Source: Lachnospiraceae bacterium
GTDB lineage: Bacteria > Bacillota > Clostridia > Lachnospirales > Lachnospiraceae
DNA: 64,000 nucleotides
Direction of reading: 5' to 3'
Assembly (NCBI GenBank): GCA_902362715.1
Contig: CABIXN010000002.1
Location: forward strand, 372,001 to 436,000
Within the stretch, counting starts at the first letter, position 1; each line of letters starts with the position of its first letter. Made by a program: the position numbers and the translations under genes. Of this stretch, positions 1-64,000 are shown in pieces. The notes under the pieces are model-generated. The model was not told the DNA's origin, ran no database searches, and saw nothing but the letters and a program-made list of their open reading frames with translations.

Positions 1-1
1 G

Positions 2-226
2 CGGAGAAAGAGGAAGTACCGCAGGCTGTCCCGCTATGAGAAAAAAGCGAAGAAAGCAGCAAAAAAGAAGGCGGCGAAGGAGGAAAAGGCCAGGAAGAAA
101 GCAGAAAAAAGAGAGAAGCGCAAGCCTGCGCAGCGGCAGAAAAGTGCATCCACAGAACGGGTTGTCCAGAGACAGGGTAAGCCCTATCCAGGGCAGGCTG
201 TCCGCCAGAAAGCTGCAGTCAGTTCC
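2..226 (+). other. Basic open frame continuous with virB4
   Basis: The reading frame of the VirB4 gene stays open from base 2 up to its first ATG at 227. It encodes about 75 residues very rich in Lys, Arg, Ala and Glu, with a pattern such as SRYEKKAKKAAKK. This may be an N-terminal extension of VirB4, or the end of an upstream gene (a PrgI-type protein normally precedes VirB4 in this element family) fused in frame. No convincing ribosome binding site stands in front of 227, which keeps the first option open. The window edge prevents a decision. Confidence 0.4.
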
Positions 227-2596
227 ATGAGCGGATCGCAAAGAAAAACGAAGAAAAAAGCGGAGGAGAAGCGCCTGTCAGCGCAGAAATCTATCCCCTA
301 CCGGGAAATGGCAAGAGATGGGATCTGCCGGGTGCAGGATAAGTATTATTCCAAAACCATCCGTTTTTATGACATTAACTATCAGTTGGCGCAGAATGAG
401 GACAAGAACGCTATTTTTGAAAATTGGTGTGATTTCCTCAATTACTTTGACAGCAGTATCCATTTTCAGTTGTCCTTTATCAACCACCACAGCAACATGA
501 AGGAATTTGAATCGGTAATCCAGATCAAGCCCCGGCATGACGTTTTTGATGATGTGCGGATGGAGTACGCACAGATGCTGAAAAACCAGCTTGCCAAAGG
601 GAACAACGGCCTGGTGCGGACAAAGTATATCACCTTTGGGATTGAAGCCGAAAATATCCGGGAGGCAAAGCCGAAACTGGAGCGGATCGAGACGGACATC
701 CTGAATAATTTTAAGGTACTGGGCGTGTCCGCCTATCCGTTGGATGGCCGGGAACGGCTGCAGATCATGTACGAGACGTTCAATCCGGAAGAGAAAGTGC
801 CGTTTCAGTTTTCCTTTGACCAGGTGCTGCGCTCCGGTATGGGGACAAAGGACTTTATCGCTCCCACAAGTTTCCTGTTTAAGAATGGAAAGGACTTTAT
901 GATGGGGAATACCCTGGGAGCGGTGTCTTATCTGCAGATTCTGGCTCCTGAGCTGACTGACCGGATGCTTGCGGAGTTCCTGGACATGGACAGGAACCTG
1001 ATCGTCAACCTGCATATCCAGTCTTTAGACCAGATGAAGGCGATCAAGCTGGTGAAAAGCAAGGTAACAGACATCAATCGGATGAAGATTGAGGAGCAGA
1101 AAAAAGCGGTGCGCTCCGGATATGATATGGACATCATTCCGTCAGACCTGAATACCTACGGCGGGGAGGCAAAGAGGCTCTTGGAAGATCTTCAGTCCAG
1201 AAACGAGCGGATGTTCCTTGTGACGATTGTATTTCTGAATACGGCAAAAACGAAGCAGGAATTAGATAATGCGGTGTTCCAGACAGCGGGTATTGCACAG
1301 AAATATAACTGTTCCCTGCGCCGTCTGGATTATATGCAGGAGCCGGGACTGATGAGCAGTCTTCCGCTTGGATTGAACCTGATCCCTATTAAGCGGGCGC
1401 TGACCACTACGTCTACGGCTATTTTTGTGCCTTTCACCACGCAGGAGCTGTTCATGGAAGGGGAATCTCTCTACTATGGGCTGAACGCCCTTTCCAACAA
1501 CATGATCATGGTAGACCGGAAAAAGCTGAAGAACCCAAATGGTTTGATTTTGGGAACACCCGGTTCCGGAAAATCTTTCTCTGCAAAGAGGGAGATCACC
1601 AACGCTTTTTTTGTTACCCAGGATGACATCATTATCGGAGATCCGGAGGGGGAATACTATCCCCTTGTCAATGCCCTGGGCGGCCAGGTGATCCATATTT
1701 CGCCCACAAGCCATGACTATATCAATCCCATGGACATCAACCTGGATTATTCTGATGACGATAACCCGCTGGGATTTAAGAGTGATTTTATTTTGTCCCT
1801 TTGCGAGCTGATCATGGGGAGCCGGAACGGAATTGAAGCGGAGGAAAAGTCGGTCATTGACCGATGCCTGCCGTTGGTGTATCAGCAATACTTTGAAGCG
1901 CCGGTGCCGGAAAATATGCCTGTCCTGGGGGATCTGTATGAGTGCCTGCGCCGGCAGAAGGAAGTCCAGGCACAGCGGATCGCCACGGCATTGGAGATCT
2001 ACGTCAACGGCTCCTTAAAAGTATTTAACCACCGCACCAACGTGGAGCTAAACAATCGGATTGTGTGCTTTGATATTAAAGACCTGGGAAAACAGCTTAA
2101 AAAGCTGGGGATGCTGATTGTCCAGGATCAGGTATGGAACCGTGTGACGGTGAACCGGGCGGCCCATAAGTCTACCCGGTACTATATTGACGAGTTCCAC
2201 CTTCTCTTAAAAGAGGAGCAGACAGCGGCGTATTCCGTGGAAATCTGGAAGCGTTTCCGTAAATGGGGCGGTATCCCAACAGGAATTACACAGAACATTA
2301 AAGACCTGCTGGCCAGCCGGGAGATCGAGAACATCTTTGAAAACTCGGACTTTATCTATATGCTTAACCAGGCGTCAGGAGACAGGCAGATTCTGGCGAA
2401 ACAGCTCAATATTTCTCCCCATCAGCTATCCTATGTGACCAACAGCGGGGAAGGGGAGGGGCTAATCTTTTATGGCAGTACCATTATCCCGTTTAAGGAT
2501 AAGTTTGATAAATCCCTGCGCCTGTATTCTCTGATGACAACCAAAGTATCTGACCTGGAGGAACAGGAGGAGCGGAAGAAAAACGGCAGCGCATGA
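227..2596 (+). CDS. VirB4-like conjugal transfer ATPase, CD1110 family
   Basis: This is the motor ATPase of the ICE type IV secretion channel, acting at the inner face of the membrane. The 789-residue length fits the CD1110-type VirB4 family of Tn1549/CTn4-like elements. A Walker A motif, GTPGSGKS, lies at residues 443-450 and a Walker B motif, YYIDE, around residues 653-656. The N-terminal third carries the family-typical stretch FYDINYQLAQNEDK. The gene is followed after 22 bases by the CD1108-type wall hydrolase, the expected neighbour. The ATG at 227 has no good ribosome binding site and the frame is open upstream, so the true start may lie earlier. Function is known from the family; the start is uncertain. 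Confidence 0.93.
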   Translation: MSGSQRKTKKKAEEKRLSAQKSIPYREMARDGICRVQDKYYSKTIRFYDINYQLAQNEDKNAIFENWCDFLNYFDSSIHFQLSFINHHSNMKEFESVIQIKPRHDVFDDVRMEYAQMLKNQLAKGNNGLVRTKYITFGIEAENIREAKPKLERIETDILNNFKVLGVSAYPLDGRERLQIMYETFNPEEKVPFQFSFDQVLRSGMGTKDFIAPTSFLFKNGKDFMMGNTLGAVSYLQILAPELTDRMLAEFLDMDRNLIVNLHIQSLDQMKAIKLVKSKVTDINRMKIEEQKKAVRSGYDMDIIPSDLNTYGGEAKRLLEDLQSRNERMFLVTIVFLNTAKTKQELDNAVFQTAGIAQKYNCSLRRLDYMQEPGLMSSLPLGLNLIPIKRALTTTSTAIFVPFTTQELFMEGESLYYGLNALSNNMIMVDRKKLKNPNGLILGTPGSGKSFSAKREITNAFFVTQDDIIIGDPEGEYYPLVNALGGQVIHISPTSHDYINPMDINLDYSDDDNPLGFKSDFILSLCELIMGSRNGIEAEEKSVIDRCLPLVYQQYFEAPVPENMPVLGDLYECLRRQKEVQAQRIATALEIYVNGSLKVFNHRTNVELNNRIVCFDIKDLGKQLKKLGMLIVQDQVWNRVTVNRAAHKSTRYYIDEFHLLLKEEQTAAYSVEIWKRFRKWGGIPTGITQNIKDLLASREIENIFENSDFIYMLNQASGDRQILAKQLNISPHQLSYVTNSGEGEGLIFYGSTIIPFKDKFDKSLRLYSLMTTKVSDLEEQEERKKNGSA

Positions 2597-2618
2597 AATA
2601 GGGAGAAGGTGAAGAATA

Positions 2619-5102
2619 TTGCAGGAATATAAAGCCAGGGATAAAACTGTCCGCAAGATGAGCCGGGACGGGCTGACGGAGGAAAACCTGCACAGCGGCG
2701 AGACTGTCCGTGTCAGCCACCGGGAGCGGGAGGAGCGGATACTGCCGAAGCAGGCAGAGGACATTCCCTTTTCCCCGGCAGAGAAAGCACCGGAGCAGAC
2801 AGCAGAGGGCAGGAAGCGCAGGCAGAAGTTAATGGATCAGCCGGAGACGGGGCAAGGGGAGGCTTCTCCCCATGCCGTCGGCATGGAAACCGCAGGGACA
2901 GATGGTTTAGGTGGAACTGATCCGGCGATCCGCCCTGGTTCCATGACAGGAAATACGGCAGAATCGGGACAGGCGGAGCCTGCCGGAGAGGAAAATCCGG
3001 CATCTGCCGCCCATAGCAGTATCCGGGAACAGTCCTTCCGCTCCGGAAACATCCGGGGGCACCCGTCCGATACGTCAGCGTTGCTGGAATCTGTGTCAGA
3101 GGTTTCCCACCTGCGGAAGAAAAAGATGGTGCAGGAGTACGCCCGAAAAGGGCAGGGGAAGCCGGAGGATGCTGCCACCATAGAGGACTTCCGGGAGGAG
3201 ATCAAAGGGAAAACCAAACGGGAGCAGATCCAGAAAGAGCAGAAAAAGGCGGGGCGGTTATCTTTTGATAAAGAAAACGGCATGGTGCGTGGGGCCGGTA
3301 TGGGGATTTCAAAGAAGGCAGTTTCAGCGGCGGCAGGTTCCGCCGCTGTTTACGTCCATGGCAAAACCCATGAAGCGGAGCAGGAAAACGCTGCCGTGGA
3401 GGGAACACACCGGGCAGAGCTGATGGCGGAAAGCGCCCTCCGGTACGCCATGCACCGGACAAGCCGTGGCCTGCATAAGAGAAATGCACGTCTGAAAGAG
3501 TCGGTTTCCCCAGAGGAAGGAAAAGGCCGTTTTTTCTATGGGACAGCACAGGAAGCCGGGGAGAAAGCCGCCAGCAAGGCGGCACGAGACGCAGACCAGG
3601 CAAAAAAGGGAATCCTGCAAAAGTTCTGGCAGAAGCGCCAGTATAAGAAGGCGTATCAGGCGGCAAAAAAAGGAGGAAAAACGGCGGCAGGGACGGCAAA
3701 AGCCACACAGACTATGGCTTCCAAAGCAAGGGGTGTAGTTTCTGCTGTTCTCGGAAGAACTAAGGGGATCATTGCCATAGTAGTAGCGGTGGGATTGTTC
3801 TTCGTAATGATCGCTTCCCTTCTGGCAAGCTGCGGCGCTTCTATTCAGGGCGGGGCGGCATCTACCATTGTCAGCACGACCTATGCCAGTACGGACGAGG
3901 ATATTTATGCGGTGGAGGATGCGTATTTGGAACTGGAAGAGGCATTAAATGAGCAGATTAACAGCATGGAGAGCCGGCATCCCGGCTATGACGAGTACCG
4001 TTATCAGATTGACGAGATTTCTCACAATCCGTATCACCTGATCTCTTATTTTTCCGCAAAGTACGGGGAATTTACCTATGAACAGGTGAAGGATGAGATC
4101 GAGGAAATCTTTCAGCGCCAGTACAGTATTACTACGGAAAGCACACGGGAGACAGTGACAGAGACAAAGATGGTGCGGGTGGGGGAATCTTTGGGGCAGG
4201 TCGTAACCAGCGGGTACTGCAGTTGTTCCATCTGCTGCGGCCAGTGGGCCGGCGGCCCTACGGCAAGCGGCGTTTATCCTACGGCTAACCATACCATTGC
4301 TGTGGATGCCAGCAATCCCTTTGTGCCGATTGGAACGAAAGTCATTATGAACGGCGTGGAGTATGTGGTGGAAGATACAGGAGCCTTTGCCCGGTACGGG
4401 GTACAGTTTGATGTGTATTACAGCGACCATGCCGCCGCATCCGCCCACGGACACCAGACCTGGGAAGCCTATCTTGCGGATGACAATGGCAGCCAGGAAG
4501 TAGAAGTGACGACCACACAGGAAGTGAACCGGCTGGACGTGACGCTGACCAACCACGGGCTGGACGCCGTACTGCGGGAATTGATGGACGAGAACGAGGA
4601 AGGGCGTTATGACCTTTATAACGGTACATACGGGAACCGGGATTATCTGTTTGATACGGAAACCCTTCCGGGAGGCGGCGGTGATTTTGGCTATGAGATC
4701 CCGGCGGAAGCTCTGACAGACCAGAAATTCGCTAACATGATCCGTGAAGCGGAGAAATACCTGGGGTATCCCTATGTGTGGGGTGGCAGTTCCCCGTCTA
4801 CCAGCTTTGACTGTTCCGGGTTTGTAAGCTGGGTGATCAATAACTGCGGGAACGGCTGGAACATCGGCAGGCAGACTACAGACGGACTGATGGGATACTG
4901 TTCCGAAGTTTCCCCGGCAGAAGCAAAACCGGGAGACCTGATCTTCTTCCAGGGGACTTACGATACGCCGGGAGCCAGCCATGTAGGGATTTATGTGGGG
5001 GACAACATGATGATCCACTGTGGAAATCCCATCCAGTATACAAGCATTGCGTCCTCTTACTGGCAGGAGCATTTCCTGGCGTTTGGACGGATTCATGGAT
5101 AA
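2619..5102 (+). CDS. CD1108-type conjugation wall hydrolase (3D + NlpC/P60)
   Basis: Membrane-anchored peptidoglycan hydrolase, expected to open the wall for the conjugation channel. The first 370 residues are charged and low in complexity (Lys, Glu, Arg, Ala), likely cytoplasmic. One membrane segment lies near residues 385-408. A 3D-type domain follows near 525-600 (GYCSCSICCGQW, then a VVEDTG stretch). The C-terminal NlpC/P60 peptidase domain starts near 705 with YLGYPYVWGG; the likely nucleophile is Cys732 in FDCSG and the likely His is His788 in ASHVGIY. I chose the TTG start at 2619 because GGGAGAAGG lies 9 bases upstream. It stands 22 bases after virB4 and ahead of the DUF4315 gene, as in CTn4-like elements. 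Confidence 0.92.
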   Translation: MQEYKARDKTVRKMSRDGLTEENLHSGETVRVSHREREERILPKQAEDIPFSPAEKAPEQTAEGRKRRQKLMDQPETGQGEASPHAVGMETAGTDGLGGTDPAIRPGSMTGNTAESGQAEPAGEENPASAAHSSIREQSFRSGNIRGHPSDTSALLESVSEVSHLRKKKMVQEYARKGQGKPEDAATIEDFREEIKGKTKREQIQKEQKKAGRLSFDKENGMVRGAGMGISKKAVSAAAGSAAVYVHGKTHEAEQENAAVEGTHRAELMAESALRYAMHRTSRGLHKRNARLKESVSPEEGKGRFFYGTAQEAGEKAASKAARDADQAKKGILQKFWQKRQYKKAYQAAKKGGKTAAGTAKATQTMASKARGVVSAVLGRTKGIIAIVVAVGLFFVMIASLLASCGASIQGGAASTIVSTTYASTDEDIYAVEDAYLELEEALNEQINSMESRHPGYDEYRYQIDEISHNPYHLISYFSAKYGEFTYEQVKDEIEEIFQRQYSITTESTRETVTETKMVRVGESLGQVVTSGYCSCSICCGQWAGGPTASGVYPTANHTIAVDASNPFVPIGTKVIMNGVEYVVEDTGAFARYGVQFDVYYSDHAAASAHGHQTWEAYLADDNGSQEVEVTTTQEVNRLDVTLTNHGLDAVLRELMDENEEGRYDLYNGTYGNRDYLFDTETLPGGGGDFGYEIPAEALTDQKFANMIREAEKYLGYPYVWGGSSPSTSFDCSGFVSWVINNCGNGWNIGRQTTDGLMGYCSEVSPAEAKPGDLIFFQGTYDTPGASHVGIYVGDNMMIHCGNPIQYTSIASSYWQEHFLAFGRIHG

Positions 5103-5119
5103 GAGAGAAGGTGAGCGAT

Positions 5120-5458
5120 ATGAACCGGAAACTGCACCGGGTTCTGGACGAGATCCGGAGAACGGAAAAGAAGATTGCCGAGTGGCAGGAACATTTAAAA
5201 CAACTGAAACTTCTGGCGGAACAGTTGGAAAACCAGGAGATTGTAAAAACCATCCGGTCTATGAAGCTGGACAGCCACCGGATGTTAGAGCTTTTGGAGG
5301 GGATTCAGGAGGGGACAGTTTCCATTTCCCTCCCGGCAGAAGAACCGGAGACAGGAACTGCAGACGGGGAAAACAGTACAGGGCCGGATAGCCATCCGGA
5401 AGAAATGGCGCAGAAAACAGCGCCGGAAAGAGAGGTTAAAGACGATGAGGAAACTTAA
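5120..5458 (+). CDS. DUF4315 family ICE protein
   Basis: Small coiled-coil-like protein of 112 residues. The first 60 residues form a heptad-like helix (RRTEKKIAEWQEHLKQLKLL), and the tail is acidic and Pro/Glu-rich. It matches the DUF4315 family found between the CD1108-type hydrolase and the CD1107-type protein in Tn1549/CTn4-like elements; the molecular role is unknown. A GTG at 5111 is in frame but sits directly on the AGAGAAGG ribosome binding site, so I prefer the ATG at 5120, which has normal spacing. The 3' end overlaps the next gene by 14 bases, suggesting translational coupling. Confidence 0.85.
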   Translation: MNRKLHRVLDEIRRTEKKIAEWQEHLKQLKLLAEQLENQEIVKTIRSMKLDSHRMLELLEGIQEGTVSISLPAEEPETGTADGENSTGPDSHPEEMAQKTAPEREVKDDEET

Positions 5459-6179
5459 AAAATGGCTTATGGTGTTTGCAATGGCGGCGGGAGTACTTTC
5501 CTCCACCGCTATGACTGCCTTTGCCTATACCGGGGATGTGGAACAGGAAGGGACAGCGGCAGAGGAAACAGCACAGGGAAGCACGGAGACGGTGATTCCG
5601 GAACAGGCGGCAGATTCCGGACAGACGGAAGGGAATGCCCAGTCAGGAACCCAGGCAGCCGGGGAGGGGATGCCTTTTTCCATTCCGGGAAACGGGGAGG
5701 TGCTGGACGATAAACAGGAGGATGGGACAAAGGAGTTCCTGACCATCCAGACGAAAAACGGCAATACCTTTTTCCTGGTGTTAGACCGTTCCAGTAATAC
5801 AGAGAATGTGTATATGCTCTCCATGGTAGACGAGAATGACCTGGCGGAGTTTATGGATGAGACGCAGACGGAGGAGACGCCCCAGGTAGTGATTCCGGAG
5901 ACGGAAGTGCCGGCAGAAACCGGGACGGAGAGTGAAACCGGATCGGAAACAGTACAGCCAGAAGAGGATGGCGGCATGAACACCGGGGCGCTCCTGGCGA
6001 TTGGACTTCTGGCGGCAGGCGGGATCGGAGCCGGCTATTATTTTAAGGTCGTGAAGCCGAAGAAAGAGGAAGCCCAGGAGGAAGGCGAGGACTTGGAGTT
6101 CTATGACGGCGGCGCTTACGTCAATGAAGATCCTGAAGAAAAAGAAGAAACAGCAGACGAAGAAGAGAAAGAAGCATAA
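5445..6179 (+). CDS. CD1107-type mobile element membrane protein (DUF4366)
   Basis: Surface-anchored protein of 244 residues. An N-terminal signal peptide covers about residues 1-27 (MRKLKKWLMVFAMAAG onward, ending AFA). A long extracellular part is rich in Glu, Thr, Gly and Pro, with a folded core around residues 85-140 (FLTIQTKNGNTFFLVLDR). One membrane segment near 182-202 (GALLAIGLLAAGGIGAGYYF) is followed by an acidic cytoplasmic tail. It fits the CD1107/DUF4366 family that accompanies the conjugation genes; its role in the mating channel is not established. It overlaps the DUF4315 gene and is followed by a hairpin terminator at 6212. Confidence 0.87.
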   Translation: MRKLKKWLMVFAMAAGVLSSTAMTAFAYTGDVEQEGTAAEETAQGSTETVIPEQAADSGQTEGNAQSGTQAAGEGMPFSIPGNGEVLDDKQEDGTKEFLTIQTKNGNTFFLVLDRSSNTENVYMLSMVDENDLAEFMDETQTEETPQVVIPETEVPAETGTESETGSETVQPEEDGGMNTGALLAIGLLAAGGIGAGYYFKVVKPKKEEAQEEGEDLEFYDGGAYVNEDPEEKEETADEEEKEA

Positions 6180-6211
6180 GCGCAGTCAAAGTAAGAAGAA
6201 AAAGGAACGGG

Positions 6212-6240
6212 GCAGCCGGGAAGCCGGCTGCTTTCTTTTA
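6212..6240 (+). terminator. Rho-independent terminator after the CD1107-type gene
   Basis: A perfect 8-bp stem, GCAGCCGG with CCGGCTGC, closes a GAAG loop and is followed by TTTCTTTTA. It lies between the CD1107-type gene and topB, so it probably ends or attenuates the VirB4-CD1107 transcript. Confidence 0.85.
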
Positions 6241-6269
6241 TACAGGCGCAAAGCCGGAAAGGAGTATGG

Positions 6270-8354
6270 ATGTATTTAGTGTTAGGGGAAAAACCCAGTG
6301 TGGCTTTAGGATATGCGAAAGTGCTGGGGGCGAAGAAACGGCAGGACGGCTATCTGGAGGGAAATGGATGGCTGGTAAGCTGGTGCCTGGGGCATCTGGC
6401 GGAGTATGTGCTGCCGGAGGAATATGATGAGAAATACCGGAAGTGGGAGTTTAACGATCTCCCGATCCTGCCGGAAGAATGGCGGCTGGCTGTGGCGAAA
6501 GATAAAAAGGCGCAATTTGCTGTGTTAAAAAAACTGCTGAACCGGAAAGATGTGGATTATGTGGTCAACGGCTGTGACGCCGGACGGGAGGGAGAGCTGA
6601 TCTTTGGCCGTGTCTATGAATTGTCCGGGAGCCGTCTCCCCGTCAAGCGGATCTGGATCAGTTCGATGGAAGATACGGCGATCCGGGAAGGATTTGACCA
6701 CCTGAAAGATGGCGCAGAATACCAGAATCTCTATGAAGCGGCTGTCTGCAGGGCGAAAGCGGACTGGCTGATCGGGATGAACGCTACCAGGGCGTTTACC
6801 ACAAAATATTTTAAACGGCTGGTGGTGGGGCGGGTACAGACGCCTACTTTGGCTATGCTGGTGGAGCGGGGAGGACAGATCGCACATTTCCAGAAAGAAA
6901 AATACTATAACCTGCATTTAGACTGTGACGGATTGGAGGTTGTCAAAGAAAAGCTGTTTGACGCCGGGGAAGCAAAACGGATAAAAGAAGCCTGTGAGGG
7001 CGGAACAGCTACCGTGGAATCCTGCGTATCAACGGAAAAGGCTGTCTCACCGCCGAAGCTGTATGACCTGACCACACTCCAGAGGGAAAGCAACCGTTAC
7101 TTTGGATACACGGCAAAAGAGACATTGGACTTTACCCAGAGCCTTTATGAGAAAAAGCTGGTAACCTATCCACGGACAGACAGCCAGTATCTGACAGAGG
7201 ACATGGAGCAGACTGCAGGGCAGGCGATTGCAATGGCGTGTGAGAAATATGGCTTCTCCCAGGTATATCCACCGGAACCGGATGTAAAGCGCACCATGGA
7301 TAACAGCAAAGTCTCGGATCACCATGCGATCATCCCTACGGCAGAGCTAAAGGGCTATGACCTTCAGGAGCTGTCCAAAGGGGAGCAGGACATCCTGCGG
7401 CTGATCGGCGTCCGACTTCTCTGTGCCGGAGCGCACAAGCACGTCTATCAGGAAACGGAGATCACCGTGTCCTGTGCCGGAGAAATGTTCCAGGCAAAAG
7501 GGAAAGCCGTTCTGGAAATGGGCTGGAAAGCAGTAGAAGCAGCGTTTCGTGAACGTTTAGGCGCAAAAAGCCGGAAGGACGGGGAGGAGCGAACCATTCC
7601 CGCCGTGACAGAGGGGCAGACTTTCCATCCGGTCATGGCCAGTATATCGGAGCATTTTACAACGCCGCCGAAGCCATACAGTGAGGACACCCTGCTATCC
7701 GCCATGGAGACCGCCGGCAATCAGGCATTTGACGAGGAGACAGAGAAAAAAGGTCTTGGCACACCAGCGACTAGGGCGTCCATTATTGAAAAGCTGGTAT
7801 CTTCCGGCTATGCGGAGAGAAAAGGGAAACAGATCGTGGCAACAAAGGATGGGGCGGATCTGATCTCTGTGCTGCCGGAGTACCTGCGGTCAGCAGCCAT
7901 GACTGCTGAATGGGAGAATCGGCTGCTTCGGATGGAGAAAGGGAAAATTGGAAGCGCAGAATTTCTGGACGGCATTGTAGAGCTGATTGACCGGATGCTG
8001 TTGGAGTGCGGGGAACTGTCCGTGGAGGAGCAGAACCGCTTTTATCCCAGGGAGCAGATCGGCGTCTGTCCGGTCTGCGGCAGTCCGGTCTATGAGAGTA
8101 AGCGGAATTTTTTCTGCGGGAGGCGGGAGTGTTCCTTTGCTCTCTGGAAAGAGAACCGGTATCTGTCCGGGATGAGGAAAGTTATTGATAAAAAAATGGC
8201 GGCAGAGCTTTTAAAAGACGGGCGGACATATGTGCCGGATCTGTATTCCCAGAAAAAAGGGAGAAACTTTGCGGCCTATCTCTGCATGGATACGGAAGAT
8301 GGAAAAGCCAGTTTCCGGCTGGAGTTCCCGAAAAAGAAAGGAAAGAAAAAATAA
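6270..8354 (+). CDS. topB: DNA topoisomerase III (type IA)
   Basis: Type IA topoisomerase of 694 residues that passes single DNA strands through a transient break; in ICEs it is thought to help DNA processing during transfer. The TOPRIM start is visible as LVLGEKPSVA with the general-acid Glu7, and the acidic motif appears as CDAGREGELIF. The catalytic tyrosine is Tyr300 in LVTYPRTDSQYL. A C-terminal C4 zinc finger follows (CPVCGSPVY ... CGRREC, around residues 595-615). The ATG at 6270 has GGAAAGGAG 5 bases upstream. It sits between the CD1107-type gene and the giant helicase gene, the usual place in this ICE family. Confidence 0.95.
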   Translation: MYLVLGEKPSVALGYAKVLGAKKRQDGYLEGNGWLVSWCLGHLAEYVLPEEYDEKYRKWEFNDLPILPEEWRLAVAKDKKAQFAVLKKLLNRKDVDYVVNGCDAGREGELIFGRVYELSGSRLPVKRIWISSMEDTAIREGFDHLKDGAEYQNLYEAAVCRAKADWLIGMNATRAFTTKYFKRLVVGRVQTPTLAMLVERGGQIAHFQKEKYYNLHLDCDGLEVVKEKLFDAGEAKRIKEACEGGTATVESCVSTEKAVSPPKLYDLTTLQRESNRYFGYTAKETLDFTQSLYEKKLVTYPRTDSQYLTEDMEQTAGQAIAMACEKYGFSQVYPPEPDVKRTMDNSKVSDHHAIIPTAELKGYDLQELSKGEQDILRLIGVRLLCAGAHKHVYQETEITVSCAGEMFQAKGKAVLEMGWKAVEAAFRERLGAKSRKDGEERTIPAVTEGQTFHPVMASISEHFTTPPKPYSEDTLLSAMETAGNQAFDEETEKKGLGTPATRASIIEKLVSSGYAERKGKQIVATKDGADLISVLPEYLRSAAMTAEWENRLLRMEKGKIGSAEFLDGIVELIDRMLLECGELSVEEQNRFYPREQIGVCPVCGSPVYESKRNFFCGRRECSFALWKENRYLSGMRKVIDKKMAAELLKDGRTYVPDLYSQKKGRNFAAYLCMDTEDGKASFRLEFPKKKGKKK

Positions 8355-8369
8355 CGCAGGAGGATCTAT

Positions 8370-11300
8370 ATGGCAAAAATCAATGACATCCGTTTCCTGG
8401 CACGGGAGACGGCAAAAGAAGTCAGCGGTTCCCCACGGGACTGGATGGGGTATCTGGACACGGCTTCCAGGCTGTACCGGTATCCTTTTTCTGACACGCT
8501 CCTGATCCATGCACAGCGTCCGGACGCTACGGCCTGTGCGGAGCTGGAAGTGTGGAATGAGAAAATGCGCCGGTGGGTGAACCGGGGAGCGAAAGGGATT
8601 GCCCTGATTGACGATACCGGGCCGAGGCGTATGCTGCGGTATGTGTTTGACGTATCGGACACCCATCCGGTGCGGGGCGGCAGGACACCGTACCTGTGGA
8701 GGCTGGAAGAAGGACAGCGAGAAGAACTTCTGAACTATCTGGCGGACACTTATGGGCTGGACAGGGAAGGAGCTTCTGATCTGGCTGCGGCGTTGCGGCA
8801 GATTGCGGAGGAAGTGGCGGCGGACAGCCTGGAAGAAACCATGGACGGCATGGGGTATGCCATCCCCGGCACTTTCCTGGAGGGGCTGGATGAAGATACC
8901 ATCCGGGTGGAGTTCCGCACGCTCCTTACAAACAGCGCTTTTTACTCCATGGCACGGCGCTGCGGCCTGGAGCCGATGGAATACCTAGAAGAAGCAGATT
9001 TCTCCGGGATCACCGATTACAATGACCTGTCTGTCCTGGCATTTTTGGGAAATGCCACCAGTCAGCTTGTAGAGCCGGTACTCCGTGACATTGGGCGCAC
9101 GATCCGGCAGATGGAACTGGAGGAATGGAGAAAGCAGGCAGACGAAATCCATGAAAAACCGGAGAAAACGGTTGCAAAAACTCAGGAAGTACCTTATAAT
9201 GAATTTAACACGTTAATTCGTGAAAGTGAAAATGTAGAAGGAGGGGAACCAAATGGAGCTGACTTATCACCGCAAGGGGGATTATCTGTTTCCGAACCTG
9301 ACATTGGCAGAAGAATCCGTCCAGATCGGGAAATACGGGATGCTGCGGAGAACATACCTGAAGGAACACAGGAAGAACCTGTATCAGAGCCTTCTGATCA
9401 GCGGGAAGCTGGACAGCCATCTGCAGGAGATCGAGAAATCGGCACAGGGGAGAATGGAGAACCTGATGGACGGGCTTCTAACAACCTATCCGGCACCGGA
9501 CAAAGAGACAGATCCGATGGCGTGGACAGCACACATGAACAGCCTGACACAGATGGCGGAGGAAACCGTATTGACGGAATTGGTATACAGCTAAGGGAAG
9601 AAACAGTGGAACAGGATTTGAGTGAAGCAGAGGAGACAGAAGCCTCTGCTTTTTCTTTTCCCGAACTGCCCACGGTGGAACGGCAGATCCGTTCCATTGA
9701 GGAGCGGCAGGCGGCTCTGTATGCCGGGGAGACAGCCATCCCTGCGGATGTGATTGATGAGGTTTTAAGACACGGAGGAAACCGGGACAGGAGCCATTTG
9801 CGGATGATTTATAACTTTATGATCGAGCAGACACCGGAGGAATACACAGATTTTGTGCGCCGGGAATACGGCACCGGCGGTATTGGCCTTGTGATCGGCG
9901 GGAAAGAATATTCTGTCTGGTATGACGAGCTGGGGATGCAGATTGCTGTAGGGCATACAGTGACAGACCGGATTCTGGATAAGACCTTTCTGTCCTGGGA
10001 GGATGTGAGCGGAAGAATCCATCAGCTTTTAAAACAGGGAGAATACGCTCCCCAGTCTGTGCTTGATGCCGCCCGAAGCAATGCTCTGAAAGAACATGCG
10101 GAAGTTTTGCTTTATATGGAACGGGATCTTGCAAAAGGTGTGGCAGAGCTTGTCTTTGCGGACATGGAGCCGTTCCGTGGAGGCTTTCCGGATATGGTAG
10201 AGAAAGTCAGCGCATTGTTAGACCAGCCGGAGTATCTTGCGGATTTAAATGAGCGTCTGGCGGGACTGGCGGAAGCCTATGAAGAAGATCCGGAGATTAT
10301 GCGTTTCCATTGGTACCGTCCAGATAAAGTAGCGGCACAGTTCCAGAAATTCGCAAAAGAAGCGGTTCCTTATCAGTCAAGAGAAGGATTTCAGTGGCAG
10401 GAACATGACATTTTTATTACCCAGGATGAAATTGACGCTTTCCTTACCAGAGGCGGGCCGTATTCTGACGGGCGGCTTTCCACCTATGCGTTTTTTATCC
10501 AGGAGAAAACTGCAAAGGAAAAGGCAGATTTCCTGAAAGAGCAGTATGGGGTCGGGGGATGCAGCCATGCCTTAAGCGGAGCGGATGATTCCCATGCGGA
10601 CTATGACGGGAAAGGGATCAAACTATGCAGAGGCGATTATATCAATCCGTCGGCTACGGAACTTCTGAAATGGCCCCAGGCGGCAAAGCGAGTCCAACAG
10701 CTCATAGATCAGGGGATGTACCTGAAAGCCGGGGATTATTCCCGTATGCCGACATATGAGCGGAAAGTTTTGGCAAGGAGAATCATCCGTTTTTATTCCC
10801 GTATGCCGGAGGAGATTGAGCGTCCATTTAAGGAAGATCTTCTGAATGAGGATGCAATAAAACGACTGCCAGAACTTCTGGAAGAACCGGAGACAGCGGA
10901 AAGGCTTGTGTCACAGATGGACGCCGCCCTTGCTGCCTTACCTTTGGATTTCCCGTCATATGACGAAAGGGCGGATACCCTCTCTGTGATCCATGATTAT
11001 ATTGACGGAACATATACGATTTTCCCGGATCAGAAGAAAGACATAGAAGTGGAGGCAACAGGACAGCAGTTGTCTCTCTTTGATTTTATGGGAGAAAGTG
11101 TTCCGGAAGAGGAGCCACAGGAGATTACAGCGGAACAGACAGAAGAAGCGGAAACAATTCCAGAAACGGTAACAGAGCTGGAAACAATATCAGAGTCAGA
11201 GCCGGAAACGGTAACGGAACTGGAAAAACGGGAACCGGGGCAGTCAGAGAAAATTTTGACAGAAGAAGAACAGGATACCGTTTATACTGCCATTGAGGAA

Positions 11301-14300
11301 CAGATTACGGAAACTCTGGAGAAAGCGGGAGTATCTTTTGATGTGCTTTCTCCGGAGCAGGTGGACGTGATCTATGCTGCCGCTGAAAAGGGACAGGATG
11401 TGACGCCGGTTGTAAACCCGGAGTTCTCCCCGGAACAGATGCAGTTGATTCTTGACGTGCTGGAGCGCCTGGAGACAGACAACCAGGCGGCTGTAAAGAG
11501 GGAACTGGAACATCTTACCACAGAGGTGATGTCCTTAGACACCATCAACACCATCCGGCAGTATTACCATATCCCTCTGGAACCAGCGGAAAAGGAGCCG
11601 GCTCTGGCTGCCGGACAGCAGGAAAAGGCTGTAAATTTCCGTATCACGGACGATGCCCTGGGAACCGGGACTCCGAAAGAAAAGTTCCGTGCCAACCTGG
11701 AGGCTATCCGGCTGCTCCACCAGATCGAAGGGGAAGGTCGGGCAACCGCCACGCCGGAAGAACAGGAGATTCTCTCCCGTTATGTGGGCTGGGGCGGCCT
11801 GCAGGAAGCCTTTGAGGAACGGAATGAAGCATGGTCGGACGAGTTTATCGAGCTGTATACGGAGCTTGACCCGGAGGAATACAGGGCGGCACGGGAATCC
11901 ACGTTAAGCGCCTTTTATACGCCGCCGGTGGTGATCAAAGCCATGTATGCAGCCCTGGGAAATATGGGGCTGGAGAAAGGGAATGTGCTGGAGCCGTCCT
12001 GTGGGATCGGGAACTTCCTGGGGCTTGTGCCGGAGGGCATGGACGGGCTGAACATGTATGGCGTGGAGTTAGACAGCATTTCCGGCAGGATCGCAAAACT
12101 TCTTTACCCGGAAGCGGAGATTACCATCAGTGGATTTGAAAAGACCCAGTTCCCGGACGGCTTTTTTGATGTGGCAATCGGGAATATTCCCTTTGGGAGC
12201 TATAAGCTCGCTGACCGGCGCTATGACCGTCAGAAATTCTTCGTCCATGACTACTTTATCGCAAAGACCATTGACAAGGTGCGGCCCGGCGGTGTGATCG
12301 CCTTTATCACTTCCAACGGGATCAGCGGCGGCACGATGGACAAACAGGACGCTAAAGCAAGGGAATACATCGCACAGCGGTGTGAGCTGCTTGGTGCGAT
12401 CCGCCTTCCGAACAATGCGTTCCAGGCCAATGCCGGTACAAAGATGAATACGGATATTTTGTTCCTGCAGAAGCTGGATGCTCCCAGAATACTTGGAAAG
12501 GAACTGCCGGAGTGGGTGCAGACCGATGAAATTCTGCGGGAAGAATATACCAATGACAAGGGAGAAACCTCCTATAACTTTATCACCGTCAATCGCTATT
12601 TCCAGAACCATCCGGAGATGGTGCTGGGAGAGCAGAAGATTGTCTCCGGCCCCTATGGGCCGCAGCTTATCTGTAAGCCCATTGAAGGCGCTGACCTGGC
12701 GGAGCAGTTAAAGGAGGCGGTCAGCCATATCCACGGCACGATCACGGAGATGGAATTGGAGGATTCGGATTTAGAAGAGATTGACACTTCCATACCGGCA
12801 GATCCATCTATTAAAAATTTCAGTTTTGCCAACGTGGACGGCGTTGTGTATTACCGGGAAAATTCCCGGATGAACCGGATGGAACTGCCCGCTATGACAA
12901 CAGAGCGTGTCCTGGGGATGATCGAGCTGCGTGATATGACACAGGAACTTCTCCAGAGCCAGTTGGAGGATGCCAGTGATGAAAAAGTCCATGCCCTGCA
13001 GGAGAAACTGAACCAGACCTATGACCGTTTCACCGGAAGATATGGCCTGATCAGCAGCAATGCCAACAAGCGGGCCTTTTCCCAGGACAGCAGCTACTGC
13101 CTGCTCTCTTCCCTGGAGATCCTGGACGAAGAAGGGAACCTGAAACGGAAAGCCGACATCTTTACCAAACGGACGATCCGGAAGCCGGAGGCGGTGACTT
13201 CCGTGGACACGGCAAGCGAAGCCCTGGCGGTGTCTATCGGGGAACGTGCCAAAGTAGATGTGCCTTTTATGGCGGAACTGTCCGGGAAAACCGAAGAAGA
13301 AGTGACGGAAGAACTAGCCGGGGTGATTTTTCAAAATCCGGTGACAGAAAGCTGGGAAACCTCGGATGAATATCTGTCCGGCAATGTGCGGGAGAAGCTG
13401 GAAACGGCGAGAACCTTCGCAGAAAACCACCCGGAATATGGGATCAATGTGCAGGCACTGGAACGGGTACAGCCGAAAGACCTGGATGCGTCAGAGATTG
13501 AGGTGCGCCTGGGCGCTACCTGGATCGATCCGGAGTATATCACACAGTTTATGGGCGAGACATTTGGAACGCCGGATTATCTGCTTGGACGGCAGATTGA
13601 AGTCCGGTATGCCCCGGTCAACGGCCAGTGGAATGTGAGCGGGAAAAATGCGGACTACCGCAATCCCCGTGTAACCGCTACCTATGGTACACAGCGGGCA
13701 AACGCCTACCGGCTTTTGGAGGACGCCTTAAATCTGCGGGATACGAAGATCTATGACACGGTGGAGGAAGATGGGCACGAGAAGCGAGTCCTGAATAAAA
13801 AAGAAACTATGCTGGCACAGCAAAAGCAGGAGATGATCCGGGAGGAATTTAAGGAATGGATCTTCCGGGATATGGACAGGCGTGAGACACTGTGCCGAAA
13901 ATACAATGACCTGTTCAACAGTATCCGGCCCCGTGAATATGACGGCAGCCATATCCAGTTTGTGGGCATGACGCCGGAGATTACGCTGATGCCCCATCAG
14001 AAAAATGCCGTTGCCCATATCCTTTACGGGCATAATACACTGCTTGCCCATTGCGTGGGCGCAGGAAAGACCTTCCAGATGATTGCCGCCGGCATGGAGA
14101 GCAAGCGGCTTGGCCTGTCGCAGAAGAACCTGTATGTGGTGCCAAACCATCTGACCGAACAATGGGGCAGCGATTTCCTGCGGCTTTACCCGAACGCCAA
14201 CGTGCTTGTGGCGACCAAAAAGGATTTTGAGCCTGCCAACCGGAAGAAGTTCTGTTCCCGGATCGCTACCGGAGATTATGATGCTGTCATTATCGGGCAC

Positions 14301-16604
14301 AGCCAGTTTGAGCGGATTCCTTTGTCACGGGAGCGTCAGGCAATGTCCATTGAAAAGCAGATCGACGAGATCACCATGGCCATTGAGGAAGCGGCAGAAC
14401 AGGACGGGATGCGCTATACCGTAAAGCAGATGGAAAAGACCAGGAAGAACCTGGAGACGAAACTGGAGCGTCTCAACGACCAGACCAGGAAAGATGATGT
14501 GGTGACCTTTGAGCAGCTTGGGGTAGACCGGCTGTTTGTGGATGAGAGTCATTTTTACAAGAACCTTTTCCTTTATACAAAAATGCGGAATATTGCGGGG
14601 ATTGCACAGACGGACGCACAGAAAAGCTCGGATATGTTCGCTAAGTGCCAGTACCTGGACGAGATCACCGGCGGGCGTGGGGTGACGTTTGCCACGGGAA
14701 CGCCTGTCTCCAACAGTATGGTGGAGCTTTATACCATCATGCGCTACTTACAATATGACACACTCCAGGCAATGGGGCTGGGGCATTTCGATTCCTGGGC
14801 CGTCGCCTTTGGAGAGACGGTAACGGCGATTGAGCTATCGCCGGAAGGGACGGGCTACCGTGCAAAAACACGGTTCGCCCGTTTTTTCAATCTCCCGGAG
14901 CTGATTTCTTTATTTAAGGAGTCCGCCGACATCCAGACAGCGGATATGCTGAACCTCCCGGTGCCGGAGGCGGAATACATCAATGAAGTGCTGAAACCCA
15001 GTGAAGAACAACAGGAGCTTGTCAGCACCTTTGCAGAACGGGCAGAAATGGTACGGGCAGGAGCTGTGGAACCTCGTGAGGACAACATGCTGAAGATCAC
15101 CAATGACGGGAGGAAATGCGCCCTGGATCAGCGGCTTATCAACGACATGCTCCCGGATTACCCGGACAGCAAAGTAAACCGCTGTGTGAAAAACGCTTTT
15201 GACATCTGGAAGGAGACAGCGGATTACCGTTCCACCCAGCTCATCTTCTGCGACCTTTCCACGCCGAAGAATGACGGCACTTTTAATGTATATGACGATG
15301 TGCGGGAAAAGCTGGCGGCAAAAGGAATCCCCAGGGAGGAGATTGCTTTTATCCATGAAGCCGGGACAGAGACAAAGAAGGCGGAACTGTTCGCAAAGGT
15401 ACGTTCCGGGAAAGTGCGTATCCTGTTGGGTTCCACGCCAAAGCTGGGAGCCGGGACGAATATCCAGGACAGGCTCATTGCCCTGCACCACCTGGACTGC
15501 CCCTGGAAACCGGCAGACCTGGAACAGCAGGAGGGGCGTATCTTACGCCAGGGCAACCAGAATAAGAAGGTGAAGATCTTCCGGTATGTGACGGAAAATA
15601 CTTTTGATGCGTATATGTGGCAGATCTTGGAGAATAAGCAGAAATTCATCAGCCAGATCATGACAAGCAAAAGCCCTGTCCGTGCCTGTGAAGATGTGGA
15701 CGATGCGGCCCTGTCCTATGCGGAGATCAAGGCCCTGGCTACGGGCAATCCCTATATCAAGGAAAAGATGGATCTGGACATCCAGGTGAGCAAGCTGAAA
15801 TTGATGAAGGCCAACCACACCAGCCAGAAATACCGACTGGAGACAGATATAGCGAAAAATTATCCCATGCAGATCACAGCGGCAAAAGAACGGCTGGAGG
15901 GGCTGAAAGCAGACTTCCAGGCGGTGAAGCCGCTCCTGGAAAAAGGCAGGGAAAAGGATGAGTTTTCCATGACGGTCGGCGGTAAGGAATACACCGACAG
16001 GAAAGAGGCCGGGACGGCGCTGATCGCTGCCTGCGCCGGGGTAAAAGCGGTGAAAACATCCGGGCGGATCGGGGAATTTTACGGGTTCCAGATGAGTGCG
16101 GAGTTTGACAGTTTCAACCAGAAATATGTGCTGACACTGAAGCGCCAGTGCAGCTATAAGATCGAGGTCGGGAAAGACGCCCTGGGAAATCTGCAGAGGA
16201 TCAGCAATGCTTTGTCCGGCATTGAAAAGAGAGTGTCAGAGACACAGCAGAAACTGGAAACCTTACAGCGGCAGTTAGAGACAGCGAAGGAGGAAGTAGC
16301 AAAGCCATTTGAGAAAGAACAGGAGTTGGCAGAGAAGTCGGAGCGGCTGGCAGAGTTAAATTCCCTTTTGAACATGGACGAAAAAGGCCCGTCAGAAGCC
16401 CTTGGAGCAGAGGACGTGACCGAGGCGGCAGACCAGGCGAGAAGCCCGGTGAATTATGCCGGCAGGGTGGCAGAGGAAACGGTTGTGGCGGACAGTCCCC
16501 GCAGGCCATCGGTACTGAAAAAACTGGAAAATGCGAAAATCCGGATTGCGAAACAGCAGGGGAGCCATTCCCCAACTGTGCGGAAACAAGCGGTGGAACT
16601 TTAA
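8370..16604 (+). CDS. Giant ICE protein: ArdC-like, N6-methylase and SNF2-type helicase domains
   Basis: A 2744-residue multidomain protein of the Tn1549-type large helicase family. Residues 1-100 resemble the ArdC N-terminal ssDNA-binding domain (YPFSDTLLIHAQRPDA). Residues 290-410 are a disordered Gly/Asp/Arg/Glu-rich linker; an out-of-frame TnpV-like gene overlaps here. Polyvalent-protein-type domains follow. A methylase domain has LEPSCGIGNF near 1207 and a NIPFG variant of NPPF near 1270. A helicase domain has HCVGAGKT near 1894, DESH near 2057, and a motif VI-like QQEGRILRQGNQN near 2385. The C-terminus is a coiled coil. Likely roles are DNA unwinding and protection during or after transfer; this is inferred from domains. 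The ATG has GCAGGAGGA upstream. The reading frame is intact across all 8.2 kb. Confidence 0.9.
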   Translation: MAKINDIRFLARETAKEVSGSPRDWMGYLDTASRLYRYPFSDTLLIHAQRPDATACAELEVWNEKMRRWVNRGAKGIALIDDTGPRRMLRYVFDVSDTHPVRGGRTPYLWRLEEGQREELLNYLADTYGLDREGASDLAAALRQIAEEVAADSLEETMDGMGYAIPGTFLEGLDEDTIRVEFRTLLTNSAFYSMARRCGLEPMEYLEEADFSGITDYNDLSVLAFLGNATSQLVEPVLRDIGRTIRQMELEEWRKQADEIHEKPEKTVAKTQEVPYNEFNTLIRESENVEGGEPNGADLSPQGGLSVSEPDIGRRIRPDREIRDAAENIPEGTQEEPVSEPSDQREAGQPSAGDREIGTGENGEPDGRASNNLSGTGQRDRSDGVDSTHEQPDTDGGGNRIDGIGIQLREETVEQDLSEAEETEASAFSFPELPTVERQIRSIEERQAALYAGETAIPADVIDEVLRHGGNRDRSHLRMIYNFMIEQTPEEYTDFVRREYGTGGIGLVIGGKEYSVWYDELGMQIAVGHTVTDRILDKTFLSWEDVSGRIHQLLKQGEYAPQSVLDAARSNALKEHAEVLLYMERDLAKGVAELVFADMEPFRGGFPDMVEKVSALLDQPEYLADLNERLAGLAEAYEEDPEIMRFHWYRPDKVAAQFQKFAKEAVPYQSREGFQWQEHDIFITQDEIDAFLTRGGPYSDGRLSTYAFFIQEKTAKEKADFLKEQYGVGGCSHALSGADDSHADYDGKGIKLCRGDYINPSATELLKWPQAAKRVQQLIDQGMYLKAGDYSRMPTYERKVLARRIIRFYSRMPEEIERPFKEDLLNEDAIKRLPELLEEPETAERLVSQMDAALAALPLDFPSYDERADTLSVIHDYIDGTYTIFPDQKKDIEVEATGQQLSLFDFMGESVPEEEPQEITAEQTEEAETIPETVTELETISESEPETVTELEKREPGQSEKILTEEEQDTVYTAIEEQITETLEKAGVSFDVLSPEQVDVIYAAAEKGQDVTPVVNPEFSPEQMQLILDVLERLETDNQAAVKRELEHLTTEVMSLDTINTIRQYYHIPLEPAEKEPALAAGQQEKAVNFRITDDALGTGTPKEKFRANLEAIRLLHQIEGEGRATATPEEQEILSRYVGWGGLQEAFEERNEAWSDEFIELYTELDPEEYRAARESTLSAFYTPPVVIKAMYAALGNMGLEKGNVLEPSCGIGNFLGLVPEGMDGLNMYGVELDSISGRIAKLLYPEAEITISGFEKTQFPDGFFDVAIGNIPFGSYKLADRRYDRQKFFVHDYFIAKTIDKVRPGGVIAFITSNGISGGTMDKQDAKAREYIAQRCELLGAIRLPNNAFQANAGTKMNTDILFLQKLDAPRILGKELPEWVQTDEILREEYTNDKGETSYNFITVNRYFQNHPEMVLGEQKIVSGPYGPQLICKPIEGADLAEQLKEAVSHIHGTITEMELEDSDLEEIDTSIPADPSIKNFSFANVDGVVYYRENSRMNRMELPAMTTERVLGMIELRDMTQELLQSQLEDASDEKVHALQEKLNQTYDRFTGRYGLISSNANKRAFSQDSSYCLLSSLEILDEEGNLKRKADIFTKRTIRKPEAVTSVDTASEALAVSIGERAKVDVPFMAELSGKTEEEVTEELAGVIFQNPVTESWETSDEYLSGNVREKLETARTFAENHPEYGINVQALERVQPKDLDASEIEVRLGATWIDPEYITQFMGETFGTPDYLLGRQIEVRYAPVNGQWNVSGKNADYRNPRVTATYGTQRANAYRLLEDALNLRDTKIYDTVEEDGHEKRVLNKKETMLAQQKQEMIREEFKEWIFRDMDRRETLCRKYNDLFNSIRPREYDGSHIQFVGMTPEITLMPHQKNAVAHILYGHNTLLAHCVGAGKTFQMIAAGMESKRLGLSQKNLYVVPNHLTEQWGSDFLRLYPNANVLVATKKDFEPANRKKFCSRIATGDYDAVIIGHSQFERIPLSRERQAMSIEKQIDEITMAIEEAAEQDGMRYTVKQMEKTRKNLETKLERLNDQTRKDDVVTFEQLGVDRLFVDESHFYKNLFLYTKMRNIAGIAQTDAQKSSDMFAKCQYLDEITGGRGVTFATGTPVSNSMVELYTIMRYLQYDTLQAMGLGHFDSWAVAFGETVTAIELSPEGTGYRAKTRFARFFNLPELISLFKESADIQTADMLNLPVPEAEYINEVLKPSEEQQELVSTFAERAEMVRAGAVEPREDNMLKITNDGRKCALDQRLINDMLPDYPDSKVNRCVKNAFDIWKETADYRSTQLIFCDLSTPKNDGTFNVYDDVREKLAAKGIPREEIAFIHEAGTETKKAELFAKVRSGKVRILLGSTPKLGAGTNIQDRLIALHHLDCPWKPADLEQQEGRILRQGNQNKKVKIFRYVTENTFDAYMWQILENKQKFISQIMTSKSPVRACEDVDDAALSYAEIKALATGNPYIKEKMDLDIQVSKLKLMKANHTSQKYRLETDIAKNYPMQITAAKERLEGLKADFQAVKPLLEKGREKDEFSMTVGGKEYTDRKEAGTALIAACAGVKAVKTSGRIGEFYGFQMSAEFDSFNQKYVLTLKRQCSYKIEVGKDALGNLQRISNALSGIEKRVSETQQKLETLQRQLETAKEEVAKPFEKEQELAEKSERLAELNSLLNMDEKGPSEALGAEDVTEAADQARSPVNYAGRVAEETVVADSPRRPSVLKKLENAKIRIAKQQGSHSPTVRKQAVEL
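9253..9594 (+). CDS. tnpV: TnpV-like protein, nested out of frame in the helicase gene
   Basis: A complete 113-residue reading frame in the +1-shifted frame inside the large helicase gene. The protein reads MELTYHRKGDYLFPNLTL at its start, continues IGKYGMLRRTYLKEHR, and ends in ETVLTELVYS. These are the hallmarks of transposon-encoded TnpV proteins of Tn1549-like elements. A strong ribosome binding site, AGAAGGAGGGG (9237-9246), lies 6 bases before the ATG, which makes independent translation likely. In the helicase frame the same bases encode only a low-complexity linker, as expected when the other frame is the constrained one. The function of TnpV is unknown to me. Confidence 0.8.
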   Translation: MELTYHRKGDYLFPNLTLAEESVQIGKYGMLRRTYLKEHRKNLYQSLLISGKLDSHLQEIEKSAQGRMENLMDGLLTTYPAPDKETDPMAWTAHMNSLTQMAEETVLTELVYS

Positions 16605-16614
16605 TTTATATAGA

Positions 16615-16643
16615 AATCCCGTCAGAAATCTGGCGGGATTTTA
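16615..16643 (+). terminator. Hairpin terminator after the helicase gene
   Basis: AATCCCGTCAG and CTGGCGGGATT pair with one G-U wobble around an AAAT loop, followed by a short T run. It lies in the 57-base gap before the next gene. The short T tract makes strength uncertain. Confidence 0.6.
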
Positions 16644-16661
16644 TGATAGGAAGGATCGTAA

Positions 16662-17189
16662 ATGTCACAGATACAATATAGTTTTCATAAAAATGACGAG
16701 TACCGTACACCGGCTTATGCGGTGTATCCAATCCTGAAACGCTTGAAAAAGGATACATCGATATGGTGTCCCTTTGATAAAAACGACAGCCAATTTGTGA
16801 AAGTGTTTCAGGCGTATGGTTTCCGGGTGGTCTATGGGCATATCCAGACGGGGCAGGATTTTTTCACTTTTCCTGTTCCCCCTTGTGATTATATTATCAG
16901 TAATCCGCCATACAGCCGGAAAGGGGAAGTGTTTCAGCGGTTATTTGAACTGCAGATCCCATTTGCCATGTTGATTAACTTTCAGGGGATTTTTGATCAG
17001 AGAGAGCGGTTTGAAATGTTCCGACGGCAGCATATCGAGCTGCTTTGGCTTAATCCACGGGTAAATTACGATACAGACGGCGGCCAAAGAAAAGGCACGA
17101 GGGTTCCATTCCAGAGCTGTTATCTTTGCCAGGGGATTTGTAAACAGCAACTGGAATTTGAATACCTGGATACAAGTTTATTGAAGTAG
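16662..17189 (+). CDS. Putative N6-adenine methyltransferase-like protein (NPPY motif)
   Basis: A 175-residue protein with the catalytic-type motif YIISNPPYSRK near residue 82, seen in N6-adenine methyltransferases and phage Dam-like enzymes. It starts SFHKNDEYRTPAYAVYPIL, a typical beginning of this ICE-borne family, sometimes labelled as sugar-phosphate nucleotidyltransferase in annotations, which the motif does not support. No classical glycine-rich SAM motif I is obvious, and the protein is short, so activity is uncertain. The ribosome binding site AGGAAGG is 8 bases before the ATG. It lies between the helicase and the ArdC-like gene, fitting a role in modifying the ICE DNA; that role is inference. 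Confidence 0.65.
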   Translation: MSQIQYSFHKNDEYRTPAYAVYPILKRLKKDTSIWCPFDKNDSQFVKVFQAYGFRVVYGHIQTGQDFFTFPVPPCDYIISNPPYSRKGEVFQRLFELQIPFAMLINFQGIFDQRERFEMFRRQHIELLWLNPRVNYDTDGGQRKGTRVPFQSCYLCQGICKQQLEFEYLDTSLLK

Positions 17190-17202
17190 GGGGGAGACAG
17201 AT

Positions 17203-20200
17203 ATGGCGGAAAAAGACAGGAACCAGAGAATGAAGGAGATCACGGAGCGGCTGGAACAGGGCGTTAAAGAGATTTTCACATCAGAAATGTATATGGAATA
17301 TCTGAAAACGATGTCCCAGTTCCACAGTTACAGTTTTAACAATACGCTCCTGATCCACCTGCAGAAACCGGACGCAACTTTAGTGGCCGGGTATCAGGCA
17401 TGGCAGAAAAAGTTCCACCGGCAGGTGCGGCGTGGGGAGAAAGGCATCCAGATCATTGCCCCTGCGCCGATCCGGCAAAGGGAAGAGGTGGAAAAGATCG
17501 ACCCGGCTACACTGGAGCCGGTATTAAAACCGGACGGGACGCCGGAGATGGAGGAAGTGGAATATACGATCCCACGTTTTCGGATCACCACCGTTTTTGA
17601 TGTATCCCAGACGGACGGGGAGCCGCTTCCGGAACTGGCCACGCCGGAGCTGATGGGAAGTGTGGAAAACTATGAGATATTTATGCAGGCAATCCGGGAT
17701 ATTTCCCCGGCGCCGATCCGCTTTGACGAGATCGAGAGCGGGGCAAAGGGATTTTATAACAGTATTGAAAAGGAAATCGTGATCCAGAACGGCATGAGCG
17801 AGAGCCAGACCATGAAAACCGGCATCCATGAAGTTACCCACGCAAAGCTCCATGACAGGGACATCATGGAAGAACTGGATGAGAAAAAAGACCAGTTGAC
17901 CAGGGAAGTGGAAGCGGAAAGCGTGGCGTACACCGTTTGCCAGTATTTTGGCCTGGATACGTCAGAATATTCCTTCCCCTATATTGCCGGGTGGAGCAGT
18001 GACAGGAATATGAAAGAACTCCGATCCTCTATAGACACGATCCGCCGGGTGTCCGGGGAATTTATCGACCAGATGGTGGATCGGATGCAGGAAATCCGGC
18101 GGGAAGCACAGCGGCATCAGGAGAACGCACTCTTTGAAGAACCGCAGGACAGATATGGGATTTATCAGCTCTGTGAGGACAGGGATGGGACGGATTACCG
18201 TTTTATGGGAATGGCTTACCTGCAGGAACAGGGCATCACTGTGGACGGCGCTGATTATCAGTTCGTTTACGGAGATGAACTGCAGGAAGGGGATACCCTG
18301 GAAGCCTTATACACAAAATTCAATACAGACCATCCGGCGGACTATACCGGGCATTCCCTGTCAGTGAGCGATGTGGTCGTCCTGAAAAAAGACGGGGAAC
18401 TGACCGCCCACTATGTGGACAGCTTTGGGTATCAGAAGCTTCCGGAGTTTGCTGCACAGAGAAAGAAACTGTTGGAAAGCCAGACAGAAGAAAAAGAATA
18501 TCCGCCGCTCTATCTGTCTGACCTTACTTACGCTATGGAACATAGGAACGTAAACGCTTACCTGGATTCCCGGAAGCTGAACCTGGACTGTAAGAAAGCG
18601 GTTGAAGAAGCGGTTGCCAGCCACTTTGACGGGTATCATCTGGCCCATGAAGCTGCAGCGGATGTGGTGGAGGCATACGGGGCAGAGCGGGTGTCCTTCG
18701 TGCTGGCCTGTACCGTCCAGCACCTCAGATCGGACGGGCGGTTTTCAAAAGAGACAAAGGAATGGGCGGATCGCTTCAAAATCCCGGAGAATATCAGCCG
18801 TGGGATGGATCTCAATGTCGATTATGTGGTGACGAGCCATCCGGCAGTGCTGGACGGTTTTATCGGCCTTGCCCGGAAAGAAATGGGGGAACAGGAGAAA
18901 GAAAAACAGGCAGAGCAGATCGGCCCGGAGACAAAAGGGCTTTTGGTAGAGGGACATTTTGGCACCTGGCACACGGTAGAAGTGAGGGAAATCGCCGGGG
19001 AGACTTTTTTCCGGATGGAGCAAGACGAGTATGGGGATACCGTGGCAGGGATTATCGTGGACGCAGACGGGAAGCTGGTAGCGGAGGATCTGGAACATGG
19101 ATTTGATGCCGGGGCTATGGAAGCGATCACAGAATATCTCTATGAGAAAGTGCCAGAGCCGTTTATCAAGCAGTTCTATGTGGTGAATGACGCCTATGGA
19201 GTGAAAGCGGAGCGGGAGTATCAATACTTTGAAAACCTGGATGAAGCGATCCAGGCATATCACCTGTTGCCAAACCACCTGGACAAACAGCTTGGCATGG
19301 AAAGCCGGGAACCTGTCACTTCCAGGATGCCTTTAATTTCATGTAAAAACGGGATTGAGGAAATAGAAGATATTGAAAAAGCATCCTTAAGCGGGAAATG
19401 GATGAACCCGGAGGTGACGGACGCTGTGAACCGGGCTGTCTTTTATCTTGATAACCGGGATATGGAGGCAGCCTTTTCCCTTACGGGTCTGGAGCAGTAT
19501 TTTTTTATCCAGACCACAGACGGAGGGTATGATTATACATTCTATGATGCGGGCTGCCGGGAGATTGACGGCGGCATTTATGAAAATGAGGATGTCTCCG
19601 AGCAGGAAGCTATTGAGGATATTTTATCCGGGGAAGCCGGCGGGAAACCGGTAACGTATAAAGTCATGGATGTGGAAGCATTTCTGGAGCAGAGGGAAAG
19701 GGCGCAGGAAACCGCCATGGAGCAAACGGAACCAACCATCAGTTTCTACGCTGCGGAGTGCATGGAGTTCCCGGTGATGGGAGAGTACCATGACAACCTG
19801 ACGCTTGCGGAGGCATTTGAGAAATACCAGGCAATTCCGGCGGAGCGGATGAACGGGATCAAAGGGATCGGATTCCGGCTGGAGGACGGGAGCATGTATG
19901 ACGGGGATTACGAACTGATGCGGGCCGGGAGCATCTCCAGGGATATGATCGACCTGGTTCCCCATTATAAGGAAAGCCCCTTGGTGCAGAAAGCTATGGC
20001 AGATCTGGAGGAAATGCTGGCAGAGGAACGCCGGAGGGAAGAACCGGTACAGACAGAGCCGGCGGCAGAACAGGGACAGGGCAGGCTGGGGCATACCGGG
20101 CAGAAACCGGGGGCAGAGAAGCCCACAGGGGTGCGCCAGTCCGTCCTTGCGGCGCTCCGTGAGCGGCAGGCAAAACGGAAAGCCGAGGAACAACAGCAGA

Positions 20201-20268
20201 TACAAAAAGAAGAGCAGAAAGCGGAAAAGAAAACCCATGGACACAGGAAAGGAGAGCCGGAGTTATGA
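17203..20268 (+). CDS. Large ArdC-like protein with zincin, YodL and DUF3849-type regions
   Basis: A 1021-residue polyvalent protein. The N-terminal 120 residues match the ArdC ssDNA-binding domain (FNNTLLIHLQKPDATLVAGY). A zincin metallopeptidase domain follows with HEVTH at residues 209-213. Around 310-420 lies a YodL-type region ending GHSLSVSDVVVL. Around 430-560 is a DUF3849-like region (PPLYLSDLTYAMEHRNVNAY). Further repeated polyvalent-type domains fill 590-930, and the tail is charged. ArdC-type proteins counter host restriction of incoming DNA, so an antirestriction or early-establishment role is likely but not proven. It ends in an ATGA overlap with the next small gene, indicating coupling. 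Confidence 0.85.
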   Translation: MAEKDRNQRMKEITERLEQGVKEIFTSEMYMEYLKTMSQFHSYSFNNTLLIHLQKPDATLVAGYQAWQKKFHRQVRRGEKGIQIIAPAPIRQREEVEKIDPATLEPVLKPDGTPEMEEVEYTIPRFRITTVFDVSQTDGEPLPELATPELMGSVENYEIFMQAIRDISPAPIRFDEIESGAKGFYNSIEKEIVIQNGMSESQTMKTGIHEVTHAKLHDRDIMEELDEKKDQLTREVEAESVAYTVCQYFGLDTSEYSFPYIAGWSSDRNMKELRSSIDTIRRVSGEFIDQMVDRMQEIRREAQRHQENALFEEPQDRYGIYQLCEDRDGTDYRFMGMAYLQEQGITVDGADYQFVYGDELQEGDTLEALYTKFNTDHPADYTGHSLSVSDVVVLKKDGELTAHYVDSFGYQKLPEFAAQRKKLLESQTEEKEYPPLYLSDLTYAMEHRNVNAYLDSRKLNLDCKKAVEEAVASHFDGYHLAHEAAADVVEAYGAERVSFVLACTVQHLRSDGRFSKETKEWADRFKIPENISRGMDLNVDYVVTSHPAVLDGFIGLARKEMGEQEKEKQAEQIGPETKGLLVEGHFGTWHTVEVREIAGETFFRMEQDEYGDTVAGIIVDADGKLVAEDLEHGFDAGAMEAITEYLYEKVPEPFIKQFYVVNDAYGVKAEREYQYFENLDEAIQAYHLLPNHLDKQLGMESREPVTSRMPLISCKNGIEEIEDIEKASLSGKWMNPEVTDAVNRAVFYLDNRDMEAAFSLTGLEQYFFIQTTDGGYDYTFYDAGCREIDGGIYENEDVSEQEAIEDILSGEAGGKPVTYKVMDVEAFLEQRERAQETAMEQTEPTISFYAAECMEFPVMGEYHDNLTLAEAFEKYQAIPAERMNGIKGIGFRLEDGSMYDGDYELMRAGSISRDMIDLVPHYKESPLVQKAMADLEEMLAEERRREEPVQTEPAAEQGQGRLGHTGQKPGAEKPTGVRQSVLAALRERQAKRKAEEQQQIQKEEQKAEKKTHGHRKGEPEL

Positions 20269-20495
20269 GAGTGCGGTTTGAGGAAGAAGAATATTTTGTC
20301 ATTGCTATGTTTGAAAAGGACAGCCGGATCGGAACCATGGAGGAAATCCGCCGGGTGCTTCCATTTATCCGGGAAGATGGGGAGATGCTTGCCCTGGTCA
20401 ACAGTACGCTGAAGAAAATGGAGCAGCTCACGGATCAGGAGTTCTCCCGGCTGGATCTGGAAACCTATGTGCAGGAACCGGCGGAGGAAGCGTGA
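20265..20495 (+). CDS. Small ICE protein of unknown function
   Basis: A 76-residue acidic protein that I do not recognise. It reads MRVRFEEEEYFVIAMFEK at the start and looks compact and helical (MEEIRRVLPFIREDGEML). It overlaps the ArdC-like gene by 4 bases (ATGA) and the next gene by another 4, so it is part of a tightly coupled operon. AAAGGAGAG lies a few bases upstream of the start. No membrane segment or known motif is visible. Confidence 0.75.
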   Translation: MRVRFEEEEYFVIAMFEKDSRIGTMEEIRRVLPFIREDGEMLALVNSTLKKMEQLTDQEFSRLDLETYVQEPAEEA

Positions 20496-21349
20496 TGGAG
20501 ATCAACCAATTTGCCCTGTACCAACTGAAGAATATCCCGGAGAACCGGATGATCCGCTACCGGTCTTATCAAACGCTGCAGGAGCAGCATATCCCGGTGC
20601 GGTATGAGAATTATGAGCAGGTTTACCTGGGACGGATGAAAAAAGGGGACACGCCGGACACCATCCGGACACGCATGGGGGAGCATCCGCCCCGCAGATC
20701 CGCCTGCCACAGCCTAAGCGTCAGTGATGTGCTGGTCTTAAACAGCGGTGGTGAGATCACAGCCTACTATGTGGAAAAAGAGGGTTTTGTCGTGATCGCC
20801 GGATTTCTCCGCCTGGGTTCTTCCGGTGCGCTGATCTCTTATGACACCACAGATTTCCATATCGAGGGGAAAGAGGGAAGCTGGCTTGCCTATGACAGCA
20901 TCATCATAGACGGACGGGAATTTTTCCTCATGGAACACACCGTTTACGGGGCGCAGGCGGCCAATGTGGTGCTGGACAGTGCGGGAAATATGGTGGTAGA
21001 CAATGTGTTCCACGGCTTTGACGAGGCAGTAAAGCAGCAGATCCGGGAGTACCTGCACCCGCCAGTAAAAGAGCCGGAACCGGAGAAACCAAAAAAGCCG
21101 GTGATGGAAAACTGGCAGAAAGCCTATGAAAACGGGGAATATCTGCGGAGCGCAGAGATCACGGAAGAACAGAATTACAACATGATAGACGGGCGCATGA
21201 ATAATCTGCCGAACAAGCCCCGGAAGATTGGAGGAAGGGTTTCTGTGCTGGATCGGCTCCATCTGAAGCAGGCAGAGATTGCCAGACGGAGCGGGAAGGC
21301 TGTGCCGCAGATGGCGGCGGAAGAAGAGATGGAGCGGAGAAGGAAATAA
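20492..21349 (+). CDS. YodL/DUF4316-type ICE protein
   Basis: A 285-residue protein. The first 95 residues form a YodL-type domain ending SACHSLSVSDVLVLNSGG, closely related to the YodL-type region of the large ArdC-like protein upstream. The middle (95-190) resembles a small polyvalent-protein domain (FFLMEHTVYGAQAANVVLD). The C-terminus carries the motif NYNMIDGRMNN and SVLDRLHLKQAEIARRSGK, which I associate with DUF4316 proteins of Tn1549-like elements. Function is unknown. It is the last gene of the + strand transfer operon and is followed by a bidirectional terminator. Confidence 0.8.
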   Translation: MMEINQFALYQLKNIPENRMIRYRSYQTLQEQHIPVRYENYEQVYLGRMKKGDTPDTIRTRMGEHPPRRSACHSLSVSDVLVLNSGGEITAYYVEKEGFVVIAGFLRLGSSGALISYDTTDFHIEGKEGSWLAYDSIIIDGREFFLMEHTVYGAQAANVVLDSAGNMVVDNVFHGFDEAVKQQIREYLHPPVKEPEPEKPKKPVMENWQKAYENGEYLRSAEITEEQNYNMIDGRMNNLPNKPRKIGGRVSVLDRLHLKQAEIARRSGKAVPQMAAEEEMERRRK

Positions 21350-21350
21350 A

Positions 21351-21397
21351 AAAAGAGGAAGATGTTTTGCCGGGAGTGGCAGGCATTTTCCTCTTTT
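21351..21397. terminator. Bidirectional terminator between convergent genes
   Basis: AAAAGAGGAA (21351-21360) and TTCCTCTTTT (21388-21397) are perfect inverted repeats, with an inner TGCC/GGCA stem. A-rich on the left and T-rich on the right, it can terminate both the + operon ending at 21349 and the - gene ending at 21398. Confidence 0.85.
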
Positions 21398-21997
21398 CTA
21401 ATCTCTGAAATATTTTAACATCTGAACCAATATCGGACTTTCAGCAATCTCACCAGTATCTCGTTCCCTTTGTCCAAATTGGACAAATTGGGAAGCGGAA
21501 TAAAAGTCATATAATTTTGGATTGCTGGCACATTCTATGTAAACGGCTTTTCCTCCGATAATAAACTGGGCTTCCCGGACTTTGCTGCAGGCAATGGATA
21601 ATAATTCCTGTCCGGGTATAGAGACAGATAAACCGGGATTAAAATTCCTGCCGAGCTGTGCAATCAACGGCATGGACACCAGAAAACGGTCAAGCTCTTC
21701 ATCATATTGCGAAAATTTACCTATACGTTTCTGGAGTGTTTTACTTAATGCGTTTCCGTTGATAGAAACAAATTTATTTGCCAACGTAAAATAGCCAACG
21801 AAACCGGGTGATTCTTCATCAGAAAAAACCAGATAGGTCATTGCAAGCCGCTGCCTGGCAAAGCCAATCGCCTTTGACTGTATAAAATTTTCCACGTCTT
21901 TATTTTGTGGACACATGAAACGGGAGAGGATAGACTGCAGCTTATCCTCTCCGTATGTGTCGAGCATTTCTAAAAGATTCAGCTCTATATAATCCAT
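21398..21997 (-). CDS. GNAT-fold acetyltransferase-like protein, possible toxin
   Basis: A 199-residue protein with a GNAT-like C-terminal half: a strand SPGFVGYFTLANKFVSI, a helix LLSIACSKVREAQFIIGG, and the typical late motif YIECASNPKLYDFYSASQFVQFG. It is translated directly after a 59-residue partner whose stop overlaps its ATG by one base. This two-gene arrangement, small partner first, is like GNAT-type toxin-antitoxin modules that acetylate aminoacyl-tRNA, and would stabilise the ICE. The toxin role is inference. It might instead be an acetyltransferase involved in other regulation. Confidence 0.65.
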   Translation of the reverse strand: MDYIELNLLEMLDTYGEDKLQSILSRFMCPQNKDVENFIQSKAIGFARQRLAMTYLVFSDEESPGFVGYFTLANKFVSINGNALSKTLQKRIGKFSQYDEELDRFLVSMPLIAQLGRNFNPGLSVSIPGQELLSIACSKVREAQFIIGGKAVYIECASNPKLYDFYSASQFVQFGQRERDTGEIAESPILVQMLKYFRD

Positions 21998-22176
21998 TAT
22001 ATTTTATCTCCAAAAAAAGCTTTGATATTTTTCGTGCCTTTTAATTCCTTTACGCTATAATTACGGGAAACAGGTTTTGTCGCAATAGCTGCAGCTTTCT
22101 CCAATGCTTCCACGAAAGCGGCGGCGGAGTCTTTGTCATGGATTACAATGTTCTTTTTGATACTCTGTGTTGCCAT
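21997..22176 (-). CDS. Small partner of the GNAT protein, possible antitoxin
   Basis: A 59-residue protein beginning MATQSIKKNIVIHDKDSAAAFV and ending NIKAFFGDKI. An ATG at 22182 is also in frame, but only the ATG at 22176 has normal spacing to AAAGGAG. The stop overlaps the start of the GNAT gene by one base, so the pair is translationally coupled. The size, order and coupling suggest an antitoxin; no classical DNA-binding fold is clear, although a short ribbon-helix-helix cannot be ruled out. Confidence 0.6.
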   Translation of the reverse strand: MATQSIKKNIVIHDKDSAAAFVEALEKAAAIATKPVSRNYSVKELKGTKNIKAFFGDKI

Positions 22177-22209
22177 GTGCATCTACTCCTTTCATGTTCT
22201 CTCATCAAT

Positions 22210-22238
22210 AGTATAGTCGATTTTTTAAAAAATAGCAA
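22210..22238 (-). promoter_or_regulatory. Promoter of the GNAT/antitoxin-like pair
   Basis: On the minus strand TTGCTA (22238-22233) and TATACT (22215-22210) are separated by 17 bases. The spacer includes the T6A6 tract. It points to the pair ending at 22176. Confidence 0.65.
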
Positions 22239-22312
22239 TGAACGATTTTAAAAAAATGCTTGACGGAACGATTAAAAAAATATGCTGGAATGGTGAGTAT
22301 GAAATTCAGCGT

Positions 22313-22546
22313 TTATTTCAGCAATTCGTCATAACTTGTCCCCAGGCAGTCCCGGATGCCACGGAGCTGTGCCCCGGTGATATGCTGAATCCCCCGTTCA
22401 ATCTTTACCAGCGTCTCTCGTGTCATAGCTATATCTTTCAGTTGGAGCATACGGACAAGTTCTGTCTGTCCGATCCCCTTTTCTTTCCGTACACGGCGGA
22501 TATTGCCGCCGATGTCGATACCGTTCTGTTTGATCTTTTGTTCCAT
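22313..22546 (-). CDS. XRE-family DNA-binding protein
   Basis: A 77-residue helix-turn-helix protein of the Cro/C1 type (IGGNIRRVRKEKGIGQTELVRML then MTRETLVKIERGIQHITGAQL). It is essentially one HTH domain without an effector domain. Two copies of a palindrome, GGACT-N6-AGTCC, lie in its promoter region, so self-regulation is likely. It sits among the small regulatory genes between the transfer operon and the relaxase. Confidence 0.88.
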   Translation of the reverse strand: MEQKIKQNGIDIGGNIRRVRKEKGIGQTELVRMLQLKDIAMTRETLVKIERGIQHITGAQLRGIRDCLGTSYDELLK

Positions 22547-22566
22547 CCGATAAAGTCCTCTCGACT

Positions 22567-22582
22567 GGACTGAGATCAGTCC
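22567..22582. promoter_or_regulatory. Operator 1, GGACT-N6-AGTCC
   Basis: A palindrome GGACTGAGATCAGTCC lies between the promoter and the start codon of the XRE gene. It shares its arms and spacing with the second copy at 22621-22636, 54 bases away, about five helical turns. Confidence 0.75.
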
Positions 22583-22609
22583 GATTTTCCTTTATCTTAT
22601 CGGTATGGA

Positions 22610-22638
22610 ATGATACAATGGGACTAGAATGAGTCCAA
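22610..22638 (-). promoter_or_regulatory. Promoter of the XRE gene, overlapping operator 2
   Basis: Minus-strand TTGGAC (22638-22633) and TATCAT (22615-22610) are separated by 17 bases. The second operator (22621-22636) overlaps the -35 box and the spacer, so a bound dimer would block the promoter. Confidence 0.7.
22621..22636. promoter_or_regulatory. Operator 2, GGACT-N6-AGTCC
   Basis: GGACTAGAATGAGTCC repeats the arms and 6-base spacing of operator 1. It overlaps the -35 element of the XRE promoter. Binding by the adjacent XRE protein is inferred. Confidence 0.75.
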
Positions 22639-22675
22639 TTTGAAAATAATTCCGGGATCAGAAAAGAATAGGGCG

Positions 22676-22837
22676 CTATTTCAATTCGCCGTGTTTCAGT
22701 TCGTGCTGTGCGATAGCCTGACGGATCAGATAGAGGATCTCACCGTTCATGGAGCGTCCGTCAAACTCAGCAAGGCTTTTCAGCTTTTTATGTGTTTCTG
22801 AGTCAATGCGTAAACCGATATGTTTATCTTTTTCCAT
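22676..22837 (-). CDS. Arc-like ribbon-helix-helix DNA-binding protein
   Basis: A 53-residue protein, MEKDKHIGLRIDSETHKKL at the start, then SMNGEILYLIRQAIAQHE. The beta strand (IGLRID) followed by two helices with the SMNGEI turn is the Arc/MetJ ribbon-helix-helix pattern. AGGAG lies 6 bases before the ATG. Four AAGTACA-containing repeats start just upstream (22856 onward) and are its likely operators. Confidence 0.8.
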   Translation of the reverse strand: MEKDKHIGLRIDSETHKKLKSLAEFDGRSMNGEILYLIRQAIAQHELKHGELK

Positions 22838-22855
22838 AATGTCTCCTGTCTGTCG

Positions 22856-22942
22856 TTTAAGTACAAAATAAGTTCGCTAAAGTAAGTACATTTTAAGTAC
22901 AGACGGTGATATTATGTGATAAATGGACTTGTTTTAAGTACA
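22856..22942. repeat. Four AAGTACA boxes, likely ribbon-helix-helix operators
   Basis: TTTAAGTACA occurs at 22856-22865, GTAAGTACA at 22882-22890, TTTTAAGTACA at 22891-22901 and again at 22932-22942. They occupy the divergent region between the Arc-like gene on - and the next gene on +, so one repressor could control both. Ribbon-helix-helix proteins commonly bind such short direct repeats. Confidence 0.7.
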
Positions 22943-22966
22943 CTAAATTTTGGAAAGGGCAACAAA

Positions 22967-23662
22967 ATGAGGGAGACAAGAGAAAAGAAATATTACCGGA
23001 TCAGGGCATGGCTGTTCTGGCTGTTGGCGGGAGGAATGATACTGTTGATTTTGGGGGCGTATTTTAAAGACGAATTATATGAAAAGTGGCTGAAAAGCGG
23101 CGGTATGGAAGATATAACTTATGAGGGAAAGTCCAGGCTGGAAGATACGGCGGAGTGTTATTTATGCGGCAATAGCGATAACAGCCTGGTTGGTTACTAC
23201 CGTAAATTTGATACGATAGGATTGATTTCTCTCAATGACTGGTATGTTCTGGACTTCCGGTTGAGTTGCCAGGACGAAAATGGATATGAAAGGAATACGG
23301 AAGATGGAACATCCTCCACGTATGGAAACACAGGAGAAATCATCTATTCGTCAGAAAGCAATTTCCATGGAACAATGGCATCCGTGGAAGTTACCCTTCC
23401 GGATGATTATGAATTGAAAATGGAAACGCTGGAAGAACACCTTTGCCAGCCCTGTCTGGATAAAGTGCTGGAATCCCTGGAGTTTCGCAAATGGAAGCAT
23501 GAAAAGAAAGGGGCGGTTCCTCTTTGTCTTGTAGATTTTAAGACATTGGAAATTTATTCCCTCCAGGATTGGCACAGGGGTTGCCTGATTCGGGATTATT
23601 GGGTGGAAATAGAACCGGAGGGAAATGAGATTACCGTAGACGCTTATGCCATACCACAGTAA
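22967..23662 (+). CDS. Membrane-anchored protein with two CxxC pairs, unknown function
   Basis: A 231-residue protein I do not recognise. A short basic N-terminus is followed by one membrane segment near residues 12-33 (WLFWLLAGGMILLILGAYF), then a soluble domain, probably extracellular. That domain has a CYLCG pair near residue 62 and a CQPC pair near residue 164, which could bind metal or form disulfides. The ATG at 22967 has GGAAAGGG upstream; an earlier in-frame GTG at 22916 has none and lies inside the operator region. The promoter region carries the AAGTACA boxes. Confidence 0.7.
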   Translation: MRETREKKYYRIRAWLFWLLAGGMILLILGAYFKDELYEKWLKSGGMEDITYEGKSRLEDTAECYLCGNSDNSLVGYYRKFDTIGLISLNDWYVLDFRLSCQDENGYERNTEDGTSSTYGNTGEIIYSSESNFHGTMASVEVTLPDDYELKMETLEEHLCQPCLDKVLESLEFRKWKHEKKGAVPLCLVDFKTLEIYSLQDWHRGCLIRDYWVEIEPEGNEITVDAYAIPQ

Positions 23663-23717
23663 GGAACAAAAATAATAAAAAGGATACTCTGCAGATTTTT
23701 CATGGCCATGAATAACG

Positions 23718-23770
23718 AAAGGCTCCCGCAGGAGCCTTCCGGACTGGAGGCTTCACAAGTTTCTCCAGTA
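23718..23770. other. Two adjacent hairpins in the gap after the CxxC protein
   Basis: AAGGCTCC and GGAGCCTT (23719-23738) form a perfect 8-bp stem around CGCA. Next, ACTGGAG (23743-23749) pairs with CTCCAGT (23763-23769). No strong T tract follows, so they may be terminators without U-run, RNA elements, or a remnant of an insertion. The rest of this 250-base gap shows nothing else. Confidence 0.45.
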
Positions 23771-23917
23771 CGATCATAGTGAACTATAACAGAAGAAAAG
23801 TAAAAAATCAATCCAGACAGCATAAGACAGCATAAGATTCCTATATTTTCTCTGTTCAGCAGGAAAGGCAGGTGCTAAAATATCTACCAGATAAAATGTG
23901 AGAAGGAAGTGTACAGA

Positions 23918-24340
23918 TTGAAAGACAGCGAACTGATCGATAAAGTCCATTCTGCGGTTTATCACCAATGCCAGCGGCGGGGCTATACCGCACCCGTGGA
24001 TGTGCTGATGGAGATCGGCGTACTGCCAAAACAGAAATATGAAGAATGGCGTTTCGGAAAAATACCGTATCTGGAGCAGGTCTGTACCTGCAATCTACGG
24101 AAGCTTTCTGTAGTCATGGGGCAGATCCGGCGATATGCGCAAAAGGCAGGGTTAAAGCCGTCTTTTTGTTATTACAAGCGCTGGGGAGTAAAGAAAAAGC
24201 ATGGACACAGGCAGGTGATTCCGCTCCGTTTCAGCAAGAGCGGCAGACCAGAAATCGAGCGGGCTTATGCCACACATTATGTGGACAGTAAACGGATCGA
24301 ACAGTTGAAGAAAGAAGCGCAGGACGGACACATGGACTAA
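23918..24340 (+). CDS. ICE protein of unknown function next to the relaxase
   Basis: A 140-residue basic protein, convergent with the relaxase gene. It contains YEEWRFGKIPYLEQVCTCNLRKLS and a basic centre (KRWGVKKKHGHRQVIPLRFSK). Proteins of this kind are common beside relaxase genes in Clostridia ICEs, but I know no function. AGAAGGA at 23901-23907 has normal spacing to the TTG at 23918; a GTG at 23909 is in frame but too close. Confidence 0.7.
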   Translation: MKDSELIDKVHSAVYHQCQRRGYTAPVDVLMEIGVLPKQKYEEWRFGKIPYLEQVCTCNLRKLSVVMGQIRRYAQKAGLKPSFCYYKRWGVKKKHGHRQVIPLRFSKSGRPEIERAYATHYVDSKRIEQLKKEAQDGHMD

Positions 24341-24359
24341 AGCAAAGCGAGTCCATGTG
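24329..24359. terminator. Hairpin between convergent genes
   Basis: CACATGGACT (24329-24338) and AGTCCATGTG (24350-24359) form a perfect 10-bp stem that includes the stop codon of the + gene. There is no clear T tract, so a terminator role for either strand is only possible. Confidence 0.5.
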
Positions 24360-24396
24360 CCCGCAGTAGCTTATATCTTATGCGATAGGCGGATAT

Positions 24397-26022
24397 TCAG
24401 GAACGTGCCGTCTCTTTTTCCTGCACTGTCTTTCGTGAGTGATCTCGTCCCAGGAATGTCTCCACATTTGTGCGGACAGTATTCAGTTCTTTTTCATAAT
24501 CCCGGAGATTATGATAGGCTTCCTGCTGGCTGTTTTTCAAGGCGGCAAGCTTTTCCTTTTCTTCTTTCAGCAGCTTCATGGAGGGCAGCTTCCCGTCGCC
24601 GGATTGTGCTTTCAAGAATTTCCTTGCGGCTTCATACAGGGCAAGTTCCGCCTGGTGTTCCTGTCTGAACTTTTTCCTATTCCGACTGTTGACAAACTGT
24701 CGGTACACGGATTTATTCGCCAGGTATTGCCCAGTGTAGTGGATCTGCTCGTTGACCTGTTTCAGTTTCCCTTCCGTGGAGCGGAGAGATTTCCTCATAT
24801 CGGCAGTCTGTTTTTTTGCTTCTTCAAAAGCTGTTTCCAGATCTTCTTCTGTGTCATACCCATGCTCCTGGATGTAGGCGACGGTCTTAGCCATCTGCTG
24901 TAAATTGGACAGTTTTACCCTCCGGGCGTAAGCGGCGTTTGCTTGCGCCTTGGCGCAGCTTTGTAGATCAACCACAAGCCGGAGATTGGATTTGATAAAA
25001 ACAAAAGATGGCAGTTCGCCTGGTATAGTATTCTGGGAAATATCTGCAGACTGCTCCGGATCAGGCTGCTGGCTCTGCTCCTGTCTTGCGTTTTTCTCCC
25101 ATCGAGACAGAAGATATTCTTTTTCATAATGCGTTCCTAGACTTCTTCCTGTCATGTATTTCCCACGATCCGGGTGAAGATAGCTGAACCGTCCACGGCT
25201 GACTTTAAAGGAAATACCGTATTTTTCTGCCAGAAATTTTTGAAAATCTTCCTGGGTGCGGGCAGAAGCGGCGGCTTCTTTAATGGCGTTCCGGAGAAAA
25301 TCTTTCTGCGTCTCAAACTTTGTTTTCCGTGGCGTAACGCCGTCGGCAATCATCTTCCGGTTTAATTCATCCATCTTTTTCTGCCCTCTGCGCCGTGTAT
25401 GGTATTCCCGGTCTGTGATTTTCTTTTCTGCCGGGGAGAGCAGGTCAACCTGGTGGAGTTGTTCCCGGCGGCACAGATCCATCACATCCTGTTTTAGATA
25501 AACGAGATAATCTTTCGTGAGATGGTGTTTATATCCGGCACGGGAATCGCATGACCGCTCCATGAAGTCCTGCCGCTCCACGTCATACTTCCGCAAGCTG
25601 TTGATCACGATATGCACATGGATGTTGCCGCTTTTATTGTTGCCGTCTGTGTGAGTGCAGACCAAAGCCTGATGGCCGGGGAAATTTTTCCGGGCATATT
25701 CCAGGCTGAGCTGCTGTGCCCGCTCTCCGGTCAGCCCGTTTTCTTCGGTATCCCTGGGGTCAAAACTTAAAATATAGTGGTGAGATTTAATTTCATCAAA
25801 GGTCTGGTTTTTACGGTACCGTGCATTTAATTCCTTACATTCCATATCAAAAGTAAAAGGATCACAGTTGATGCCGTCCAGGTAATATTCCTCACGGGGG
25901 ATCAGCCTGCCGTTTTCATCCAGGATCGGCTTCATGGTATCTTCGTTATACTGGAACATGAGATAACGTTGGGCTTCCCCGTAATCAGAGTTTTTACTGG
26001 CGATGTGTTTCAGGATGGCCAT
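24397..26022 (-). CDS. MOBP-type relaxase of Tn1549-like ICE
   Basis: A 541-residue relaxase that would nick oriT and lead the strand into the recipient. The metal-binding HVH motif lies at residues 135-137 in GNIHVHIVINSLRKYD. The N-terminus (MAILKHIASKNSDYGEAQRYL) and the YILSFDPRDTEE stretch are typical of the Tn1549 relaxase family. The second half is a long coiled-coil region. The start overlaps the end of mobC by 29 bases, as usual for this pair. Transfer protein and oriT-like repeats are both adjacent. Confidence 0.93.
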   Translation of the reverse strand: MAILKHIASKNSDYGEAQRYLMFQYNEDTMKPILDENGRLIPREEYYLDGINCDPFTFDMECKELNARYRKNQTFDEIKSHHYILSFDPRDTEENGLTGERAQQLSLEYARKNFPGHQALVCTHTDGNNKSGNIHVHIVINSLRKYDVERQDFMERSCDSRAGYKHHLTKDYLVYLKQDVMDLCRREQLHQVDLLSPAEKKITDREYHTRRRGQKKMDELNRKMIADGVTPRKTKFETQKDFLRNAIKEAAASARTQEDFQKFLAEKYGISFKVSRGRFSYLHPDRGKYMTGRSLGTHYEKEYLLSRWEKNARQEQSQQPDPEQSADISQNTIPGELPSFVFIKSNLRLVVDLQSCAKAQANAAYARRVKLSNLQQMAKTVAYIQEHGYDTEEDLETAFEEAKKQTADMRKSLRSTEGKLKQVNEQIHYTGQYLANKSVYRQFVNSRNRKKFRQEHQAELALYEAARKFLKAQSGDGKLPSMKLLKEEKEKLAALKNSQQEAYHNLRDYEKELNTVRTNVETFLGRDHSRKTVQEKETARS

Positions 26023-26434
26023 GAGAGGCAGCTCCTTTCTGTCCGTCAGGGATTTCTTCAGAGAGGGAACGGAAATCTCCGGCCAGTCTCAAAACTTCAT
26101 ACTTCATTTCATAAATGTCCGCAATCCCCTGGCGGATTGCTTTTTGCATTTCCTGTGAGTGGATACCGCCGCTATTAAAGTGGCGGGCGATCTGGTTCAG
26201 ATTACTCCCGATTTTTCCAAACTCTGCGATCAGTTTTTTCAGTTCCGGCAAATCTGCCACAATCTCATATTTGACTGCAACCTTTTTCCCGGTGACTTGT
26301 CTCCGGAGATATTCTGCCAGAGGGAGGTTGGCGGCCTTGGCGTGGGATAAGAGGCGAGTATATTCTGTGTCTGTGAAGCGGAGCATGACAGGGTGGGAGT
26401 GCCGGAGCGCTGTCTCTTTCTTTGGTCTTGCCAT
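25994..26434 (-). CDS. mobC: MobC-like relaxosome accessory protein
   Basis: A 146-residue protein that would bind near oriT and help the relaxase. The start MARPKKETALRHSHPVMLRF and a ribbon-helix-helix-like first 60 residues fit the MobC family; the motif GSNLNQIARHFNSGG near residue 90 is the family hallmark. I chose the ATG at 26434 because it begins the conserved sequence and has GGAAA upstream; earlier in-frame codons would run into the oriT-like repeats. It overlaps the relaxase gene. Confidence 0.9.
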   Translation of the reverse strand: MARPKKETALRHSHPVMLRFTDTEYTRLLSHAKAANLPLAEYLRRQVTGKKVAVKYEIVADLPELKKLIAEFGKIGSNLNQIARHFNSGGIHSQEMQKAIRQGIADIYEMKYEVLRLAGDFRSLSEEIPDGQKGAASHGHPETHRQ

Positions 26435-26489
26435 AAATTTTCTTTTTCCTTTCCCGTGGCTTATAAGCCACGCTGCGACTATTTTTATA

Positions 26490-26634
26490 TAGGAGCCAAA
26501 CCGCACATTGGGAAAATGTGCGCAAATCGAGGGCATGGGGAGCGAAATCCCCATCAAGTTTGCCGGGTAAGCAAAATCTGCAAAGCGGGTTTTGAGTTAC
26601 GCAGGCGAAACTTGCCCTGGAAGAGTGGCTCCTA
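26490..26634. other. Candidate origin of transfer (oriT)
   Basis: The region upstream of mobC is dense in inverted repeats. GCACATT (26503-26509) pairs with AATGTGC (26515-26521). ATGGGGA (26535-26541) pairs with TCCCCAT (26548-26554). The outer arms TAGGAGCCA (26490-26498) and TGGCTCCTA (26626-26634) enclose both, and an imperfect AAGTTTGCC / GGCGAAACTT pair lies between. Position next to mobC and the relaxase, and lack of coding sequence, fit an oriT. The nick site cannot be named. Confidence 0.65.
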
Positions 26635-26678
26635 CTATAAAGCCAAATCGGACGGAAAAGTGAGAATAATTTAAACTA

Positions 26679-27734
26679 TTAAAAAACGGAAATTTTATGT
26701 AAAAATTTAGAAATAAAGCCGGGAGTGTTAAACAATCTCGGCTTTATTTCTAAATTTTTGAAACGTCGATATTCCAATGGGGATAATCCAAACTTTTTTT
26801 TAAACACAGCAGCAAATTTCCCTTGATTAGAGTAGCCGACCTGTTCGGATATTTCGGCAATCGGACGCTTTGTGTCCGAAAGAAGTCTTGCGGCTTCGTT
26901 CATACGGATTTCCCGCAGCCAAGTGGATATATTCTGTCCATATACGCCTCGAAAATAGTTTTTCAGGCTGGTTTCACTGACCGAAAAGCGTTCTGCAATC
27001 TGCCGTACAGGAATGTGCTGGCGAAGATCATCGGAAAGGATTTGCGCTGCCCTTTTTGCAATTTCAACCTGCGTTTCCGTGTAGAAGCCGCAGGTTTTCG
27101 GAGGCCGGATTTCCATGTTAAGAAGCCGGTGGAGAAGTTCAAGCGTATAGATTTGCAAATGGAAGATAGAGGGCCTTTCAGATAGCTGCCAGAGGTTTTG
27201 AAATATATTTTCCAGTTCGCTGTCCGCTTCGTTGATATATGTCTTATGATTGCCGCAATAACTTTCTTCCAAATCGGGGAGATCAAGCGAAAAAGATTTC
27301 AAAAGCTCACCACAGGACTGAAAAAGAAGTGACAGATCAAAGTATATTTTTATCCCCTGGTACTGCTTCGTAGGAAAGATATATTCTTTTTGTGCGGTCT
27401 GCTCACTGACACAAAAATCATTTTCCTTCAGGTAAATGTAGGAGCCGTCATCCAGGAGCAATTCACTTCTGCCCGAAACGCAATAGTTAATCAGCAAAGG
27501 CTTTAGATTTGAATTTTCATCCGACTCCGGCCATACGGGAGCATTTACAAAAATAAAAGCTAAGGTCATCCCCGGAAAGAGTGTGTGGAATGTCATGCGT
27601 CCCTTGCCATCTGCCCGATCCAAAAGTAATGTGCTGCTATTTGGACTGTTTTTCAAAGTCACACCAGAAACAGCATCGCTGTTTTCTAAAATGCTGTATA
27701 TCATGTCACGCAACTGCTTCGCCCCTTTCATCAC
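26679..27734 (-). CDS. AraC-family regulator 1 of ECF set 1
   Basis: A 351-residue regulator. The N-terminal 220 residues form a sensor domain like that of PchR/YbtA-type regulators (GRMTFHTLFPGMTLAFIFVNAP). The two-HTH AraC domain covers about 225-325 (VRQIAERFSVSETSLKNYFRGVYG and EISEQVGYSNQGKFAAVFKKKFG). It is divergent from the ECF set 1 operon, its likely target. After the conserved end SPLEYRR it carries 26 extra residues encoded by a 21-bp perfect inverted repeat (26701-26759), an unusual tail absent in the two other AraC proteins here. The effector is not known; siderophore-type chelates are a family-based guess. Confidence 0.88.
   Translation of the reverse strand: MMKGAKQLRDMIYSILENSDAVSGVTLKNSPNSSTLLLDRADGKGRMTFHTLFPGMTLAFIFVNAPVWPESDENSNLKPLLINYCVSGRSELLLDDGSYIYLKENDFCVSEQTAQKEYIFPTKQYQGIKIYFDLSLLFQSCGELLKSFSLDLPDLEESYCGNHKTYINEADSELENIFQNLWQLSERPSIFHLQIYTLELLHRLLNMEIRPPKTCGFYTETQVEIAKRAAQILSDDLRQHIPVRQIAERFSVSETSLKNYFRGVYGQNISTWLREIRMNEAARLLSDTKRPIAEISEQVGYSNQGKFAAVFKKKFGLSPLEYRRFKNLEIKPRLFNTPGFISKFLHKISVF
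26701..26759. terminator. 21-bp perfect inverted repeat inside the araC 1 3' end
   Basis: Arms 26701-26721 and 26739-26759 are perfectly complementary over 21 bases with a 17-base loop; outer A5/T5 ends give a T tract in both directions. It has the form of a strong bidirectional terminator, but the AraC 1 reading frame runs through it to the stop at 26679. Confidence 0.8.
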
Positions 27735-27809
27735 GCAAAATCGTTGATATTATTATACCTGCGAGAAAATTCCCGGTCAATGAATATTCTGGCAAAGCGA
27801 AAAAACTCC

Positions 27810-27840
27810 TTGCTATACGGGCCTAAAATACTGATATGTG
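27810..27840. promoter_or_regulatory. Conserved upstream block of ECF operon 1, possible AraC site
   Basis: This block (TTGCT at its start, AAAATACTGATATG at its end) is matched at 31848-31879 before ECF operon 2, in both cases about 40 bases before the GTTAG palindrome. Location between the divergent araC gene and the operon suggests an AraC binding site. Confidence 0.5.
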
Positions 27841-27879
27841 CATAGAAGCATAATCGGATCTGTGCTACCATTAGATTTG

Positions 27880-27895
27880 GTTAGCAAGGTCTAAC
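27880..27895. promoter_or_regulatory. GTTAG-N6-CTAAC box 1, upstream of ECF operon 1
   Basis: Palindrome GTTAGCAAGGTCTAAC, 31 bases before the start codon at 27927. The arms resemble DtxR-type half-sites and the same 16-base layout recurs at three other operons of the island. Two DtxR-like regulators are encoded nearby. Confidence 0.75.
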
Positions 27896-27926
27896 TGAGA
27901 AAGCAATCATGTTAGGAGGTTTCGCA

Positions 27927-28508
27927 ATGAACAACAAATTGCAAGGAAAGGATCTCATCAACATCGGTATTTTCACGGCGATTTATTTTATCGTCATTTT
28001 CGCGGCGGCATCCATCGGTTTTATTCCGATTTTCATTCCGCTTATCAGCGTGATCGTGCCGCTTGTGGGCGGTATTCCGATGATGTTGTTCTTCTCCAAA
28101 ATCAAGAAATTCGGTATGCTTACCATCTGCGGAGTGCTGCTCGGCATCATTATGCTGCTGACCGGCATGGGCTGGTGGTGCATCCCTACCGGGCTGATCT
28201 TCGGGCTGATTTCCGATTTTATGATGAAAGCCTGTGACTACAAGAACGCCAAGCGTGAAGTGCTGATCCACGGCGTTTTTTCCATGTGGGTCATCGGGGC
28301 GTTTATTCCCATCGTTGTGACGCGTGACGCTTACTACCAGAATCTGCTCCCTGGTTACGGCCAGGAATATGCCGACACGCTCATGGCTTATATGCCCGAC
28401 TGGATTTTGCCGGTACTGCTTATTGCTGCTTTCGTCAGTGGTCTTGTCGGCGGCCTGATTGGACGAAAGATTTTCAAAAAGCACTTTGAGCGGGCGGGAA
28501 TTGTGTAA
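27927..28508 (+). CDS. ECF transporter S component 1 (MptD/Trep_Strep type)
   Basis: A 193-residue membrane protein with five to six hydrophobic segments, the substrate-binding subunit of an energy-coupling-factor importer. The start MNNKLQGKDLINIGIFTAIYF and the end LIGRKIFKKHFERAGIV are shared with two other S components in this window. These features fit the MptD (Trep_Strep) family. The ATG at 27927 has AGGAGG 7 bases upstream; an in-frame ATG at 27909 overlaps that site. The stop overlaps the start of the T component (TAATG). The substrate is not known. Confidence 0.85.
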   Translation: MNNKLQGKDLINIGIFTAIYFIVIFAAASIGFIPIFIPLISVIVPLVGGIPMMLFFSKIKKFGMLTICGVLLGIIMLLTGMGWWCIPTGLIFGLISDFMMKACDYKNAKREVLIHGVFSMWVIGAFIPIVVTRDAYYQNLLPGYGQEYADTLMAYMPDWILPVLLIAAFVSGLVGGLIGRKIFKKHFERAGIV

Positions 28509-29245
28509 TGAGCCGCGAACTTCTTGCAAGTCAAAAAAACAATCGCGGAATTTTATTAGACCCTCGGACAAAACTGGCGGTGCTGATTACCATAGCTGTC
28601 TTTATTTTGGGCGGTTCGTATGAAGGTATCATGCAGTATTACATCATCGTGTTGGCGGCGATCCCGCTGTTACTTTTGTCAGCGGCCAGAAAATGGAAAG
28701 GTGCTGTTCTCTATATCCTGATTTTCGGGGGAAGTCTGTGCTTGGAAATATTCGGCTTGTCCCGACTGACCGGCGTAGCAAACTACATTGCAGTAGCCAT
28801 CGTTGGTATTCTGCTGCGGTTCACCCCCAGCGTGGTCATGGGATATTTTGTGGTAACGACAACTACGGTCAGTGAATTTGTTGCGGCGATGGAACGGCTC
28901 CACCTGCCGCAGCAGATCACCATTCCCATGTCTGTGATGTTTCGCTTCTTTCCTACGGTTGCGGAAGAATGGAGCGCCATTGGGGACGCCATGCGGATGC
29001 GTGGCGTCCGCTTTGGTGGGGGAAAAGCCAGTGCGATTTTAGAATATCGGATTGTTCCTATGATGATCTGCTCCGTCAAAATCGGAGAGGAACTGTCCCA
29101 GGCAGCCCTTACGCGGGGATTGGGTGGCCCGGTAAAGCGGACGAATATCTGCAAGCTGGGCTTTCATGTGCAGGATGTTATTTTTCTGCTGATCTGTCTG
29201 GGAGCATTTGCAGCGCAAATCTATGTGCTTGCCGCAAGGGGGTGA
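28508..29245 (+). CDS. ECF transporter T component 1
   Basis: A 245-residue CbiQ/EcfT-type membrane protein that couples the S component to the ATPase. Hydrophobic segments lie in the first 120 residues and at the C-terminus. The cytoplasmic coupling helices carry the two family signatures MRMRGVRFGG and ALTRGLGGP. It shares one base with the preceding S gene and is followed after 5 bases by the ATPase gene. Confidence 0.9.
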   Translation: MSRELLASQKNNRGILLDPRTKLAVLITIAVFILGGSYEGIMQYYIIVLAAIPLLLLSAARKWKGAVLYILIFGGSLCLEIFGLSRLTGVANYIAVAIVGILLRFTPSVVMGYFVVTTTTVSEFVAAMERLHLPQQITIPMSVMFRFFPTVAEEWSAIGDAMRMRGVRFGGGKASAILEYRIVPMMICSVKIGEELSQAALTRGLGGPVKRTNICKLGFHVQDVIFLLICLGAFAAQIYVLAARG

Positions 29246-29250
29246 AGGAA

Positions 29251-30753
29251 GTGATTGAATGTAGGGATGTGTCCTTTTCCTATCCGGCCAGCGCCCTTCC
29301 TGACAGCGAGAGTCAAACCGGGGGCGCTTTGAAACACATTTCCTGCACCATTGAGGACGGTTCTTTTGTCCTGCTCTGTGGGACTTCCGGCTGCGGGAAA
29401 ACGACCATGACCCGGTTGTTTAACGGCCTGATCCCCCATTACCATGAAGGGACTTATACCGGCTCCGTCTATCTGGATGGAAAGGATACCCGTGACCTGT
29501 CACTGTTTGATATTTCTCTGAAAGTCGGCTCTGTATTTCAAAATCCGCGTTCTCAATTTTTCAATGTGGATACGACCAGCGAACTGGCTTTCGGTCCGGA
29601 AAACCACGGGATGCCGGAAGATGTTGTGCGTGATCGTGTAAAGCGTGTAGCTGCACAGCTAAAGTTGGAGCCGTTGCTTGATCGGAGTATTTTTTCTTTG
29701 TCCGGCGGTGAAAAGCAAAAAATCGCTTGCGGATCGGCAGCGGCTACCTCCCCGGATGTTTATGTGCTGGATGAACCATCATCCAACCTTGACGCATACG
29801 CTATCGCTGATTTCCGGCAGCTTCTCTTTACTTTGAAATCGCAGGGAAAGACCATCATCATCTCTGAACACCGGCTGTATTATCTGTCCGGCCTCTTTGA
29901 CCGTGTTCTGTACCTGAAGGACGGAGAAATCGAAGGTGATTATACAGCAGAGGAATTTTGCGGCCTGTCAGCAAAACAGCGCGATGATATGGGATTGCGC
30001 CCTCTTGACCTTACGGGGCTTTCAGAGATTGAAGGCCCGCTGCAGAGAATGAACGAGGCGGTTTGGACGATAAAGAATGTATCCTTCGCCTATAAGCATG
30101 AGCCGGAAACCTTGCATATAACGGAAACCTCTTTCCCATCCGGCAGCGCCACGGCCATCATCGGACATAATGGTGCGGGAAAATCCACCTTTGCCCGGTG
30201 CCTCTGCGGGTTGGAAAAGCACTTCAAGGGAACGGTGCAGGATCAAAGCAAGAACTATTCCAGAAAAGAACGATTGAAACTCTGCTATATGGTCATGCAG
30301 GATGTAAACCACCAGCTCTTTACCGAAAGTGTTCTGGATGAAATTCTGCTCAGTATGAGAACCGAGGATAAACAGAAGGCAAGAGAAATCTTGCAGGAGA
30401 TGGACTTGCTTTCCTTTGAGGACTGCCACCCGATGGGGCTGTCCGGCGGCCAAAAGCAGCGTGTGGCGGTTGCCTCTGCGATTGCTTCGGGGCGGCCTCT
30501 GATTTTATTTGATGAACCGACCAGCGGCCTTGACCTGTTTCACATGAGGCAGGTCGCTAATGTTGTCAATCAGGTGGCAAATGCCGGAAGAACCGCGCTT
30601 GTGGTAACGCATGACCCGGAATTTATTCTACGCTGTTGCAATTATGTCCTTCGCTTAGAAAATGGGCAAATTCAGGAAAGTTATTCCATAGAGAACAGCG
30701 ATGGCCGAAACCGGCTGCTCAAGTTTTTCCTGCAGGATATGGGAACAGGGTAA
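29251..30753 (+). CDS. ECF ATPase 1, two fused ABC domains
   Basis: A 500-residue protein with two ABC ATPase domains, replacing the usual EcfA/EcfA' pair. Domain 1 has Walker A GTSGCGKTT, signature LSGGEKQKIA and Walker B YVLDEPSSNLD. Domain 2 has GHNGAGKSTF, LSGGQKQRVA and ILFDEPTSGLD. I prefer the GTG at 29251 because AAGGGGG ends 8 bases upstream; a GTG at 29242 overlaps that site. It is the last gene of set 1, which has no YbtPQ-like pair. It is convergent with araC 2, with only 9 bases between. Confidence 0.9.
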   Translation: MIECRDVSFSYPASALPDSESQTGGALKHISCTIEDGSFVLLCGTSGCGKTTMTRLFNGLIPHYHEGTYTGSVYLDGKDTRDLSLFDISLKVGSVFQNPRSQFFNVDTTSELAFGPENHGMPEDVVRDRVKRVAAQLKLEPLLDRSIFSLSGGEKQKIACGSAAATSPDVYVLDEPSSNLDAYAIADFRQLLFTLKSQGKTIIISEHRLYYLSGLFDRVLYLKDGEIEGDYTAEEFCGLSAKQRDDMGLRPLDLTGLSEIEGPLQRMNEAVWTIKNVSFAYKHEPETLHITETSFPSGSATAIIGHNGAGKSTFARCLCGLEKHFKGTVQDQSKNYSRKERLKLCYMVMQDVNHQLFTESVLDEILLSMRTEDKQKAREILQEMDLLSFEDCHPMGLSGGQKQRVAVASAIASGRPLILFDEPTSGLDLFHMRQVANVVNQVANAGRTALVVTHDPEFILRCCNYVLRLENGQIQESYSIENSDGRNRLLKFFLQDMGTG

Positions 30754-30762
30754 CGAATAGGT

Positions 30763-31755
30763 TTAACCTTGCTTTAAATGTATGGAACGGCGGTATTCCA
30801 ATGGTGTTTGCCCATATTGCTTTTTGAATACAGCAGCAAACTTACTTTGGTTCATATAGCCTACCTGTTCTGCTACTTCAGATACAGACAATTTGGTTGA
30901 AGCAAATAATTCAGCAGCTTTTTTTAGCCGGATTTCACGCAGATATACAGAAATGTTTTGGCCATAAACACCGCGAAAATAATTTTTCAGACTGGTTTCA
31001 CTGACACAAAAGCGGGCGGCCAATTCCCATGCTGGATGGTGCTGGCGCAGGTCGGAAGTAATAATTTTTTCCACCTGCTTCGCAATATCTACCTGTGTTT
31101 CTGTAAAAAATGTACATGCCTGTGAAGGAGGAAGGTGATCAAGATTTTGTAAATATGAAAACAGCGCCAGAGAATAGATCTTCATCTGGGTAACAGCAAC
31201 AGAGTCTGGTAAATCAAAAAGCTCCCAAAGTTTTTTTAAAATAGTTTCTGCTTCTGCAGGGGCTGGGGATATGTAGGTGCTTTCTTCCGGACAGTAATGT
31301 TTTGTAATCTGATGAAAGTCAATGCCAAATTCTCGCATCAGCCATGTGTTTTCATTTGCAATCGTTGTAAGATCAATAAAAAATTCCAGCCCTTCATAAA
31401 TGTGCCTGGGATACTGATATTGATTCTGAGCAAAATGTTCCGTGAAAGACAGGTCATTGTCTTTAAGATAAACATAGTTTCCGTTATTAAGGACAATTTC
31501 ACAGCGTCCTGTAACACAATAATTGAATAAAAGAGGCCCTGTTGCATTGGAGCCATTTTCATGGAAATCCGGTGCGGGCCATATGGGAGAATTAACAAAA
31601 ATATATGCCAGGTTAAAGCCCGGAAAAAGAGAGTAGAAAGTCATGGATCCTTTTCCGGATGCGCTTTTGAAAAGAAGTTCTGTACTGGTTTTACTGCTTT
31701 TTATTGATATACCGGGGATTTCAATACACTTTTTTAGAATATCATCAATTTTCAT
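30763..31755 (-). CDS. AraC-family regulator 2 of ECF set 2
   Basis: A 330-residue PchR/YbtA-like regulator, clearly a paralogue of AraC 1 (KGSMTFYSLFPGFNLAYIFVNSPIWP against KGRMTFHTLFPGMTLAFIFVNAPVWP). The HTH domain is at the C-terminus (CVSETSLKNYFRGVYGQNI and VSEVAEQVGYMNQSKFAAVFKKQYG) and it ends normally at TPLEYRRSIHLKQG. It is divergent from ECF operon 2, its likely target, and tail-to-tail with ECF ATPase 1. Confidence 0.88.
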   Translation of the reverse strand: MKIDDILKKCIEIPGISIKSSKTSTELLFKSASGKGSMTFYSLFPGFNLAYIFVNSPIWPAPDFHENGSNATGPLLFNYCVTGRCEIVLNNGNYVYLKDNDLSFTEHFAQNQYQYPRHIYEGLEFFIDLTTIANENTWLMREFGIDFHQITKHYCPEESTYISPAPAEAETILKKLWELFDLPDSVAVTQMKIYSLALFSYLQNLDHLPPSQACTFFTETQVDIAKQVEKIITSDLRQHHPAWELAARFCVSETSLKNYFRGVYGQNISVYLREIRLKKAAELFASTKLSVSEVAEQVGYMNQSKFAAVFKKQYGQTPLEYRRSIHLKQG

Positions 31756-31847
31756 ATAGAACTCCGTTAGTATGAATGAGAATCGGTTATCAAAGGCTAC
31801 CTTTATATTATAGTCAGGCTGGATGATCCGGTCAACGGGAAAACTCG

Positions 31848-31879
31848 TTGCTGTTTGGAGCCAAAAAACTGATAGGTTG
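31848..31879. promoter_or_regulatory. Conserved upstream block of ECF operon 2, possible AraC site
   Basis: Counterpart of the block at 27810-27840: it starts TTGCT and ends AAAAAACTGATAGGTTG. It lies 37 bases before box 2. A similar but inverted sequence (AGCCTATTTGGTTTT) lies near 42146-42160 before operon 3. Confidence 0.5.
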
Positions 31880-31915
31880 TAGAGAAACGTAAGAACATCT
31901 GATATTCTGTTCTGT

Positions 31916-31931
31916 GTTAGTATTATCTAAC
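31916..31931. promoter_or_regulatory. GTTAG-N6-CTAAC box 2, upstream of ECF operon 2
   Basis: GTTAGTATTATCTAAC lies 25 bases before the start codon at 31957. A TATTCT at 31903-31908 just upstream may be the -10 element, which would place the palindrome at the transcription start. Confidence 0.75.
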
Positions 31932-31956
31932 CAGTAAATGAGTGGAGGTATTCGTT

Positions 31957-32541
31957 ATGAGTAACAAGTTACAAGCAAAGGACCTGATTAACCTGGGGCT
32001 GTTCACCGTTCTCTACTTTGTGATTGGCTGCTGTGTCGCCATTCCTATTGGGTTTGTGCCTATCTTTTTGCCAATCCTCGGTGCCTTGTGGTCTTTGATT
32101 ACAGGTATCCCCTTCATGCTGTTTCTGACAAGAGTAAAGAAATTCGGCATGGTTACGATTATGGGGATTTTAAGCGGTTTGCTGATGGGCTTGACCGGCA
32201 TGGGCTTCTGGGGTGTACCAATGGGTCTGATTTTTGGCCTGCTGGGAGATTTAATTTTGAAATCCGGAGGTTATAAAAGTGCTAAAAAGAGCCTGATTAG
32301 CTATGCTGTATTCAGTCTTTGGATGGTCGGTACATACATTCCCATGTATTTCATGGTAGAGGATTCCTGGGCCAGTTTTGCGGCCAGCTTCGGTGAGGAA
32401 TATGCTGACCAGGTGATGGCTGTCATGCCCATGTGGAGCATTGTTCTGGTGATTGCCGGGATTTTTGTTTTTGCGATTTTGGGCGGCCTGTTAGGTAAGG
32501 CACTTCTGAAAAAGCATTTTGCCAAAGCGGGAATTGTGTAA
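31957..32541 (+). CDS. ECF transporter S component 2 (MptD/Trep_Strep type)
   Basis: A 194-residue polytopic membrane protein, paralogue of S components 1 and 3 (start MSNKLQAKDLINLGLFTVLYF, end LLGKALLKKHFAKAGIV). Binds the substrate of the importer at the outer face. The ATG at 31957 has GGAGG 8 bases upstream. The stop shares a base with the T gene start. Sequence differences from S1 in the loops suggest a related but possibly different ligand. Confidence 0.85.
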   Translation: MSNKLQAKDLINLGLFTVLYFVIGCCVAIPIGFVPIFLPILGALWSLITGIPFMLFLTRVKKFGMVTIMGILSGLLMGLTGMGFWGVPMGLIFGLLGDLILKSGGYKSAKKSLISYAVFSLWMVGTYIPMYFMVEDSWASFAASFGEEYADQVMAVMPMWSIVLVIAGIFVFAILGGLLGKALLKKHFAKAGIV

Positions 32542-33281
32542 TGAGCGGAGTAGCATTCTCGGAAACAACTGAAAAAAGAAAAGGAATACTGCTTGATCCC
32601 CGTACAAAACTCCTCCTGTTGTTGATGATTACAACGTTGATGTTCAGTACCAGTAATGAGGGGATTATGAATATCGTCAAGCCCTGTTTAAGCCTTGTCC
32701 CCTTTGTGCTGATTTTATCAGAACATCGCTTCAAAACAGCCGGAAAATATTTACTGCTCTATGTAGCCTGCTTTGCATTGGAGCGGATTGCCCTTGTGTA
32801 TTTAAGCGGCTTACTTTCCTTCATTGTGCTGGCGGTTACATCCATTATGACACGTTTCGCACCGGGCATCATGACCGGTGCATGGCTGATCTCATCAACT
32901 TCCGTCAGTGAGTTTATCGGCGCAATGGAGCGTATGCACATCACAGAAAAAATTGTCATCCCCATGTCTGTGATTTTTCGTTTTTTCCCAACAATCAGCG
33001 AAGAATATCAGGCAATCCGGGATGCCATGAAAATGCGGGGTATCCGCTTGGGTGGGAGAAATCTTTTGCTGATGGTGGAATACAGGCTGGTTCCTTTGAT
33101 GGTATCCGTTGTAAAGATTGGTGACGAACTATCTGCTGCTGCGTTGACACGGGGGTTGGGCGCCCCTGTTAGACGCACAAATGTATGCCAAATCGGTTTT
33201 CATTTTCAAGATGTAATTGCCGCCCTATTCTGTATCCTCTGCTTTATTGTATTTCTGCTTCAGAAGCAACTTGTCTTTTGA
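32541..33281 (+). CDS. ECF transporter T component 2
   Basis: A 246-residue EcfT/CbiQ-type transmembrane protein with the coupling signatures MKMRGIRLGG and ALTRGLGAP. It is a paralogue of T1 and T3 and is translationally coupled to S2. The ATPase gene follows after a 14-base gap with a strong AAAGGGGGTGA ribosome binding site. Confidence 0.9.
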   Translation: MSGVAFSETTEKRKGILLDPRTKLLLLLMITTLMFSTSNEGIMNIVKPCLSLVPFVLILSEHRFKTAGKYLLLYVACFALERIALVYLSGLLSFIVLAVTSIMTRFAPGIMTGAWLISSTSVSEFIGAMERMHITEKIVIPMSVIFRFFPTISEEYQAIRDAMKMRGIRLGGRNLLLMVEYRLVPLMVSVVKIGDELSAAALTRGLGAPVRRTNVCQIGFHFQDVIAALFCILCFIVFLLQKQLVF

Positions 33282-33295
33282 AAGGGGGTGAGCCT

Positions 33296-34762
33296 GTGAT
33301 ACAGATTGACCATGTGACCTTCTCGTATGGGGAAGAAAGCGAGAGTGCCGGTGGTGTTCAGGATATAAACCTGAACATAGAGGATGGACAATTTATTGTA
33401 CTTTGCGGCGAAAGCGGCTGTGGAAAAACGACAATTACCCGCCTGATTAATGGATTGATCCCTCACTACTATGAGGGCAAAATGAATGGGAATGTTTGGG
33501 TGAATGGGGCAAAGGTTTCGGAGCAGCCCCTTTATGATACTGCAAAAACAGTTGGCAGCGTATTTCAAAATCCACGCTCTCAATTTTTTAATGTAGACAC
33601 GACCAGTGAAATTACATTCGGATGTGAAAATCTCGGCCAGCCAGAGCGAAGTATTCGAGAACGATTAGAAAAAACCGTCCGGGATTTTCATTTGGAGAAA
33701 CTGATGGGGCGCAATATTTTTCACCTATCCGGGGGAGAAAAACAGAAAATCGCCTGTGCCGGGGTGTCGATTATGGAACCTGATGTACTTGTTATGGACG
33801 AACCATCGTCTAACCTCGATGCTTCTTCTATTCTCGATTTGAGAGCCATACTTGCATTTTGGAAGGCGCAGGGAAAAACAATTATCGTGTCAGAACATCG
33901 GCTTTACTACCTGCGAGGCCTTGCGGATCATTTTATTTATATTACTGCCGGACAAGTGGAAAGGGATTACTCTGCGGCAGAGTTTGAGCAACTTACAGAG
34001 CAGCAAAGAGCCGATATGGGCCTTCGCACTTATATTCTTGAAGATTTGCTGCCGCCCGGAAGATCACCGCAAAGCGGAGAACAAATGGAGCTTCGCAATT
34101 TCTGTTTTGCCTATAAAAACGAACCGGAGACACTTCACATTCATGAAAGCAAAATTCCGGCGAACCGTATTGTAGGGATTATTGGAAATAATGGAGCTGG
34201 AAAATCGACTTTCTCCCGGTGCTTTTGCGGTTTGGAAAAGCGGTGCGGCGAAGTTATATGGAATGGAAAAGCCTACCGTCCCAAAGACAGGTTGAATACC
34301 TGCTATATGGTAATGCAGGAAGTCAATCATCAGCTTTTTACGGAAACAGTGTTAGATGAGGTTTTAATCAGCATGGAGGACGAAAGCGAGGAGCAGGCAG
34401 AAAGAATCCTTGCCGAGTTAGATTTGACAGATGTGGGAGACAGACACCCCATGTCCCTATCCGGCGGCCAGAAACAGCGGGTAGCGATTGCTTCGGCAAT
34501 CGCTTCTAAACGCTCTATCTTATTTTTTGATGAACCGACCAGCGGCCTTGATTATAAGCACATGAAAGAGGTTGCAAATGTCCTGCGGCAAGTCAGGGAC
34601 ACGGGTATTACCGTGTATGTCATTACTCATGACCTTGAGTTGATATTAGACTGTTGTACGGATATTGTTCATTTTGAAGATGGTTCTATCATCGACCAAT
34701 TTCCAATGGATGCGGATGGACTTGAAAAAATTAGAAACTTTTTTCTAAGGGGGTATTTGTAA
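33296..34762 (+). CDS. ECF ATPase 2, two fused ABC domains
   Basis: A 488-residue double ABC ATPase. Domain 1 has GESGCGKTT, LSGGEKQKIA and VMDEPSSNLD; domain 2 has GNNGAGKSTF, LSGGQKQRVA and FFDEPTSGLD. The GTG at 33296 follows AAAGGGGGTGA and begins MIQIDHVTFSYG, in line with ATPases 1 and 3. It belongs to the same transcript as the following YbtP-like gene, whose start is two bases after its stop. Confidence 0.9.
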   Translation: MIQIDHVTFSYGEESESAGGVQDINLNIEDGQFIVLCGESGCGKTTITRLINGLIPHYYEGKMNGNVWVNGAKVSEQPLYDTAKTVGSVFQNPRSQFFNVDTTSEITFGCENLGQPERSIRERLEKTVRDFHLEKLMGRNIFHLSGGEKQKIACAGVSIMEPDVLVMDEPSSNLDASSILDLRAILAFWKAQGKTIIVSEHRLYYLRGLADHFIYITAGQVERDYSAAEFEQLTEQQRADMGLRTYILEDLLPPGRSPQSGEQMELRNFCFAYKNEPETLHIHESKIPANRIVGIIGNNGAGKSTFSRCFCGLEKRCGEVIWNGKAYRPKDRLNTCYMVMQEVNHQLFTETVLDEVLISMEDESEEQAERILAELDLTDVGDRHPMSLSGGQKQRVAIASAIASKRSILFFDEPTSGLDYKHMKEVANVLRQVRDTGITVYVITHDLELILDCCTDIVHFEDGSIIDQFPMDADGLEKIRNFFLRGYL

Positions 34763-34763
34763 A

Positions 34764-36509
34764 GTGAAAGAAGAAAAGAAAGAGTCACCCATAGGCGTCT
34801 TATGGGGATGGGGCAAACCCTATCACGGGAAATTCATCGGTAGCATTATCCTTGCGGTATTAGGCGTGGCCTGCCAGATGGTGCCTTATTTCTGTGTGGC
34901 ACATATTGTTACGCTGATGTTGTCCGGGGATCAGAATTTTTCGCACTATACAGCAGCTTGTGTTATTGCACTTTGCGGTTATTTGGGAAAAGTCATATTC
35001 TCAAATCTTTCCACAACAATTTCTCACACGGCGACCTATTACACGCTGTGCGATCTGCGGGAGAATATCACCGCAAAGCTGGCCTGCGTCCCGATGGGGA
35101 CGATTTTAGATACTCCGTCCGGCCAGTATAAAACAACGATTGTTGACCGGGTGGAAGGTATGGAGCCAACCTTCGCGCACCTAATCCCGGAAATGACCGC
35201 AAATGTGCTGGTGCCGCTTGTGATCGCTGTGTACCTGTTCCTTTTGGACTGGCGCATGGCGCTTCTGTCCCTTGTTACGCTGGTGGTGGGCCTTGCTGTT
35301 ATGTCTGCCGGTATGAAGAATTATCCCGTCAAATGGGAGGGTGCTGTCAAGGCAGGCAAGCAGATGGCAAACGCCATTGTAGAGTACATCGGCGGGATTG
35401 AGGTGGTAAAGGCGTTCAGCCAGTCCGCCGGTTCCTACAAAAAATATTCTGACGCAGTGAATTATAACGCCAACTACTATGTGGACTGGATGCGGGAAAA
35501 CCAGAAAACCATGAGTGCCTACAACGCCATCCTGCCCTCGGTGCTGATTTGCGTGCTGCCCTGCGGTTTTGCGTTCTGGCTCTCCGGCAGTCTGGAGCTT
35601 TCCACCTTCCTGTCCATTGTGATTTTTTCGCTGGGGCTGATTGGGCCGATTATTGCGGCCTTTACCTTTACGGACGATCTGGCTGTACTGGGGACAAATG
35701 TGGAAGAAATCAGCCAGCTTTTGAACGCCGAAGAACTGAACCATAAGGACGCGCCGGTTAAGCTGGAAGATACCGGCATTTCTCTTAGGTCTGTGTCTTT
35801 TTCCTATGACGGGACAACAGAGGTTTTGCATGATGTGAGCCTTGCCATCCGCCCCGGAACCATGACCGCCCTTGTGGGACCGTCCGGCTCCGGTAAATCC
35901 ACGGTGGCAAAACTGATTGCCGGGTATTGGGATGTTACATCCGGCAGCATTACCCTCGGGGGTTATGAACTGAAAGATATTCCGCTGTCCGAAATTTCAG
36001 ACCAGATTTCCTATGTGTCCCAGGACAACTATCTGTTTAACCGCAGTATTAGAGAAAATATCCGTATGGGAAGGCCCGGCGCCACAGATGCAGAGGTGGA
36101 ACAGGCCGCCAAACAAAGTGGCTGCGACGCTTTTATCCGCAGGCTGGACAATGGCTACGATACGATTGTCGGCAGCGCCGGTTCCCACCTTTCCGGCGGG
36201 GAGCGCCAGCGTATTGCCATCGCCCGCGCCATGCTGAAAAATGCGCCGGTTGTCATTTTAGACGAGGCAACAGCCTACATTGACCCCGAAAATGAGGCGC
36301 TGGTACAGAAAGCCATTTCCGCTTTAACTGTCGGCAAAACCCTGATTGTGATCGCACACCGGCTGTCTACCATTGTTGGTGCGGACAACATCGTTGTTGT
36401 GAAGGATGGAACCGTCCACGCACAGGGTACGCATGAGAAACTGTTGGAAACCTGCCCCCTCTACCGGGATATGTGGCAGGCGCATATCGGCGCGAAAGAC
36501 CAGATGTAA
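34764..36509 (+). CDS. ABC transporter 2P (YbtP/IrtA-like, fused permease-ATPase)
   Basis: A 581-residue protein with an exporter-fold six-helix domain (residues about 20-310) and one ABC domain (340-575: GPSGSGKST, LSGGERQRIA, ILDEATAYIDPE, switch His in IAHRLST). It forms a natural pair with the next gene. Pairs of this kind next to AraC and iron regulators include YbtPQ and IrtAB, which import siderophores despite the exporter fold; that parallel is the basis for the call. GTG start with AGGGGG upstream. It may alternatively be a true exporter. Confidence 0.85.
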   Translation: MKEEKKESPIGVLWGWGKPYHGKFIGSIILAVLGVACQMVPYFCVAHIVTLMLSGDQNFSHYTAACVIALCGYLGKVIFSNLSTTISHTATYYTLCDLRENITAKLACVPMGTILDTPSGQYKTTIVDRVEGMEPTFAHLIPEMTANVLVPLVIAVYLFLLDWRMALLSLVTLVVGLAVMSAGMKNYPVKWEGAVKAGKQMANAIVEYIGGIEVVKAFSQSAGSYKKYSDAVNYNANYYVDWMRENQKTMSAYNAILPSVLICVLPCGFAFWLSGSLELSTFLSIVIFSLGLIGPIIAAFTFTDDLAVLGTNVEEISQLLNAEELNHKDAPVKLEDTGISLRSVSFSYDGTTEVLHDVSLAIRPGTMTALVGPSGSGKSTVAKLIAGYWDVTSGSITLGGYELKDIPLSEISDQISYVSQDNYLFNRSIRENIRMGRPGATDAEVEQAAKQSGCDAFIRRLDNGYDTIVGSAGSHLSGGERQRIAIARAMLKNAPVVILDEATAYIDPENEALVQKAISALTVGKTLIVIAHRLSTIVGADNIVVVKDGTVHAQGTHEKLLETCPLYRDMWQAHIGAKDQM

Positions 36510-36523
36510 GGGGGTGTTGTCAG

Positions 36524-38260
36524 ATGTATGGAACATTGAAAAAAATCTTTGCTTTTGCAGGCAGCAAAAAGGGGCTTTTGAAAAAATCCCTGTTGTTTGC
36601 GTTCCTGTCCGGGCTGTTTTCAGCCATGCAGTTTGCCGCCCTCTTTGTAGTGATCGGTGCGCTGGTATCTGACAACCGGGACGGAAAGTTTATCTGGATC
36701 TCGTTGGGAATTATGGCGGTATCCCTCATCGGGCGTATCATCACGACCTACTTTTCCACGATGGAGCAAACGGAAACCGGCTATTGCATGGTAGCGGAAA
36801 AGCGTATCCACATTGGAGATCGGCTGCGCTATATCCCGATGGGCTACTTCAACAAGAATAGTATCGGGAACATTACCGCCATTGTTACAACGACTTTGGG
36901 CGATGTAGAGAACTCGGCGGCTCGTGTCCTAGTGTCTGTACTGGGTGGATTTTTCAACTCAGTGGCGCTTGTCATTGTCCTGCTGATATTCGACTGGCGG
37001 ATCGGGCTTGTGGCTGCTGTCGGTGTCCTTCTTTATCTTGCAGCGGCGGAACTGGCCCTCCGCAAGTCTGCGGCTCTAAGCTCGGTACGCCAGCACACGC
37101 AGGAGTCTCTTGTGGAGTCCGTGTTGGAGTACATTCAGGGCATGGGGATTGTCAAAGCATTTGGCCTTGAACGGGACAGCACACAATCCATTGGAAACGC
37201 TATTCAGGCAAGCTGCCGGGATAACCTGAAACTGACAAAAGCCAGCGTTCCCTATGACGCTATCAAGCAAGTGGTTGTCCGGGTGTTCAGCGTCCTGCTG
37301 TTGCTGGCCTCAGTCTGGTTCTGGCTGGATGGCTCTTTGCCGCTGGCCTACGGCCTGATTTTGGTAATCGCTTCTTTTATGGTGTTCAACGATTTGGAGA
37401 ACGCCGGGAATATGGCCTCTCTGCTGCAAATGCTAGCGGCCTCGATGGATACGGCAAACTCCATTGATGACACGCCGGTGATGGACGAGAAAGGCGCTGA
37501 CATTACGCCGAAGTCCAGCGAAATCGTGTTTGACAAGGTGGATTTTTCCTACGCAGACCGCAAGATATTGGATCAGGTCAGCTTTACCATTCCCGAAAAA
37601 ACGACTACGGCCATTGTAGGCCCTTCCGGGGCAGGTAAGACAACGATGTGCAACCTGATTGCCCGCTTTTGGGATGTGAACGCCGGGAAGATTACCATAG
37701 GCGGTACGGATGTACGGGATTTCAAACTGGACAGCCTGATGAAGAATATCTCGATGGTGTTTCAGAGCGTGTACCTCTTTGCAGATACGATTGAGAACAA
37801 TATCAAGTTTGGCTGCCCGGACGCTACCCATGAGCAGGTGGTTGAGGCGGCGAAAAAGGCTTGCTGCCATGACTTTATTTCTGCCCTGCCGGATGGTTAT
37901 GATACTGTGATTGGCGAGGGCGGCGGCACTCTGTCAGGCGGCGAGAAACAGCGGATTTCCATCGCACGTGCCATGCTGAAAAATGCGCCCATCATCATTT
38001 TGGATGAGGCGACAAGCAGCGTTGACCCGGAAAATGAGGATGAATTGCAGCGGGCTATCGAGGCGCTGACCCATGATAAGACTATCATCATGATTGCCCA
38101 CCGGCTGAAAACCGTTCGCAACGCCGACCAGATCCTTGTGCTGGACAACGCTCATATCGTTCAGCGCGGCACTCATGCGGAGTTGATCCGGCAAAAGGGC
38201 CTGTATGCCGACTTTGTATCGGCCAGACAGGAGGCTATCGGCTGGAAGTTGGCTCAGTAA
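36524..38260 (+). CDS. ABC transporter 2Q (YbtQ/IrtB-like, fused permease-ATPase)
   Basis: A 578-residue partner of 2P, with six membrane helices and an ABC domain (GPSGAGKTT, LSGGEKQRIS, ILDEATSSVDPE, IAHRLKT). The ATG at 36524 has AAGGGGGTG 8 bases upstream and stands 14 bases after the stop of 2P. The gene is followed after 11 bases by a DtxR-like regulator gene, so transporter and metal regulator are in one transcript. The pair with 2P is closely related to the pair at 46.1-49.6 kb. Confidence 0.87.
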   Translation: MYGTLKKIFAFAGSKKGLLKKSLLFAFLSGLFSAMQFAALFVVIGALVSDNRDGKFIWISLGIMAVSLIGRIITTYFSTMEQTETGYCMVAEKRIHIGDRLRYIPMGYFNKNSIGNITAIVTTTLGDVENSAARVLVSVLGGFFNSVALVIVLLIFDWRIGLVAAVGVLLYLAAAELALRKSAALSSVRQHTQESLVESVLEYIQGMGIVKAFGLERDSTQSIGNAIQASCRDNLKLTKASVPYDAIKQVVVRVFSVLLLLASVWFWLDGSLPLAYGLILVIASFMVFNDLENAGNMASLLQMLAASMDTANSIDDTPVMDEKGADITPKSSEIVFDKVDFSYADRKILDQVSFTIPEKTTTAIVGPSGAGKTTMCNLIARFWDVNAGKITIGGTDVRDFKLDSLMKNISMVFQSVYLFADTIENNIKFGCPDATHEQVVEAAKKACCHDFISALPDGYDTVIGEGGGTLSGGEKQRISIARAMLKNAPIIILDEATSSVDPENEDELQRAIEALTHDKTIIMIAHRLKTVRNADQILVLDNAHIVQRGTHAELIRQKGLYADFVSARQEAIGWKLAQ

Positions 38261-38271
38261 AGGAGGTTCAG

Positions 38272-38652
38272 ATGAAACTTCATGCGTCCGGGGAGGACTA
38301 TTTGGAAACTATCCTTGTTCTCCAAAAGAAACTCGGTATGGTGCGTTCTGTAGATGTTGCCCGCTATATGGGAGTGTCAAAGCCAAGTGTATGTGTGGCG
38401 GTCAACACTCTGAAAGACGGTGGATTTCTCACAATGGATGAGGATCACTTTCTCCATTTGACCAATGAGGGCCGAGCAACTGCAGAAAAAATCTACGAGC
38501 GACACTGTTTCTTCACCGAGCAGCTTATTGCCGCAGGCGTTGATCCTAAGACTGCGGAGAATGATGCCTGCCGGATGGAGCATGTGATAAGTACAGAAAG
38601 TTTTGAAAAGATAAAGGCGGCAGCCAAGCCCGATACGAAAATAGAAAAATAA
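38272..38652 (+). CDS. DtxR/MntR-like metal-dependent regulator 1
   Basis: A 126-residue regulator with the DtxR-type winged helix (VRSVDVARYMGVSKPSVCVAVNTLKDGGFL) and a short dimer domain; it lacks the C-terminal SH3-like domain, as in MntR. Candidate metal ligands are visible: Glu8/Asp9/Glu12 in SGEDYLE, the His in YERHCFF and Glu-His in CRMEHVIS. It is last in operon 2. Likely targets are the GTTAG-N6-CTAAC boxes. It differs at about 13 of 117 positions from the copy at 49650. Confidence 0.88.
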   Translation: MKLHASGEDYLETILVLQKKLGMVRSVDVARYMGVSKPSVCVAVNTLKDGGFLTMDEDHFLHLTNEGRATAEKIYERHCFFTEQLIAAGVDPKTAENDACRMEHVISTESFEKIKAAAKPDTKIEK

Positions 38653-38663
38653 ACTGATTTTTT

Positions 38664-38699
38664 AGGCGGCCCTGGAGATTTTCTGGAGCCGTCTGTTTT
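38664..38699 (+). terminator. Terminator after operon 2
   Basis: AGGCGGC (38664-38670) pairs with GCCGTCT (38688-38694) with one wobble and is followed by GTTTTA. It ends the long ECF 2 to DtxR 1 transcript. The T tract is short. Confidence 0.6.
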
Positions 38700-38719
38700 A
38701 CGTTAAGAGGAGATTCTTA

Positions 38720-39163
38720 GTGAAGAAAATAGAAATTGTTGCAAGGATTTTTTGCGATGGAGTGAATACAGGAGAAAAAACTTTACTGGAATGGACGGAT
38801 GAGGAAGAAAAAGCAGACAGCAAACTGGTCTGTTCCATTTTATATTATCCAGGTCTGGAAATTCGTCTAAGCCAACGTAGGGTATTGAAGGATGGAAAAG
38901 AGATTCATCTATCAAGATATGAATATGGGGTCTTAAGTTTTATGGCGCAGCATCCAGGCACTTTATTCACCAAAGAAGAAATTTTTGAGAACGTTTGGGC
39001 GGAAGATAGTGAAAGCTGTTTATCAGCGGTGACAAATACAATAAACCGCATCCGGCAAAAAGTGGAAGATCATAAAGAAACCCCAGTTTATATTCAAACG
39101 GTATCCAATTTAGGATATGTTTTTGCAATGGATAAAGATTTTAGGCGCAAAATTGCGAAGTAA
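38720..39163 (+). CDS. Winged-helix DNA-binding protein (OmpR/PhoB C-terminal type), no receiver
   Basis: A 147-residue protein. Residues 45-140 form an OmpR/PhoB-type winged helix (LSRYEYGVLSFMAQHPGTLFTKEEIFENVW and TNTINRIRQKVEDH, YIQTVSNLGYVF). The N-terminal 40 residues are too short for a response-regulator receiver, and no histidine kinase is adjacent, so it is probably a stand-alone regulator. GTG start with AGAGGAGA upstream. Its place between ECF sets 2 and 3 gives no clear target. Confidence 0.8.
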   Translation: MKKIEIVARIFCDGVNTGEKTLLEWTDEEEKADSKLVCSILYYPGLEIRLSQRRVLKDGKEIHLSRYEYGVLSFMAQHPGTLFTKEEIFENVWAEDSESCLSAVTNTINRIRQKVEDHKETPVYIQTVSNLGYVFAMDKDFRRKIAK

Positions 39164-39224
39164 ACAAAGCATCGATTTAAAAATAGCAGAGGTTGTTGTA
39201 TGATAATAGCCAGGAGGTGCTAGG

Positions 39225-39833
39225 ATGGATGCTCAAAAATTTGGCACTTTTATCGCACAGTGCCGCAAAGAAAAGGGTATGACACAATCAGAACTGGCAG
39301 CAAAAATAATGGTAACAGATAAAGCGGTAAGCCGTTGGGAACGGGGAAAAGGCTTCCCGGATATCAATTTGCTTCTGCCCTTAGCAGAGGCTCTTGAAGT
39401 ATCAGTTTTGGAATTAATGCACTCGGAGAGACAAAAAGAAAAAGCCCAACTTTTTCAGGACGATACGGCTATTGTTCATTTGATGGAAAATGCTGTTGAA
39501 ATGAATAAGCGAAATAAACATCAGGATAGGCTTATTACATGTATTGCGTGTATCACAATGCTGTTTGTTACATTTTTTATAAAATTTTATGGCTATGGAA
39601 GTATAGGCGGAGGAATTGTTGCAGGCGCTTTTATTGCATTTATTCCCATAGGGCTTTATCTTCTTATCAGCAACAGGAAAGACATTACAGGCAGAAAAAT
39701 CTACGCCATATTTACGGTGTTGGGGATCTGCCTGACTTTAGCTTTATTAACTTTTTTGCATGTAAATCTACAGATCCTGATATGGGGAACTTTCTTTTTG
39801 CTTTTCCTTATTATAATTGTGCTGATAGCATAA
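39225..39833 (+). CDS. XRE regulator with C-terminal membrane segments
   Basis: A 202-residue protein. Residues 7-65 are a clear XRE helix-turn-helix (IAQCRKEKGMTQSELAAKIM, DKAVSRWERGKGFPDI). From residue 100 on there are four hydrophobic segments (LITCIACITMLFVTFFI onward), so the DNA-binding domain is tethered to the membrane. Such fusions sense membrane or cell-surface stress in Firmicutes, but no ligand is evident here. The ribosome binding site GGAGG precedes the ATG. A strong terminator follows at 39913. Confidence 0.85.
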   Translation: MDAQKFGTFIAQCRKEKGMTQSELAAKIMVTDKAVSRWERGKGFPDINLLLPLAEALEVSVLELMHSERQKEKAQLFQDDTAIVHLMENAVEMNKRNKHQDRLITCIACITMLFVTFFIKFYGYGSIGGGIVAGAFIAFIPIGLYLLISNRKDITGRKIYAIFTVLGICLTLALLTFLHVNLQILIWGTFFLLFLIIIVLIA

Positions 39834-39912
39834 TGCATTTTCATGCAGATACCAGCATTCTGAAAATATAGAGTATTTGGAAAATTGAAATTCAGATTTG
39901 CTTTCTTTAGAG

Positions 39913-39949
39913 CTAAGCGCCAGGGGAATTTTCGGCGCTTAGTTTTTTT
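39913..39949 (+). terminator. Strong rho-independent terminator
   Basis: CTAAGCGCC (39913-39921) and GGCGCTTAG (39934-39942) form a perfect 9-bp stem followed by seven T. It isolates the XRE gene from the metal-regulated GNAT operon. Confidence 0.9.
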
Positions 39950-40006
39950 CATCATATCAGTACTTTTGCAGGACTATTTTCAGGGAAGGAATATTGTAAT
40001 CAGGAA

Positions 40007-40035
40007 TTGCAATTTGACAAAGATAAAGTTATAAT
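40007..40035 (+). promoter_or_regulatory. Promoter of the GNAT-methyltransferase operon
   Basis: TTGCAA (40007-40012) and TATAAT (40030-40035) are separated by 17 bases. The GTTAG-N6-CTAAC box begins 13 bases after the -10 element, over the expected transcription start. Confidence 0.75.
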
Positions 40036-40048
40036 AGGATCATCTAAA

Positions 40049-40064
40049 GTTAGAAATGACTAAC
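40049..40064. promoter_or_regulatory. GTTAG-N6-CTAAC box 3, upstream of the GNAT operon
   Basis: GTTAGAAATGACTAAC lies 26 bases before the ATG at 40091 and just downstream of a good promoter. Repression by steric block at the start site is the simplest reading. This box ties the GNAT-methyltransferase operon to the ECF operons. Confidence 0.75.
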
Positions 40065-40090
40065 CATAAAATGCAGGAGGTGGGTTTATT

Positions 40091-40720
40091 ATGTTTATAA
40101 TCCGGCCATATAGAGAACAGGATGCAGTTGGCTGCGGCCAATGTTTTTATGAAGGTTTTTTTACTTGCCCTATCAATGCCAATGACCGGATCTTTCTGCG
40201 GGATTATGCCCAGGTTCTCATAGAAAAGTGCAGTTTTACTTATGTGGCGGAATCGCCGGATCATCAGATCGTAGGGTTTATTTCCGGAAATTATGATAAA
40301 AAAATCCGCCTGCGGAAAACAAATTCTGACCACTGTAAAAGACATTATGGGGCATGGTGCCGGATGTTTTTTAAGTTTTATTTGAAACAATATCATTTGT
40401 CTAAAGCTTTCCAGAAGCAGTTTGACGCTTTCTTTTTGCAGCTGCGTGAGCGGGATGAGAAATTTTTTACCGGCTGTGACCTGGAGTTGGTGGCGCTGTC
40501 ATCCAGAAAAGCTTACCGTAAAGGGCTGGGGACAGCGCTTATGGAAAAGTTTATGGACAGAGCCAAAGCAGATGGAGCAGATACCGTAAAACTGATGACG
40601 AATACACTGGCTTCCTGGGAGTTTTATGAAAAACGTGGTTTTACAAAAGCGGCAGAAAAATTATTCCCGGATGGTTCCGGTCATAAAACTATCATTTATG
40701 AATATCATGTGAACCGCTAA
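40091..40720 (+). CDS. GNAT family N-acetyltransferase
   Basis: A 209-residue acetyltransferase. The C-terminal half has the acetyl-CoA motif LSSRKAYRKGLGTALMEKFMDRAK and the late motif LASWEFYEKRGFTKAAEK. The N-terminal part (FIIRPYREQDAVGCGQCFYEGF) is GNAT-like as well. AGGAGGTGGG lies upstream of the ATG. First gene of a three-gene operon under box 3; the substrate is unknown. The shared box suggests a job under metal limitation, perhaps modifying a ligand or toxin, but that is only inference. Confidence 0.85.
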   Translation: MFIIRPYREQDAVGCGQCFYEGFFTCPINANDRIFLRDYAQVLIEKCSFTYVAESPDHQIVGFISGNYDKKIRLRKTNSDHCKRHYGAWCRMFFKFYLKQYHLSKAFQKQFDAFFLQLRERDEKFFTGCDLELVALSSRKAYRKGLGTALMEKFMDRAKADGADTVKLMTNTLASWEFYEKRGFTKAAEKLFPDGSGHKTIIYEYHVNR

Positions 40721-40745
40721 AAGATTTAAGGAGGCGTGTGAATTC

Positions 40746-41231
40746 ATGGTTGTATTGATAGAAAGTGTGGTAGGGATCTTTCTTTTTACGATTATAATTG
40801 TGCTGGTCACACTGAAGGATCCTATAGCGTCTGTCGGAGATTATCCCCCGGCAATCCGGAAAAAATGCATGGAATTGGGGCTTGTGGAAGAACGGAAGAA
40901 GCGTTTCACCAAAGGGGATATTGTGCGGAAGACCGCAGCGATGTTGGTGTTTATCGCAGCGCTTTCATGGACTTTGAAGTGTTTTAACGGTGCGCAGACA
41001 TTCTGGCAGGGCTTCAGGGATTCTTATCTGATCTGGCTGATCATCGATTGGTATGATGGGCTGATCCTGGACTGTGTCTGGTTCTGCCATTCCCGGCGGG
41101 TACGGATTCCGGGGACGGAGGATATGGAAGAATATAAAGATTACCGTTTCCACATCCGCCAGTCCGGTATCGGAATGCTCCTGGGTCTTCCTGCCTGTAT
41201 AGCCGTTGGCCTTTTTACAGCGCTGTTGTGA
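40746..41231 (+). CDS. Polytopic membrane protein of unknown function
   Basis: A 161-residue protein with hydrophobic segments at about 3-23, 66-84, 95-115 and 140-160. A soluble stretch (DYPPAIRKKCMELGLVEERKKRF) follows the first segment. I do not recognise the family. It lies 25 bases after the GNAT gene and 28 bases before the methyltransferase start, so it belongs to the same operon. AAGGAGG is present upstream. Confidence 0.75.
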   Translation: MVVLIESVVGIFLFTIIIVLVTLKDPIASVGDYPPAIRKKCMELGLVEERKKRFTKGDIVRKTAAMLVFIAALSWTLKCFNGAQTFWQGFRDSYLIWLIIDWYDGLILDCVWFCHSRRVRIPGTEDMEEYKDYRFHIRQSGIGMLLGLPACIAVGLFTALL

Positions 41232-41259
41232 CGGAATCATGAAGAAAGGAGACAATGAT

Positions 41260-42075
41260 ATGGTGGAAAAGAGGATCAAACAGGAAAATATTCACCTTGG
41301 AAGGCATGGGGAGGATTACGGGAATTGGATGTCTAACCCGGTATTTTATATGGCAGGAGGCCTTCTCGCCATAACGGCGGTATTGTCGGTATTGTCCTTT
41401 ACGGTGTTTCACATTACTGTGTTGGGCGTGATTTTTACAGGTGCTGTAGTTGTACTGCTGGCATTGCTCATATGGATCACATGGATACGGCGGCAGTACG
41501 CTTTCGATGGGGGCGGCATGATGGAAAAAGTCCATCAGGTTCTTCTGTTTCATCTTGATTATGATGGAAAAGGAAACTTGCTGGAGGTGGGCTGTGGTTC
41601 CGGGGCGCTATCCATCCGGGCGGCTCTCACATGGCAGGAATCCGTAGTCACCGGCATCGATTATTGGGGCGCTGTTTATCATTACAGCCAATCCCTCTGC
41701 GAAAAGAACGCAGCCAGCGAAGGGGTGGGATTTCGATGCATGTTCCGGCGGGGCGATGCCTGCAAATTAGATTTTCCCGATGGGAGTTTTGACGCCGTAG
41801 TGAGCAACTATGTCTACCATAATATCACCGGAACGGATAAGCAGGGGCTTCTTCTGGAAACCCTGCGGGTACTGAAAAAAGGCGGTGTGTTTGCCATTAA
41901 TGATGAGATGAAACCCCGGATGTACGGGGATATGGAAGTTTTTGCGCAGCGGCTTCGGGACATGGGTTACCAGGAAGTCCGCCTGATCGACACGGCAGAG
42001 GAAGCCTTCGGATCCCACCGCCGGGCGGCGATGATGATGCTGGGAGAGTCCCGGATGTTGGTGGGGCGGAAATAA
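41260..42075 (+). CDS. Membrane-linked class I SAM-dependent methyltransferase
   Basis: A 271-residue protein. Two membrane segments lie near residues 25-70 (MAGGLLAITAVLSVLSF and VLGVIFTGAVVVLLALLIW). A class I methyltransferase domain follows: motif I LLEVGCGSGALSIRAAL near 107, acidic GIDYWG, and the later AVVSNYVYHNITG and LRVLKKGGVFAINDEMK motifs. The ATG at 41260 has AGAAAGGAGAC 7 bases upstream; a longer in-frame start would overlap the upstream gene. Substrate is unknown; a membrane-associated small molecule is possible. Confidence 0.85.
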   Translation: MVEKRIKQENIHLGRHGEDYGNWMSNPVFYMAGGLLAITAVLSVLSFTVFHITVLGVIFTGAVVVLLALLIWITWIRRQYAFDGGGMMEKVHQVLLFHLDYDGKGNLLEVGCGSGALSIRAALTWQESVVTGIDYWGAVYHYSQSLCEKNAASEGVGFRCMFRRGDACKLDFPDGSFDAVVSNYVYHNITGTDKQGLLLETLRVLKKGGVFAINDEMKPRMYGDMEVFAQRLRDMGYQEVRLIDTAEEAFGSHRRAAMMMLGESRMLVGRK

Positions 42076-42175
42076 CTTTCTCGGTTTATGGCATGAGAAA
42101 ATTGGAAACCATATGGAGCATTTTCAACCTATCCAGAGTGGCACAGCCTATTTGGTTTTAGTAAAATATAATTAT

Positions 42176-42192
42176 GCGAAATCCTGTTTCGC
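42176..42192. promoter_or_regulatory. Small palindrome in the promoter of ECF operon 3
   Basis: GCGAAATCCTGTTTCGC has perfect 6-base arms and fills the stretch immediately upstream of a possible -10 element TATTTT (42193-42198). It may be a site for another regulator. Confidence 0.45.
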
Positions 42193-42210
42193 TATTTTTA
42201 ATCACAATAG

Positions 42211-42226
42211 GTTAGAGAAATCTAAC
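42211..42226. promoter_or_regulatory. GTTAG-N6-CTAAC box 4, upstream of ECF operon 3
   Basis: GTTAGAGAAATCTAAC lies 21 bases before the ATG at 42248, the same arrangement as boxes 1-3. Confidence 0.75.
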
Positions 42227-42247
42227 TGCGCTGGAGGTATGTAGAAA

Positions 42248-42838
42248 ATGGAAACAAGAAGCAACAAACTACAAGCCAAAGATCTGATTAATGTAGGCAT
42301 TTTCACCGCCATTTATTTTGTCATTTTCTTTGCAGGCATGATGCTGGGGTATATCCCTATCTTTATCCCACTGCTTGGACTGGTGTGCCCCATCCTGTGC
42401 GGTATTCCCTTTATGCTGTACTTAACAAAGGTCAAGAAGTTTGGCATGGTATCACTGACCGGCATTATCCTTGGCTTACTGAATTTAATCATGGGTAGCG
42501 GAATTTTGGTGCTGGTTGCTGGGATTATTTTTGGCATTGCAAGCGATTTGATTTTAAGAGCCGGAAAATATCAAAGTTGGAAATGCACATTCCTTGCCAA
42601 TGGTGTGTTTTCCCTTTGGATCATGGGTTATGTGAGCCGGATGTTCCTCACCCGCACAGAGTTCTTTGCTTCGCTTGTAAGTAGTTATGGACAGGAATAT
42701 GTAGATACGCTTATGTCCTACACCCCAAATTGGATGTTCCCTGTTTTATTCGTTGTAACCTTTATCGGTGGCATTTTTGGGGCACTTCTTGGCAAGGCCG
42801 TGTTGAAAAAGCATTTTGAAAAGGCGGGGATTGCCTGA
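42248..42838 (+). CDS. ECF transporter S component 3 (MptD/Trep_Strep type)
   Basis: A 196-residue polytopic protein, paralogue of S1 and S2 (NKLQAKDLINVGIFTAIYF near the start; LLGKAVLKKHFEKAGIA at the end). GGAGG lies 11 bases before the ATG. The stop TGA overlaps the T gene start by one base. The central loops differ from S1 and S2, so ligand preference may differ. Confidence 0.85.
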   Translation: METRSNKLQAKDLINVGIFTAIYFVIFFAGMMLGYIPIFIPLLGLVCPILCGIPFMLYLTKVKKFGMVSLTGIILGLLNLIMGSGILVLVAGIIFGIASDLILRAGKYQSWKCTFLANGVFSLWIMGYVSRMFLTRTEFFASLVSSYGQEYVDTLMSYTPNWMFPVLFVVTFIGGIFGALLGKAVLKKHFEKAGIA

Positions 42839-43560
42839 TGGATGCGGCGGTTACAACGCTAAAATTTGAAAACAAATCTGTTATTCCCACCGATCCGAGG
42901 ACAAAACTGTTTTTGACTGTAACTGTCAGCACTATTATGATTACCGGCGGCACGGGCGGATTTATGAACCTGGTTCGCCCGTGCCTCATGGCGTGCCCGA
43001 TTGTATTCCTGCTCCTTTCAAGGAAATGGGTGGACGCAGCTAGATTTGCTGTTACATACGCTATTCTGTTTGCTTTGGAATTAACGGTATTACCGCTGCT
43101 CACTGGCACATGGAATTTTATCCTGGGAGCAGCAGTCGGAATCTATACACACATGCTCCCCGGATTTATCATGGGATATTATCTGGTGAGTACGACAACA
43201 GTCAGTGAATTTGTTGCTGCGATGGAGAAGATGCACATTCCACAAAAAATCGTGATCCCTATGTCGGTGGTATTCCGATTTTTTCCCACAGTCAAAGAGG
43301 AATATGCGGCTATACGGGATGCCATGAAGATGCGCGGCATCACTACTCTCCGCAGTCCCATGAAGATGCTGGAATACAGGGTGGTCCCTCTGATGATGTC
43401 GGTTGCCAAAATCGGAGAAGAACTGTCTGCGGCGGCTCTCACACGAGGGCTTGGGGCGCCGCAGAAACGGACAAATATTTGTAAAATTGGGTTTGGACCT
43501 TTGGATGTTTTTTTCTTCCTGCTGGCGATACCCTGTTGGGTCGGTTTCTTTATCTGTTAG
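42838..43560 (+). CDS. ECF transporter T component 3
   Basis: A 240-residue EcfT/CbiQ-type membrane protein with coupling signatures AMKMRGITTLR and ALTRGLGAP. Paralogue of T1 and T2. It is coupled to S3 by a one-base overlap and followed 13 bases later by the ATPase. Confidence 0.9.
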   Translation: MDAAVTTLKFENKSVIPTDPRTKLFLTVTVSTIMITGGTGGFMNLVRPCLMACPIVFLLLSRKWVDAARFAVTYAILFALELTVLPLLTGTWNFILGAAVGIYTHMLPGFIMGYYLVSTTTVSEFVAAMEKMHIPQKIVIPMSVVFRFFPTVKEEYAAIRDAMKMRGITTLRSPMKMLEYRVVPLMMSVAKIGEELSAAALTRGLGAPQKRTNICKIGFGPLDVFFFLLAIPCWVGFFIC

Positions 43561-43573
43561 GAGGAAGGAGTCT

Positions 43574-45037
43574 ATGATTGAACTTCGCAATATCAATTTT
43601 CGCTATGCCGGGGGAACGGATGCCGGTGGGCTTGTAAACATTGACTTAATCATCCCGGACGGGCAAGTTATCCTTTTGTGTGGGCAATCCGGCTGCGGAA
43701 AAACAACCCTGACCCGCCTGGTGAATGGGCTGATCCCGAATTATTACGAGGGCGAGTTAAGCGGCGAAGTCCTGCTGGATGAAAAAAACATCAGTTCCCT
43801 TCCGCTCTATGAAACAGCAAAATATGTGGGGAGCGTTTTTCAAAATCCCCGTACACAGTTTTTTACGGTGGACTCTACCAGCGAACTGGCCTTTGGGTGT
43901 GAAAATCAGGGCTTGCCTGAAGAAAAAATCATTCAGCGGGTGACATCGACTGCGGAGCAGTTTGGGATGGAGAACCTGCTGGGGAAAAATATCTTTTCTC
44001 TTTCCGGCGGAGAAAAGCAGAAAATCGCCTGCGCTTCTGTATCGGTCAGTGATCCGCCCATCATTGTCCTGGATGAACCATCTTCTAATCTGGATATGTC
44101 AGCCACAAAAGATCTGCGCTGGATGATCCAGATTTGGAAACAGCAAGGGAAAACCATTATTATTGCGGAACATCGGCTCTATTATCTGAAAGAGCTGATA
44201 GACCGTGTTATCTATTTGAAAAACGGAAAAATTGAAAAAGATTATCTGGCTTCGGACGTATTGAAACTGTCCGCAATGCAACAGGCAGAAATGGGATTGC
44301 GGCCTTTTGACTTGGGGGCGTTCCCGGTAGTAGCACATCCTACTGTAAGCTACGGTACTATCGAATGTGAGAACTTTCATTTTGCTTATACAAAGCAAAG
44401 GGATGCGCTGGATATTGATAGACTTTCGTTGCCGCAGGCGGGTATTATCGCAGTGATCGGCCATAACGGTGCCGGAAAATCCACCTTGGCCCGGTGTCTC
44501 TGCGGATTGGAGAAACACTGTAAGGGCATTGTGAAAGCGGATGGGAAAACGTATAATAGAAAACAGAGGCTGTCCCTGTGTTATATGGTCATGCAGGATG
44601 TCAACCATCAGTTGTTTACAGAAAGCACAGAGGAAGAAATGCTCATCAGCATGGCGGAGCCAGCTTCGGATAAGGCAGATGCAATTCTTGACCGATTGGA
44701 TTTGTTGCAGTTTAGGGAGCGGCATCCGATGGCGCTCTCCGGTGGTCAGAAGCAGAGGGTGGCGATTGCCACCGCTCTTGTTTCCGAGCGTAAGATTTTA
44801 GTGCTGGATGAACCTACCAGCGGTCTGGATTTACAGCACATGAAAGAAGTGGCTGATGAACTCGTTACGATACAGGAAATGGGAAAGACCTCTCTTGTCA
44901 TTACCCATGATTATGAGTTAATCGTCAGTTGCTGTACTCATATTCTGCATCTGGAGCATGGTGTGGTACAGGAACAATATGCTTTGGATGCCGCAGGGTT
45001 CCAGCGCCTTCAAAATTTTTTTATAGAATCGAGGTGA
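43574..45037 (+). CDS. ECF ATPase 3, two fused ABC domains
   Basis: A 487-residue double ABC ATPase: domain 1 GQSGCGKTT, LSGGEKQKIA, VLDEPSSNLD; domain 2 GHNGAGKST, LSGGQKQRVA, VLDEPTSGLD. The ATG at 43574 follows GAGGAAGGAG. The araC 3 gene follows 7 bases after the stop on the same strand. Confidence 0.9.
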   Translation: MIELRNINFRYAGGTDAGGLVNIDLIIPDGQVILLCGQSGCGKTTLTRLVNGLIPNYYEGELSGEVLLDEKNISSLPLYETAKYVGSVFQNPRTQFFTVDSTSELAFGCENQGLPEEKIIQRVTSTAEQFGMENLLGKNIFSLSGGEKQKIACASVSVSDPPIIVLDEPSSNLDMSATKDLRWMIQIWKQQGKTIIIAEHRLYYLKELIDRVIYLKNGKIEKDYLASDVLKLSAMQQAEMGLRPFDLGAFPVVAHPTVSYGTIECENFHFAYTKQRDALDIDRLSLPQAGIIAVIGHNGAGKSTLARCLCGLEKHCKGIVKADGKTYNRKQRLSLCYMVMQDVNHQLFTESTEEEMLISMAEPASDKADAILDRLDLLQFRERHPMALSGGQKQRVAIATALVSERKILVLDEPTSGLDLQHMKEVADELVTIQEMGKTSLVITHDYELIVSCCTHILHLEHGVVQEQYALDAAGFQRLQNFFIESR

Positions 45038-45044
45038 TCCCAGT

Positions 45045-46001
45045 TTGAATAAAAGCGACCTGTTTTTCTCGCAGCAAAATATGAATTTGCTCTGCCGGGA
45101 TGAATCCTGCTCAGTCTACCAAATGAAAAATGAAACAGGAGACGGAACTGCAACCTATTATGAAGTATATCCCGGAATAGGTGTCATGTATAATGATTTT
45201 CACATGGAGCACTGCCCGTCAAGGAAGTTTGAACAAAATACGCACACTTTTGCAATTCACCATTGCAGAGAAGGCCGCGTCGAGTGGGAAGTCAGCAATG
45301 GCGCTTATCTTTATCTTGCGTCCGGCGATATTATGTTGGACAGTTCTGCCACGGAAAACAACCATTGCAGCTTTCCTGTAAGCCATTACCACGGGATTAC
45401 AGTTACGATTTCTGTCCCCGAAGCGGTAGAGGGTTTGGGTGATCTTCTGTCCCTGTTTTCCATTGACCTGGAGCAGATTGAACAGCAATTTGCCTTGAAA
45501 ACACGCCCTTTCATCATGCATGGAAACTCTGTCCCCGACCATGTAATCTCAGAACTGTACCAAGTGCCTGATAATATCCGTCTGGAATATCTCAGGGTAA
45601 AGATCCTGGAATTGTTGGTCACGCTCAGGACGGTAGACCCTACAGTCTTAGGTGTGGAGCGTCCCTACTTTTATAAGACTCAGGTGGAGAAGGTCAAGGC
45701 TATCATGTCGTTTATGACAAATGAGCCGGAGCGCCATTTCACGATGGAGGAACTTTCTGAAAAGTTTGATATTTCTACTTCTGCCCTAAAGCAGTGCTTT
45801 AAGGGCGTGTATGGCACCGCCATTTATACCTATATGCGGAATTATCGTATGGACCTGGCAGCTTCTCTTTTGACACAGACGGATGAACCGATTACGGTGA
45901 TTGCCGGAAAAGTTGGTTATACGAACACCAGCAAGTTTTCTGAGGCGTTCAAGAAGGTAAAGGGAAAAACGCCGCTGGAATATCGAAAAATAAAAATCTA
46001 A
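45045..46001 (+). CDS. AraC-family regulator 3, within ECF operon 3
   Basis: A 318-residue AraC regulator with a sensor domain of the same general type (GTATYYEVYPGIGVMYNDFHMEHCP) and a C-terminal HTH domain (LSEKFDISTSALKQCFKGVYGTAIYTYM and VIAGKVGYTNTSKFSEAFKKVKG). Unlike AraC 1 and 2 it is transcribed with the ECF genes rather than divergently, and it is more diverged from them than they are from each other. TTG start with GAGGTGA 8 bases upstream. Confidence 0.87.
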   Translation: MNKSDLFFSQQNMNLLCRDESCSVYQMKNETGDGTATYYEVYPGIGVMYNDFHMEHCPSRKFEQNTHTFAIHHCREGRVEWEVSNGAYLYLASGDIMLDSSATENNHCSFPVSHYHGITVTISVPEAVEGLGDLLSLFSIDLEQIEQQFALKTRPFIMHGNSVPDHVISELYQVPDNIRLEYLRVKILELLVTLRTVDPTVLGVERPYFYKTQVEKVKAIMSFMTNEPERHFTMEELSEKFDISTSALKQCFKGVYGTAIYTYMRNYRMDLAASLLTQTDEPITVIAGKVGYTNTSKFSEAFKKVKGKTPLEYRKIKI

Positions 46002-46057
46002 ACGGAGTAAAATCCGGCTGGGCAGAGTGGCGGGCAACATGAATATCTGCAATACTT

Positions 46058-46092
46058 AGAGAGTATCAAGTCGATTGATACTCTCTATTATT
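46058..46092 (+). terminator. Perfect 12-bp hairpin between araC 3 and the ABC pair
   Basis: AGAGAGTATCAA (46058-46069) and TTGATACTCTCT (46075-46086) are perfectly complementary around GTCGA, followed by ATTATTTTG. It is a terminator or attenuator that would separate expression of the ABC pair from the ECF genes. Confidence 0.75.
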
Positions 46093-46112
46093 TTGCTTAA
46101 GGAGGAAAGGAA

Positions 46113-47879
46113 ATGAAGCAGAAAAGCTGGATTTCTATTGTGTTTTCCTTTGCTTCACAGTGCCGGGGCAAGATTGTCCTGTCCGTCTTATGTGCGATCA
46201 TCAGTGTGGTTGCCGGACTGATACCCTATTGGAGTGTTTACCAAATTATCACGCTCTTTATCGGCGGTTCACCTGTGATGGCAGAGGTTTGGAAATGGTG
46301 CTGGATCGGACTTGGCGCTTATGCGATACGCTTCTTGCTCTATGGTATTTCAACGAGCCTGTCCCACATATCCGCCTATACCATTTTGGAGAATATTCGT
46401 TTGGCTCTTGCCCAGCGGCTGATGAAAGCGCCGCTGGGGACAGTCATCGGAGAGTCTGTGGGTAAACTGAAAAATGTATTGGTAGATCGGGTGGAAACGA
46501 TTGAGCTGCCGCTGGCCCACATGATTCCAGAGTGTATCTCCAACCTGCTGCTCCCTGTGGCAGTCTTTGTTTATCTGGTTTGCATCGACTGGCGTATGGC
46601 GCTGGCGATGCTGGTCACACTGCCTTTCGTTCTGATTGCTTTTGCTATGATGATGAAGAATTTTAACAAGCTCTATGCTGATTACATGGAGTCCAACAAC
46701 TATGTGAACGGCGTGATCGTGGAGTATGTGGAGGGTATCGAAGTTATCAAGGCGTTCAATCAGTCCTCCAGTTCTTACGAAAAGTTCACCAAGGCGGTAG
46801 AGTCCTTCAAAGACTACACCCTCAAATGGTATCAAAATTCCTGGAAAGTGATGAACTTTGTTGCTGCTGTGCTACCGTCCACCTTTTTGGGAACGCTCCC
46901 GATTGGTATGTATCTCTACTGGAACGGTAGCCTTACGCCGCAGGACCTTGCAATGTGCCTGATCCTCTCGCTGGGTATTGTAGGCCCGCTGATGAACTTT
47001 ACTACTTACATCAATGAGACGAAGGCGATTGAATACGCCGTCCACGACGTGGACGAGTTGCTCCATGCGGAGGAACTGCCTGATACTGGAAAACCAGTGG
47101 AGGTGCCGTCCAAAGACATTCAACTTCAGGATGTTTCGTTCTCTTATGATAAAGAGAGCGGTAAACCGGTGCTTTCCCATATCAATCTGAAAATCCCGGA
47201 GGGAAAGTTTACGGCGCTTGTCGGCCCGTCCGGTGGAGGCAAGTCCACCGTTGCCCGCTTGATTGCCCGCTTTTGGGATGTGAACGATGGAAAAATCACC
47301 ATTGGCGGTGTGGACATTCGCAGTATGCCGCTGGCCCAACTTGCCGATATTGTCAGTTTTGTTACACAGGATAACTTCCTGTTTAACTGCTCCATCAAGG
47401 AAAATATCCGGCTGGGAAACCCTGATGCTACGGACGAAGAAGTATATGCGGCAGCAAAAGCCGCCTGCTGTGATGAATTTATACAGAAATTGGACAATGG
47501 CTATGACACGATGGCCGGAGATGCGGGAAACCGGCTTTCAGGTGGCGAGAAACAGCGCATCTCCATTGCCCGCATGATTTTGAAAAATGCCCCTATCGTG
47601 ATTTTGGACGAGGCAACTGCGTTCACCGATCAGGAAAACGAAGAAAAAATTCAGCAGTCCATTGCTGCTTTGACAAAAGGGAAAACTTTGCTTGTCATCG
47701 CCCATCGTCTGTCCACCATCAAAAATGCTGATCAGATTATCGTCCTGCAAAATGGACAGGTTGAGAATATGGGCACGCATCAGCAACTTTTAGATAGCGA
47801 CTCTCTCTATCGGGATATGTGGGAGGCGCATATCGGAGCACAGAACTGGTCTGCCGGTTCCGGGAAAGGAGGTAACTGA
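46113..47879 (+). CDS. ABC transporter 3P (YbtP/IrtA-like, fused permease-ATPase)
   Basis: A 588-residue exporter-fold ABC protein, paralogue of 2P. Six membrane helices in the first 310 residues; ABC domain with GPSGGGKST, LSGGEKQRIS, ILDEATAFTDQE and IAHRLST. The ATG follows AAGGAGGAAAGG. It is paired with the next gene one base after its stop. As with 2P/2Q, import of a siderophore-type ligand is suggested by the family parallel and the context, not shown. Confidence 0.87.
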   Translation: MKQKSWISIVFSFASQCRGKIVLSVLCAIISVVAGLIPYWSVYQIITLFIGGSPVMAEVWKWCWIGLGAYAIRFLLYGISTSLSHISAYTILENIRLALAQRLMKAPLGTVIGESVGKLKNVLVDRVETIELPLAHMIPECISNLLLPVAVFVYLVCIDWRMALAMLVTLPFVLIAFAMMMKNFNKLYADYMESNNYVNGVIVEYVEGIEVIKAFNQSSSSYEKFTKAVESFKDYTLKWYQNSWKVMNFVAAVLPSTFLGTLPIGMYLYWNGSLTPQDLAMCLILSLGIVGPLMNFTTYINETKAIEYAVHDVDELLHAEELPDTGKPVEVPSKDIQLQDVSFSYDKESGKPVLSHINLKIPEGKFTALVGPSGGGKSTVARLIARFWDVNDGKITIGGVDIRSMPLAQLADIVSFVTQDNFLFNCSIKENIRLGNPDATDEEVYAAAKAACCDEFIQKLDNGYDTMAGDAGNRLSGGEKQRISIARMILKNAPIVILDEATAFTDQENEEKIQQSIAALTKGKTLLVIAHRLSTIKNADQIIVLQNGQVENMGTHQQLLDSDSLYRDMWEAHIGAQNWSAGSGKGGN

Positions 47880-47880
47880 T

Positions 47881-49629
47881 ATGTTTCGGATTGTAAATCG
47901 ACTGATCCAATGGACAGGAAAATATAAACGGCGTATTTACATCGGGTTTATCTACGCTTTCATTCACAGCATTTTTACCGCAATCCCTATTATGCTGGCT
48001 GCGAATGGATTAAGTGCTGTTCTGGATGACTGGGGTGGCGTCAAGCCATTGGAGGGCCGGGACATCTGGATCATGCTGGGGGCCATGATTTTAGCTGTAC
48101 TGGGTCGATACCTGTTCTCTTATCTCCGAGCCATCACGCAGGAAAGTGTCGGTTATGAAGCAACCGCTGACGAGAGAATCCGGCTGGGAGATATTTTGAA
48201 ACGGGTGTCGCTGGGTTTTTTCAACAAGAACAATATCGGTGAGTTGTCGGCGGCCGCAACAACCGATCTCTCGTTCATGGAAATGTATGCCATGAACATG
48301 GTAAACACCGTGGTCAACGGCTATATCACAGTTATCGTCTTGATACTGTTCCTTGCATTTTATAGTCCTATGGCGGGAGGAATTGCTCTGGCTGGCGTCC
48401 TTCTGTCTGCCCTGTTTCTTCATCTGCTGGAGGCGCGCAGCCACCAAAACGCGCCTATCCATCAAAAGGCGCAGGACGATATGGTGGAAAGTTCCATCGA
48501 GTATCTGCGGGGGATGCAGGTGGTGAAAGCCTTTAAGCAGGAAGGCGTGTCTATTGCCGGTATCCACAAAGCATACAACGACAGCAAGAAAATCAACATC
48601 AAAATTGAAGTGGAATATATGCCCTTCAACTGCCTGCACCTGTTTTCGCTGAAAGCCGCCTCCATTGCCATTGTAGCTGTGGCTGCTTGGCTGACCTATA
48701 ACGGCAGTATGGAACTTCCTACCATGCTCATGCTGGATATGTTCTCCTTTATGATCTTTGGAAGTGTGGAAGCCATGAACAACGCCGCCCATGTATTGGA
48801 GGTTATTGATGCTACGCTGGATAAACTGGACGGCATTGAACACGCTGACATTATAGACAAAGACGGGAAAGATATTTCTTTGCAGAACACAGACATTGCT
48901 TTCCGTGATGTGACATTTTCCTACGATAAAGTTCCTGTTTTGCGGAATATCAGCTTTTCCATCCCCCAGGGCAGCACTACGGCCATTGTAGGGCCATCTG
49001 GCAGCGGCAAGACCACGATTTGCAACCTGATTGCCCGTTTCTATGATGTGGACAGCGGCAAGGTCACAGTAGGCGGTGAGGATGTGCGGAACATGACCTG
49101 TGACAGTTTGCTCCGCAATATCTCGATGGTCTTTCAAAAGGTCTACCTGTTCCACGATACCATTGAAAACAACATCCGTTTCGGCAATCCAAGTGCAACG
49201 AAGGAAGAAATTATAGAGGCCGCGAAAAAGGCCCGGTGCCACGACTTCATAATGGATCTTCCCGATGGATATGAAACCGTAATCGGCGAGGGCGGCTCCA
49301 CGCTGTCTGGCGGAGAAAAACAGCGCATTTCTATTGCCCGCGCCATTTTGAAAAATGCCAACATTGTAATTCTTGATGAGGCAACAGCAAGTATTGACCC
49401 CGAAAATGAGCATCTGATCCAGCAGGCAATCAGTGAACTGACCATTGGGAAAACGGTTATCGTTATCGCCCACCGTCTGGCAACGATTGAACACGCTGAC
49501 CAGATTTTAGTGGTGGATAAAGGTCAAGTTGTTCAGAAAGGAACACATCAGCAGCTTGTTCAGCAGGAAGGACTTTATCGCCGTTTCATTACAATCCGTG
49601 AGCAGGCGGAGGGCTGGAGCATTGCCTGA
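47881..49629 (+). CDS. ABC transporter 3Q (YbtQ/IrtB-like, fused permease-ATPase)
   Basis: A 582-residue partner of 3P and paralogue of 2Q. ABC domain motifs are GPSGSGKTT, LSGGEKQRIS, ILDEATASIDPE and IAHRLAT. It starts one base after the stop of 3P and is followed 20 bases later by the second DtxR-like gene, repeating the order of operon 2. Confidence 0.88.
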   Translation: MFRIVNRLIQWTGKYKRRIYIGFIYAFIHSIFTAIPIMLAANGLSAVLDDWGGVKPLEGRDIWIMLGAMILAVLGRYLFSYLRAITQESVGYEATADERIRLGDILKRVSLGFFNKNNIGELSAAATTDLSFMEMYAMNMVNTVVNGYITVIVLILFLAFYSPMAGGIALAGVLLSALFLHLLEARSHQNAPIHQKAQDDMVESSIEYLRGMQVVKAFKQEGVSIAGIHKAYNDSKKINIKIEVEYMPFNCLHLFSLKAASIAIVAVAAWLTYNGSMELPTMLMLDMFSFMIFGSVEAMNNAAHVLEVIDATLDKLDGIEHADIIDKDGKDISLQNTDIAFRDVTFSYDKVPVLRNISFSIPQGSTTAIVGPSGSGKTTICNLIARFYDVDSGKVTVGGEDVRNMTCDSLLRNISMVFQKVYLFHDTIENNIRFGNPSATKEEIIEAAKKARCHDFIMDLPDGYETVIGEGGSTLSGGEKQRISIARAILKNANIVILDEATASIDPENEHLIQQAISELTIGKTVIVIAHRLATIEHADQILVVDKGQVVQKGTHQQLVQQEGLYRRFITIREQAEGWSIA

Positions 49630-49649
49630 TAATTGAGGTAAAACGTATT

Positions 49650-50012
49650 ATGAAACTTCATGCATCTGGAGAGGATTATTTGGAGACTATTCTTGTCCTT
49701 CAAAAAGAACTCAATATGGTACGCTCTGTAGATGTTGCCCGGCACATGGGAGTGTCAAAACCAAGTGTATGTGTTGCTGTCAACACTCTGAAAGACGGCG
49801 GCTTTCTTACGATGGACGAGGATCATTTTCTCCATTTGACTGATGGGGGGCGAGAGGTTGCTGAAAAAATTTACGAGCGACACTGTTTTTTTACTGAACA
49901 GCTTATCTCCGTAGGTGTTGATCCTAAGACTGCGGAACAAGATGCCTGCCGGATGGAGCATGTGATAAGTGCAGAGAGTTTTGAAAAAATGAAAGCAGCA
50001 TCTAAAAAGTAG
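49650..50012 (+). CDS. DtxR/MntR-like metal-dependent regulator 2
   Basis: A 120-residue near-copy of the regulator at 38272 (about 13 differences over 117 residues, mostly outside the HTH). HTH and candidate metal ligands are the same. It closes operon 3 exactly as copy 1 closes operon 2, so the P-Q-dtxR unit seems to have been duplicated or acquired twice. Confidence 0.88.
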   Translation: MKLHASGEDYLETILVLQKELNMVRSVDVARHMGVSKPSVCVAVNTLKDGGFLTMDEDHFLHLTDGGREVAEKIYERHCFFTEQLISVGVDPKTAEQDACRMEHVISAESFEKMKAASKK

Positions 50013-50032
50013 TAATGTTATGAGGAAGAACA

Positions 50033-50110
50033 TTGATTAAAGAAATGATGCCGGAAAATTACGAAAAGTTCTTTTTGAATTATGCCAGAATTAAAGAGAT
50101 TTTGCGCTGA
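50033..50110 (+). CDS. Possible 25-residue peptide or gene remnant
   Basis: A TTG with GAGGAAG upstream opens a frame IKEMMPENYEKFFLNYARIK ending ILR. It directly follows dtxR 2 and may be the truncated beginning of a gene cut at the end of the cargo island. Too short to judge. Confidence 0.25.
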   Translation: MIKEMMPENYEKFFLNYARIKEILR

Positions 50111-50202
50111 AGGGACACAAATTAACATTATAATATAGTTTTAGTTGAGTGACAGATTGTTGAGAGCTGTAATCAAGAGGCTTTAATAATGGGATATAGA
50201 GC

Positions 50203-50248
50203 AAAAGAAACCAGCAGTAACAAAATGAGTTTTTGCCCTGCTGGTTTC
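50203..50248 (-). terminator. Terminator of the minus-strand XRE gene
   Basis: GAAACCAGCAG (50207-50217) and CTGCTGGTTTC (50238-50248) form a perfect 11-bp stem; on the minus strand TTTTGC follows. It overlaps the stop codon of the XRE gene. Confidence 0.75.
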
Positions 50249-50609
50249 ACTCTGGACTCTCGCTGGGATCGTGCTGAAGAGTTAGAAGTTGTTCTGCCAG
50301 ATAATTCAACGTGTTTAGTAGGATCTTGCGGTTTTCAGGGAGGCAGGCTTGAAATTTCCCTATGAACCGTTGAATTTCCTCGTCCGTATCGGATATTTCC
50401 GGGTTAAACAAAGTATTGGCAGAAATACCAAGACGTTTAATTAATGGATAGAGGATTTCATAGGAGGGATTTATTTTCCCTTTTTCGATCATCTGGATTG
50501 TTTTAATCGCCACATGTGACTGATCTGCGAGATCTTGTTGCGTAAGATTGCAATCGTTTCTTGCCTGGCGAATACAGTTTCCCAGATAAGTCAGCTTATC
50601 TTTCGGCAT
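50247..50609 (-). CDS. XRE-family regulator of the ICE recombination end
   Basis: A 120-residue regulator with an N-terminal HTH (LGNCIRQARNDCNLTQQDLADQSHVAIKTIQMIEKGKINPS) and a helical C-terminal part (DEEIQRFIGKFQACLPENRK). The ATG at 50609 has GAGGTGA at normal spacing; the ATG at 50615 is too close. Its position ahead of the sigma-like, xis and int genes and opposite strand fits the repressor role of the Tn916 regulatory end. Targets are not seen. Confidence 0.87.
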   Translation of the reverse strand: MPKDKLTYLGNCIRQARNDCNLTQQDLADQSHVAIKTIQMIEKGKINPSYEILYPLIKRLGISANTLFNPEISDTDEEIQRFIGKFQACLPENRKILLNTLNYLAEQLLTLQHDPSESPE

Positions 50610-51222
50610 AATCATTCACCTCATATATATTCTATCTTGCCGATTTTAGTTTTAACATAACCTAATCTTTCGTATCTGATAGGCAATATTATGCTGAAAT
50701 AAAAAGAATATATATAGCCCTGCAGAAGGAAATAAAAAAAACGGCTTTCCACAGCAGGGCTTATTTGTGAGTTTCCTGCCCATCTGTGTTCTGCCGTTGG
50801 AAGGAATATGGATGGTATTCGTTTTAAAGAAAAGGAAAAGTCTTAGTCTAAATGAATTATTAAAAAAATTCTGTCCGTAGGTGGTCTGCCTTATATCTTT
50901 CAAAGAGTATTATTATACCTATCCGGTTGGCATAAAATTCCATATAATCAAAATTTAATAAGCAGCGTCAGGAAGTGTAAAAAACTCCCTGGCGTTATTT
51001 TTTGTCGAAATTTGTGGAACTTTCTCCATAAACCTCGAAACCGAGGGCCGCCAATCATCAGAGAAAGATTCTGATGAAAGGTTTTGGAGAAGTTGGAGAA
51101 AAGTTTTTTTAAAAATTTTCACGCTTTTTCGATTTTTTATCGGTTTCCCTCCTGTCCTCGCTGTGAAAGGGAGGATCATACATCTTTTACTACGGCTTTA
51201 AGCAGAAGGGAGGTGATCCCTT
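50610..51222. other. Non-coding stretch upstream of the sigma-like gene
   Basis: About 610 bases without a credible gene. It holds an AGCCCTGC / GCAGGGCT pair near 50720-50760, a terminator-like stem (CGTCAGG 50966-50972 with CCTGGCG 50988-50994 and a T-rich run to 51003, one wobble), a small CCTCG/CGAGG stem near 51036-51050, and a CATCAGA/TCTGATG stem near 51056-51076. This order resembles the attenuator-rich leader before orf7/orf8 of Tn916, which may control excision genes. Confidence 0.5.
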
Positions 51223-51633
51223 TTGAAACTGAACCGTCAGGAAAAAGAAATCGTGCGGAGAAAATTTTGCACCTATTGCATTAAAGTTCTGCATGGCGAG
51301 GCACTGAATTATCTTGATGAGCTGGATCGGCAGAGAGAGCGGGAAGTAATTTTTTCTGAACTTCTGCAGAAAGACCTGGACGCTCTGTATAGCTGTGACG
51401 ATTATGATATGGCAGATTATTTTACCGTTATGGGAAGGCAGGTTCCTGTCCGCAACGAGTGGATCAGCATGGCGTTGAAAAAACTTCCTGTAAAAAAGCG
51501 GGAAATTATCCTGATGCTTTATTTTCTGAATATGACAGAGAAAGAAATCGCTAACTGCCTGAAATTGGTGCAGAGTACCATACATTATCATAAAGATGAT
51601 TCTTTAAGGCTTTTGAGAAAATTGATGGAGTGA
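51223..51633 (+). CDS. Sigma-70 region 4-like protein (Tn916 Orf7-like)
   Basis: A 136-residue protein with a C-terminal HTH of the sigma region 4 type (LKKLPVKKREIILMLYFLNMTEKEIANCLKLVQSTIHYHK). The N-terminal half is charged and helical. In Tn916-family elements the equivalent gene promotes expression of the excision and transfer genes. TTG start with a very strong GGGAGGTGATC upstream. It overlaps the next gene region closely. Confidence 0.85.
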   Translation: MKLNRQEKEIVRRKFCTYCIKVLHGEALNYLDELDRQREREVIFSELLQKDLDALYSCDDYDMADYFTVMGRQVPVRNEWISMALKKLPVKKREIILMLYFLNMTEKEIANCLKLVQSTIHYHKDDSLRLLRKLME

Positions 51634-51641
51634 ATTTACAT

Positions 51642-51881
51642 ATGAAAGCAAAGAAACACAGAGAAATGCCGGAGTTTGAAACAATCCAGGCTGCTATTGA
51701 AGGCGACGCCGAAGCAATCAATCAGATACTTTCCCATTTTCAGCCATTTATCAATAGTGAGTGCAAGAGAGAATATAAGGATGAATTTGGAAGAATCCAT
51801 TATGTGACCGATGAATATATGAAAAGGCGGCTGGAGACAAAGCTGATTACAAAAATTCTGGATTTTGAGATCCGGCTATAA
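51642..51881 (+). CDS. Helix-turn-helix protein (Tn916 Orf8-like)
   Basis: A 79-residue protein, KKHREMPEFETIQAAIEGDA then EAINQILSHFQPFIN and ending RRLETKLITKILDFEIRL. This matches the Orf8-type helix-turn-helix family of Tn916-like elements. A GTG at 51630 is also in frame, but MKAKKHRE is the usual beginning. It pairs with the sigma-like gene. Confidence 0.83.
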   Translation: MKAKKHREMPEFETIQAAIEGDAEAINQILSHFQPFINSECKREYKDEFGRIHYVTDEYMKRRLETKLITKILDFEIRL

Positions 51882-52296
51882 CGAAAGGACAGGAATATTC
51901 CCTTTCTATTTCTGTCTTTGAAGACACTGTACCTTGATAATTGAATATTTTATCCTGCAGGACGTAAAGAAACAGTGGAGCTGGGCGGCAGATACGCCAG
52001 GATGATCCGGCTTCAATTTTTACTTTGTGACATCGTGTCGTAAAGTTCGTATATATAGACAGAGCAGAAGTTGAAGAAGGATAGGAGCGAAGAAATATCA
52101 TGCTGCGGGCAGAGCGTGGGAACTTTGCGGCGAGGATACTGTTTCTGATAATGACACTTCCGGAGAGGCTGCTCCGGTCTGAAAAGATGGTGAGATACCA
52201 ATGAGGCTGTTCCCCGACAGCCGCCTGCAGGATTTTTAGAAAAGTAATGGCAGTGAAGCTATATATGCTTACAAATACTTAAGGGAGAATGATGTA
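51882..52296. other. Non-coding stretch between Orf8-like gene and xis, with hairpins
   Basis: About 415 bases without a credible gene. CCGGAG/CTCCGG forms a perfect stem at 52160-52177 and GGCTGT/ACAGCC another at 52205-52222, the latter after a run of purines. They lie just ahead of xis and may be attenuators or integrase/excisionase control sites. Confidence 0.5.
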
Positions 52297-52494
52297 ATGC
52301 AGAGGACACCTAAAAAATTAGAAAAAAAGAGATTGGTAAGATATAAAGAAGGTGCAGAGATGTACAGCATGGGAATGAATAAGTTTCAGGCGTTGGCGAA
52401 GGATGCCGGAGCCATTTTGAAAATAGACAGGATGGTATTAGTGGATTTGGATACATTCGATCAGTATCTGGAAACATTTCGTGTGAGAGAATAG
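52297..52494 (+). CDS. xis: Excisionase (Tn916 Xis-like)
   Basis: A 65-residue protein that would bind the element ends and steer Int toward excision. The sequence VRYKEGAEMYSMGMNKFQAL followed by DAGAILKIDRMVLVDLDTFDQYL is the winged-helix Xis pattern of Tn916-family elements. GGGAG lies upstream of the ATG. It is followed by a small ribbon-helix-helix gene and int. Confidence 0.88.
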   Translation: MQRTPKKLEKKRLVRYKEGAEMYSMGMNKFQALAKDAGAILKIDRMVLVDLDTFDQYLETFRVRE

Positions 52495-52584
52495 AGGAAA
52501 GATTTTTCGTATAACAGAAAATAAGTGTTGACTTTTCGTTAAACAAAAAGTATAATAATTATGAAATGGATGGAGGTGTATGGA

Positions 52585-52764
52585 GTGGCTAGAACAGGAA
52601 GGCCAAGGTCAGACAATCCGAAAAACAGTTTAATCGGTTTGAAGCTGACAGAGGACGAAGCCACAAAACTTAGAGAGTATGCGTCCAAACATGGCATGAC
52701 CATAACAGAAGTGCTGCAAAGAGGGATCGACCTGCAATATCAAATGGAAGAGTCCTCAGAGTAG
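52585..52764 (+). CDS. Ribbon-helix-helix DNA-binding protein
   Basis: A 59-residue protein, MARTGRPRSDNPKNSLIGLK then LTEDEATKLREYASKHGM and TITEVLQRGIDLQY. This is the CopG/Arc pattern with a disordered basic start. The GTG at 52585 has GGAGG 8 bases upstream. Its insertion between xis and int suggests control of recombination genes. Confidence 0.8.
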   Translation: MARTGRPRSDNPKNSLIGLKLTEDEATKLREYASKHGMTITEVLQRGIDLQYQMEESSE

Positions 52765-52801
52765 CTAATGCGAAAACTCTTTCCTTGTGAAAGGAGCTAA
52801 A

Positions 52802-54043
52802 ATGGCGCAATCAAGGAAAGATAACAAAGGGAGGGTTTTAAGAAAAGGCGAAACTCAGCGTAGATGTGATGGAAAATATGTATATACTTACACCGATCCG
52901 GAGGGACGGCGAAAGAGTATTTATTCCAAAGACATTAAAACGCTGCGGGAGCGGGAAGAACAACTGATTAAAGACCAATTAGACGGATTGGATACATATG
53001 TTGCCGGAAGCGCTACAATCAATTTTGTCTTTGACAGATATATCTCTACGAAAGCAGAGCTTAGAGATACAACGATGACAAACTATAAATATATGTATAA
53101 TCGTTTTGTCAGGGACGGCTTTGGGAAAAAGAAGATTGCCGGGGTAAAATTTTCAGATGTTCTGCATTTTTATCAGCATTTAATAAAAGACAAGGCAATG
53201 CAGATTAATACACTGGAGACAATTCATACGGTACTTCATCCGACCTTTCAGTTAGCGCTGCGGGATAATATTATACGGAAAAATCCCAGCGATGGTGTTA
53301 TGGCACAGATAAAAAAACTGCCTGGAAAAAATCACGGTGTTCGCCATGCTTTGACGTTGGAGCAACAACGAGCCTTTATCCGATATATAGAGGACAATCC
53401 GAAGTTTGACCGCTGGCTGAGTATTTTTAAGTTTTTACTTGGAACAGGATGCCGGATCGGGGAAGCTATCGGTATCAGATGGGAAGATGTAGATTTTGAG
53501 AAACGGTTGATCAACATCAATCACAGCTTAGTTTATTACAGCAGAGACTACAAAGAACATCCCATGTGTACGTTTTCTATATCTCTACCCAAAACAGAAG
53601 CAGGAATACGCATTATTCCCATGATGGATGCTGTTTACGAAGCACTGCAGAAAGAGTGGAATGAGCAGCAGGAAAACGGATTTAATGAAACGGAAATTGA
53701 CGGTATGAAAGGCTTTATTTTTATGAACCGCTTTGGAAACGTACATAATCCGCAGGCAATCAACCGGGCTATCAAGCGTATTTATGAATCGTACAATGCA
53801 GAAGAAGTGGTAAAGGCAGCAAGAGAACACAGAGAGCCGCTTTTGATACCACATTTCTCATGCCATCATTTGAGGCATACCTTTTGCTCAAGGTTTTGTG
53901 AGAATGAAACAAATTTAAAGGTGATTCAGTCTATCATGGGCCATGCGAATATAGAGACTACGCTGGATATTTATGCAGAAGTCACCGAAACAAAGAAACA
54001 CGAAGCAATCGAAAAGTTAGCACATAAGATAGACGTATTTTAG
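52802..54043 (+). CDS. int: Tyrosine recombinase/integrase (Tn916 family)
   Basis: A 413-residue integrase that inserts and excises the ICE. An N-terminal arm-binding domain (GKYVYTYTDPEGRRKSIYSKD) is followed by a SAM-like core-binding domain (130-175) and the catalytic domain: Arg in GTGCRIGEAIGI, HxxR in CHHLRHTFCSRF, His in MGHANIETTLD and the nucleophile Tyr391 in DIYAEVTE. The ATG at 52802 has AAAGGAG upstream; a GTG at 52787 overlaps that site. Short repeats just downstream look like its arm sites. Confidence 0.95.
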   Translation: MAQSRKDNKGRVLRKGETQRRCDGKYVYTYTDPEGRRKSIYSKDIKTLREREEQLIKDQLDGLDTYVAGSATINFVFDRYISTKAELRDTTMTNYKYMYNRFVRDGFGKKKIAGVKFSDVLHFYQHLIKDKAMQINTLETIHTVLHPTFQLALRDNIIRKNPSDGVMAQIKKLPGKNHGVRHALTLEQQRAFIRYIEDNPKFDRWLSIFKFLLGTGCRIGEAIGIRWEDVDFEKRLININHSLVYYSRDYKEHPMCTFSISLPKTEAGIRIIPMMDAVYEALQKEWNEQQENGFNETEIDGMKGFIFMNRFGNVHNPQAINRAIKRIYESYNAEEVVKAAREHREPLLIPHFSCHHLRHTFCSRFCENETNLKVIQSIMGHANIETTLDIYAEVTETKKHEAIEKLAHKIDVF

Positions 54044-54070
54044 GAAAGAGTCTTTTACAGTGCTAAAGAG

Positions 54071-54110
54071 AGTACGACAAATTATGTGCTGTACGACAAG
54101 AGTACGACAA
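54071..54110 (+). repeat. Three GTACGACAA repeats, likely Int arm-type sites
   Basis: AGTACGACAA at 54071-54080, TGTACGACAAG at 54090-54100 and AGTACGACAA at 54101-54110, within 70 bases of the int stop. Tn916-family Int proteins bind short direct repeats near the element ends, so these probably mark the right end. The exact crossover site is not identified. Confidence 0.65.
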
Positions 54111-54385
54111 TTTCGAGAGCCTTAATCAGTTTTAAAGGTTTATAGGATAACTGATAACAGACTGTAAAGTGTTTTAATAAGGGATAATAAATTCTAACGG
54201 ATGTATGAGGTTAGAAATCCCCACAATGAAGTCCTTACCGAACGACAAGTAAGAAAAAGCCAGTGTTTATGCGGGTTTCGGGACTTTCCAAACTGAATAA
54301 ATTTACCTCTTTACACCAAATTTACACCAATCGGTGCTAAAAACGGTGCAGAGACTAAAAAATCGCATAATTTTGAGTTTCACAC
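54111..54385. other. Right-end/junction stretch without genes
   Basis: The rest of the 475-base gap after int. It holds a doubled TTTACACCAA (near 54310-54330) and a third ACTACACCAA near 54450. These may be attachment-region repeats of this or another recombinase. No gene is seen. Base composition shifts here from the ICE to the following genes. Confidence 0.4.
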
Positions 54386-54422
54386 AGCTCCTGAGAAGCT
54401 ACATCTTCTCAGGAGCTTCTTT
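54386..54422. terminator. Perfect 13-bp hairpin terminator
   Basis: AGCTCCTGAGAAG (54386-54398) and CTTCTCAGGAGCT (54405-54417) are perfectly complementary around CTACAT, followed by TTCTTTC. It probably isolates the element end from the next gene. Confidence 0.8.
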
Positions 54423-54517
54423 CATTTCTCATAGTTTTCGGACTACATCGCAAACTACACCAATTCTGTTTTTCTCAATATAATGAGGATAATCAAAGAG
54501 GAAGGGGTGGTTATACT

Positions 54518-55909
54518 ATGAGCAACAGTTTAGCAAGCGTTCACCCGGAGCTAATTCCTGAATGGTCAGAGAGGAATTTACCGCTGACGCCGGATAAGAT
54601 AACCTTCGGTTCAAATAAAAGAGTGTGGTGGAAAGGTGCTTGCGGACACGAATGGGAAACGAGCGTTAAAGCTCGTTCAAAGGGCGAGAAATGCCCGATA
54701 TGCTCAGGAGCGAGAGTAATAGAGGGTATCAATGATTTAGCCACATTGAAGCCCCTGTTAGCTCAGGAGTGGTCTGAAAAGAACAAATTAAAGCCAACCG
54801 AGATATCTGTCGCTTCTCATAAGAAGATTATTTGGAAATGCAAACACGGACACGAATGGGAAGCAAGCGTTAAAAGCAGAACGATAAACGGCACAGGCTG
54901 TCCATACTGCTCACACAATAAAGTCCTTGCCGGATTCAATGACCTTGCTTCACAGTATCCCGATATTGCTGCTGAATGGTCTGACAGAAATCTTCCGTTG
55001 CTACCTACAATGGTGACAGCCTTTGCAAACAGTAAGGCTTGGTGGAAATGCAAAGATTGCGGAAACGAGTGGCACACTCTTATTTCAACCCGTGCCGATG
55101 GGAGCAGATGTCCGTATTGCAGCGGATATACATTGCTCAAAGGATTTAATGACTTGGCGACTACGCACCCTGAACTTGCGGCTGAGTGGTCAGAAAGAAA
55201 TTATCCCCTAATGCCTGATGAGGTAAACGCAAAATCAAGACACAATGTTTGGTGGAAGTGTAAGACCTGTGGCAATGAGTGGAAGTCCGTTATCAATGCT
55301 CGTGTAAAAGGAACAGTATGCCCGGTTTGTGCGGACAGGGCGGTTCTTGCAGGATACAATGATTTAGCCACAACTGACAGGAGACTGCTTGCTGAATGGG
55401 ATTACGAAACAAACTCTCTGCTCCCGACACAAGTGTCAAGAAGGTCGATGAAAAGTGTGTGGTGGAAATGTTCACTGGGACACTCTTGGAAAGCAAAAAT
55501 CAGCGATAGAACAATTATCGGAGAAAAATGCACTGTGTGCGAAAAAGAATATCGCTCCGTATTCCCCGGCTTGGCGGTCGCCTATTACGCCAATCAAAAA
55601 GGATTAAAGGTACAGCTCGGTTCAGATAAACTATTAGGAATACCACTTGAAACCTACATTCCGTCAGAAAAGCTGGCGATAGAATTTACGAACGGCTCAG
55701 AACATATGGAGGTTCTCAAAAGCCATCTATGCAAGCAGCGAAATATAAAACTTGTAAAACTCCCTTTTAAGACAACCGAAACGGAAGCGGAGTATGCCGA
55801 TAGAGTAAAAGCAGTTTTCAAAAGCGTACATATCTTTATTTATTCTGATGTCGAAGCAGATGTTTCGGTAATCAGAGCAAAATTCAATGAATGGAGGAAG
55901 CGACTGTGA
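54518..55909 (+). CDS. Five-repeat zinc-ribbon (DUF4379-type) protein with nuclease-like C-terminus
   Basis: A 463-residue protein. Five units of about 65 residues each contain EWS(E/D)xN, a W-W-K-C strand, a (C/H)GxEW turn and a CPxC pair (for example GEKCPICSG, NGTGCPYCS, GSRCPYCSG, GTVCPVCA, GEKCTVCE), the treble-clef pattern of DUF4379. The last 110 residues resemble the Vsr/PD-(D/E)xK-like domain often fused to such repeats (FPGLAVAYYANQKGL, LETYIPSEKLAIEF, NIKLVKLP). Where active members usually read like ELDIYIP, this one has LETYIP, so the key Asp seems lost. Role is unknown; DNA repair, defence or regulation are possible. Confidence 0.75.
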   Translation: MSNSLASVHPELIPEWSERNLPLTPDKITFGSNKRVWWKGACGHEWETSVKARSKGEKCPICSGARVIEGINDLATLKPLLAQEWSEKNKLKPTEISVASHKKIIWKCKHGHEWEASVKSRTINGTGCPYCSHNKVLAGFNDLASQYPDIAAEWSDRNLPLLPTMVTAFANSKAWWKCKDCGNEWHTLISTRADGSRCPYCSGYTLLKGFNDLATTHPELAAEWSERNYPLMPDEVNAKSRHNVWWKCKTCGNEWKSVINARVKGTVCPVCADRAVLAGYNDLATTDRRLLAEWDYETNSLLPTQVSRRSMKSVWWKCSLGHSWKAKISDRTIIGEKCTVCEKEYRSVFPGLAVAYYANQKGLKVQLGSDKLLGIPLETYIPSEKLAIEFTNGSEHMEVLKSHLCKQRNIKLVKLPFKTTETEAEYADRVKAVFKSVHIFIYSDVEADVSVIRAKFNEWRKRL

Positions 55910-56085
55910 GAGAAGAAAAGTTCCATATCTATCTTAATGATGACGAATACAGCAGAGTGATACAATCACTTATCCGTTTGAAGAACAGCCTGATAGCACA
56001 AGGCAGATACACCGACGGAGTTGACGATGTTCTCTGCAAGGTGCTTTCAGCCAAGAAAAGAAAGGTCAAAATCAAATATTTCTAA
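55906..56085 (+). CDS. Small protein coupled to the zinc-ribbon gene
   Basis: A 59-residue protein, MREEKFHIYLNDDEYSRVIQ then SLIRLKNSLIAQGRYTDGVD, ending KRKVKIKYF. I know similar proteins in Clostridia mobile elements, without a function. The GTG at 55906 has ATGGAGGAAG upstream and overlaps the end of the preceding gene by 4 bases (GTGA); an ATG at 55891 is in frame but lies on the ribosome binding site. Confidence 0.7.
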   Translation: MREEKFHIYLNDDEYSRVIQSLIRLKNSLIAQGRYTDGVDDVLCKVLSAKKRKVKIKYF

Positions 56086-56095
56086 ACACAAAAAG

Positions 56096-56124
56096 AGACC
56101 GCCTACACGACGTAAGCGGTCTTT
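56096..56124 (+). terminator. Terminator after the zinc-ribbon pair
   Basis: AGACCGC (56096-56102) and GCGGTCT (56116-56122) form a perfect 7-bp stem followed by TT. It lies between convergent genes. Confidence 0.65.
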
Positions 56125-56164
56125 GCTAATTTTAGAGTAAATCCGACAAACTGAAATTTCACTC

Positions 56165-57340
56165 TTATTTTGATAATAGCTTTTTATACGAATTATCAAC
56201 ACATATCGCTCCAAAAGGTGCTGTTATTAAAATAGATATTACCGCAACCGTAAGGACAATCTCTCCACAAGACAGCCCCATCGCAAGCGGTACCGTTCCA
56301 AGCGCTGCCTGAACTGTTGCCTTTGGTGTATATGCAACCATACAGAATAGACGCTCTTTTTTATTTAGCTTTGTTTTGACAAGCGATACTGCTACTCCCA
56401 TCATCCTAAATACCAACGCCAAAATTACTAACAAAATCACTACAACACCTGCCGCTAATGCATACTTCAAATCAACCGCAATCCCAACCAATACAAATAG
56501 GAATATTTCTGCTCCAAGCCAAAGCTTATTATATTTTACGGATAGACGCTTTGCCAACACATCATATTTTTGATTGATGATAATGCCCATACTCATTATT
56601 GCCAACAGCCCTGAAACCGGCACAATACCTTCCAGTCTATTTTGCAATTCAAGCAGTAGAAATGAAACACTTAGAATGATAAGCACCTTTACGGAATCAC
56701 GTATGTGAAATCTTCTAAAAAACCATACAAGAATAGTTCCTACTGCTCCGCCTAAAAGAACTCCCAGCAAAATAGATGTCGGTATCTGTATGAAACTTAT
56801 TGCAGATACTTCCCCTGTTGAAGCTAAAGTAGTAAGTGCGGTAAACACTACAATCACAAACACATCATCCACAGATGCTCCCGCCAAAATTAACTGTGGA
56901 ATACTCTTGTCCGTACCATATCCATCCTCTATCAGTTTTATCATTCTTGGAACAACCACCGCAGGAGATACCGCAGCTATGACACTTCCTATGATTGCTG
57001 CATCCAGAATAGATACACCTAATAATAACGGTGCGAAAATTATTGTTCCCATCATTTCAATACATGCCGGTACAAAACACATTAGAATTGCCGGACGACC
57101 TACCTTTTTCAAATCAGAAAAATTTAAAGACAAGCCAGCTCTTGTCAGAATAATAACTAATGCAATCTGTCTCAAATCTCCTGATATAGTAAGTATCGAG
57201 TCATCTACTAAATTCAAACAATGTGGACTTAATACAATTCCCACGATAATCATTCCCAGCAAGCTTGGTAATTTCATTTTTGAAAATATCCATCCCACCA
57301 GTAACCCGAACAACAAAATAATAGCAATACTCGTTAACAT
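56165..57340 (-). CDS. Cation:proton antiporter, fluoride-riboswitch-controlled
   Basis: A 391-residue membrane protein with 11-13 hydrophobic segments, of the Na+/H+ exchanger superfamily (LPSLLGMIIVGIVLSPH at the start; LILAGASVDDVFVIVVF with the ion-binding pair Asp158-Asp159). The leader carries a fluoride (crcB-type) riboswitch followed by a terminator, so expression should rise with fluoride. Antiporters are known members of fluoride regulons beside CrcB/Fluc and CLC-F. A direct fluoride or ion homeostasis role is plausible but not shown. AGGAGG precedes the ATG. Confidence 0.87.
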   Translation of the reverse strand: MLTSIAIILLFGLLVGWIFSKMKLPSLLGMIIVGIVLSPHCLNLVDDSILTISGDLRQIALVIILTRAGLSLNFSDLKKVGRPAILMCFVPACIEMMGTIIFAPLLLGVSILDAAIIGSVIAAVSPAVVVPRMIKLIEDGYGTDKSIPQLILAGASVDDVFVIVVFTALTTLASTGEVSAISFIQIPTSILLGVLLGGAVGTILVWFFRRFHIRDSVKVLIILSVSFLLLELQNRLEGIVPVSGLLAIMSMGIIINQKYDVLAKRLSVKYNKLWLGAEIFLFVLVGIAVDLKYALAAGVVVILLVILALVFRMMGVAVSLVKTKLNKKERLFCMVAYTPKATVQAALGTVPLAMGLSCGEIVLTVAVISILITAPFGAICVDNSYKKLLSK

Positions 57341-57366
57341 ATAATCCTCCTTATACCACAGGAACT

Positions 57367-57462
57367 AAAAAAGCTGACAGTTTCTGCGTGGTTTTCGCAG
57401 AAGCCATCAGCATAATTGCGGTTTAGGGGTTATTACCCATGGGAGCGCCTCATTCCCAATGT
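57367..57462 (-). ncRNA. Fluoride riboswitch (crcB motif) with terminator
   Basis: Read on the minus strand from 57462. A GGGA/TCCC stem encloses AATGAGGCGC, close to the GATGAGGC core of crcB aptamers. A small GGGT/ACCC hairpin is inserted, then AAACCGC, and then GCTGATGGCTTCTGCG (57411-57396), matching the conserved GCUGAUGGCCUCUAC end. The pseudoknot GAGGC with GCTTC is possible. The same 3' segment pairs with CGCAGAAACTGTCAGC (57388-57373) to make a terminator with six T (57372-57367). Ligand binding would prevent the terminator: an ON switch for the antiporter. Confidence 0.85.
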
Positions 57463-57466
57463 TGAT

Positions 57467-57495
57467 ATTATAATATTTTTTCTTCTCTTTCGCAA
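57467..57495 (-). promoter_or_regulatory. Promoter of the antiporter and its riboswitch
   Basis: Minus-strand TTGCGA (57495-57490) and TATAAT (57472-57467) with a 17-base spacer. Transcription would begin about 57460, right at the aptamer. Confidence 0.75.
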
Positions 57496-57560
57496 CAGAA
57501 AATTCAAATTTTTCTTTTGATTAACTCTTATTATACACCAAAAATATGAATATTTCTACC

Positions 57561-57606
57561 CGCCGTCTATTGACCTCAATTACGAGGGAAATAGGCGGCT
57601 TTTTTG
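57561..57606 (+). terminator. Hairpin with T tract in the non-coding leader region
   Basis: GCCGTCTATT (57562-57571) pairs with AATAGGCGGC (57590-57599), one wobble, followed by seven T. No gene on + precedes it within the window gap, so it may end a small RNA or shield the following module. Confidence 0.7.
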
Positions 57607-57779
57607 TTTCTAAAAAATATTTTCAAGAAATTTTTGAAAAATGGGTGATTTTGGGTGTGCATTTTGACCCCCTTTGTCCAAATGAGTGAAGGGGTTAATT
57701 CCGAACCACAAAAAGGTCAGCCCTTTCACTTGTATTTTGACAACTGAATAAATCATTCACTAAGACTTTAATTCTGATG

Positions 57780-57975
57780 ATTTTAGCCACCTTATCGGGT
57801 ACGCCGTGACTTCTGCATTGCAGAACAGCGAGAACTCCCGGTATAAGTAATAGGTTGCCCCTGTTACGGCGATGACAGTCAGAAGGATAATGATACTTCT
57901 CTACGGAGCTGGCGGAGTACCCGGCAGAGGTGAAATTCCTATGATACAGATTAGCAGTCTGTTCCTTAGTGACTT
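57780..57975 (+). ncRNA. Candidate structured leader RNA upstream of parA
   Basis: About 200 bases with no reading frame but nested pairing. CGGGTACGCC (57796-57805) can pair with GGC-GGA-GTACCCG (57911-57923), closing a domain with the hairpin TTCTGC-ATT-GCAGAA (57811-57825) and other GC-rich segments. I do not recognise the RNA. It may be an untranslated leader, a small RNA or a replication/partition site of the second element. Confidence 0.4.
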
Positions 57976-58023
57976 CCCGTGAGCTTATTGCTCGGCAAGG
58001 GGTGTTGAGAACAAATATTGCCC

Positions 58024-58076
58024 GACCGGTTAGGAAATGAGCCGGTCAAGTACATAGCCATACTGCGATGGCTATG
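58024..58076 (+). promoter_or_regulatory. Two hairpins just before parA
   Basis: GACCGG (58024-58029) with CCGGTC (58042-58047), and CATAGCCAT (58053-58061) with ATGGCTATG (58068-58076, perfect 9 bp). They lie within 30 bases of the parA ribosome binding site and could be a translational control element or a ParB/ParA site. Confidence 0.5.
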
Positions 58077-58102
58077 AATTTTACGAAAGGAGGACGCACA
58101 AA

Positions 58103-58927
58103 GTGTCGAACTGCAAAACGATTGCGATATGCAATCAAAAAGGCGGAGTTGGAAAGACGACCACTACGGTAAACCTCGGCGTCGGTCTTGCAATGCAGGG
58201 AAAGAAAGTGCTGCTCATAGACGCAGACCCACAGGGCGACTTAACCACTTGTCTCGGTTGGCAGGATACAGACAACTTGGGTATCACGCTTGCAACGAAA
58301 CTCACAGATGTCTTAAACGAAACGATGAATGACCCTACGGTCGGTATTCTGCACCACGACGAGGGTGTAGACCTTGTTCCGGCAAACCTTGAGCTTTCTG
58401 CAATGGAATTTAACCTTGTCAACGCAATGAGCAGAGAGACGGCATTGAGAAATTATCTCAGCGAAGTGAAGGACAAATATGACTATATCCTTATAGATTG
58501 TATGCCTTCCCTCGGAATGGTAACAATCAATGCTCTATCTGCGGCAGACAGCGTTATTATTCCCGTTCAGGCTCAGTATTTACCGGCTAAAGGAATGACG
58601 CAGCTTGTTCAGACCATTTCACGAGTTAAGAAGCGTATCAATCCGAACTTGAAGATTGACGGTATGCTTCTCACTTTGGTGGATAGCCGTACCAACCTCG
58701 CCAAAAGCACGGTAGAAGCTCTGAGAGAGAACTTCGGTAATCAAATTAAGATGTATCGAACATATATCCCGATTGCCGTAAAAGCCGCAGAGACTTCTTC
58801 CAAAGGCAAGAGCATTTTTGCCTATGAACCCAACAGTACGGTGTCAAAGGCGTACACCGAATTTACAAAGGAGGTGTTAGCCGATGGCAGGAAGAAAGAG
58901 CGACTTCACTCTCACGAAGCTCGATGA
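58103..58927 (+). CDS. parA: ParA/Soj family partition ATPase
   Basis: A 274-residue ParA. The deviant Walker A motif KGGVGKTT is at residues 13-20, followed by LLIDADPQGDLT and ILIDCMPSLGMVT. In Tn1549-like elements a ParA/ParB pair stands at the end opposite to Int and may help stability of the excised circle. GTG start with AAAGGAGGA upstream. It overlaps parB by 44 bases, in another frame. The start of a second element module on + is suggested by this pair. Confidence 0.92.
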   Translation: MSNCKTIAICNQKGGVGKTTTTVNLGVGLAMQGKKVLLIDADPQGDLTTCLGWQDTDNLGITLATKLTDVLNETMNDPTVGILHHDEGVDLVPANLELSAMEFNLVNAMSRETALRNYLSEVKDKYDYILIDCMPSLGMVTINALSAADSVIIPVQAQYLPAKGMTQLVQTISRVKKRINPNLKIDGMLLTLVDSRTNLAKSTVEALRENFGNQIKMYRTYIPIAVKAAETSSKGKSIFAYEPNSTVSKAYTEFTKEVLADGRKKERLHSHEAR

Positions 58928-59828
58928 CTTATTCTCAACGCAGGAACAGAGAGATGAAGAAAAGCTTTCAAAAATCCGAGATATTCCCTTGACTGAGATT
59001 GACGATTTCCCCGACCACCCTTTTAAGGTGCGTGATGACGAGGATATGGCACAGCTCATTGAGAGTATTAAGGAACGAGGGGTAATCACTCCGGCGACGG
59101 TAAGGCAGAAAGAGGACGGCAGATACGAACTCATATCGGGACACAGACGAAAGCGAGCCTGTGAGCTTGCCGGGTTTGATACTCTCCGTTGTGAGGTCGT
59201 TGAACTGAACCGAGACGAAGCCACGATTTTAATGGTTGAGAGCAACTACCAAAGGTCGCAAATACTTCCCTCAGAAAAAGCCTATGCCTACAAAATGCGT
59301 TTGGAGGCATTGAGCAGACAAGGCAAAAGAACAGACCTAACTTCCGACCCAGTGGGTTGGAAGTCAAGCGGAAAAGAAACAGCACAACTAATTGGAGAGC
59401 AGTCGGGTGACAGTCAAACCCAAGTTCGCAGATATATTCGCCTTACAAACCTTGTTCCCGAACTTTTGGAATATGTTGATGAGGGGCGAATTAAAATGCG
59501 ACCGGCGGTTGAACTGTCTTTTCTCGATGAGGACAGTCAGCGTGATGTGGTTGACGAAATTGACCTGAACGACGCAACCCCATCCCACGACCAAACAATC
59601 CGTATGCGAAAGTTCTTTGAGGAGGGCAAGCTCACAACCGAAGCAATCCAAGCGATTATGTCGGAGGAAAAGCCAAACCAAAGGGAGAAAATTGTTTTGA
59701 GGGGCGACAGAGTTCGACAGCTTATCCCGAAGAACATTCCCATAAGCCAAACGGAGGATTTTGTGTGCAAGGCATTGGAGCATTACAACAAGTTTCTGCG
59801 AAGCAGAGCCGACCGTGACAGCCGATAG
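58884..59828 (+). CDS. parB: ParB-like DNA-binding protein
   Basis: A 314-residue ParB/Spo0J-type protein: N-terminal ParB domain (IPLTEIDDFPDHPFKVRDDED, then ISGHRRKRACELAG with the GHRR motif), a central HTH region (SGDSQTQVRRYIRLTNLVPELL) and a C-terminal helical part. GHRR is the CTP-binding motif of the family. AAAGGAGG lies in the end of parA upstream of the ATG. It partners the preceding ParA. Confidence 0.92.
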   Translation: MAGRKSDFTLTKLDDLFSTQEQRDEEKLSKIRDIPLTEIDDFPDHPFKVRDDEDMAQLIESIKERGVITPATVRQKEDGRYELISGHRRKRACELAGFDTLRCEVVELNRDEATILMVESNYQRSQILPSEKAYAYKMRLEALSRQGKRTDLTSDPVGWKSSGKETAQLIGEQSGDSQTQVRRYIRLTNLVPELLEYVDEGRIKMRPAVELSFLDEDSQRDVVDEIDLNDATPSHDQTIRMRKFFEEGKLTTEAIQAIMSEEKPNQREKIVLRGDRVRQLIPKNIPISQTEDFVCKALEHYNKFLRSRADRDSR

Positions 59829-60062
59829 CCTCCCCCCTTTCTCACACTCTAACCCCTATATATACCGGCTATTAACCTGCTGAAAAAATATACTCTATCT
59901 CCCTTGAGTATATCTATCTCTAATAACATATAGCTGTCTATAAAAGGGTTCGCACATTTGGAGCAAAAGCAAAATGTCTGCTACGATAAAAAGTTCAGCC
60001 AATCGCACCTTTGATGTTTTGACCGGTTTTGATTACGATTAAAGCAGAAAGGAGCGATGGAT

Positions 60063-60767
60063 ATGAAAAACAGGCTGATACCTTGTGTTCTTGCCTGCCT
60101 GATGATTTTCCTCGTAGGTTGTAACGGTAACACAGCCAAAGAAGCTGCACAGGAGATAACGAAAACAGAGACTTCTTTTCCGGCTGGTAATACCGAAACA
60201 GATTCTCAGGAAGAAACGGCAGAAGAACCGGAAAGCACGGCAGTTCAGGAGGAAACACCGATTACGGCAGAAGAAAGCAAATCAACCGCTGAAAGTCAGA
60301 CGGTAGCAACTGTTCAGACAAAACCGGCGGAAGATAAAACGGCTGATACTCCTGCAACCGAAAAGCCAAAGGCAGAGCCACCGAAGCAGACAACCACGCA
60401 GGCTGAACCCGAAAAACAACCGGAACAGCCGAAAGAACAGACAACTGCCGAACAAAAGCCGGTTGAAAAGCCGACTGAAAAGCCGGCAGAACCGAAACCG
60501 ACAGAGCCGCCCAAGCAGACATTCGATGTCAGCCCTTATGTTAGTTACGCAAAAGAGTATGCGGTAAGCATAGGGCTTTCTCTTGACAGCACGGCGACAG
60601 AATGTTGGGACAACCCCATATCCGCAAATCCTAACCGAAGCGGTATCAAGTCTGATATTGAAAGCAGACTGAACCGATACAAGAACAGCGAGGGTTTTAC
60701 CGCTGTGTGGATATGGACAGAAAAGCTATCCGATACGGAGTACAACATCTATATCGGCTACTGCTAA
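60063..60767 (+). CDS. Lipoprotein with Pro/Glu/Thr-rich stalk
   Basis: A 234-residue secreted lipoprotein. The signal peptide MKNRLIPCVLACLMIFLVGC has a lipobox (LVGC) with the lipidated Cys at residue 20. Residues 25-155 are a low-complexity stalk of Glu, Thr, Pro, Lys and Gln repeats (EKPTEKPAEP), a likely wall-spanning spacer. The final 75 residues are a small folded domain (VSPYVSYAKEYAVSIGLSLD, then GFTAVWIWTEKLSDTEYNIY). I do not recognise the domain. The ATG at 60063 has AAAGGAG at better spacing than the ATG at 60057. Confidence 0.8.
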   Translation: MKNRLIPCVLACLMIFLVGCNGNTAKEAAQEITKTETSFPAGNTETDSQEETAEEPESTAVQEETPITAEESKSTAESQTVATVQTKPAEDKTADTPATEKPKAEPPKQTTTQAEPEKQPEQPKEQTTAEQKPVEKPTEKPAEPKPTEPPKQTFDVSPYVSYAKEYAVSIGLSLDSTATECWDNPISANPNRSGIKSDIESRLNRYKNSEGFTAVWIWTEKLSDTEYNIYIGYC

Positions 60768-60788
60768 AACAAAATAATTTTAAGCGGA

Positions 60789-60815
60789 CGCACTGAGTAA
60801 AATCGGTGCGTTTTT
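60789..60815 (+). terminator. Small terminator after the lipoprotein gene
   Basis: CGCACT (60789-60794) pairs with GGTGCG (60805-60810), one wobble, followed by five T. It lies just ahead of the ribosome binding site of the next gene. Confidence 0.65.
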
Positions 60816-60837
60816 GCATTTCAAGGAGGAAAACGCA

Positions 60838-63800
60838 ATGGTTAAAACAAAATTCAAGAAAGCCGTCTCGCTTATGTTGGCGGCGGTTATGAGCCTTACT
60901 GCTTTTATGGGCATTGGGGCAACGACAGCCTTTGCAGCCGTAGGCGAAAAAGCCGATGTGTACCTCGTCGATTATCCCCGAAGCGGAGATACCAATAACA
61001 ACGGCGAATGGGGACACGGCAATCTCAACTATATGAACGGTTGGAAAGGCTTGTCCACGAAATATACGGGACTTCGTGCAATGGGTTCGTATTCGGGCAA
61101 TATCGCCTACTGTATCGAGCCGGGTACAGGTCAGCGGACTGGAGATACTCTCACCGAAAAGGACGAGAACTTCTTCAACAACATCAGTCCGAACGGTACG
61201 ATTTCCGGCGATGATATTCGCCTGCTTATCGGTCGTATCTTGCAGTACGGCTACCGTGGAGGAATTTCGACAAGCTGGAAGTCGCAGAATGAAAGCGACG
61301 CAAACTGTATCGCCCACGCTTATGCCACTCAGATTTTGATTTGGGAAACGATTGTCGGCGAAAGAGACGCAGGCTTTAATCACGTTTCTACCGGCGGGTA
61401 CAATGCCGTGCTTGAATGTGTAAGCTCTGCACACCCTCTCCGCAGTAAAATCTTGTCGTACTACAACAGTATGGTAACAAGCGTTCAGAATCACACCAAA
61501 GTGCCGAGCTTCTGCACAAGGTCAAGCGGTTCTGCAAAGGTAAACGAGCTTGAATGGAACGGAAGCAAGTATGTTGCAACTCTCACCGATACAAACGGTG
61601 TGCTTGGCAACTACAACTTCTCGGCAAACATTGACGGCGTTTCGTTCTCTGTCAGCGGAAACAAATTGACTGTTTCGATGGAGAAAGCTCCGAGCAAGGA
61701 ATTTACCATCACAGCCGCAAAAAAGAACGGTGTCCGCAGAGGTGTTGTCGTATGGTCTGACGGTATCCATCAGAATGGAAACGGCATTCAGGATGTGGTC
61801 ACTTATGCTCAAGAGGTCAGCGACCCTGTCAGCGGCTTTGTCAAAATGAAGGTAAGCTACGGCTCTTGTCAGATTGTAAAGACAAGTGAGGACGGAAAGG
61901 TTGACGGTATTCAGTTTACCATAAGCGGTAACGGTGTCAATCAGACTGTAACAACCGCAAACGGCGGTAAATTCCAACTGGATAACCTTATGCCCGGTGT
62001 TTACACGGTAACAGAACAGTCTATCGACAAATATGTTCCGCAGGAGGTTCACAGAGTAACTGTTGTTGCCGGTCAGGTGGCAAAGGTCAACTTCAATAAT
62101 GTTCTCAAGAGAGGTAATCTTCAGGTTATCAAATCTTCGGAGGATAATCTTGTAGAGGGCGTTACCTTCCACCTTTACGGCACTTCTCTTGCGGGTATTG
62201 CCGTAGATGAATATGCCGTAACAGATAAGAACGGTGTTGCTTCTTTCAATGATGTGCTTATCAGCGGTACTACCCCTTACACTGTTGAAGAAGTAGATAC
62301 GGCTATCCGTTATGTTGTGCCTGCAAATCAGACCGCACCGATTAACTGGAAAGATGTTACAACCCGCAATTTCACGAACATTCTCAAAAAGTTCAGCGTA
62401 ACTGTAACAAAGAGCGACCGTGAGGAAGGAACGCCGCAGGGCGACGCTACCCTTGCCGGAGCAGTTTACGGTATCTATAAAGGCGAAACCCTTGTGGACA
62501 AGTATGTAACGGATAAGAACGGTCAGTTTACCACAAAGGAATATATCTGTGATGACGACTGGACAATCCGTGAAATCACTCCGTCCGAGGGCTATCTGCT
62601 TGATACCACAATCCATAAGGTCGGTGCTGAACCGCAGCTTTATACGGTTGAACACAATCAGACAGCAAATGATGTTACAGAGCAGGTTATGAAAGGTAAT
62701 ATCGCCATCATCAAGCATACCGATAACGGAGAAACACAGATTGAGACACCTGAAAACGGTGCAACCTTTGAAATCTATCTCAAATCTTTCGGCAGCTTTG
62801 ACGCAGCAGAAGAAGATGAAAGAGATGTTATCGTCTGTGATGAAAACGGCTTCGGTCAGACAAAGAATATGCCGTATGGTGTATATACCGTTCATCAGAC
62901 CTCCGGTTGGGAAGGTCGTGAGCTTATGAAAGACTTTGATGTGTTCATTGCTCAGGACGGTCAGACCTACCGCTATCTTATTAACAACGCAAACTTTGAA
63001 AGCTATATCAAGGTTGTCAAGGTGGACGCAGAAAGCGGTAAAAACATTCCGTATGCCGGTGCAGGCTTCAAAATCTTTGACCCTAACGGTAATCAGGTAA
63101 CAATGACCTTTACTTATCCTACTCCGACAACGATTGATACTTTCTACACCGACGCAAACGGACAGCTTGTTACACCGGAGAAACTGGAATACGGCAAGGG
63201 ATATTCTCTTGTGGAAGTTCAGGCTCCTTACGGATATGTGCTTGACAGCTCACCGGTGTACTTTGATGTGGCAGAGGAACATTCTTCCGATGAGGGTGGT
63301 ATTACCGTGATTAAGGTAGATAAGCCTAATATGGCACAGAAAGGTACTGTCAGCATTGAAAAGACCGGCGAGGTATTCTCAGGGGTAAACATCTCCGGAG
63401 AGGAAAATACCGATGTGATTTATCAGCCTGTCTATGAAGTGAAAGGTCTTGCAGGTGCGGTCTATGAGATTACCGCAGCAGAAGATGTTATCACGCCTGA
63501 CGGAACACTCCGTTATGCAAAGGGCGAGGTCGTAGATACTGTTACCACATATGAAAACGGACTTGCAAAGAGTAAGGAGCTTTACCTCGGCAGATATACG
63601 GTAGTTGAAATTACCGCACCGGAGGGTATGGTTATCAACAAGGAAGCACACGAGGTCGAGCTTACCTACGCAGGTCAGGAAGTCGCCGTGACGGAAACTG
63701 CAACCAGCTTCGTAAACGAGAGACAAAAGGTTACGGTAAGTCTTGAAAAGGCAATCGAAAAGAACGACATCTTCAATATCGGCAACGGCGATGAAGTAAA

Positions 63801-64000
63801 AAACATCAGCTTCGGACTTTTTGCCGCCGAGGAACTTGTTTCCGCAAGCGGTACTTCTATCCCGGCAGACGGACTGATTGAGATTATCTCTCTTTCCGAA
63901 AACGGCAAGGCAGTTATCAAAACCGACCTTCCTTTCGGAAGCTACTATGTAAAGGAGCTTGCAACCGATGAGCATTATATCCTTTCCGACAGCAAGTATC
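60838..64000 (+). CDS. Thioester-domain adhesin with CnaB/SpaA-like repeats (3' end outside window)
   Basis: The frame is open from the ATG at 60838 (AAGGAGGA upstream) to the window end, 1054 residues. A signal peptide ends near residue 38 (AATTAFAA-like). A thioester domain follows: Cys92 in NIAYCIEPGTGQ and Gln165 in ATQILIWETI are the usual pair that forms the Cys-Gln bond used for covalent host attachment. From residue 340 on there are repeated CnaB/SpaA-type beta domains (for example GVYTVTEQ, GKFQLDNLMPG, NGGKFQ, YTVEEV). A sortase signal is expected beyond the window. In such ICEs these proteins act in surface adhesion or mating aggregation. Confidence 0.85.
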   Translation, partial: MVKTKFKKAVSLMLAAVMSLTAFMGIGATTAFAAVGEKADVYLVDYPRSGDTNNNGEWGHGNLNYMNGWKGLSTKYTGLRAMGSYSGNIAYCIEPGTGQRTGDTLTEKDENFFNNISPNGTISGDDIRLLIGRILQYGYRGGISTSWKSQNESDANCIAHAYATQILIWETIVGERDAGFNHVSTGGYNAVLECVSSAHPLRSKILSYYNSMVTSVQNHTKVPSFCTRSSGSAKVNELEWNGSKYVATLTDTNGVLGNYNFSANIDGVSFSVSGNKLTVSMEKAPSKEFTITAAKKNGVRRGVVVWSDGIHQNGNGIQDVVTYAQEVSDPVSGFVKMKVSYGSCQIVKTSEDGKVDGIQFTISGNGVNQTVTTANGGKFQLDNLMPGVYTVTEQSIDKYVPQEVHRVTVVAGQVAKVNFNNVLKRGNLQVIKSSEDNLVEGVTFHLYGTSLAGIAVDEYAVTDKNGVASFNDVLISGTTPYTVEEVDTAIRYVVPANQTAPINWKDVTTRNFTNILKKFSVTVTKSDREEGTPQGDATLAGAVYGIYKGETLVDKYVTDKNGQFTTKEYICDDDWTIREITPSEGYLLDTTIHKVGAEPQLYTVEHNQTANDVTEQVMKGNIAIIKHTDNGETQIETPENGATFEIYLKSFGSFDAAEEDERDVIVCDENGFGQTKNMPYGVYTVHQTSGWEGRELMKDFDVFIAQDGQTYRYLINNANFESYIKVVKVDAESGKNIPYAGAGFKIFDPNGNQVTMTFTYPTPTTIDTFYTDANGQLVTPEKLEYGKGYSLVEVQAPYGYVLDSSPVYFDVAEEHSSDEGGITVIKVDKPNMAQKGTVSIEKTGEVFSGVNISGEENTDVIYQPVYEVKGLAGAVYEITAAEDVITPDGTLRYAKGEVVDTVTTYENGLAKSKELYLGRYTVVEITAPEGMVINKEAHEVELTYAGQEVAVTETATSFVNERQKVTVSLEKAIEKNDIFNIGNGDEVKNISFGLFAAEELVSASGTSIPADGLIEIISLSENGKAVIKTDLPFGSYYVKELATDEHYILSDSKY

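Follow-up and report, generated by a model that had tools for sequence, protein, structure and literature searches.

The equibactin locus (eqbA-N) on ICESe2 of Streptococcus equi combines an ECF transporter (eqbHIJ) with a pair of permease-ATPase genes, P/Q (eqbKL), and published work describes its regulator EqbA as a DtxR-like protein that lacks an SH3 domain (PMC3672683). According to that report, eqbHIJ is required for most equibactin-dependent iron accumulation. In gel shifts EqbA required a palindrome, and its binding was enhanced by Fe2+ or Zn2+ and less so by Mn2+ (PMC3672683). A second element, 023_CTn1 of Clostridioides difficile RT023, has conjugation genes and an equibactin-like synthesis cluster. 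Its published table lists SacDH, thiazolinyl imide reductase, a membrane protein, an Ecf cobalt transporter, ABC, AraC, ABC and ABC, in that order (PMC6814731). LhaSTA of Staphylococcus lugdunensis is likewise described as an ECF transporter for iron, although its ligand is haem and its context is the isd locus (PMC7299338). Outside the ECF group, YbtPQ (yersiniabactin) is an established importer (PMC3672683), and IrtAB is its mycobactin counterpart.

The window analysed here is a 64-kb stretch of DNA. Pfam and NCBIfam profiles place within it three S components (PF09605; TIGR02185, 'MptD family'), three CbiQ-type T proteins, three double ATPases (A), three AraC-family genes, two fused permease-ATPase pairs (P/Q) and two DtxR-like genes without an SH3 domain (D), at the coordinates in Table 1. 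The three complete ECF sets with one AraC gene each that an earlier note had described are thus borne out. Like the equibactin genes, this cargo lies between a conjugation and a recombination module (PMC3672683), here relaxase and NikA-like genes on the left and a Tn916-type integrase on the right. In contrast with the equibactin locus as published, the ECF sets number three and the P/Q pairs and D genes two each, AraC genes are present, the search for synthesis genes in the window found none, and the recombinase is a tyrosine rather than a serine enzyme. The order in the 023_CTn1 table fits the S-T-A-AraC-P-Q order of set 3, but that element, unlike the window, includes synthesis genes (PMC6814731).

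Table 1. Features of the island and its flanks, by position in the window
Feature	Position	Strand	Evidence
Relaxase (MobA/VirD2 type), conjugation module	24397..26022	-	PF03432 E 2.7e-15
NikA/MobC-like relaxosome protein	25994..26557	-	PF21983 E 3.2e-15
AraC1, divergent to set 1	26679..27734	-	HTH_18 E 2.8e-23; dN/dS 0.06-0.07
EqbA-type operator before S1, GTTAGCAAGGTCTAAC	27880..27895	+	Matches the middle of the EqbA operator as published
S1, ECF substrate-binding subunit, start probably about 27927	27909..28508	+	PF09605 E 4.6e-62; TIGR02185 146 bits
T1, ECF transmembrane subunit	28508..29245	+	CbiQ E 1.7e-21
A1, double ATPase, ORF opens 28969	29242..30753	+	Two ABC_tran stretches; dN/dS 0.07-0.11
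AraC2, divergent to set 2	30763..31755	-	HTH_18 E 2.7e-22
EqbA-type operator before S2, GTTAGTATTATCTAAC	31916..31931	+	Exact palindrome match
S2, start probably about 31957	31942..32541	+	PF09605 E 3.2e-62
T2	32541..33281	+	CbiQ E 4.9e-15
A2, double ATPase, ORF opens 33185	33290..34762	+	Profile match and motifs
P2, fused permease-ATPase in YbtP-holding clade	34764..36509	+	Profiles, tree
Q2, partner half-transporter	36473..38260	+	Profiles, tree
D2, EqbA-like DtxR-family regulator without SH3	38272..38652	+	PF02742, PF01325; 88% identical to D3
EqbA-type operator before GNAT	40049..40064	+	Exact palindrome match
GNAT acetyltransferase, ORF161 (without Pfam match), SAM methyltransferase, run behind one operator	40091..42075	+	
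EqbA-type operator before S3, GTTAGAGAAATCTAAC	42211..42226	+	Conserved in relatives
S3	42248..42838	+	PF09605 E 2.1e-59; AlphaFold model pLDDT 91
T3	42838..43560	+	CbiQ E 7.6e-17
A3, double ATPase, ORF opens 43403	43574..45037	+	Profile match
AraC3, inside set 3 operon (S-T-A-AraC-P-Q-D)	45045..46001	+	HTH_18 E 2.6e-21
Hairpin with T-rich tail between AraC3 and P3, terminator/attenuator-like	46057..46087	+	13-pair stem
P3, in YbtP-holding clade	46113..47879	+	Best single-unit PDB match YbtP 6p6i_A, 325 bits; tree
Q3, partner half-transporter	47881..49629	+	Profiles, tree
D3, EqbA-like DtxR-family regulator	49650..50012	+	PF02742, PF01325; Cys at DtxR Cys102 position
Tyrosine integrase, Tn916 type, recombination module	52787..54043	+	PF00589, PF02920

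A2, A3, P2, Q2, P3 and Q3 each have a Walker A motif, an LSGG signature and a catalytic Glu, and the first Walker B of A1 reads VYVLDEPS in the translation. Purifying selection acts on the island genes, with dN/dS of 0.01-0.14 in rows with measurable dS. The true starts of A1 (29242), A2 (33290), A3 (43574), S1 and S2 are likely to lie inside the listed ORFs, those of the two S genes having been judged by eye from ribosome-binding sites. A relaxase, a VirB4/TraG-like ATPase and an integrase occur together in one stretch. Gene content of this kind points to an integrative conjugative element as the carrier, which would be able to transfer. The stretch with the ICE genes also holds a CD1107-like mobile-element protein, and the left end of the element would fall outside the window.

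There are four exact GTTAG-N6-CTAAC sites in the 64 kb, just before S1, S2, S3 and the GNAT-methyltransferase operon and nowhere else, against a mean of 0.02 expected; none of 100 shuffles reached four. This palindrome is exactly the central part of the EqbA operator published for the equibactin locus (PMC3672683). A promoter-like site, TTGCAA-17-TATAAT, ends 14 bp upstream of the start of the GNAT site. In the window and the fetched loci together (about 2.25 Mb) we counted 173 sites at a spacing of 6, a figure that includes overlapping loci and the window's own four, where about 2.5 were expected; spacings of 4, 5, 7 and 8 gave 0, 0, 1 and 1. With loci L080-L124 left out because they overlap others, 56 of 96 S genes have the operator within the 150 bp ahead of the called start or the first 30 bp after it, compared with 1/87 T, 1/106 A and 0/83 Q genes. 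The same palindrome is found upstream of synthesis genes in some siderophore clusters. There is no exact copy before the synthesis genes of several clusters, or before the S gene of the set 2 relative in genome G487. The operator is not exclusive to islands: the genome G008 as a whole contains 12 sites, and the reversed control pattern occurs there 7 times.

D2 and D3 (126 and 120 aa) consist of the two DtxR domains only and keep the iron-type Cys. By analogy with EqbA, they would bind GTTAG-N6-CTAAC in the island, and the three uptake sets are probably controlled by iron. The siderophore-uptake island under DtxR control that was proposed earlier is supported by the core of the EqbA operator ahead of every ECF set. 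A metallophore for zinc, copper or nickel, with the island serving that metal, is a quite improbable alternative. It would fit the enhancement of EqbA binding by Zn2+ as by Fe2+ (PMC3672683). D3 also has Asp where DtxR has Met10, as does E. coli MntR in the same alignments. Against another metal are the iron-type Cys of both D proteins, the equibactin deletion data, which concern iron (PMC3672683), and a FeoB gene that shares its stretch with sister cassettes, confirmed by Pfam in L056 and assigned by cluster in L029, L059, L067 and L075.

The three S proteins score 146, 147 and 145 bits against TIGR02185 (curated cut-off 76.45), which assigns them to the MptD family and not to a vitamin-specific one. 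We therefore rejected vitamin transport, and ordinary vitamin or cobalt/nickel ECF transporters are highly improbable. The CbiQ-type T protein and the ECF architecture would suit such a role, but the S family, the operators and the gene neighbours point to siderophores. The AlphaFold model of S3 is all-helical, with 8 helices (pLDDT 91). S3 alone as query gave 2270 proteins at E up to 1e-20. The family had no match among PDB sequences and no relative in viral contigs, and only 4 plasmid records (33-34%). The sole literature mention found of the Trep_Strep family concerns colorectal-cancer metagenomes.

Relatives of sets 2 and 3 adjoin siderophore synthesis genes. Two set 3 relatives (S 81% and 75% identical) and one set 2 relative (S 75%) lie beside NRPS/aryl-AMP-ligase clusters. 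S-T-A adjoins NRPS and aryl-AMP-ligase genes in L012, L015 and L017, the last with a thiazolinyl imide reductase (241.8 bits; cut-off 188.8). In G487 the equivalents of AraC2-S2-T2-A2-P2-Q2 (53-75% identical; S2 75%) adjoin a cluster with a thiazolinyl reductase. The 1962-aa NRPS of L012 has bacillamide synthetase BmdB as its best PDB match, and dihydroaeruginoic acid synthetase and Irp2 are among its other matches; this one protein and the thiazolinyl reductase suggest that the NRPSs are heterocyclising. In the reverse search TIGR01761 (thiazolinyl reductase) was found in 8 of 391 Clostridia genomes, and the nine thiazolinyl-reductase loci examined had an S gene in seven cases and a P/Q pair in eight. 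These sister cassettes, beside NRPS, aryl-ligase and thiazolinyl-reductase genes, uphold the proposed likeness to the equibactin ICE.

Such neighbours are uncommon: a synthesis-type gene lies within 10 kb of S at only 7 of 79 S loci, one of which (L068) is in a genome without any Condensation domain. The S genes adjoining synthesis genes are dispersed over the S tree, with clustering no greater than chance (500/500 shuffles as low), so the ligand cannot be read from clade alone. Ahead of a second S tree, 12 S rows that were distant or had long branches were marked for exclusion. Genes of the ammonium transporter, Crp, hemerythrin and flavodiiron types before S in L031 were dropped as substrate hints, being apparently an accident of neighbourhood. 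Domains for NRPS, aryl-AMP ligase and thiazoline reductase were absent from the window ORFs scanned, in agreement with the earlier note, and the island is therefore classed as transport-only and not as an equibactin locus. A thiazolinyl reductase (over cut-off) and an aryl-AMP ligase (E up to 1e-100) were likewise not found in any of the 22 carrier genomes, hand-picked from the 79 S loci, of which 13 have a Condensation-domain ORF of some kind.

The earlier proposal of foreign siderophores, haem or a similar chelate is supported for siderophores, haem being less likely. We consider it unlikely that the islands are haem-scavenging cargo whose ECF sets take up haem or a different porphyrin in the manner of LhaSTA. 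Haem ECF transporters are known in the isd locus and elsewhere (PMC7299338), and set 1 itself has no synthesis neighbour, nor has its S clade among the 79 S loci. The haem reading is opposed by the synthesis clusters beside relatives of sets 2 and 3, by an operator shared with equibactin synthesis, and by the selection of annotated neighbours, which holds no haem-degradation or haemophore gene.

Sets 2 and 3 both have P/Q and DtxR-like genes, as first described, but their order agrees only in part: AraC2 is divergent and AraC3 is inside the operon. No P, Q or D follows set 1 immediately, since AraC2-S2-T2-A2 separates A1 from P2. In four relatives (L021, L023, L024 and L036), however, set 1 continues directly into P-Q, which makes P2/Q2 as much a part of set 1 as of set 2. 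From this gene order the pair is probably common to both sets, and is not an addition to set 2 alone.

A quick tree of 95 P/Q rows was made from 28 chosen loci and the thiazoline loci, and its outside sequences were limited to MsbA, CydC and CydD and a small number of stray ABC rows. A branch with a value of 99 (SH-aLRT only) unites P2 and P3 with YbtP, to the exclusion of MsbA and CydCD. YbtQ is in a separate group of nine rows (92), which the tree joins firmly neither to the Q2/Q3 clade nor to the P clade. The name 'YbtPQ-like' is therefore apt for P but is not established for Q. P and Q are only 32-35% identical to YbtP/YbtQ and, unlike YbtPQ and IrtAB, occur together with ECF transporters. 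Among single-unit PDB matches, P3 has YbtP first, then YbtQ and IrtA, and the best of those listed for Q3 are Sav1866 and MsbA (by sequence score).

The direction of transport by P/Q has to be weighed with these data. One possible reading, to which we give real if minority weight, is that only the ECF sets import and that the P/Q pairs are exporters, for siderophore recycling or for resistance to siderophore-like toxins. The eqbKL knock-out of S. equi retained iron import and the activity of its culture fluid was twofold lower, a result that the authors interpreted as possible efflux (PMC3672683); P/Q therefore need not import. Export would also accord with the Q3 matches, with the lack of a firm tie between Q and YbtQ in the tree and with the hairpin of set 3, which could uncouple P/Q expression. 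By eye, 14 aligned relatives have the same stem in nine cases, another stem in two and none clear in three. On the other side, P2 and P3 group with YbtP, and YbtPQ imports.

The N-terminal parts of AraC1-3 gave only short, weak matches to that of YbtA (alignment score 32 in all three). Without useful similarity there, a PchR/YbtA type for these regulators, as had been suggested, is unsupported in this comparison with YbtA only.

Taken together, the data make it likely that the island is an iron-regulated, transport-only cargo of the equibactin kind, carried on an ICE, for the uptake of xenosiderophores. Each S component would bind a ferric siderophore, which the T-A motor would import; the ligand is most likely of the aryl-thiazoline class (equibactin-, yersiniabactin- or pyochelin-like). 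The same ligand may be the substrate of the P/Q pairs, which would be either a second importer or a pump returning the stripped siderophore. Under iron-replete conditions, EqbA-like D proteins on GTTAG-N6-CTAAC would silence S1, S2, S3 and the GNAT-methyltransferase operon, and the AraC proteins may adjust the individual sets, each probably in response to the ligand of its own set. As no synthesis genes were seen in the window, we infer that the host makes no such siderophore and would live off those made by its neighbours.

No transport-only island of this kind was found described in the open-access literature, among the matches listed. One genome has six ECF sets with S genes within about 41 kb. 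We see an even chance that gut Clostridia harbour a whole group of 'piracy' islands, conjugative or otherwise mobile, in which several exchangeable siderophore receptors are placed under a single EqbA-type iron switch, and that these arose from equibactin-type producer cargo by loss of synthesis and by exchange of the S-T-A front end on a shared P/Q core. If so, producer and non-producer versions would occupy the same kind of cargo slot. The present analysis gives a large, little-characterised ECF family a testable function, linked to one scannable operator.

The cargo consists of three ECF sets (substrate-binding subunit S, transmembrane subunit T and double ATPase A, numbered in window order), three AraC regulators, two fused permease-ATPase pairs (P2-Q2 and P3-Q3) and two small DtxR-like genes (D2 and D3). 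These island genes show no disruption and evolve under purifying selection. The window's left part encodes a TraG-P-loop (VirB4-like) ATPase, an NlpC/P60 protein, a CD1107-like protein, a topoisomerase, an SNF2 giant and an ArdC-N/LPD protein, and from this gene content looks like a conjugation module. Right of the integrase lie genes for a DUF4379 protein, an Na+/H+ antiporter, ParA-ParB, a proline-rich ORF and a SpaA/thioester-domain surface protein, which is incomplete and extends past the window end; a second conjugative element may begin here.

Coordinates of features in and around the island
Feature	Position	Strand	Remark
Relaxase/NikA pair	24397-26557	minus	left border of cargo
AraC1 promoter-like hexamers	27752-27780	minus	TTGACC-17-TATAAT
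AraC2 promoter-like hexamers	31807-31835	minus	TTGACC-17-TATAAT
D2	38272-38652		DtxR-like
GNAT-ORF161-MT genes	40091-42075		
Set 3 cassette	42097/42106-49630		
D3	49650-50012		DtxR-like
Tn916-type integrase	52787-54043		right border of cargo
Genes right of integrase	54518-64000		

The three sets are modules rather than equal copies. Identity among the paralogues is 46-47% for S1/S2/S3, 46-50% for T, 50-52% for A, 45% for P2 and P3 and 44% for Q2 and Q3. The set 3 cassette is found with 83-95% DNA identity and differing flanks in eight fetched loci (L001-L003, L005-L009) from hosts labelled Lachnospiraceae, Eubacteriaceae and Acutalibacteraceae; the match extends into D in L003 and L009, and in L004 (Oscillospiraceae) it ends within P3, 0.7 kb short of the contig end. 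S3-T3-A3 DNA has a near full-length match (83-92%) in only 4 of 299 genomes of one family, three of which the S scan had already picked up, and its distribution is therefore patchy. Sets 1 and 2 with P2-Q2 form a single 11.8-kb unit in Catenibacillus scindens (L022, 90.6%) that is largely present in L025. In L021, L023, L024 and L036, P-Q lies directly behind set 1 with A abutting P, so that exact junction is where the window carries its second S-T-A front end; the set 2 front end is joined to P-Q in genome G487 and locus L076. Larger stacks also occur, with S matches at six places in about 41 kb in G016 and at five in about 36 kb in G013, and relaxase-like genes (77-87 bits) adjoin the stacks in L106 and L107.

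Alignment of the regions upstream of S genes revealed a palindrome, GTTAG-N6-CTAAC. There are exactly four such operators in the window (0.02 expected; none of 100 shuffles reaches four), located before S1, S2, the GNAT-ORF161-MT genes and S3. The GNAT operator lies just downstream of a promoter-like site, TTGCAA-17-TATAAT. Across the window and fetched loci, with overlapping loci counted, 173 sites have a spacing of 6, one has 7, one has 8 and none has 4 or 5. The operator is found ahead of 56/96 S and 16/88 P genes, as against 1/87 T, 1/106 A and 0/83 Q. In three carrier genomes, 8/10 (G016), 9/12 (G008) and 4/8 (G014) operators, assigned by hand, are in or near ECF islands, the reversed-pattern control giving 2, 7 and 3 sites, respectively. 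Synthesis-type genes (thioesterase, aryl-AMP ligase, NRPS or CysE) follow it in L092, L090, L094, L096, L062, L135, L137 and L143; by a strict count these are 3/15 thioesterases, 1/9 ligases and 2/37 NRPSs. At G702, G381, G487, G663 and G465 the part read has no exact operator directly ahead of a synthesis gene, and the L139 sites fall within called ORFs.

The operator also precedes genes for a peroxiredoxin (L006:7445-8008), a DUF3793 protein (L003:2955-3521) and a Fur-like regulator (L072:4917-5489), and the regulon may therefore be a wider iron/oxidative one. The GNAT gene shares its operator with genes for a small protein without a Pfam match and a SAM methyltransferase; methyltransferases recur near operators or S genes in L003, L009, L011, L025, L037 and L099. 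The divergent promoter-like hexamers of AraC1 and AraC2 are identical and close to consensus.

In the equibactin paper (PMC3672683), EqbA is a DtxR-like protein without an SH3 domain whose binding requires a palindrome, printed as 36 bases with GTTAGATGTATCTAAC, a match to the window palindrome, as its exact centre, and is enhanced by Fe2+ or Zn2+. D2 and D3 likewise consist of N-terminal and dimerisation domains only; D3 has a Cys at the DtxR Cys102 position and D2 has the same stretch. D2 and D3 are predicted to bind the window operators. D2 and D3 are 88% identical but only about 65-84% identical to the D of sister units; other paralogous pairs of the sets are at 44-52%, AraC1 and AraC2 at 48% and AraC3 lower. 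The likeness may reflect gene conversion maintaining one operator specificity.

In a quick tree of 95 rows, P2 and P3 share a branch with YbtP (99), with MsbA and CydCD outside. Q2 and Q3 form their own clade (100), which the tree neither joins to the group with YbtQ nor parts from it. Because P2 and P3 are kin to YbtP, import by P/Q is a fair guess. EqbKL, however, is described in the equibactin paper as dispensable for import in S. equi and as a possible exporter (PMC3672683). In set 3 there is a terminator-like hairpin between S-T-A-AraC and P-Q. Judged by eye, 9 of 14 aligned relatives share it and two have a different stem in its place; expression may therefore differ between the two halves.

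No NRPS, ligase or reductase domains were found in the window ORFs scanned. Twenty-two carrier genomes, several of them draft or metagenome assemblies, were hand-picked because they have cassettes like those of S3 or S1/S2, their best S being 45-98% identical to S3. None has thiazolinyl imide reductase (TIGR01761) above cut-off, with weak partial matches in three. At E up to 1e-100, the aryl-AMP ligase TIGR02275 was found in none of the 22 but in 10 of 11 producer genomes. Thirteen of the 22 have a Condensation-domain ORF of some kind, so other peptide products are possible.

Relatives of sets 2 and 3 lie beside synthesis genes. A synthesis-query match (NRPS, ligase or reductase) lies within 10 kb of S in 7 of 79 S-similarity loci (L012, L015, L017, L026, L032, L062 and L068), L068 being doubtful because its genome has no Condensation domain. 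The clusters read hold an aryl-AMP ligase, which in L092, L090 and L094 scores 557-606 bits, under the 724-bit TIGR02275 cut-off, large NRPSs, the one compared with PDB (L012) being nearest a heterocyclising synthetase, and saccharopine-dehydrogenase-type proteins, as EqbM is described. Additionally, L017 has a thiazolinyl imide reductase (241.8 bits; cut-off 188.8) and L015 a serine acetyltransferase. The S proteins of L012 and L015 are 81% and 75% identical to S3 and fall in its 15-row clade (support 99/92 and 91/88 in two S trees). A reverse search found TIGR01761 in 8 of 391 Clostridia genomes. By phmmer, the fetched stretches of nine such cluster loci (G437 and G465 being close relatives) have S in seven, two matches being weak (41-43 bits), and a P/Q pair in eight; neither was found in that of G702. 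In G487 a relative of set 2 lies directly behind a thiazoline-reductase cluster, with AraC2-S2-T2-A2-P2-Q2 identities of 53, 75, 68, 64, 74 and 73%, and its S falls in the S2 clade (100/100). No synthesis neighbour was found for set 1 among the loci examined.

Thiazoline siderophore clusters with ECF and P/Q genes adjoin relaxase- or SNF2-like conjugation genes in L135-L136, L139-L140 and L141-L143 (G582 and G437); the SNF2-like match in L139 scores 1825 bits and the relaxase-like matches are weak. These are perhaps producer versions on mobile elements.

Known producer forms of the island are ICESe2 and 023_CTn1 of C. difficile RT023; the printed gene order of the latter fits set 3 (PMC6814731). 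Searches of the open-access literature listed no paper on a transport-only, stacked form with a common EqbA-type operator.
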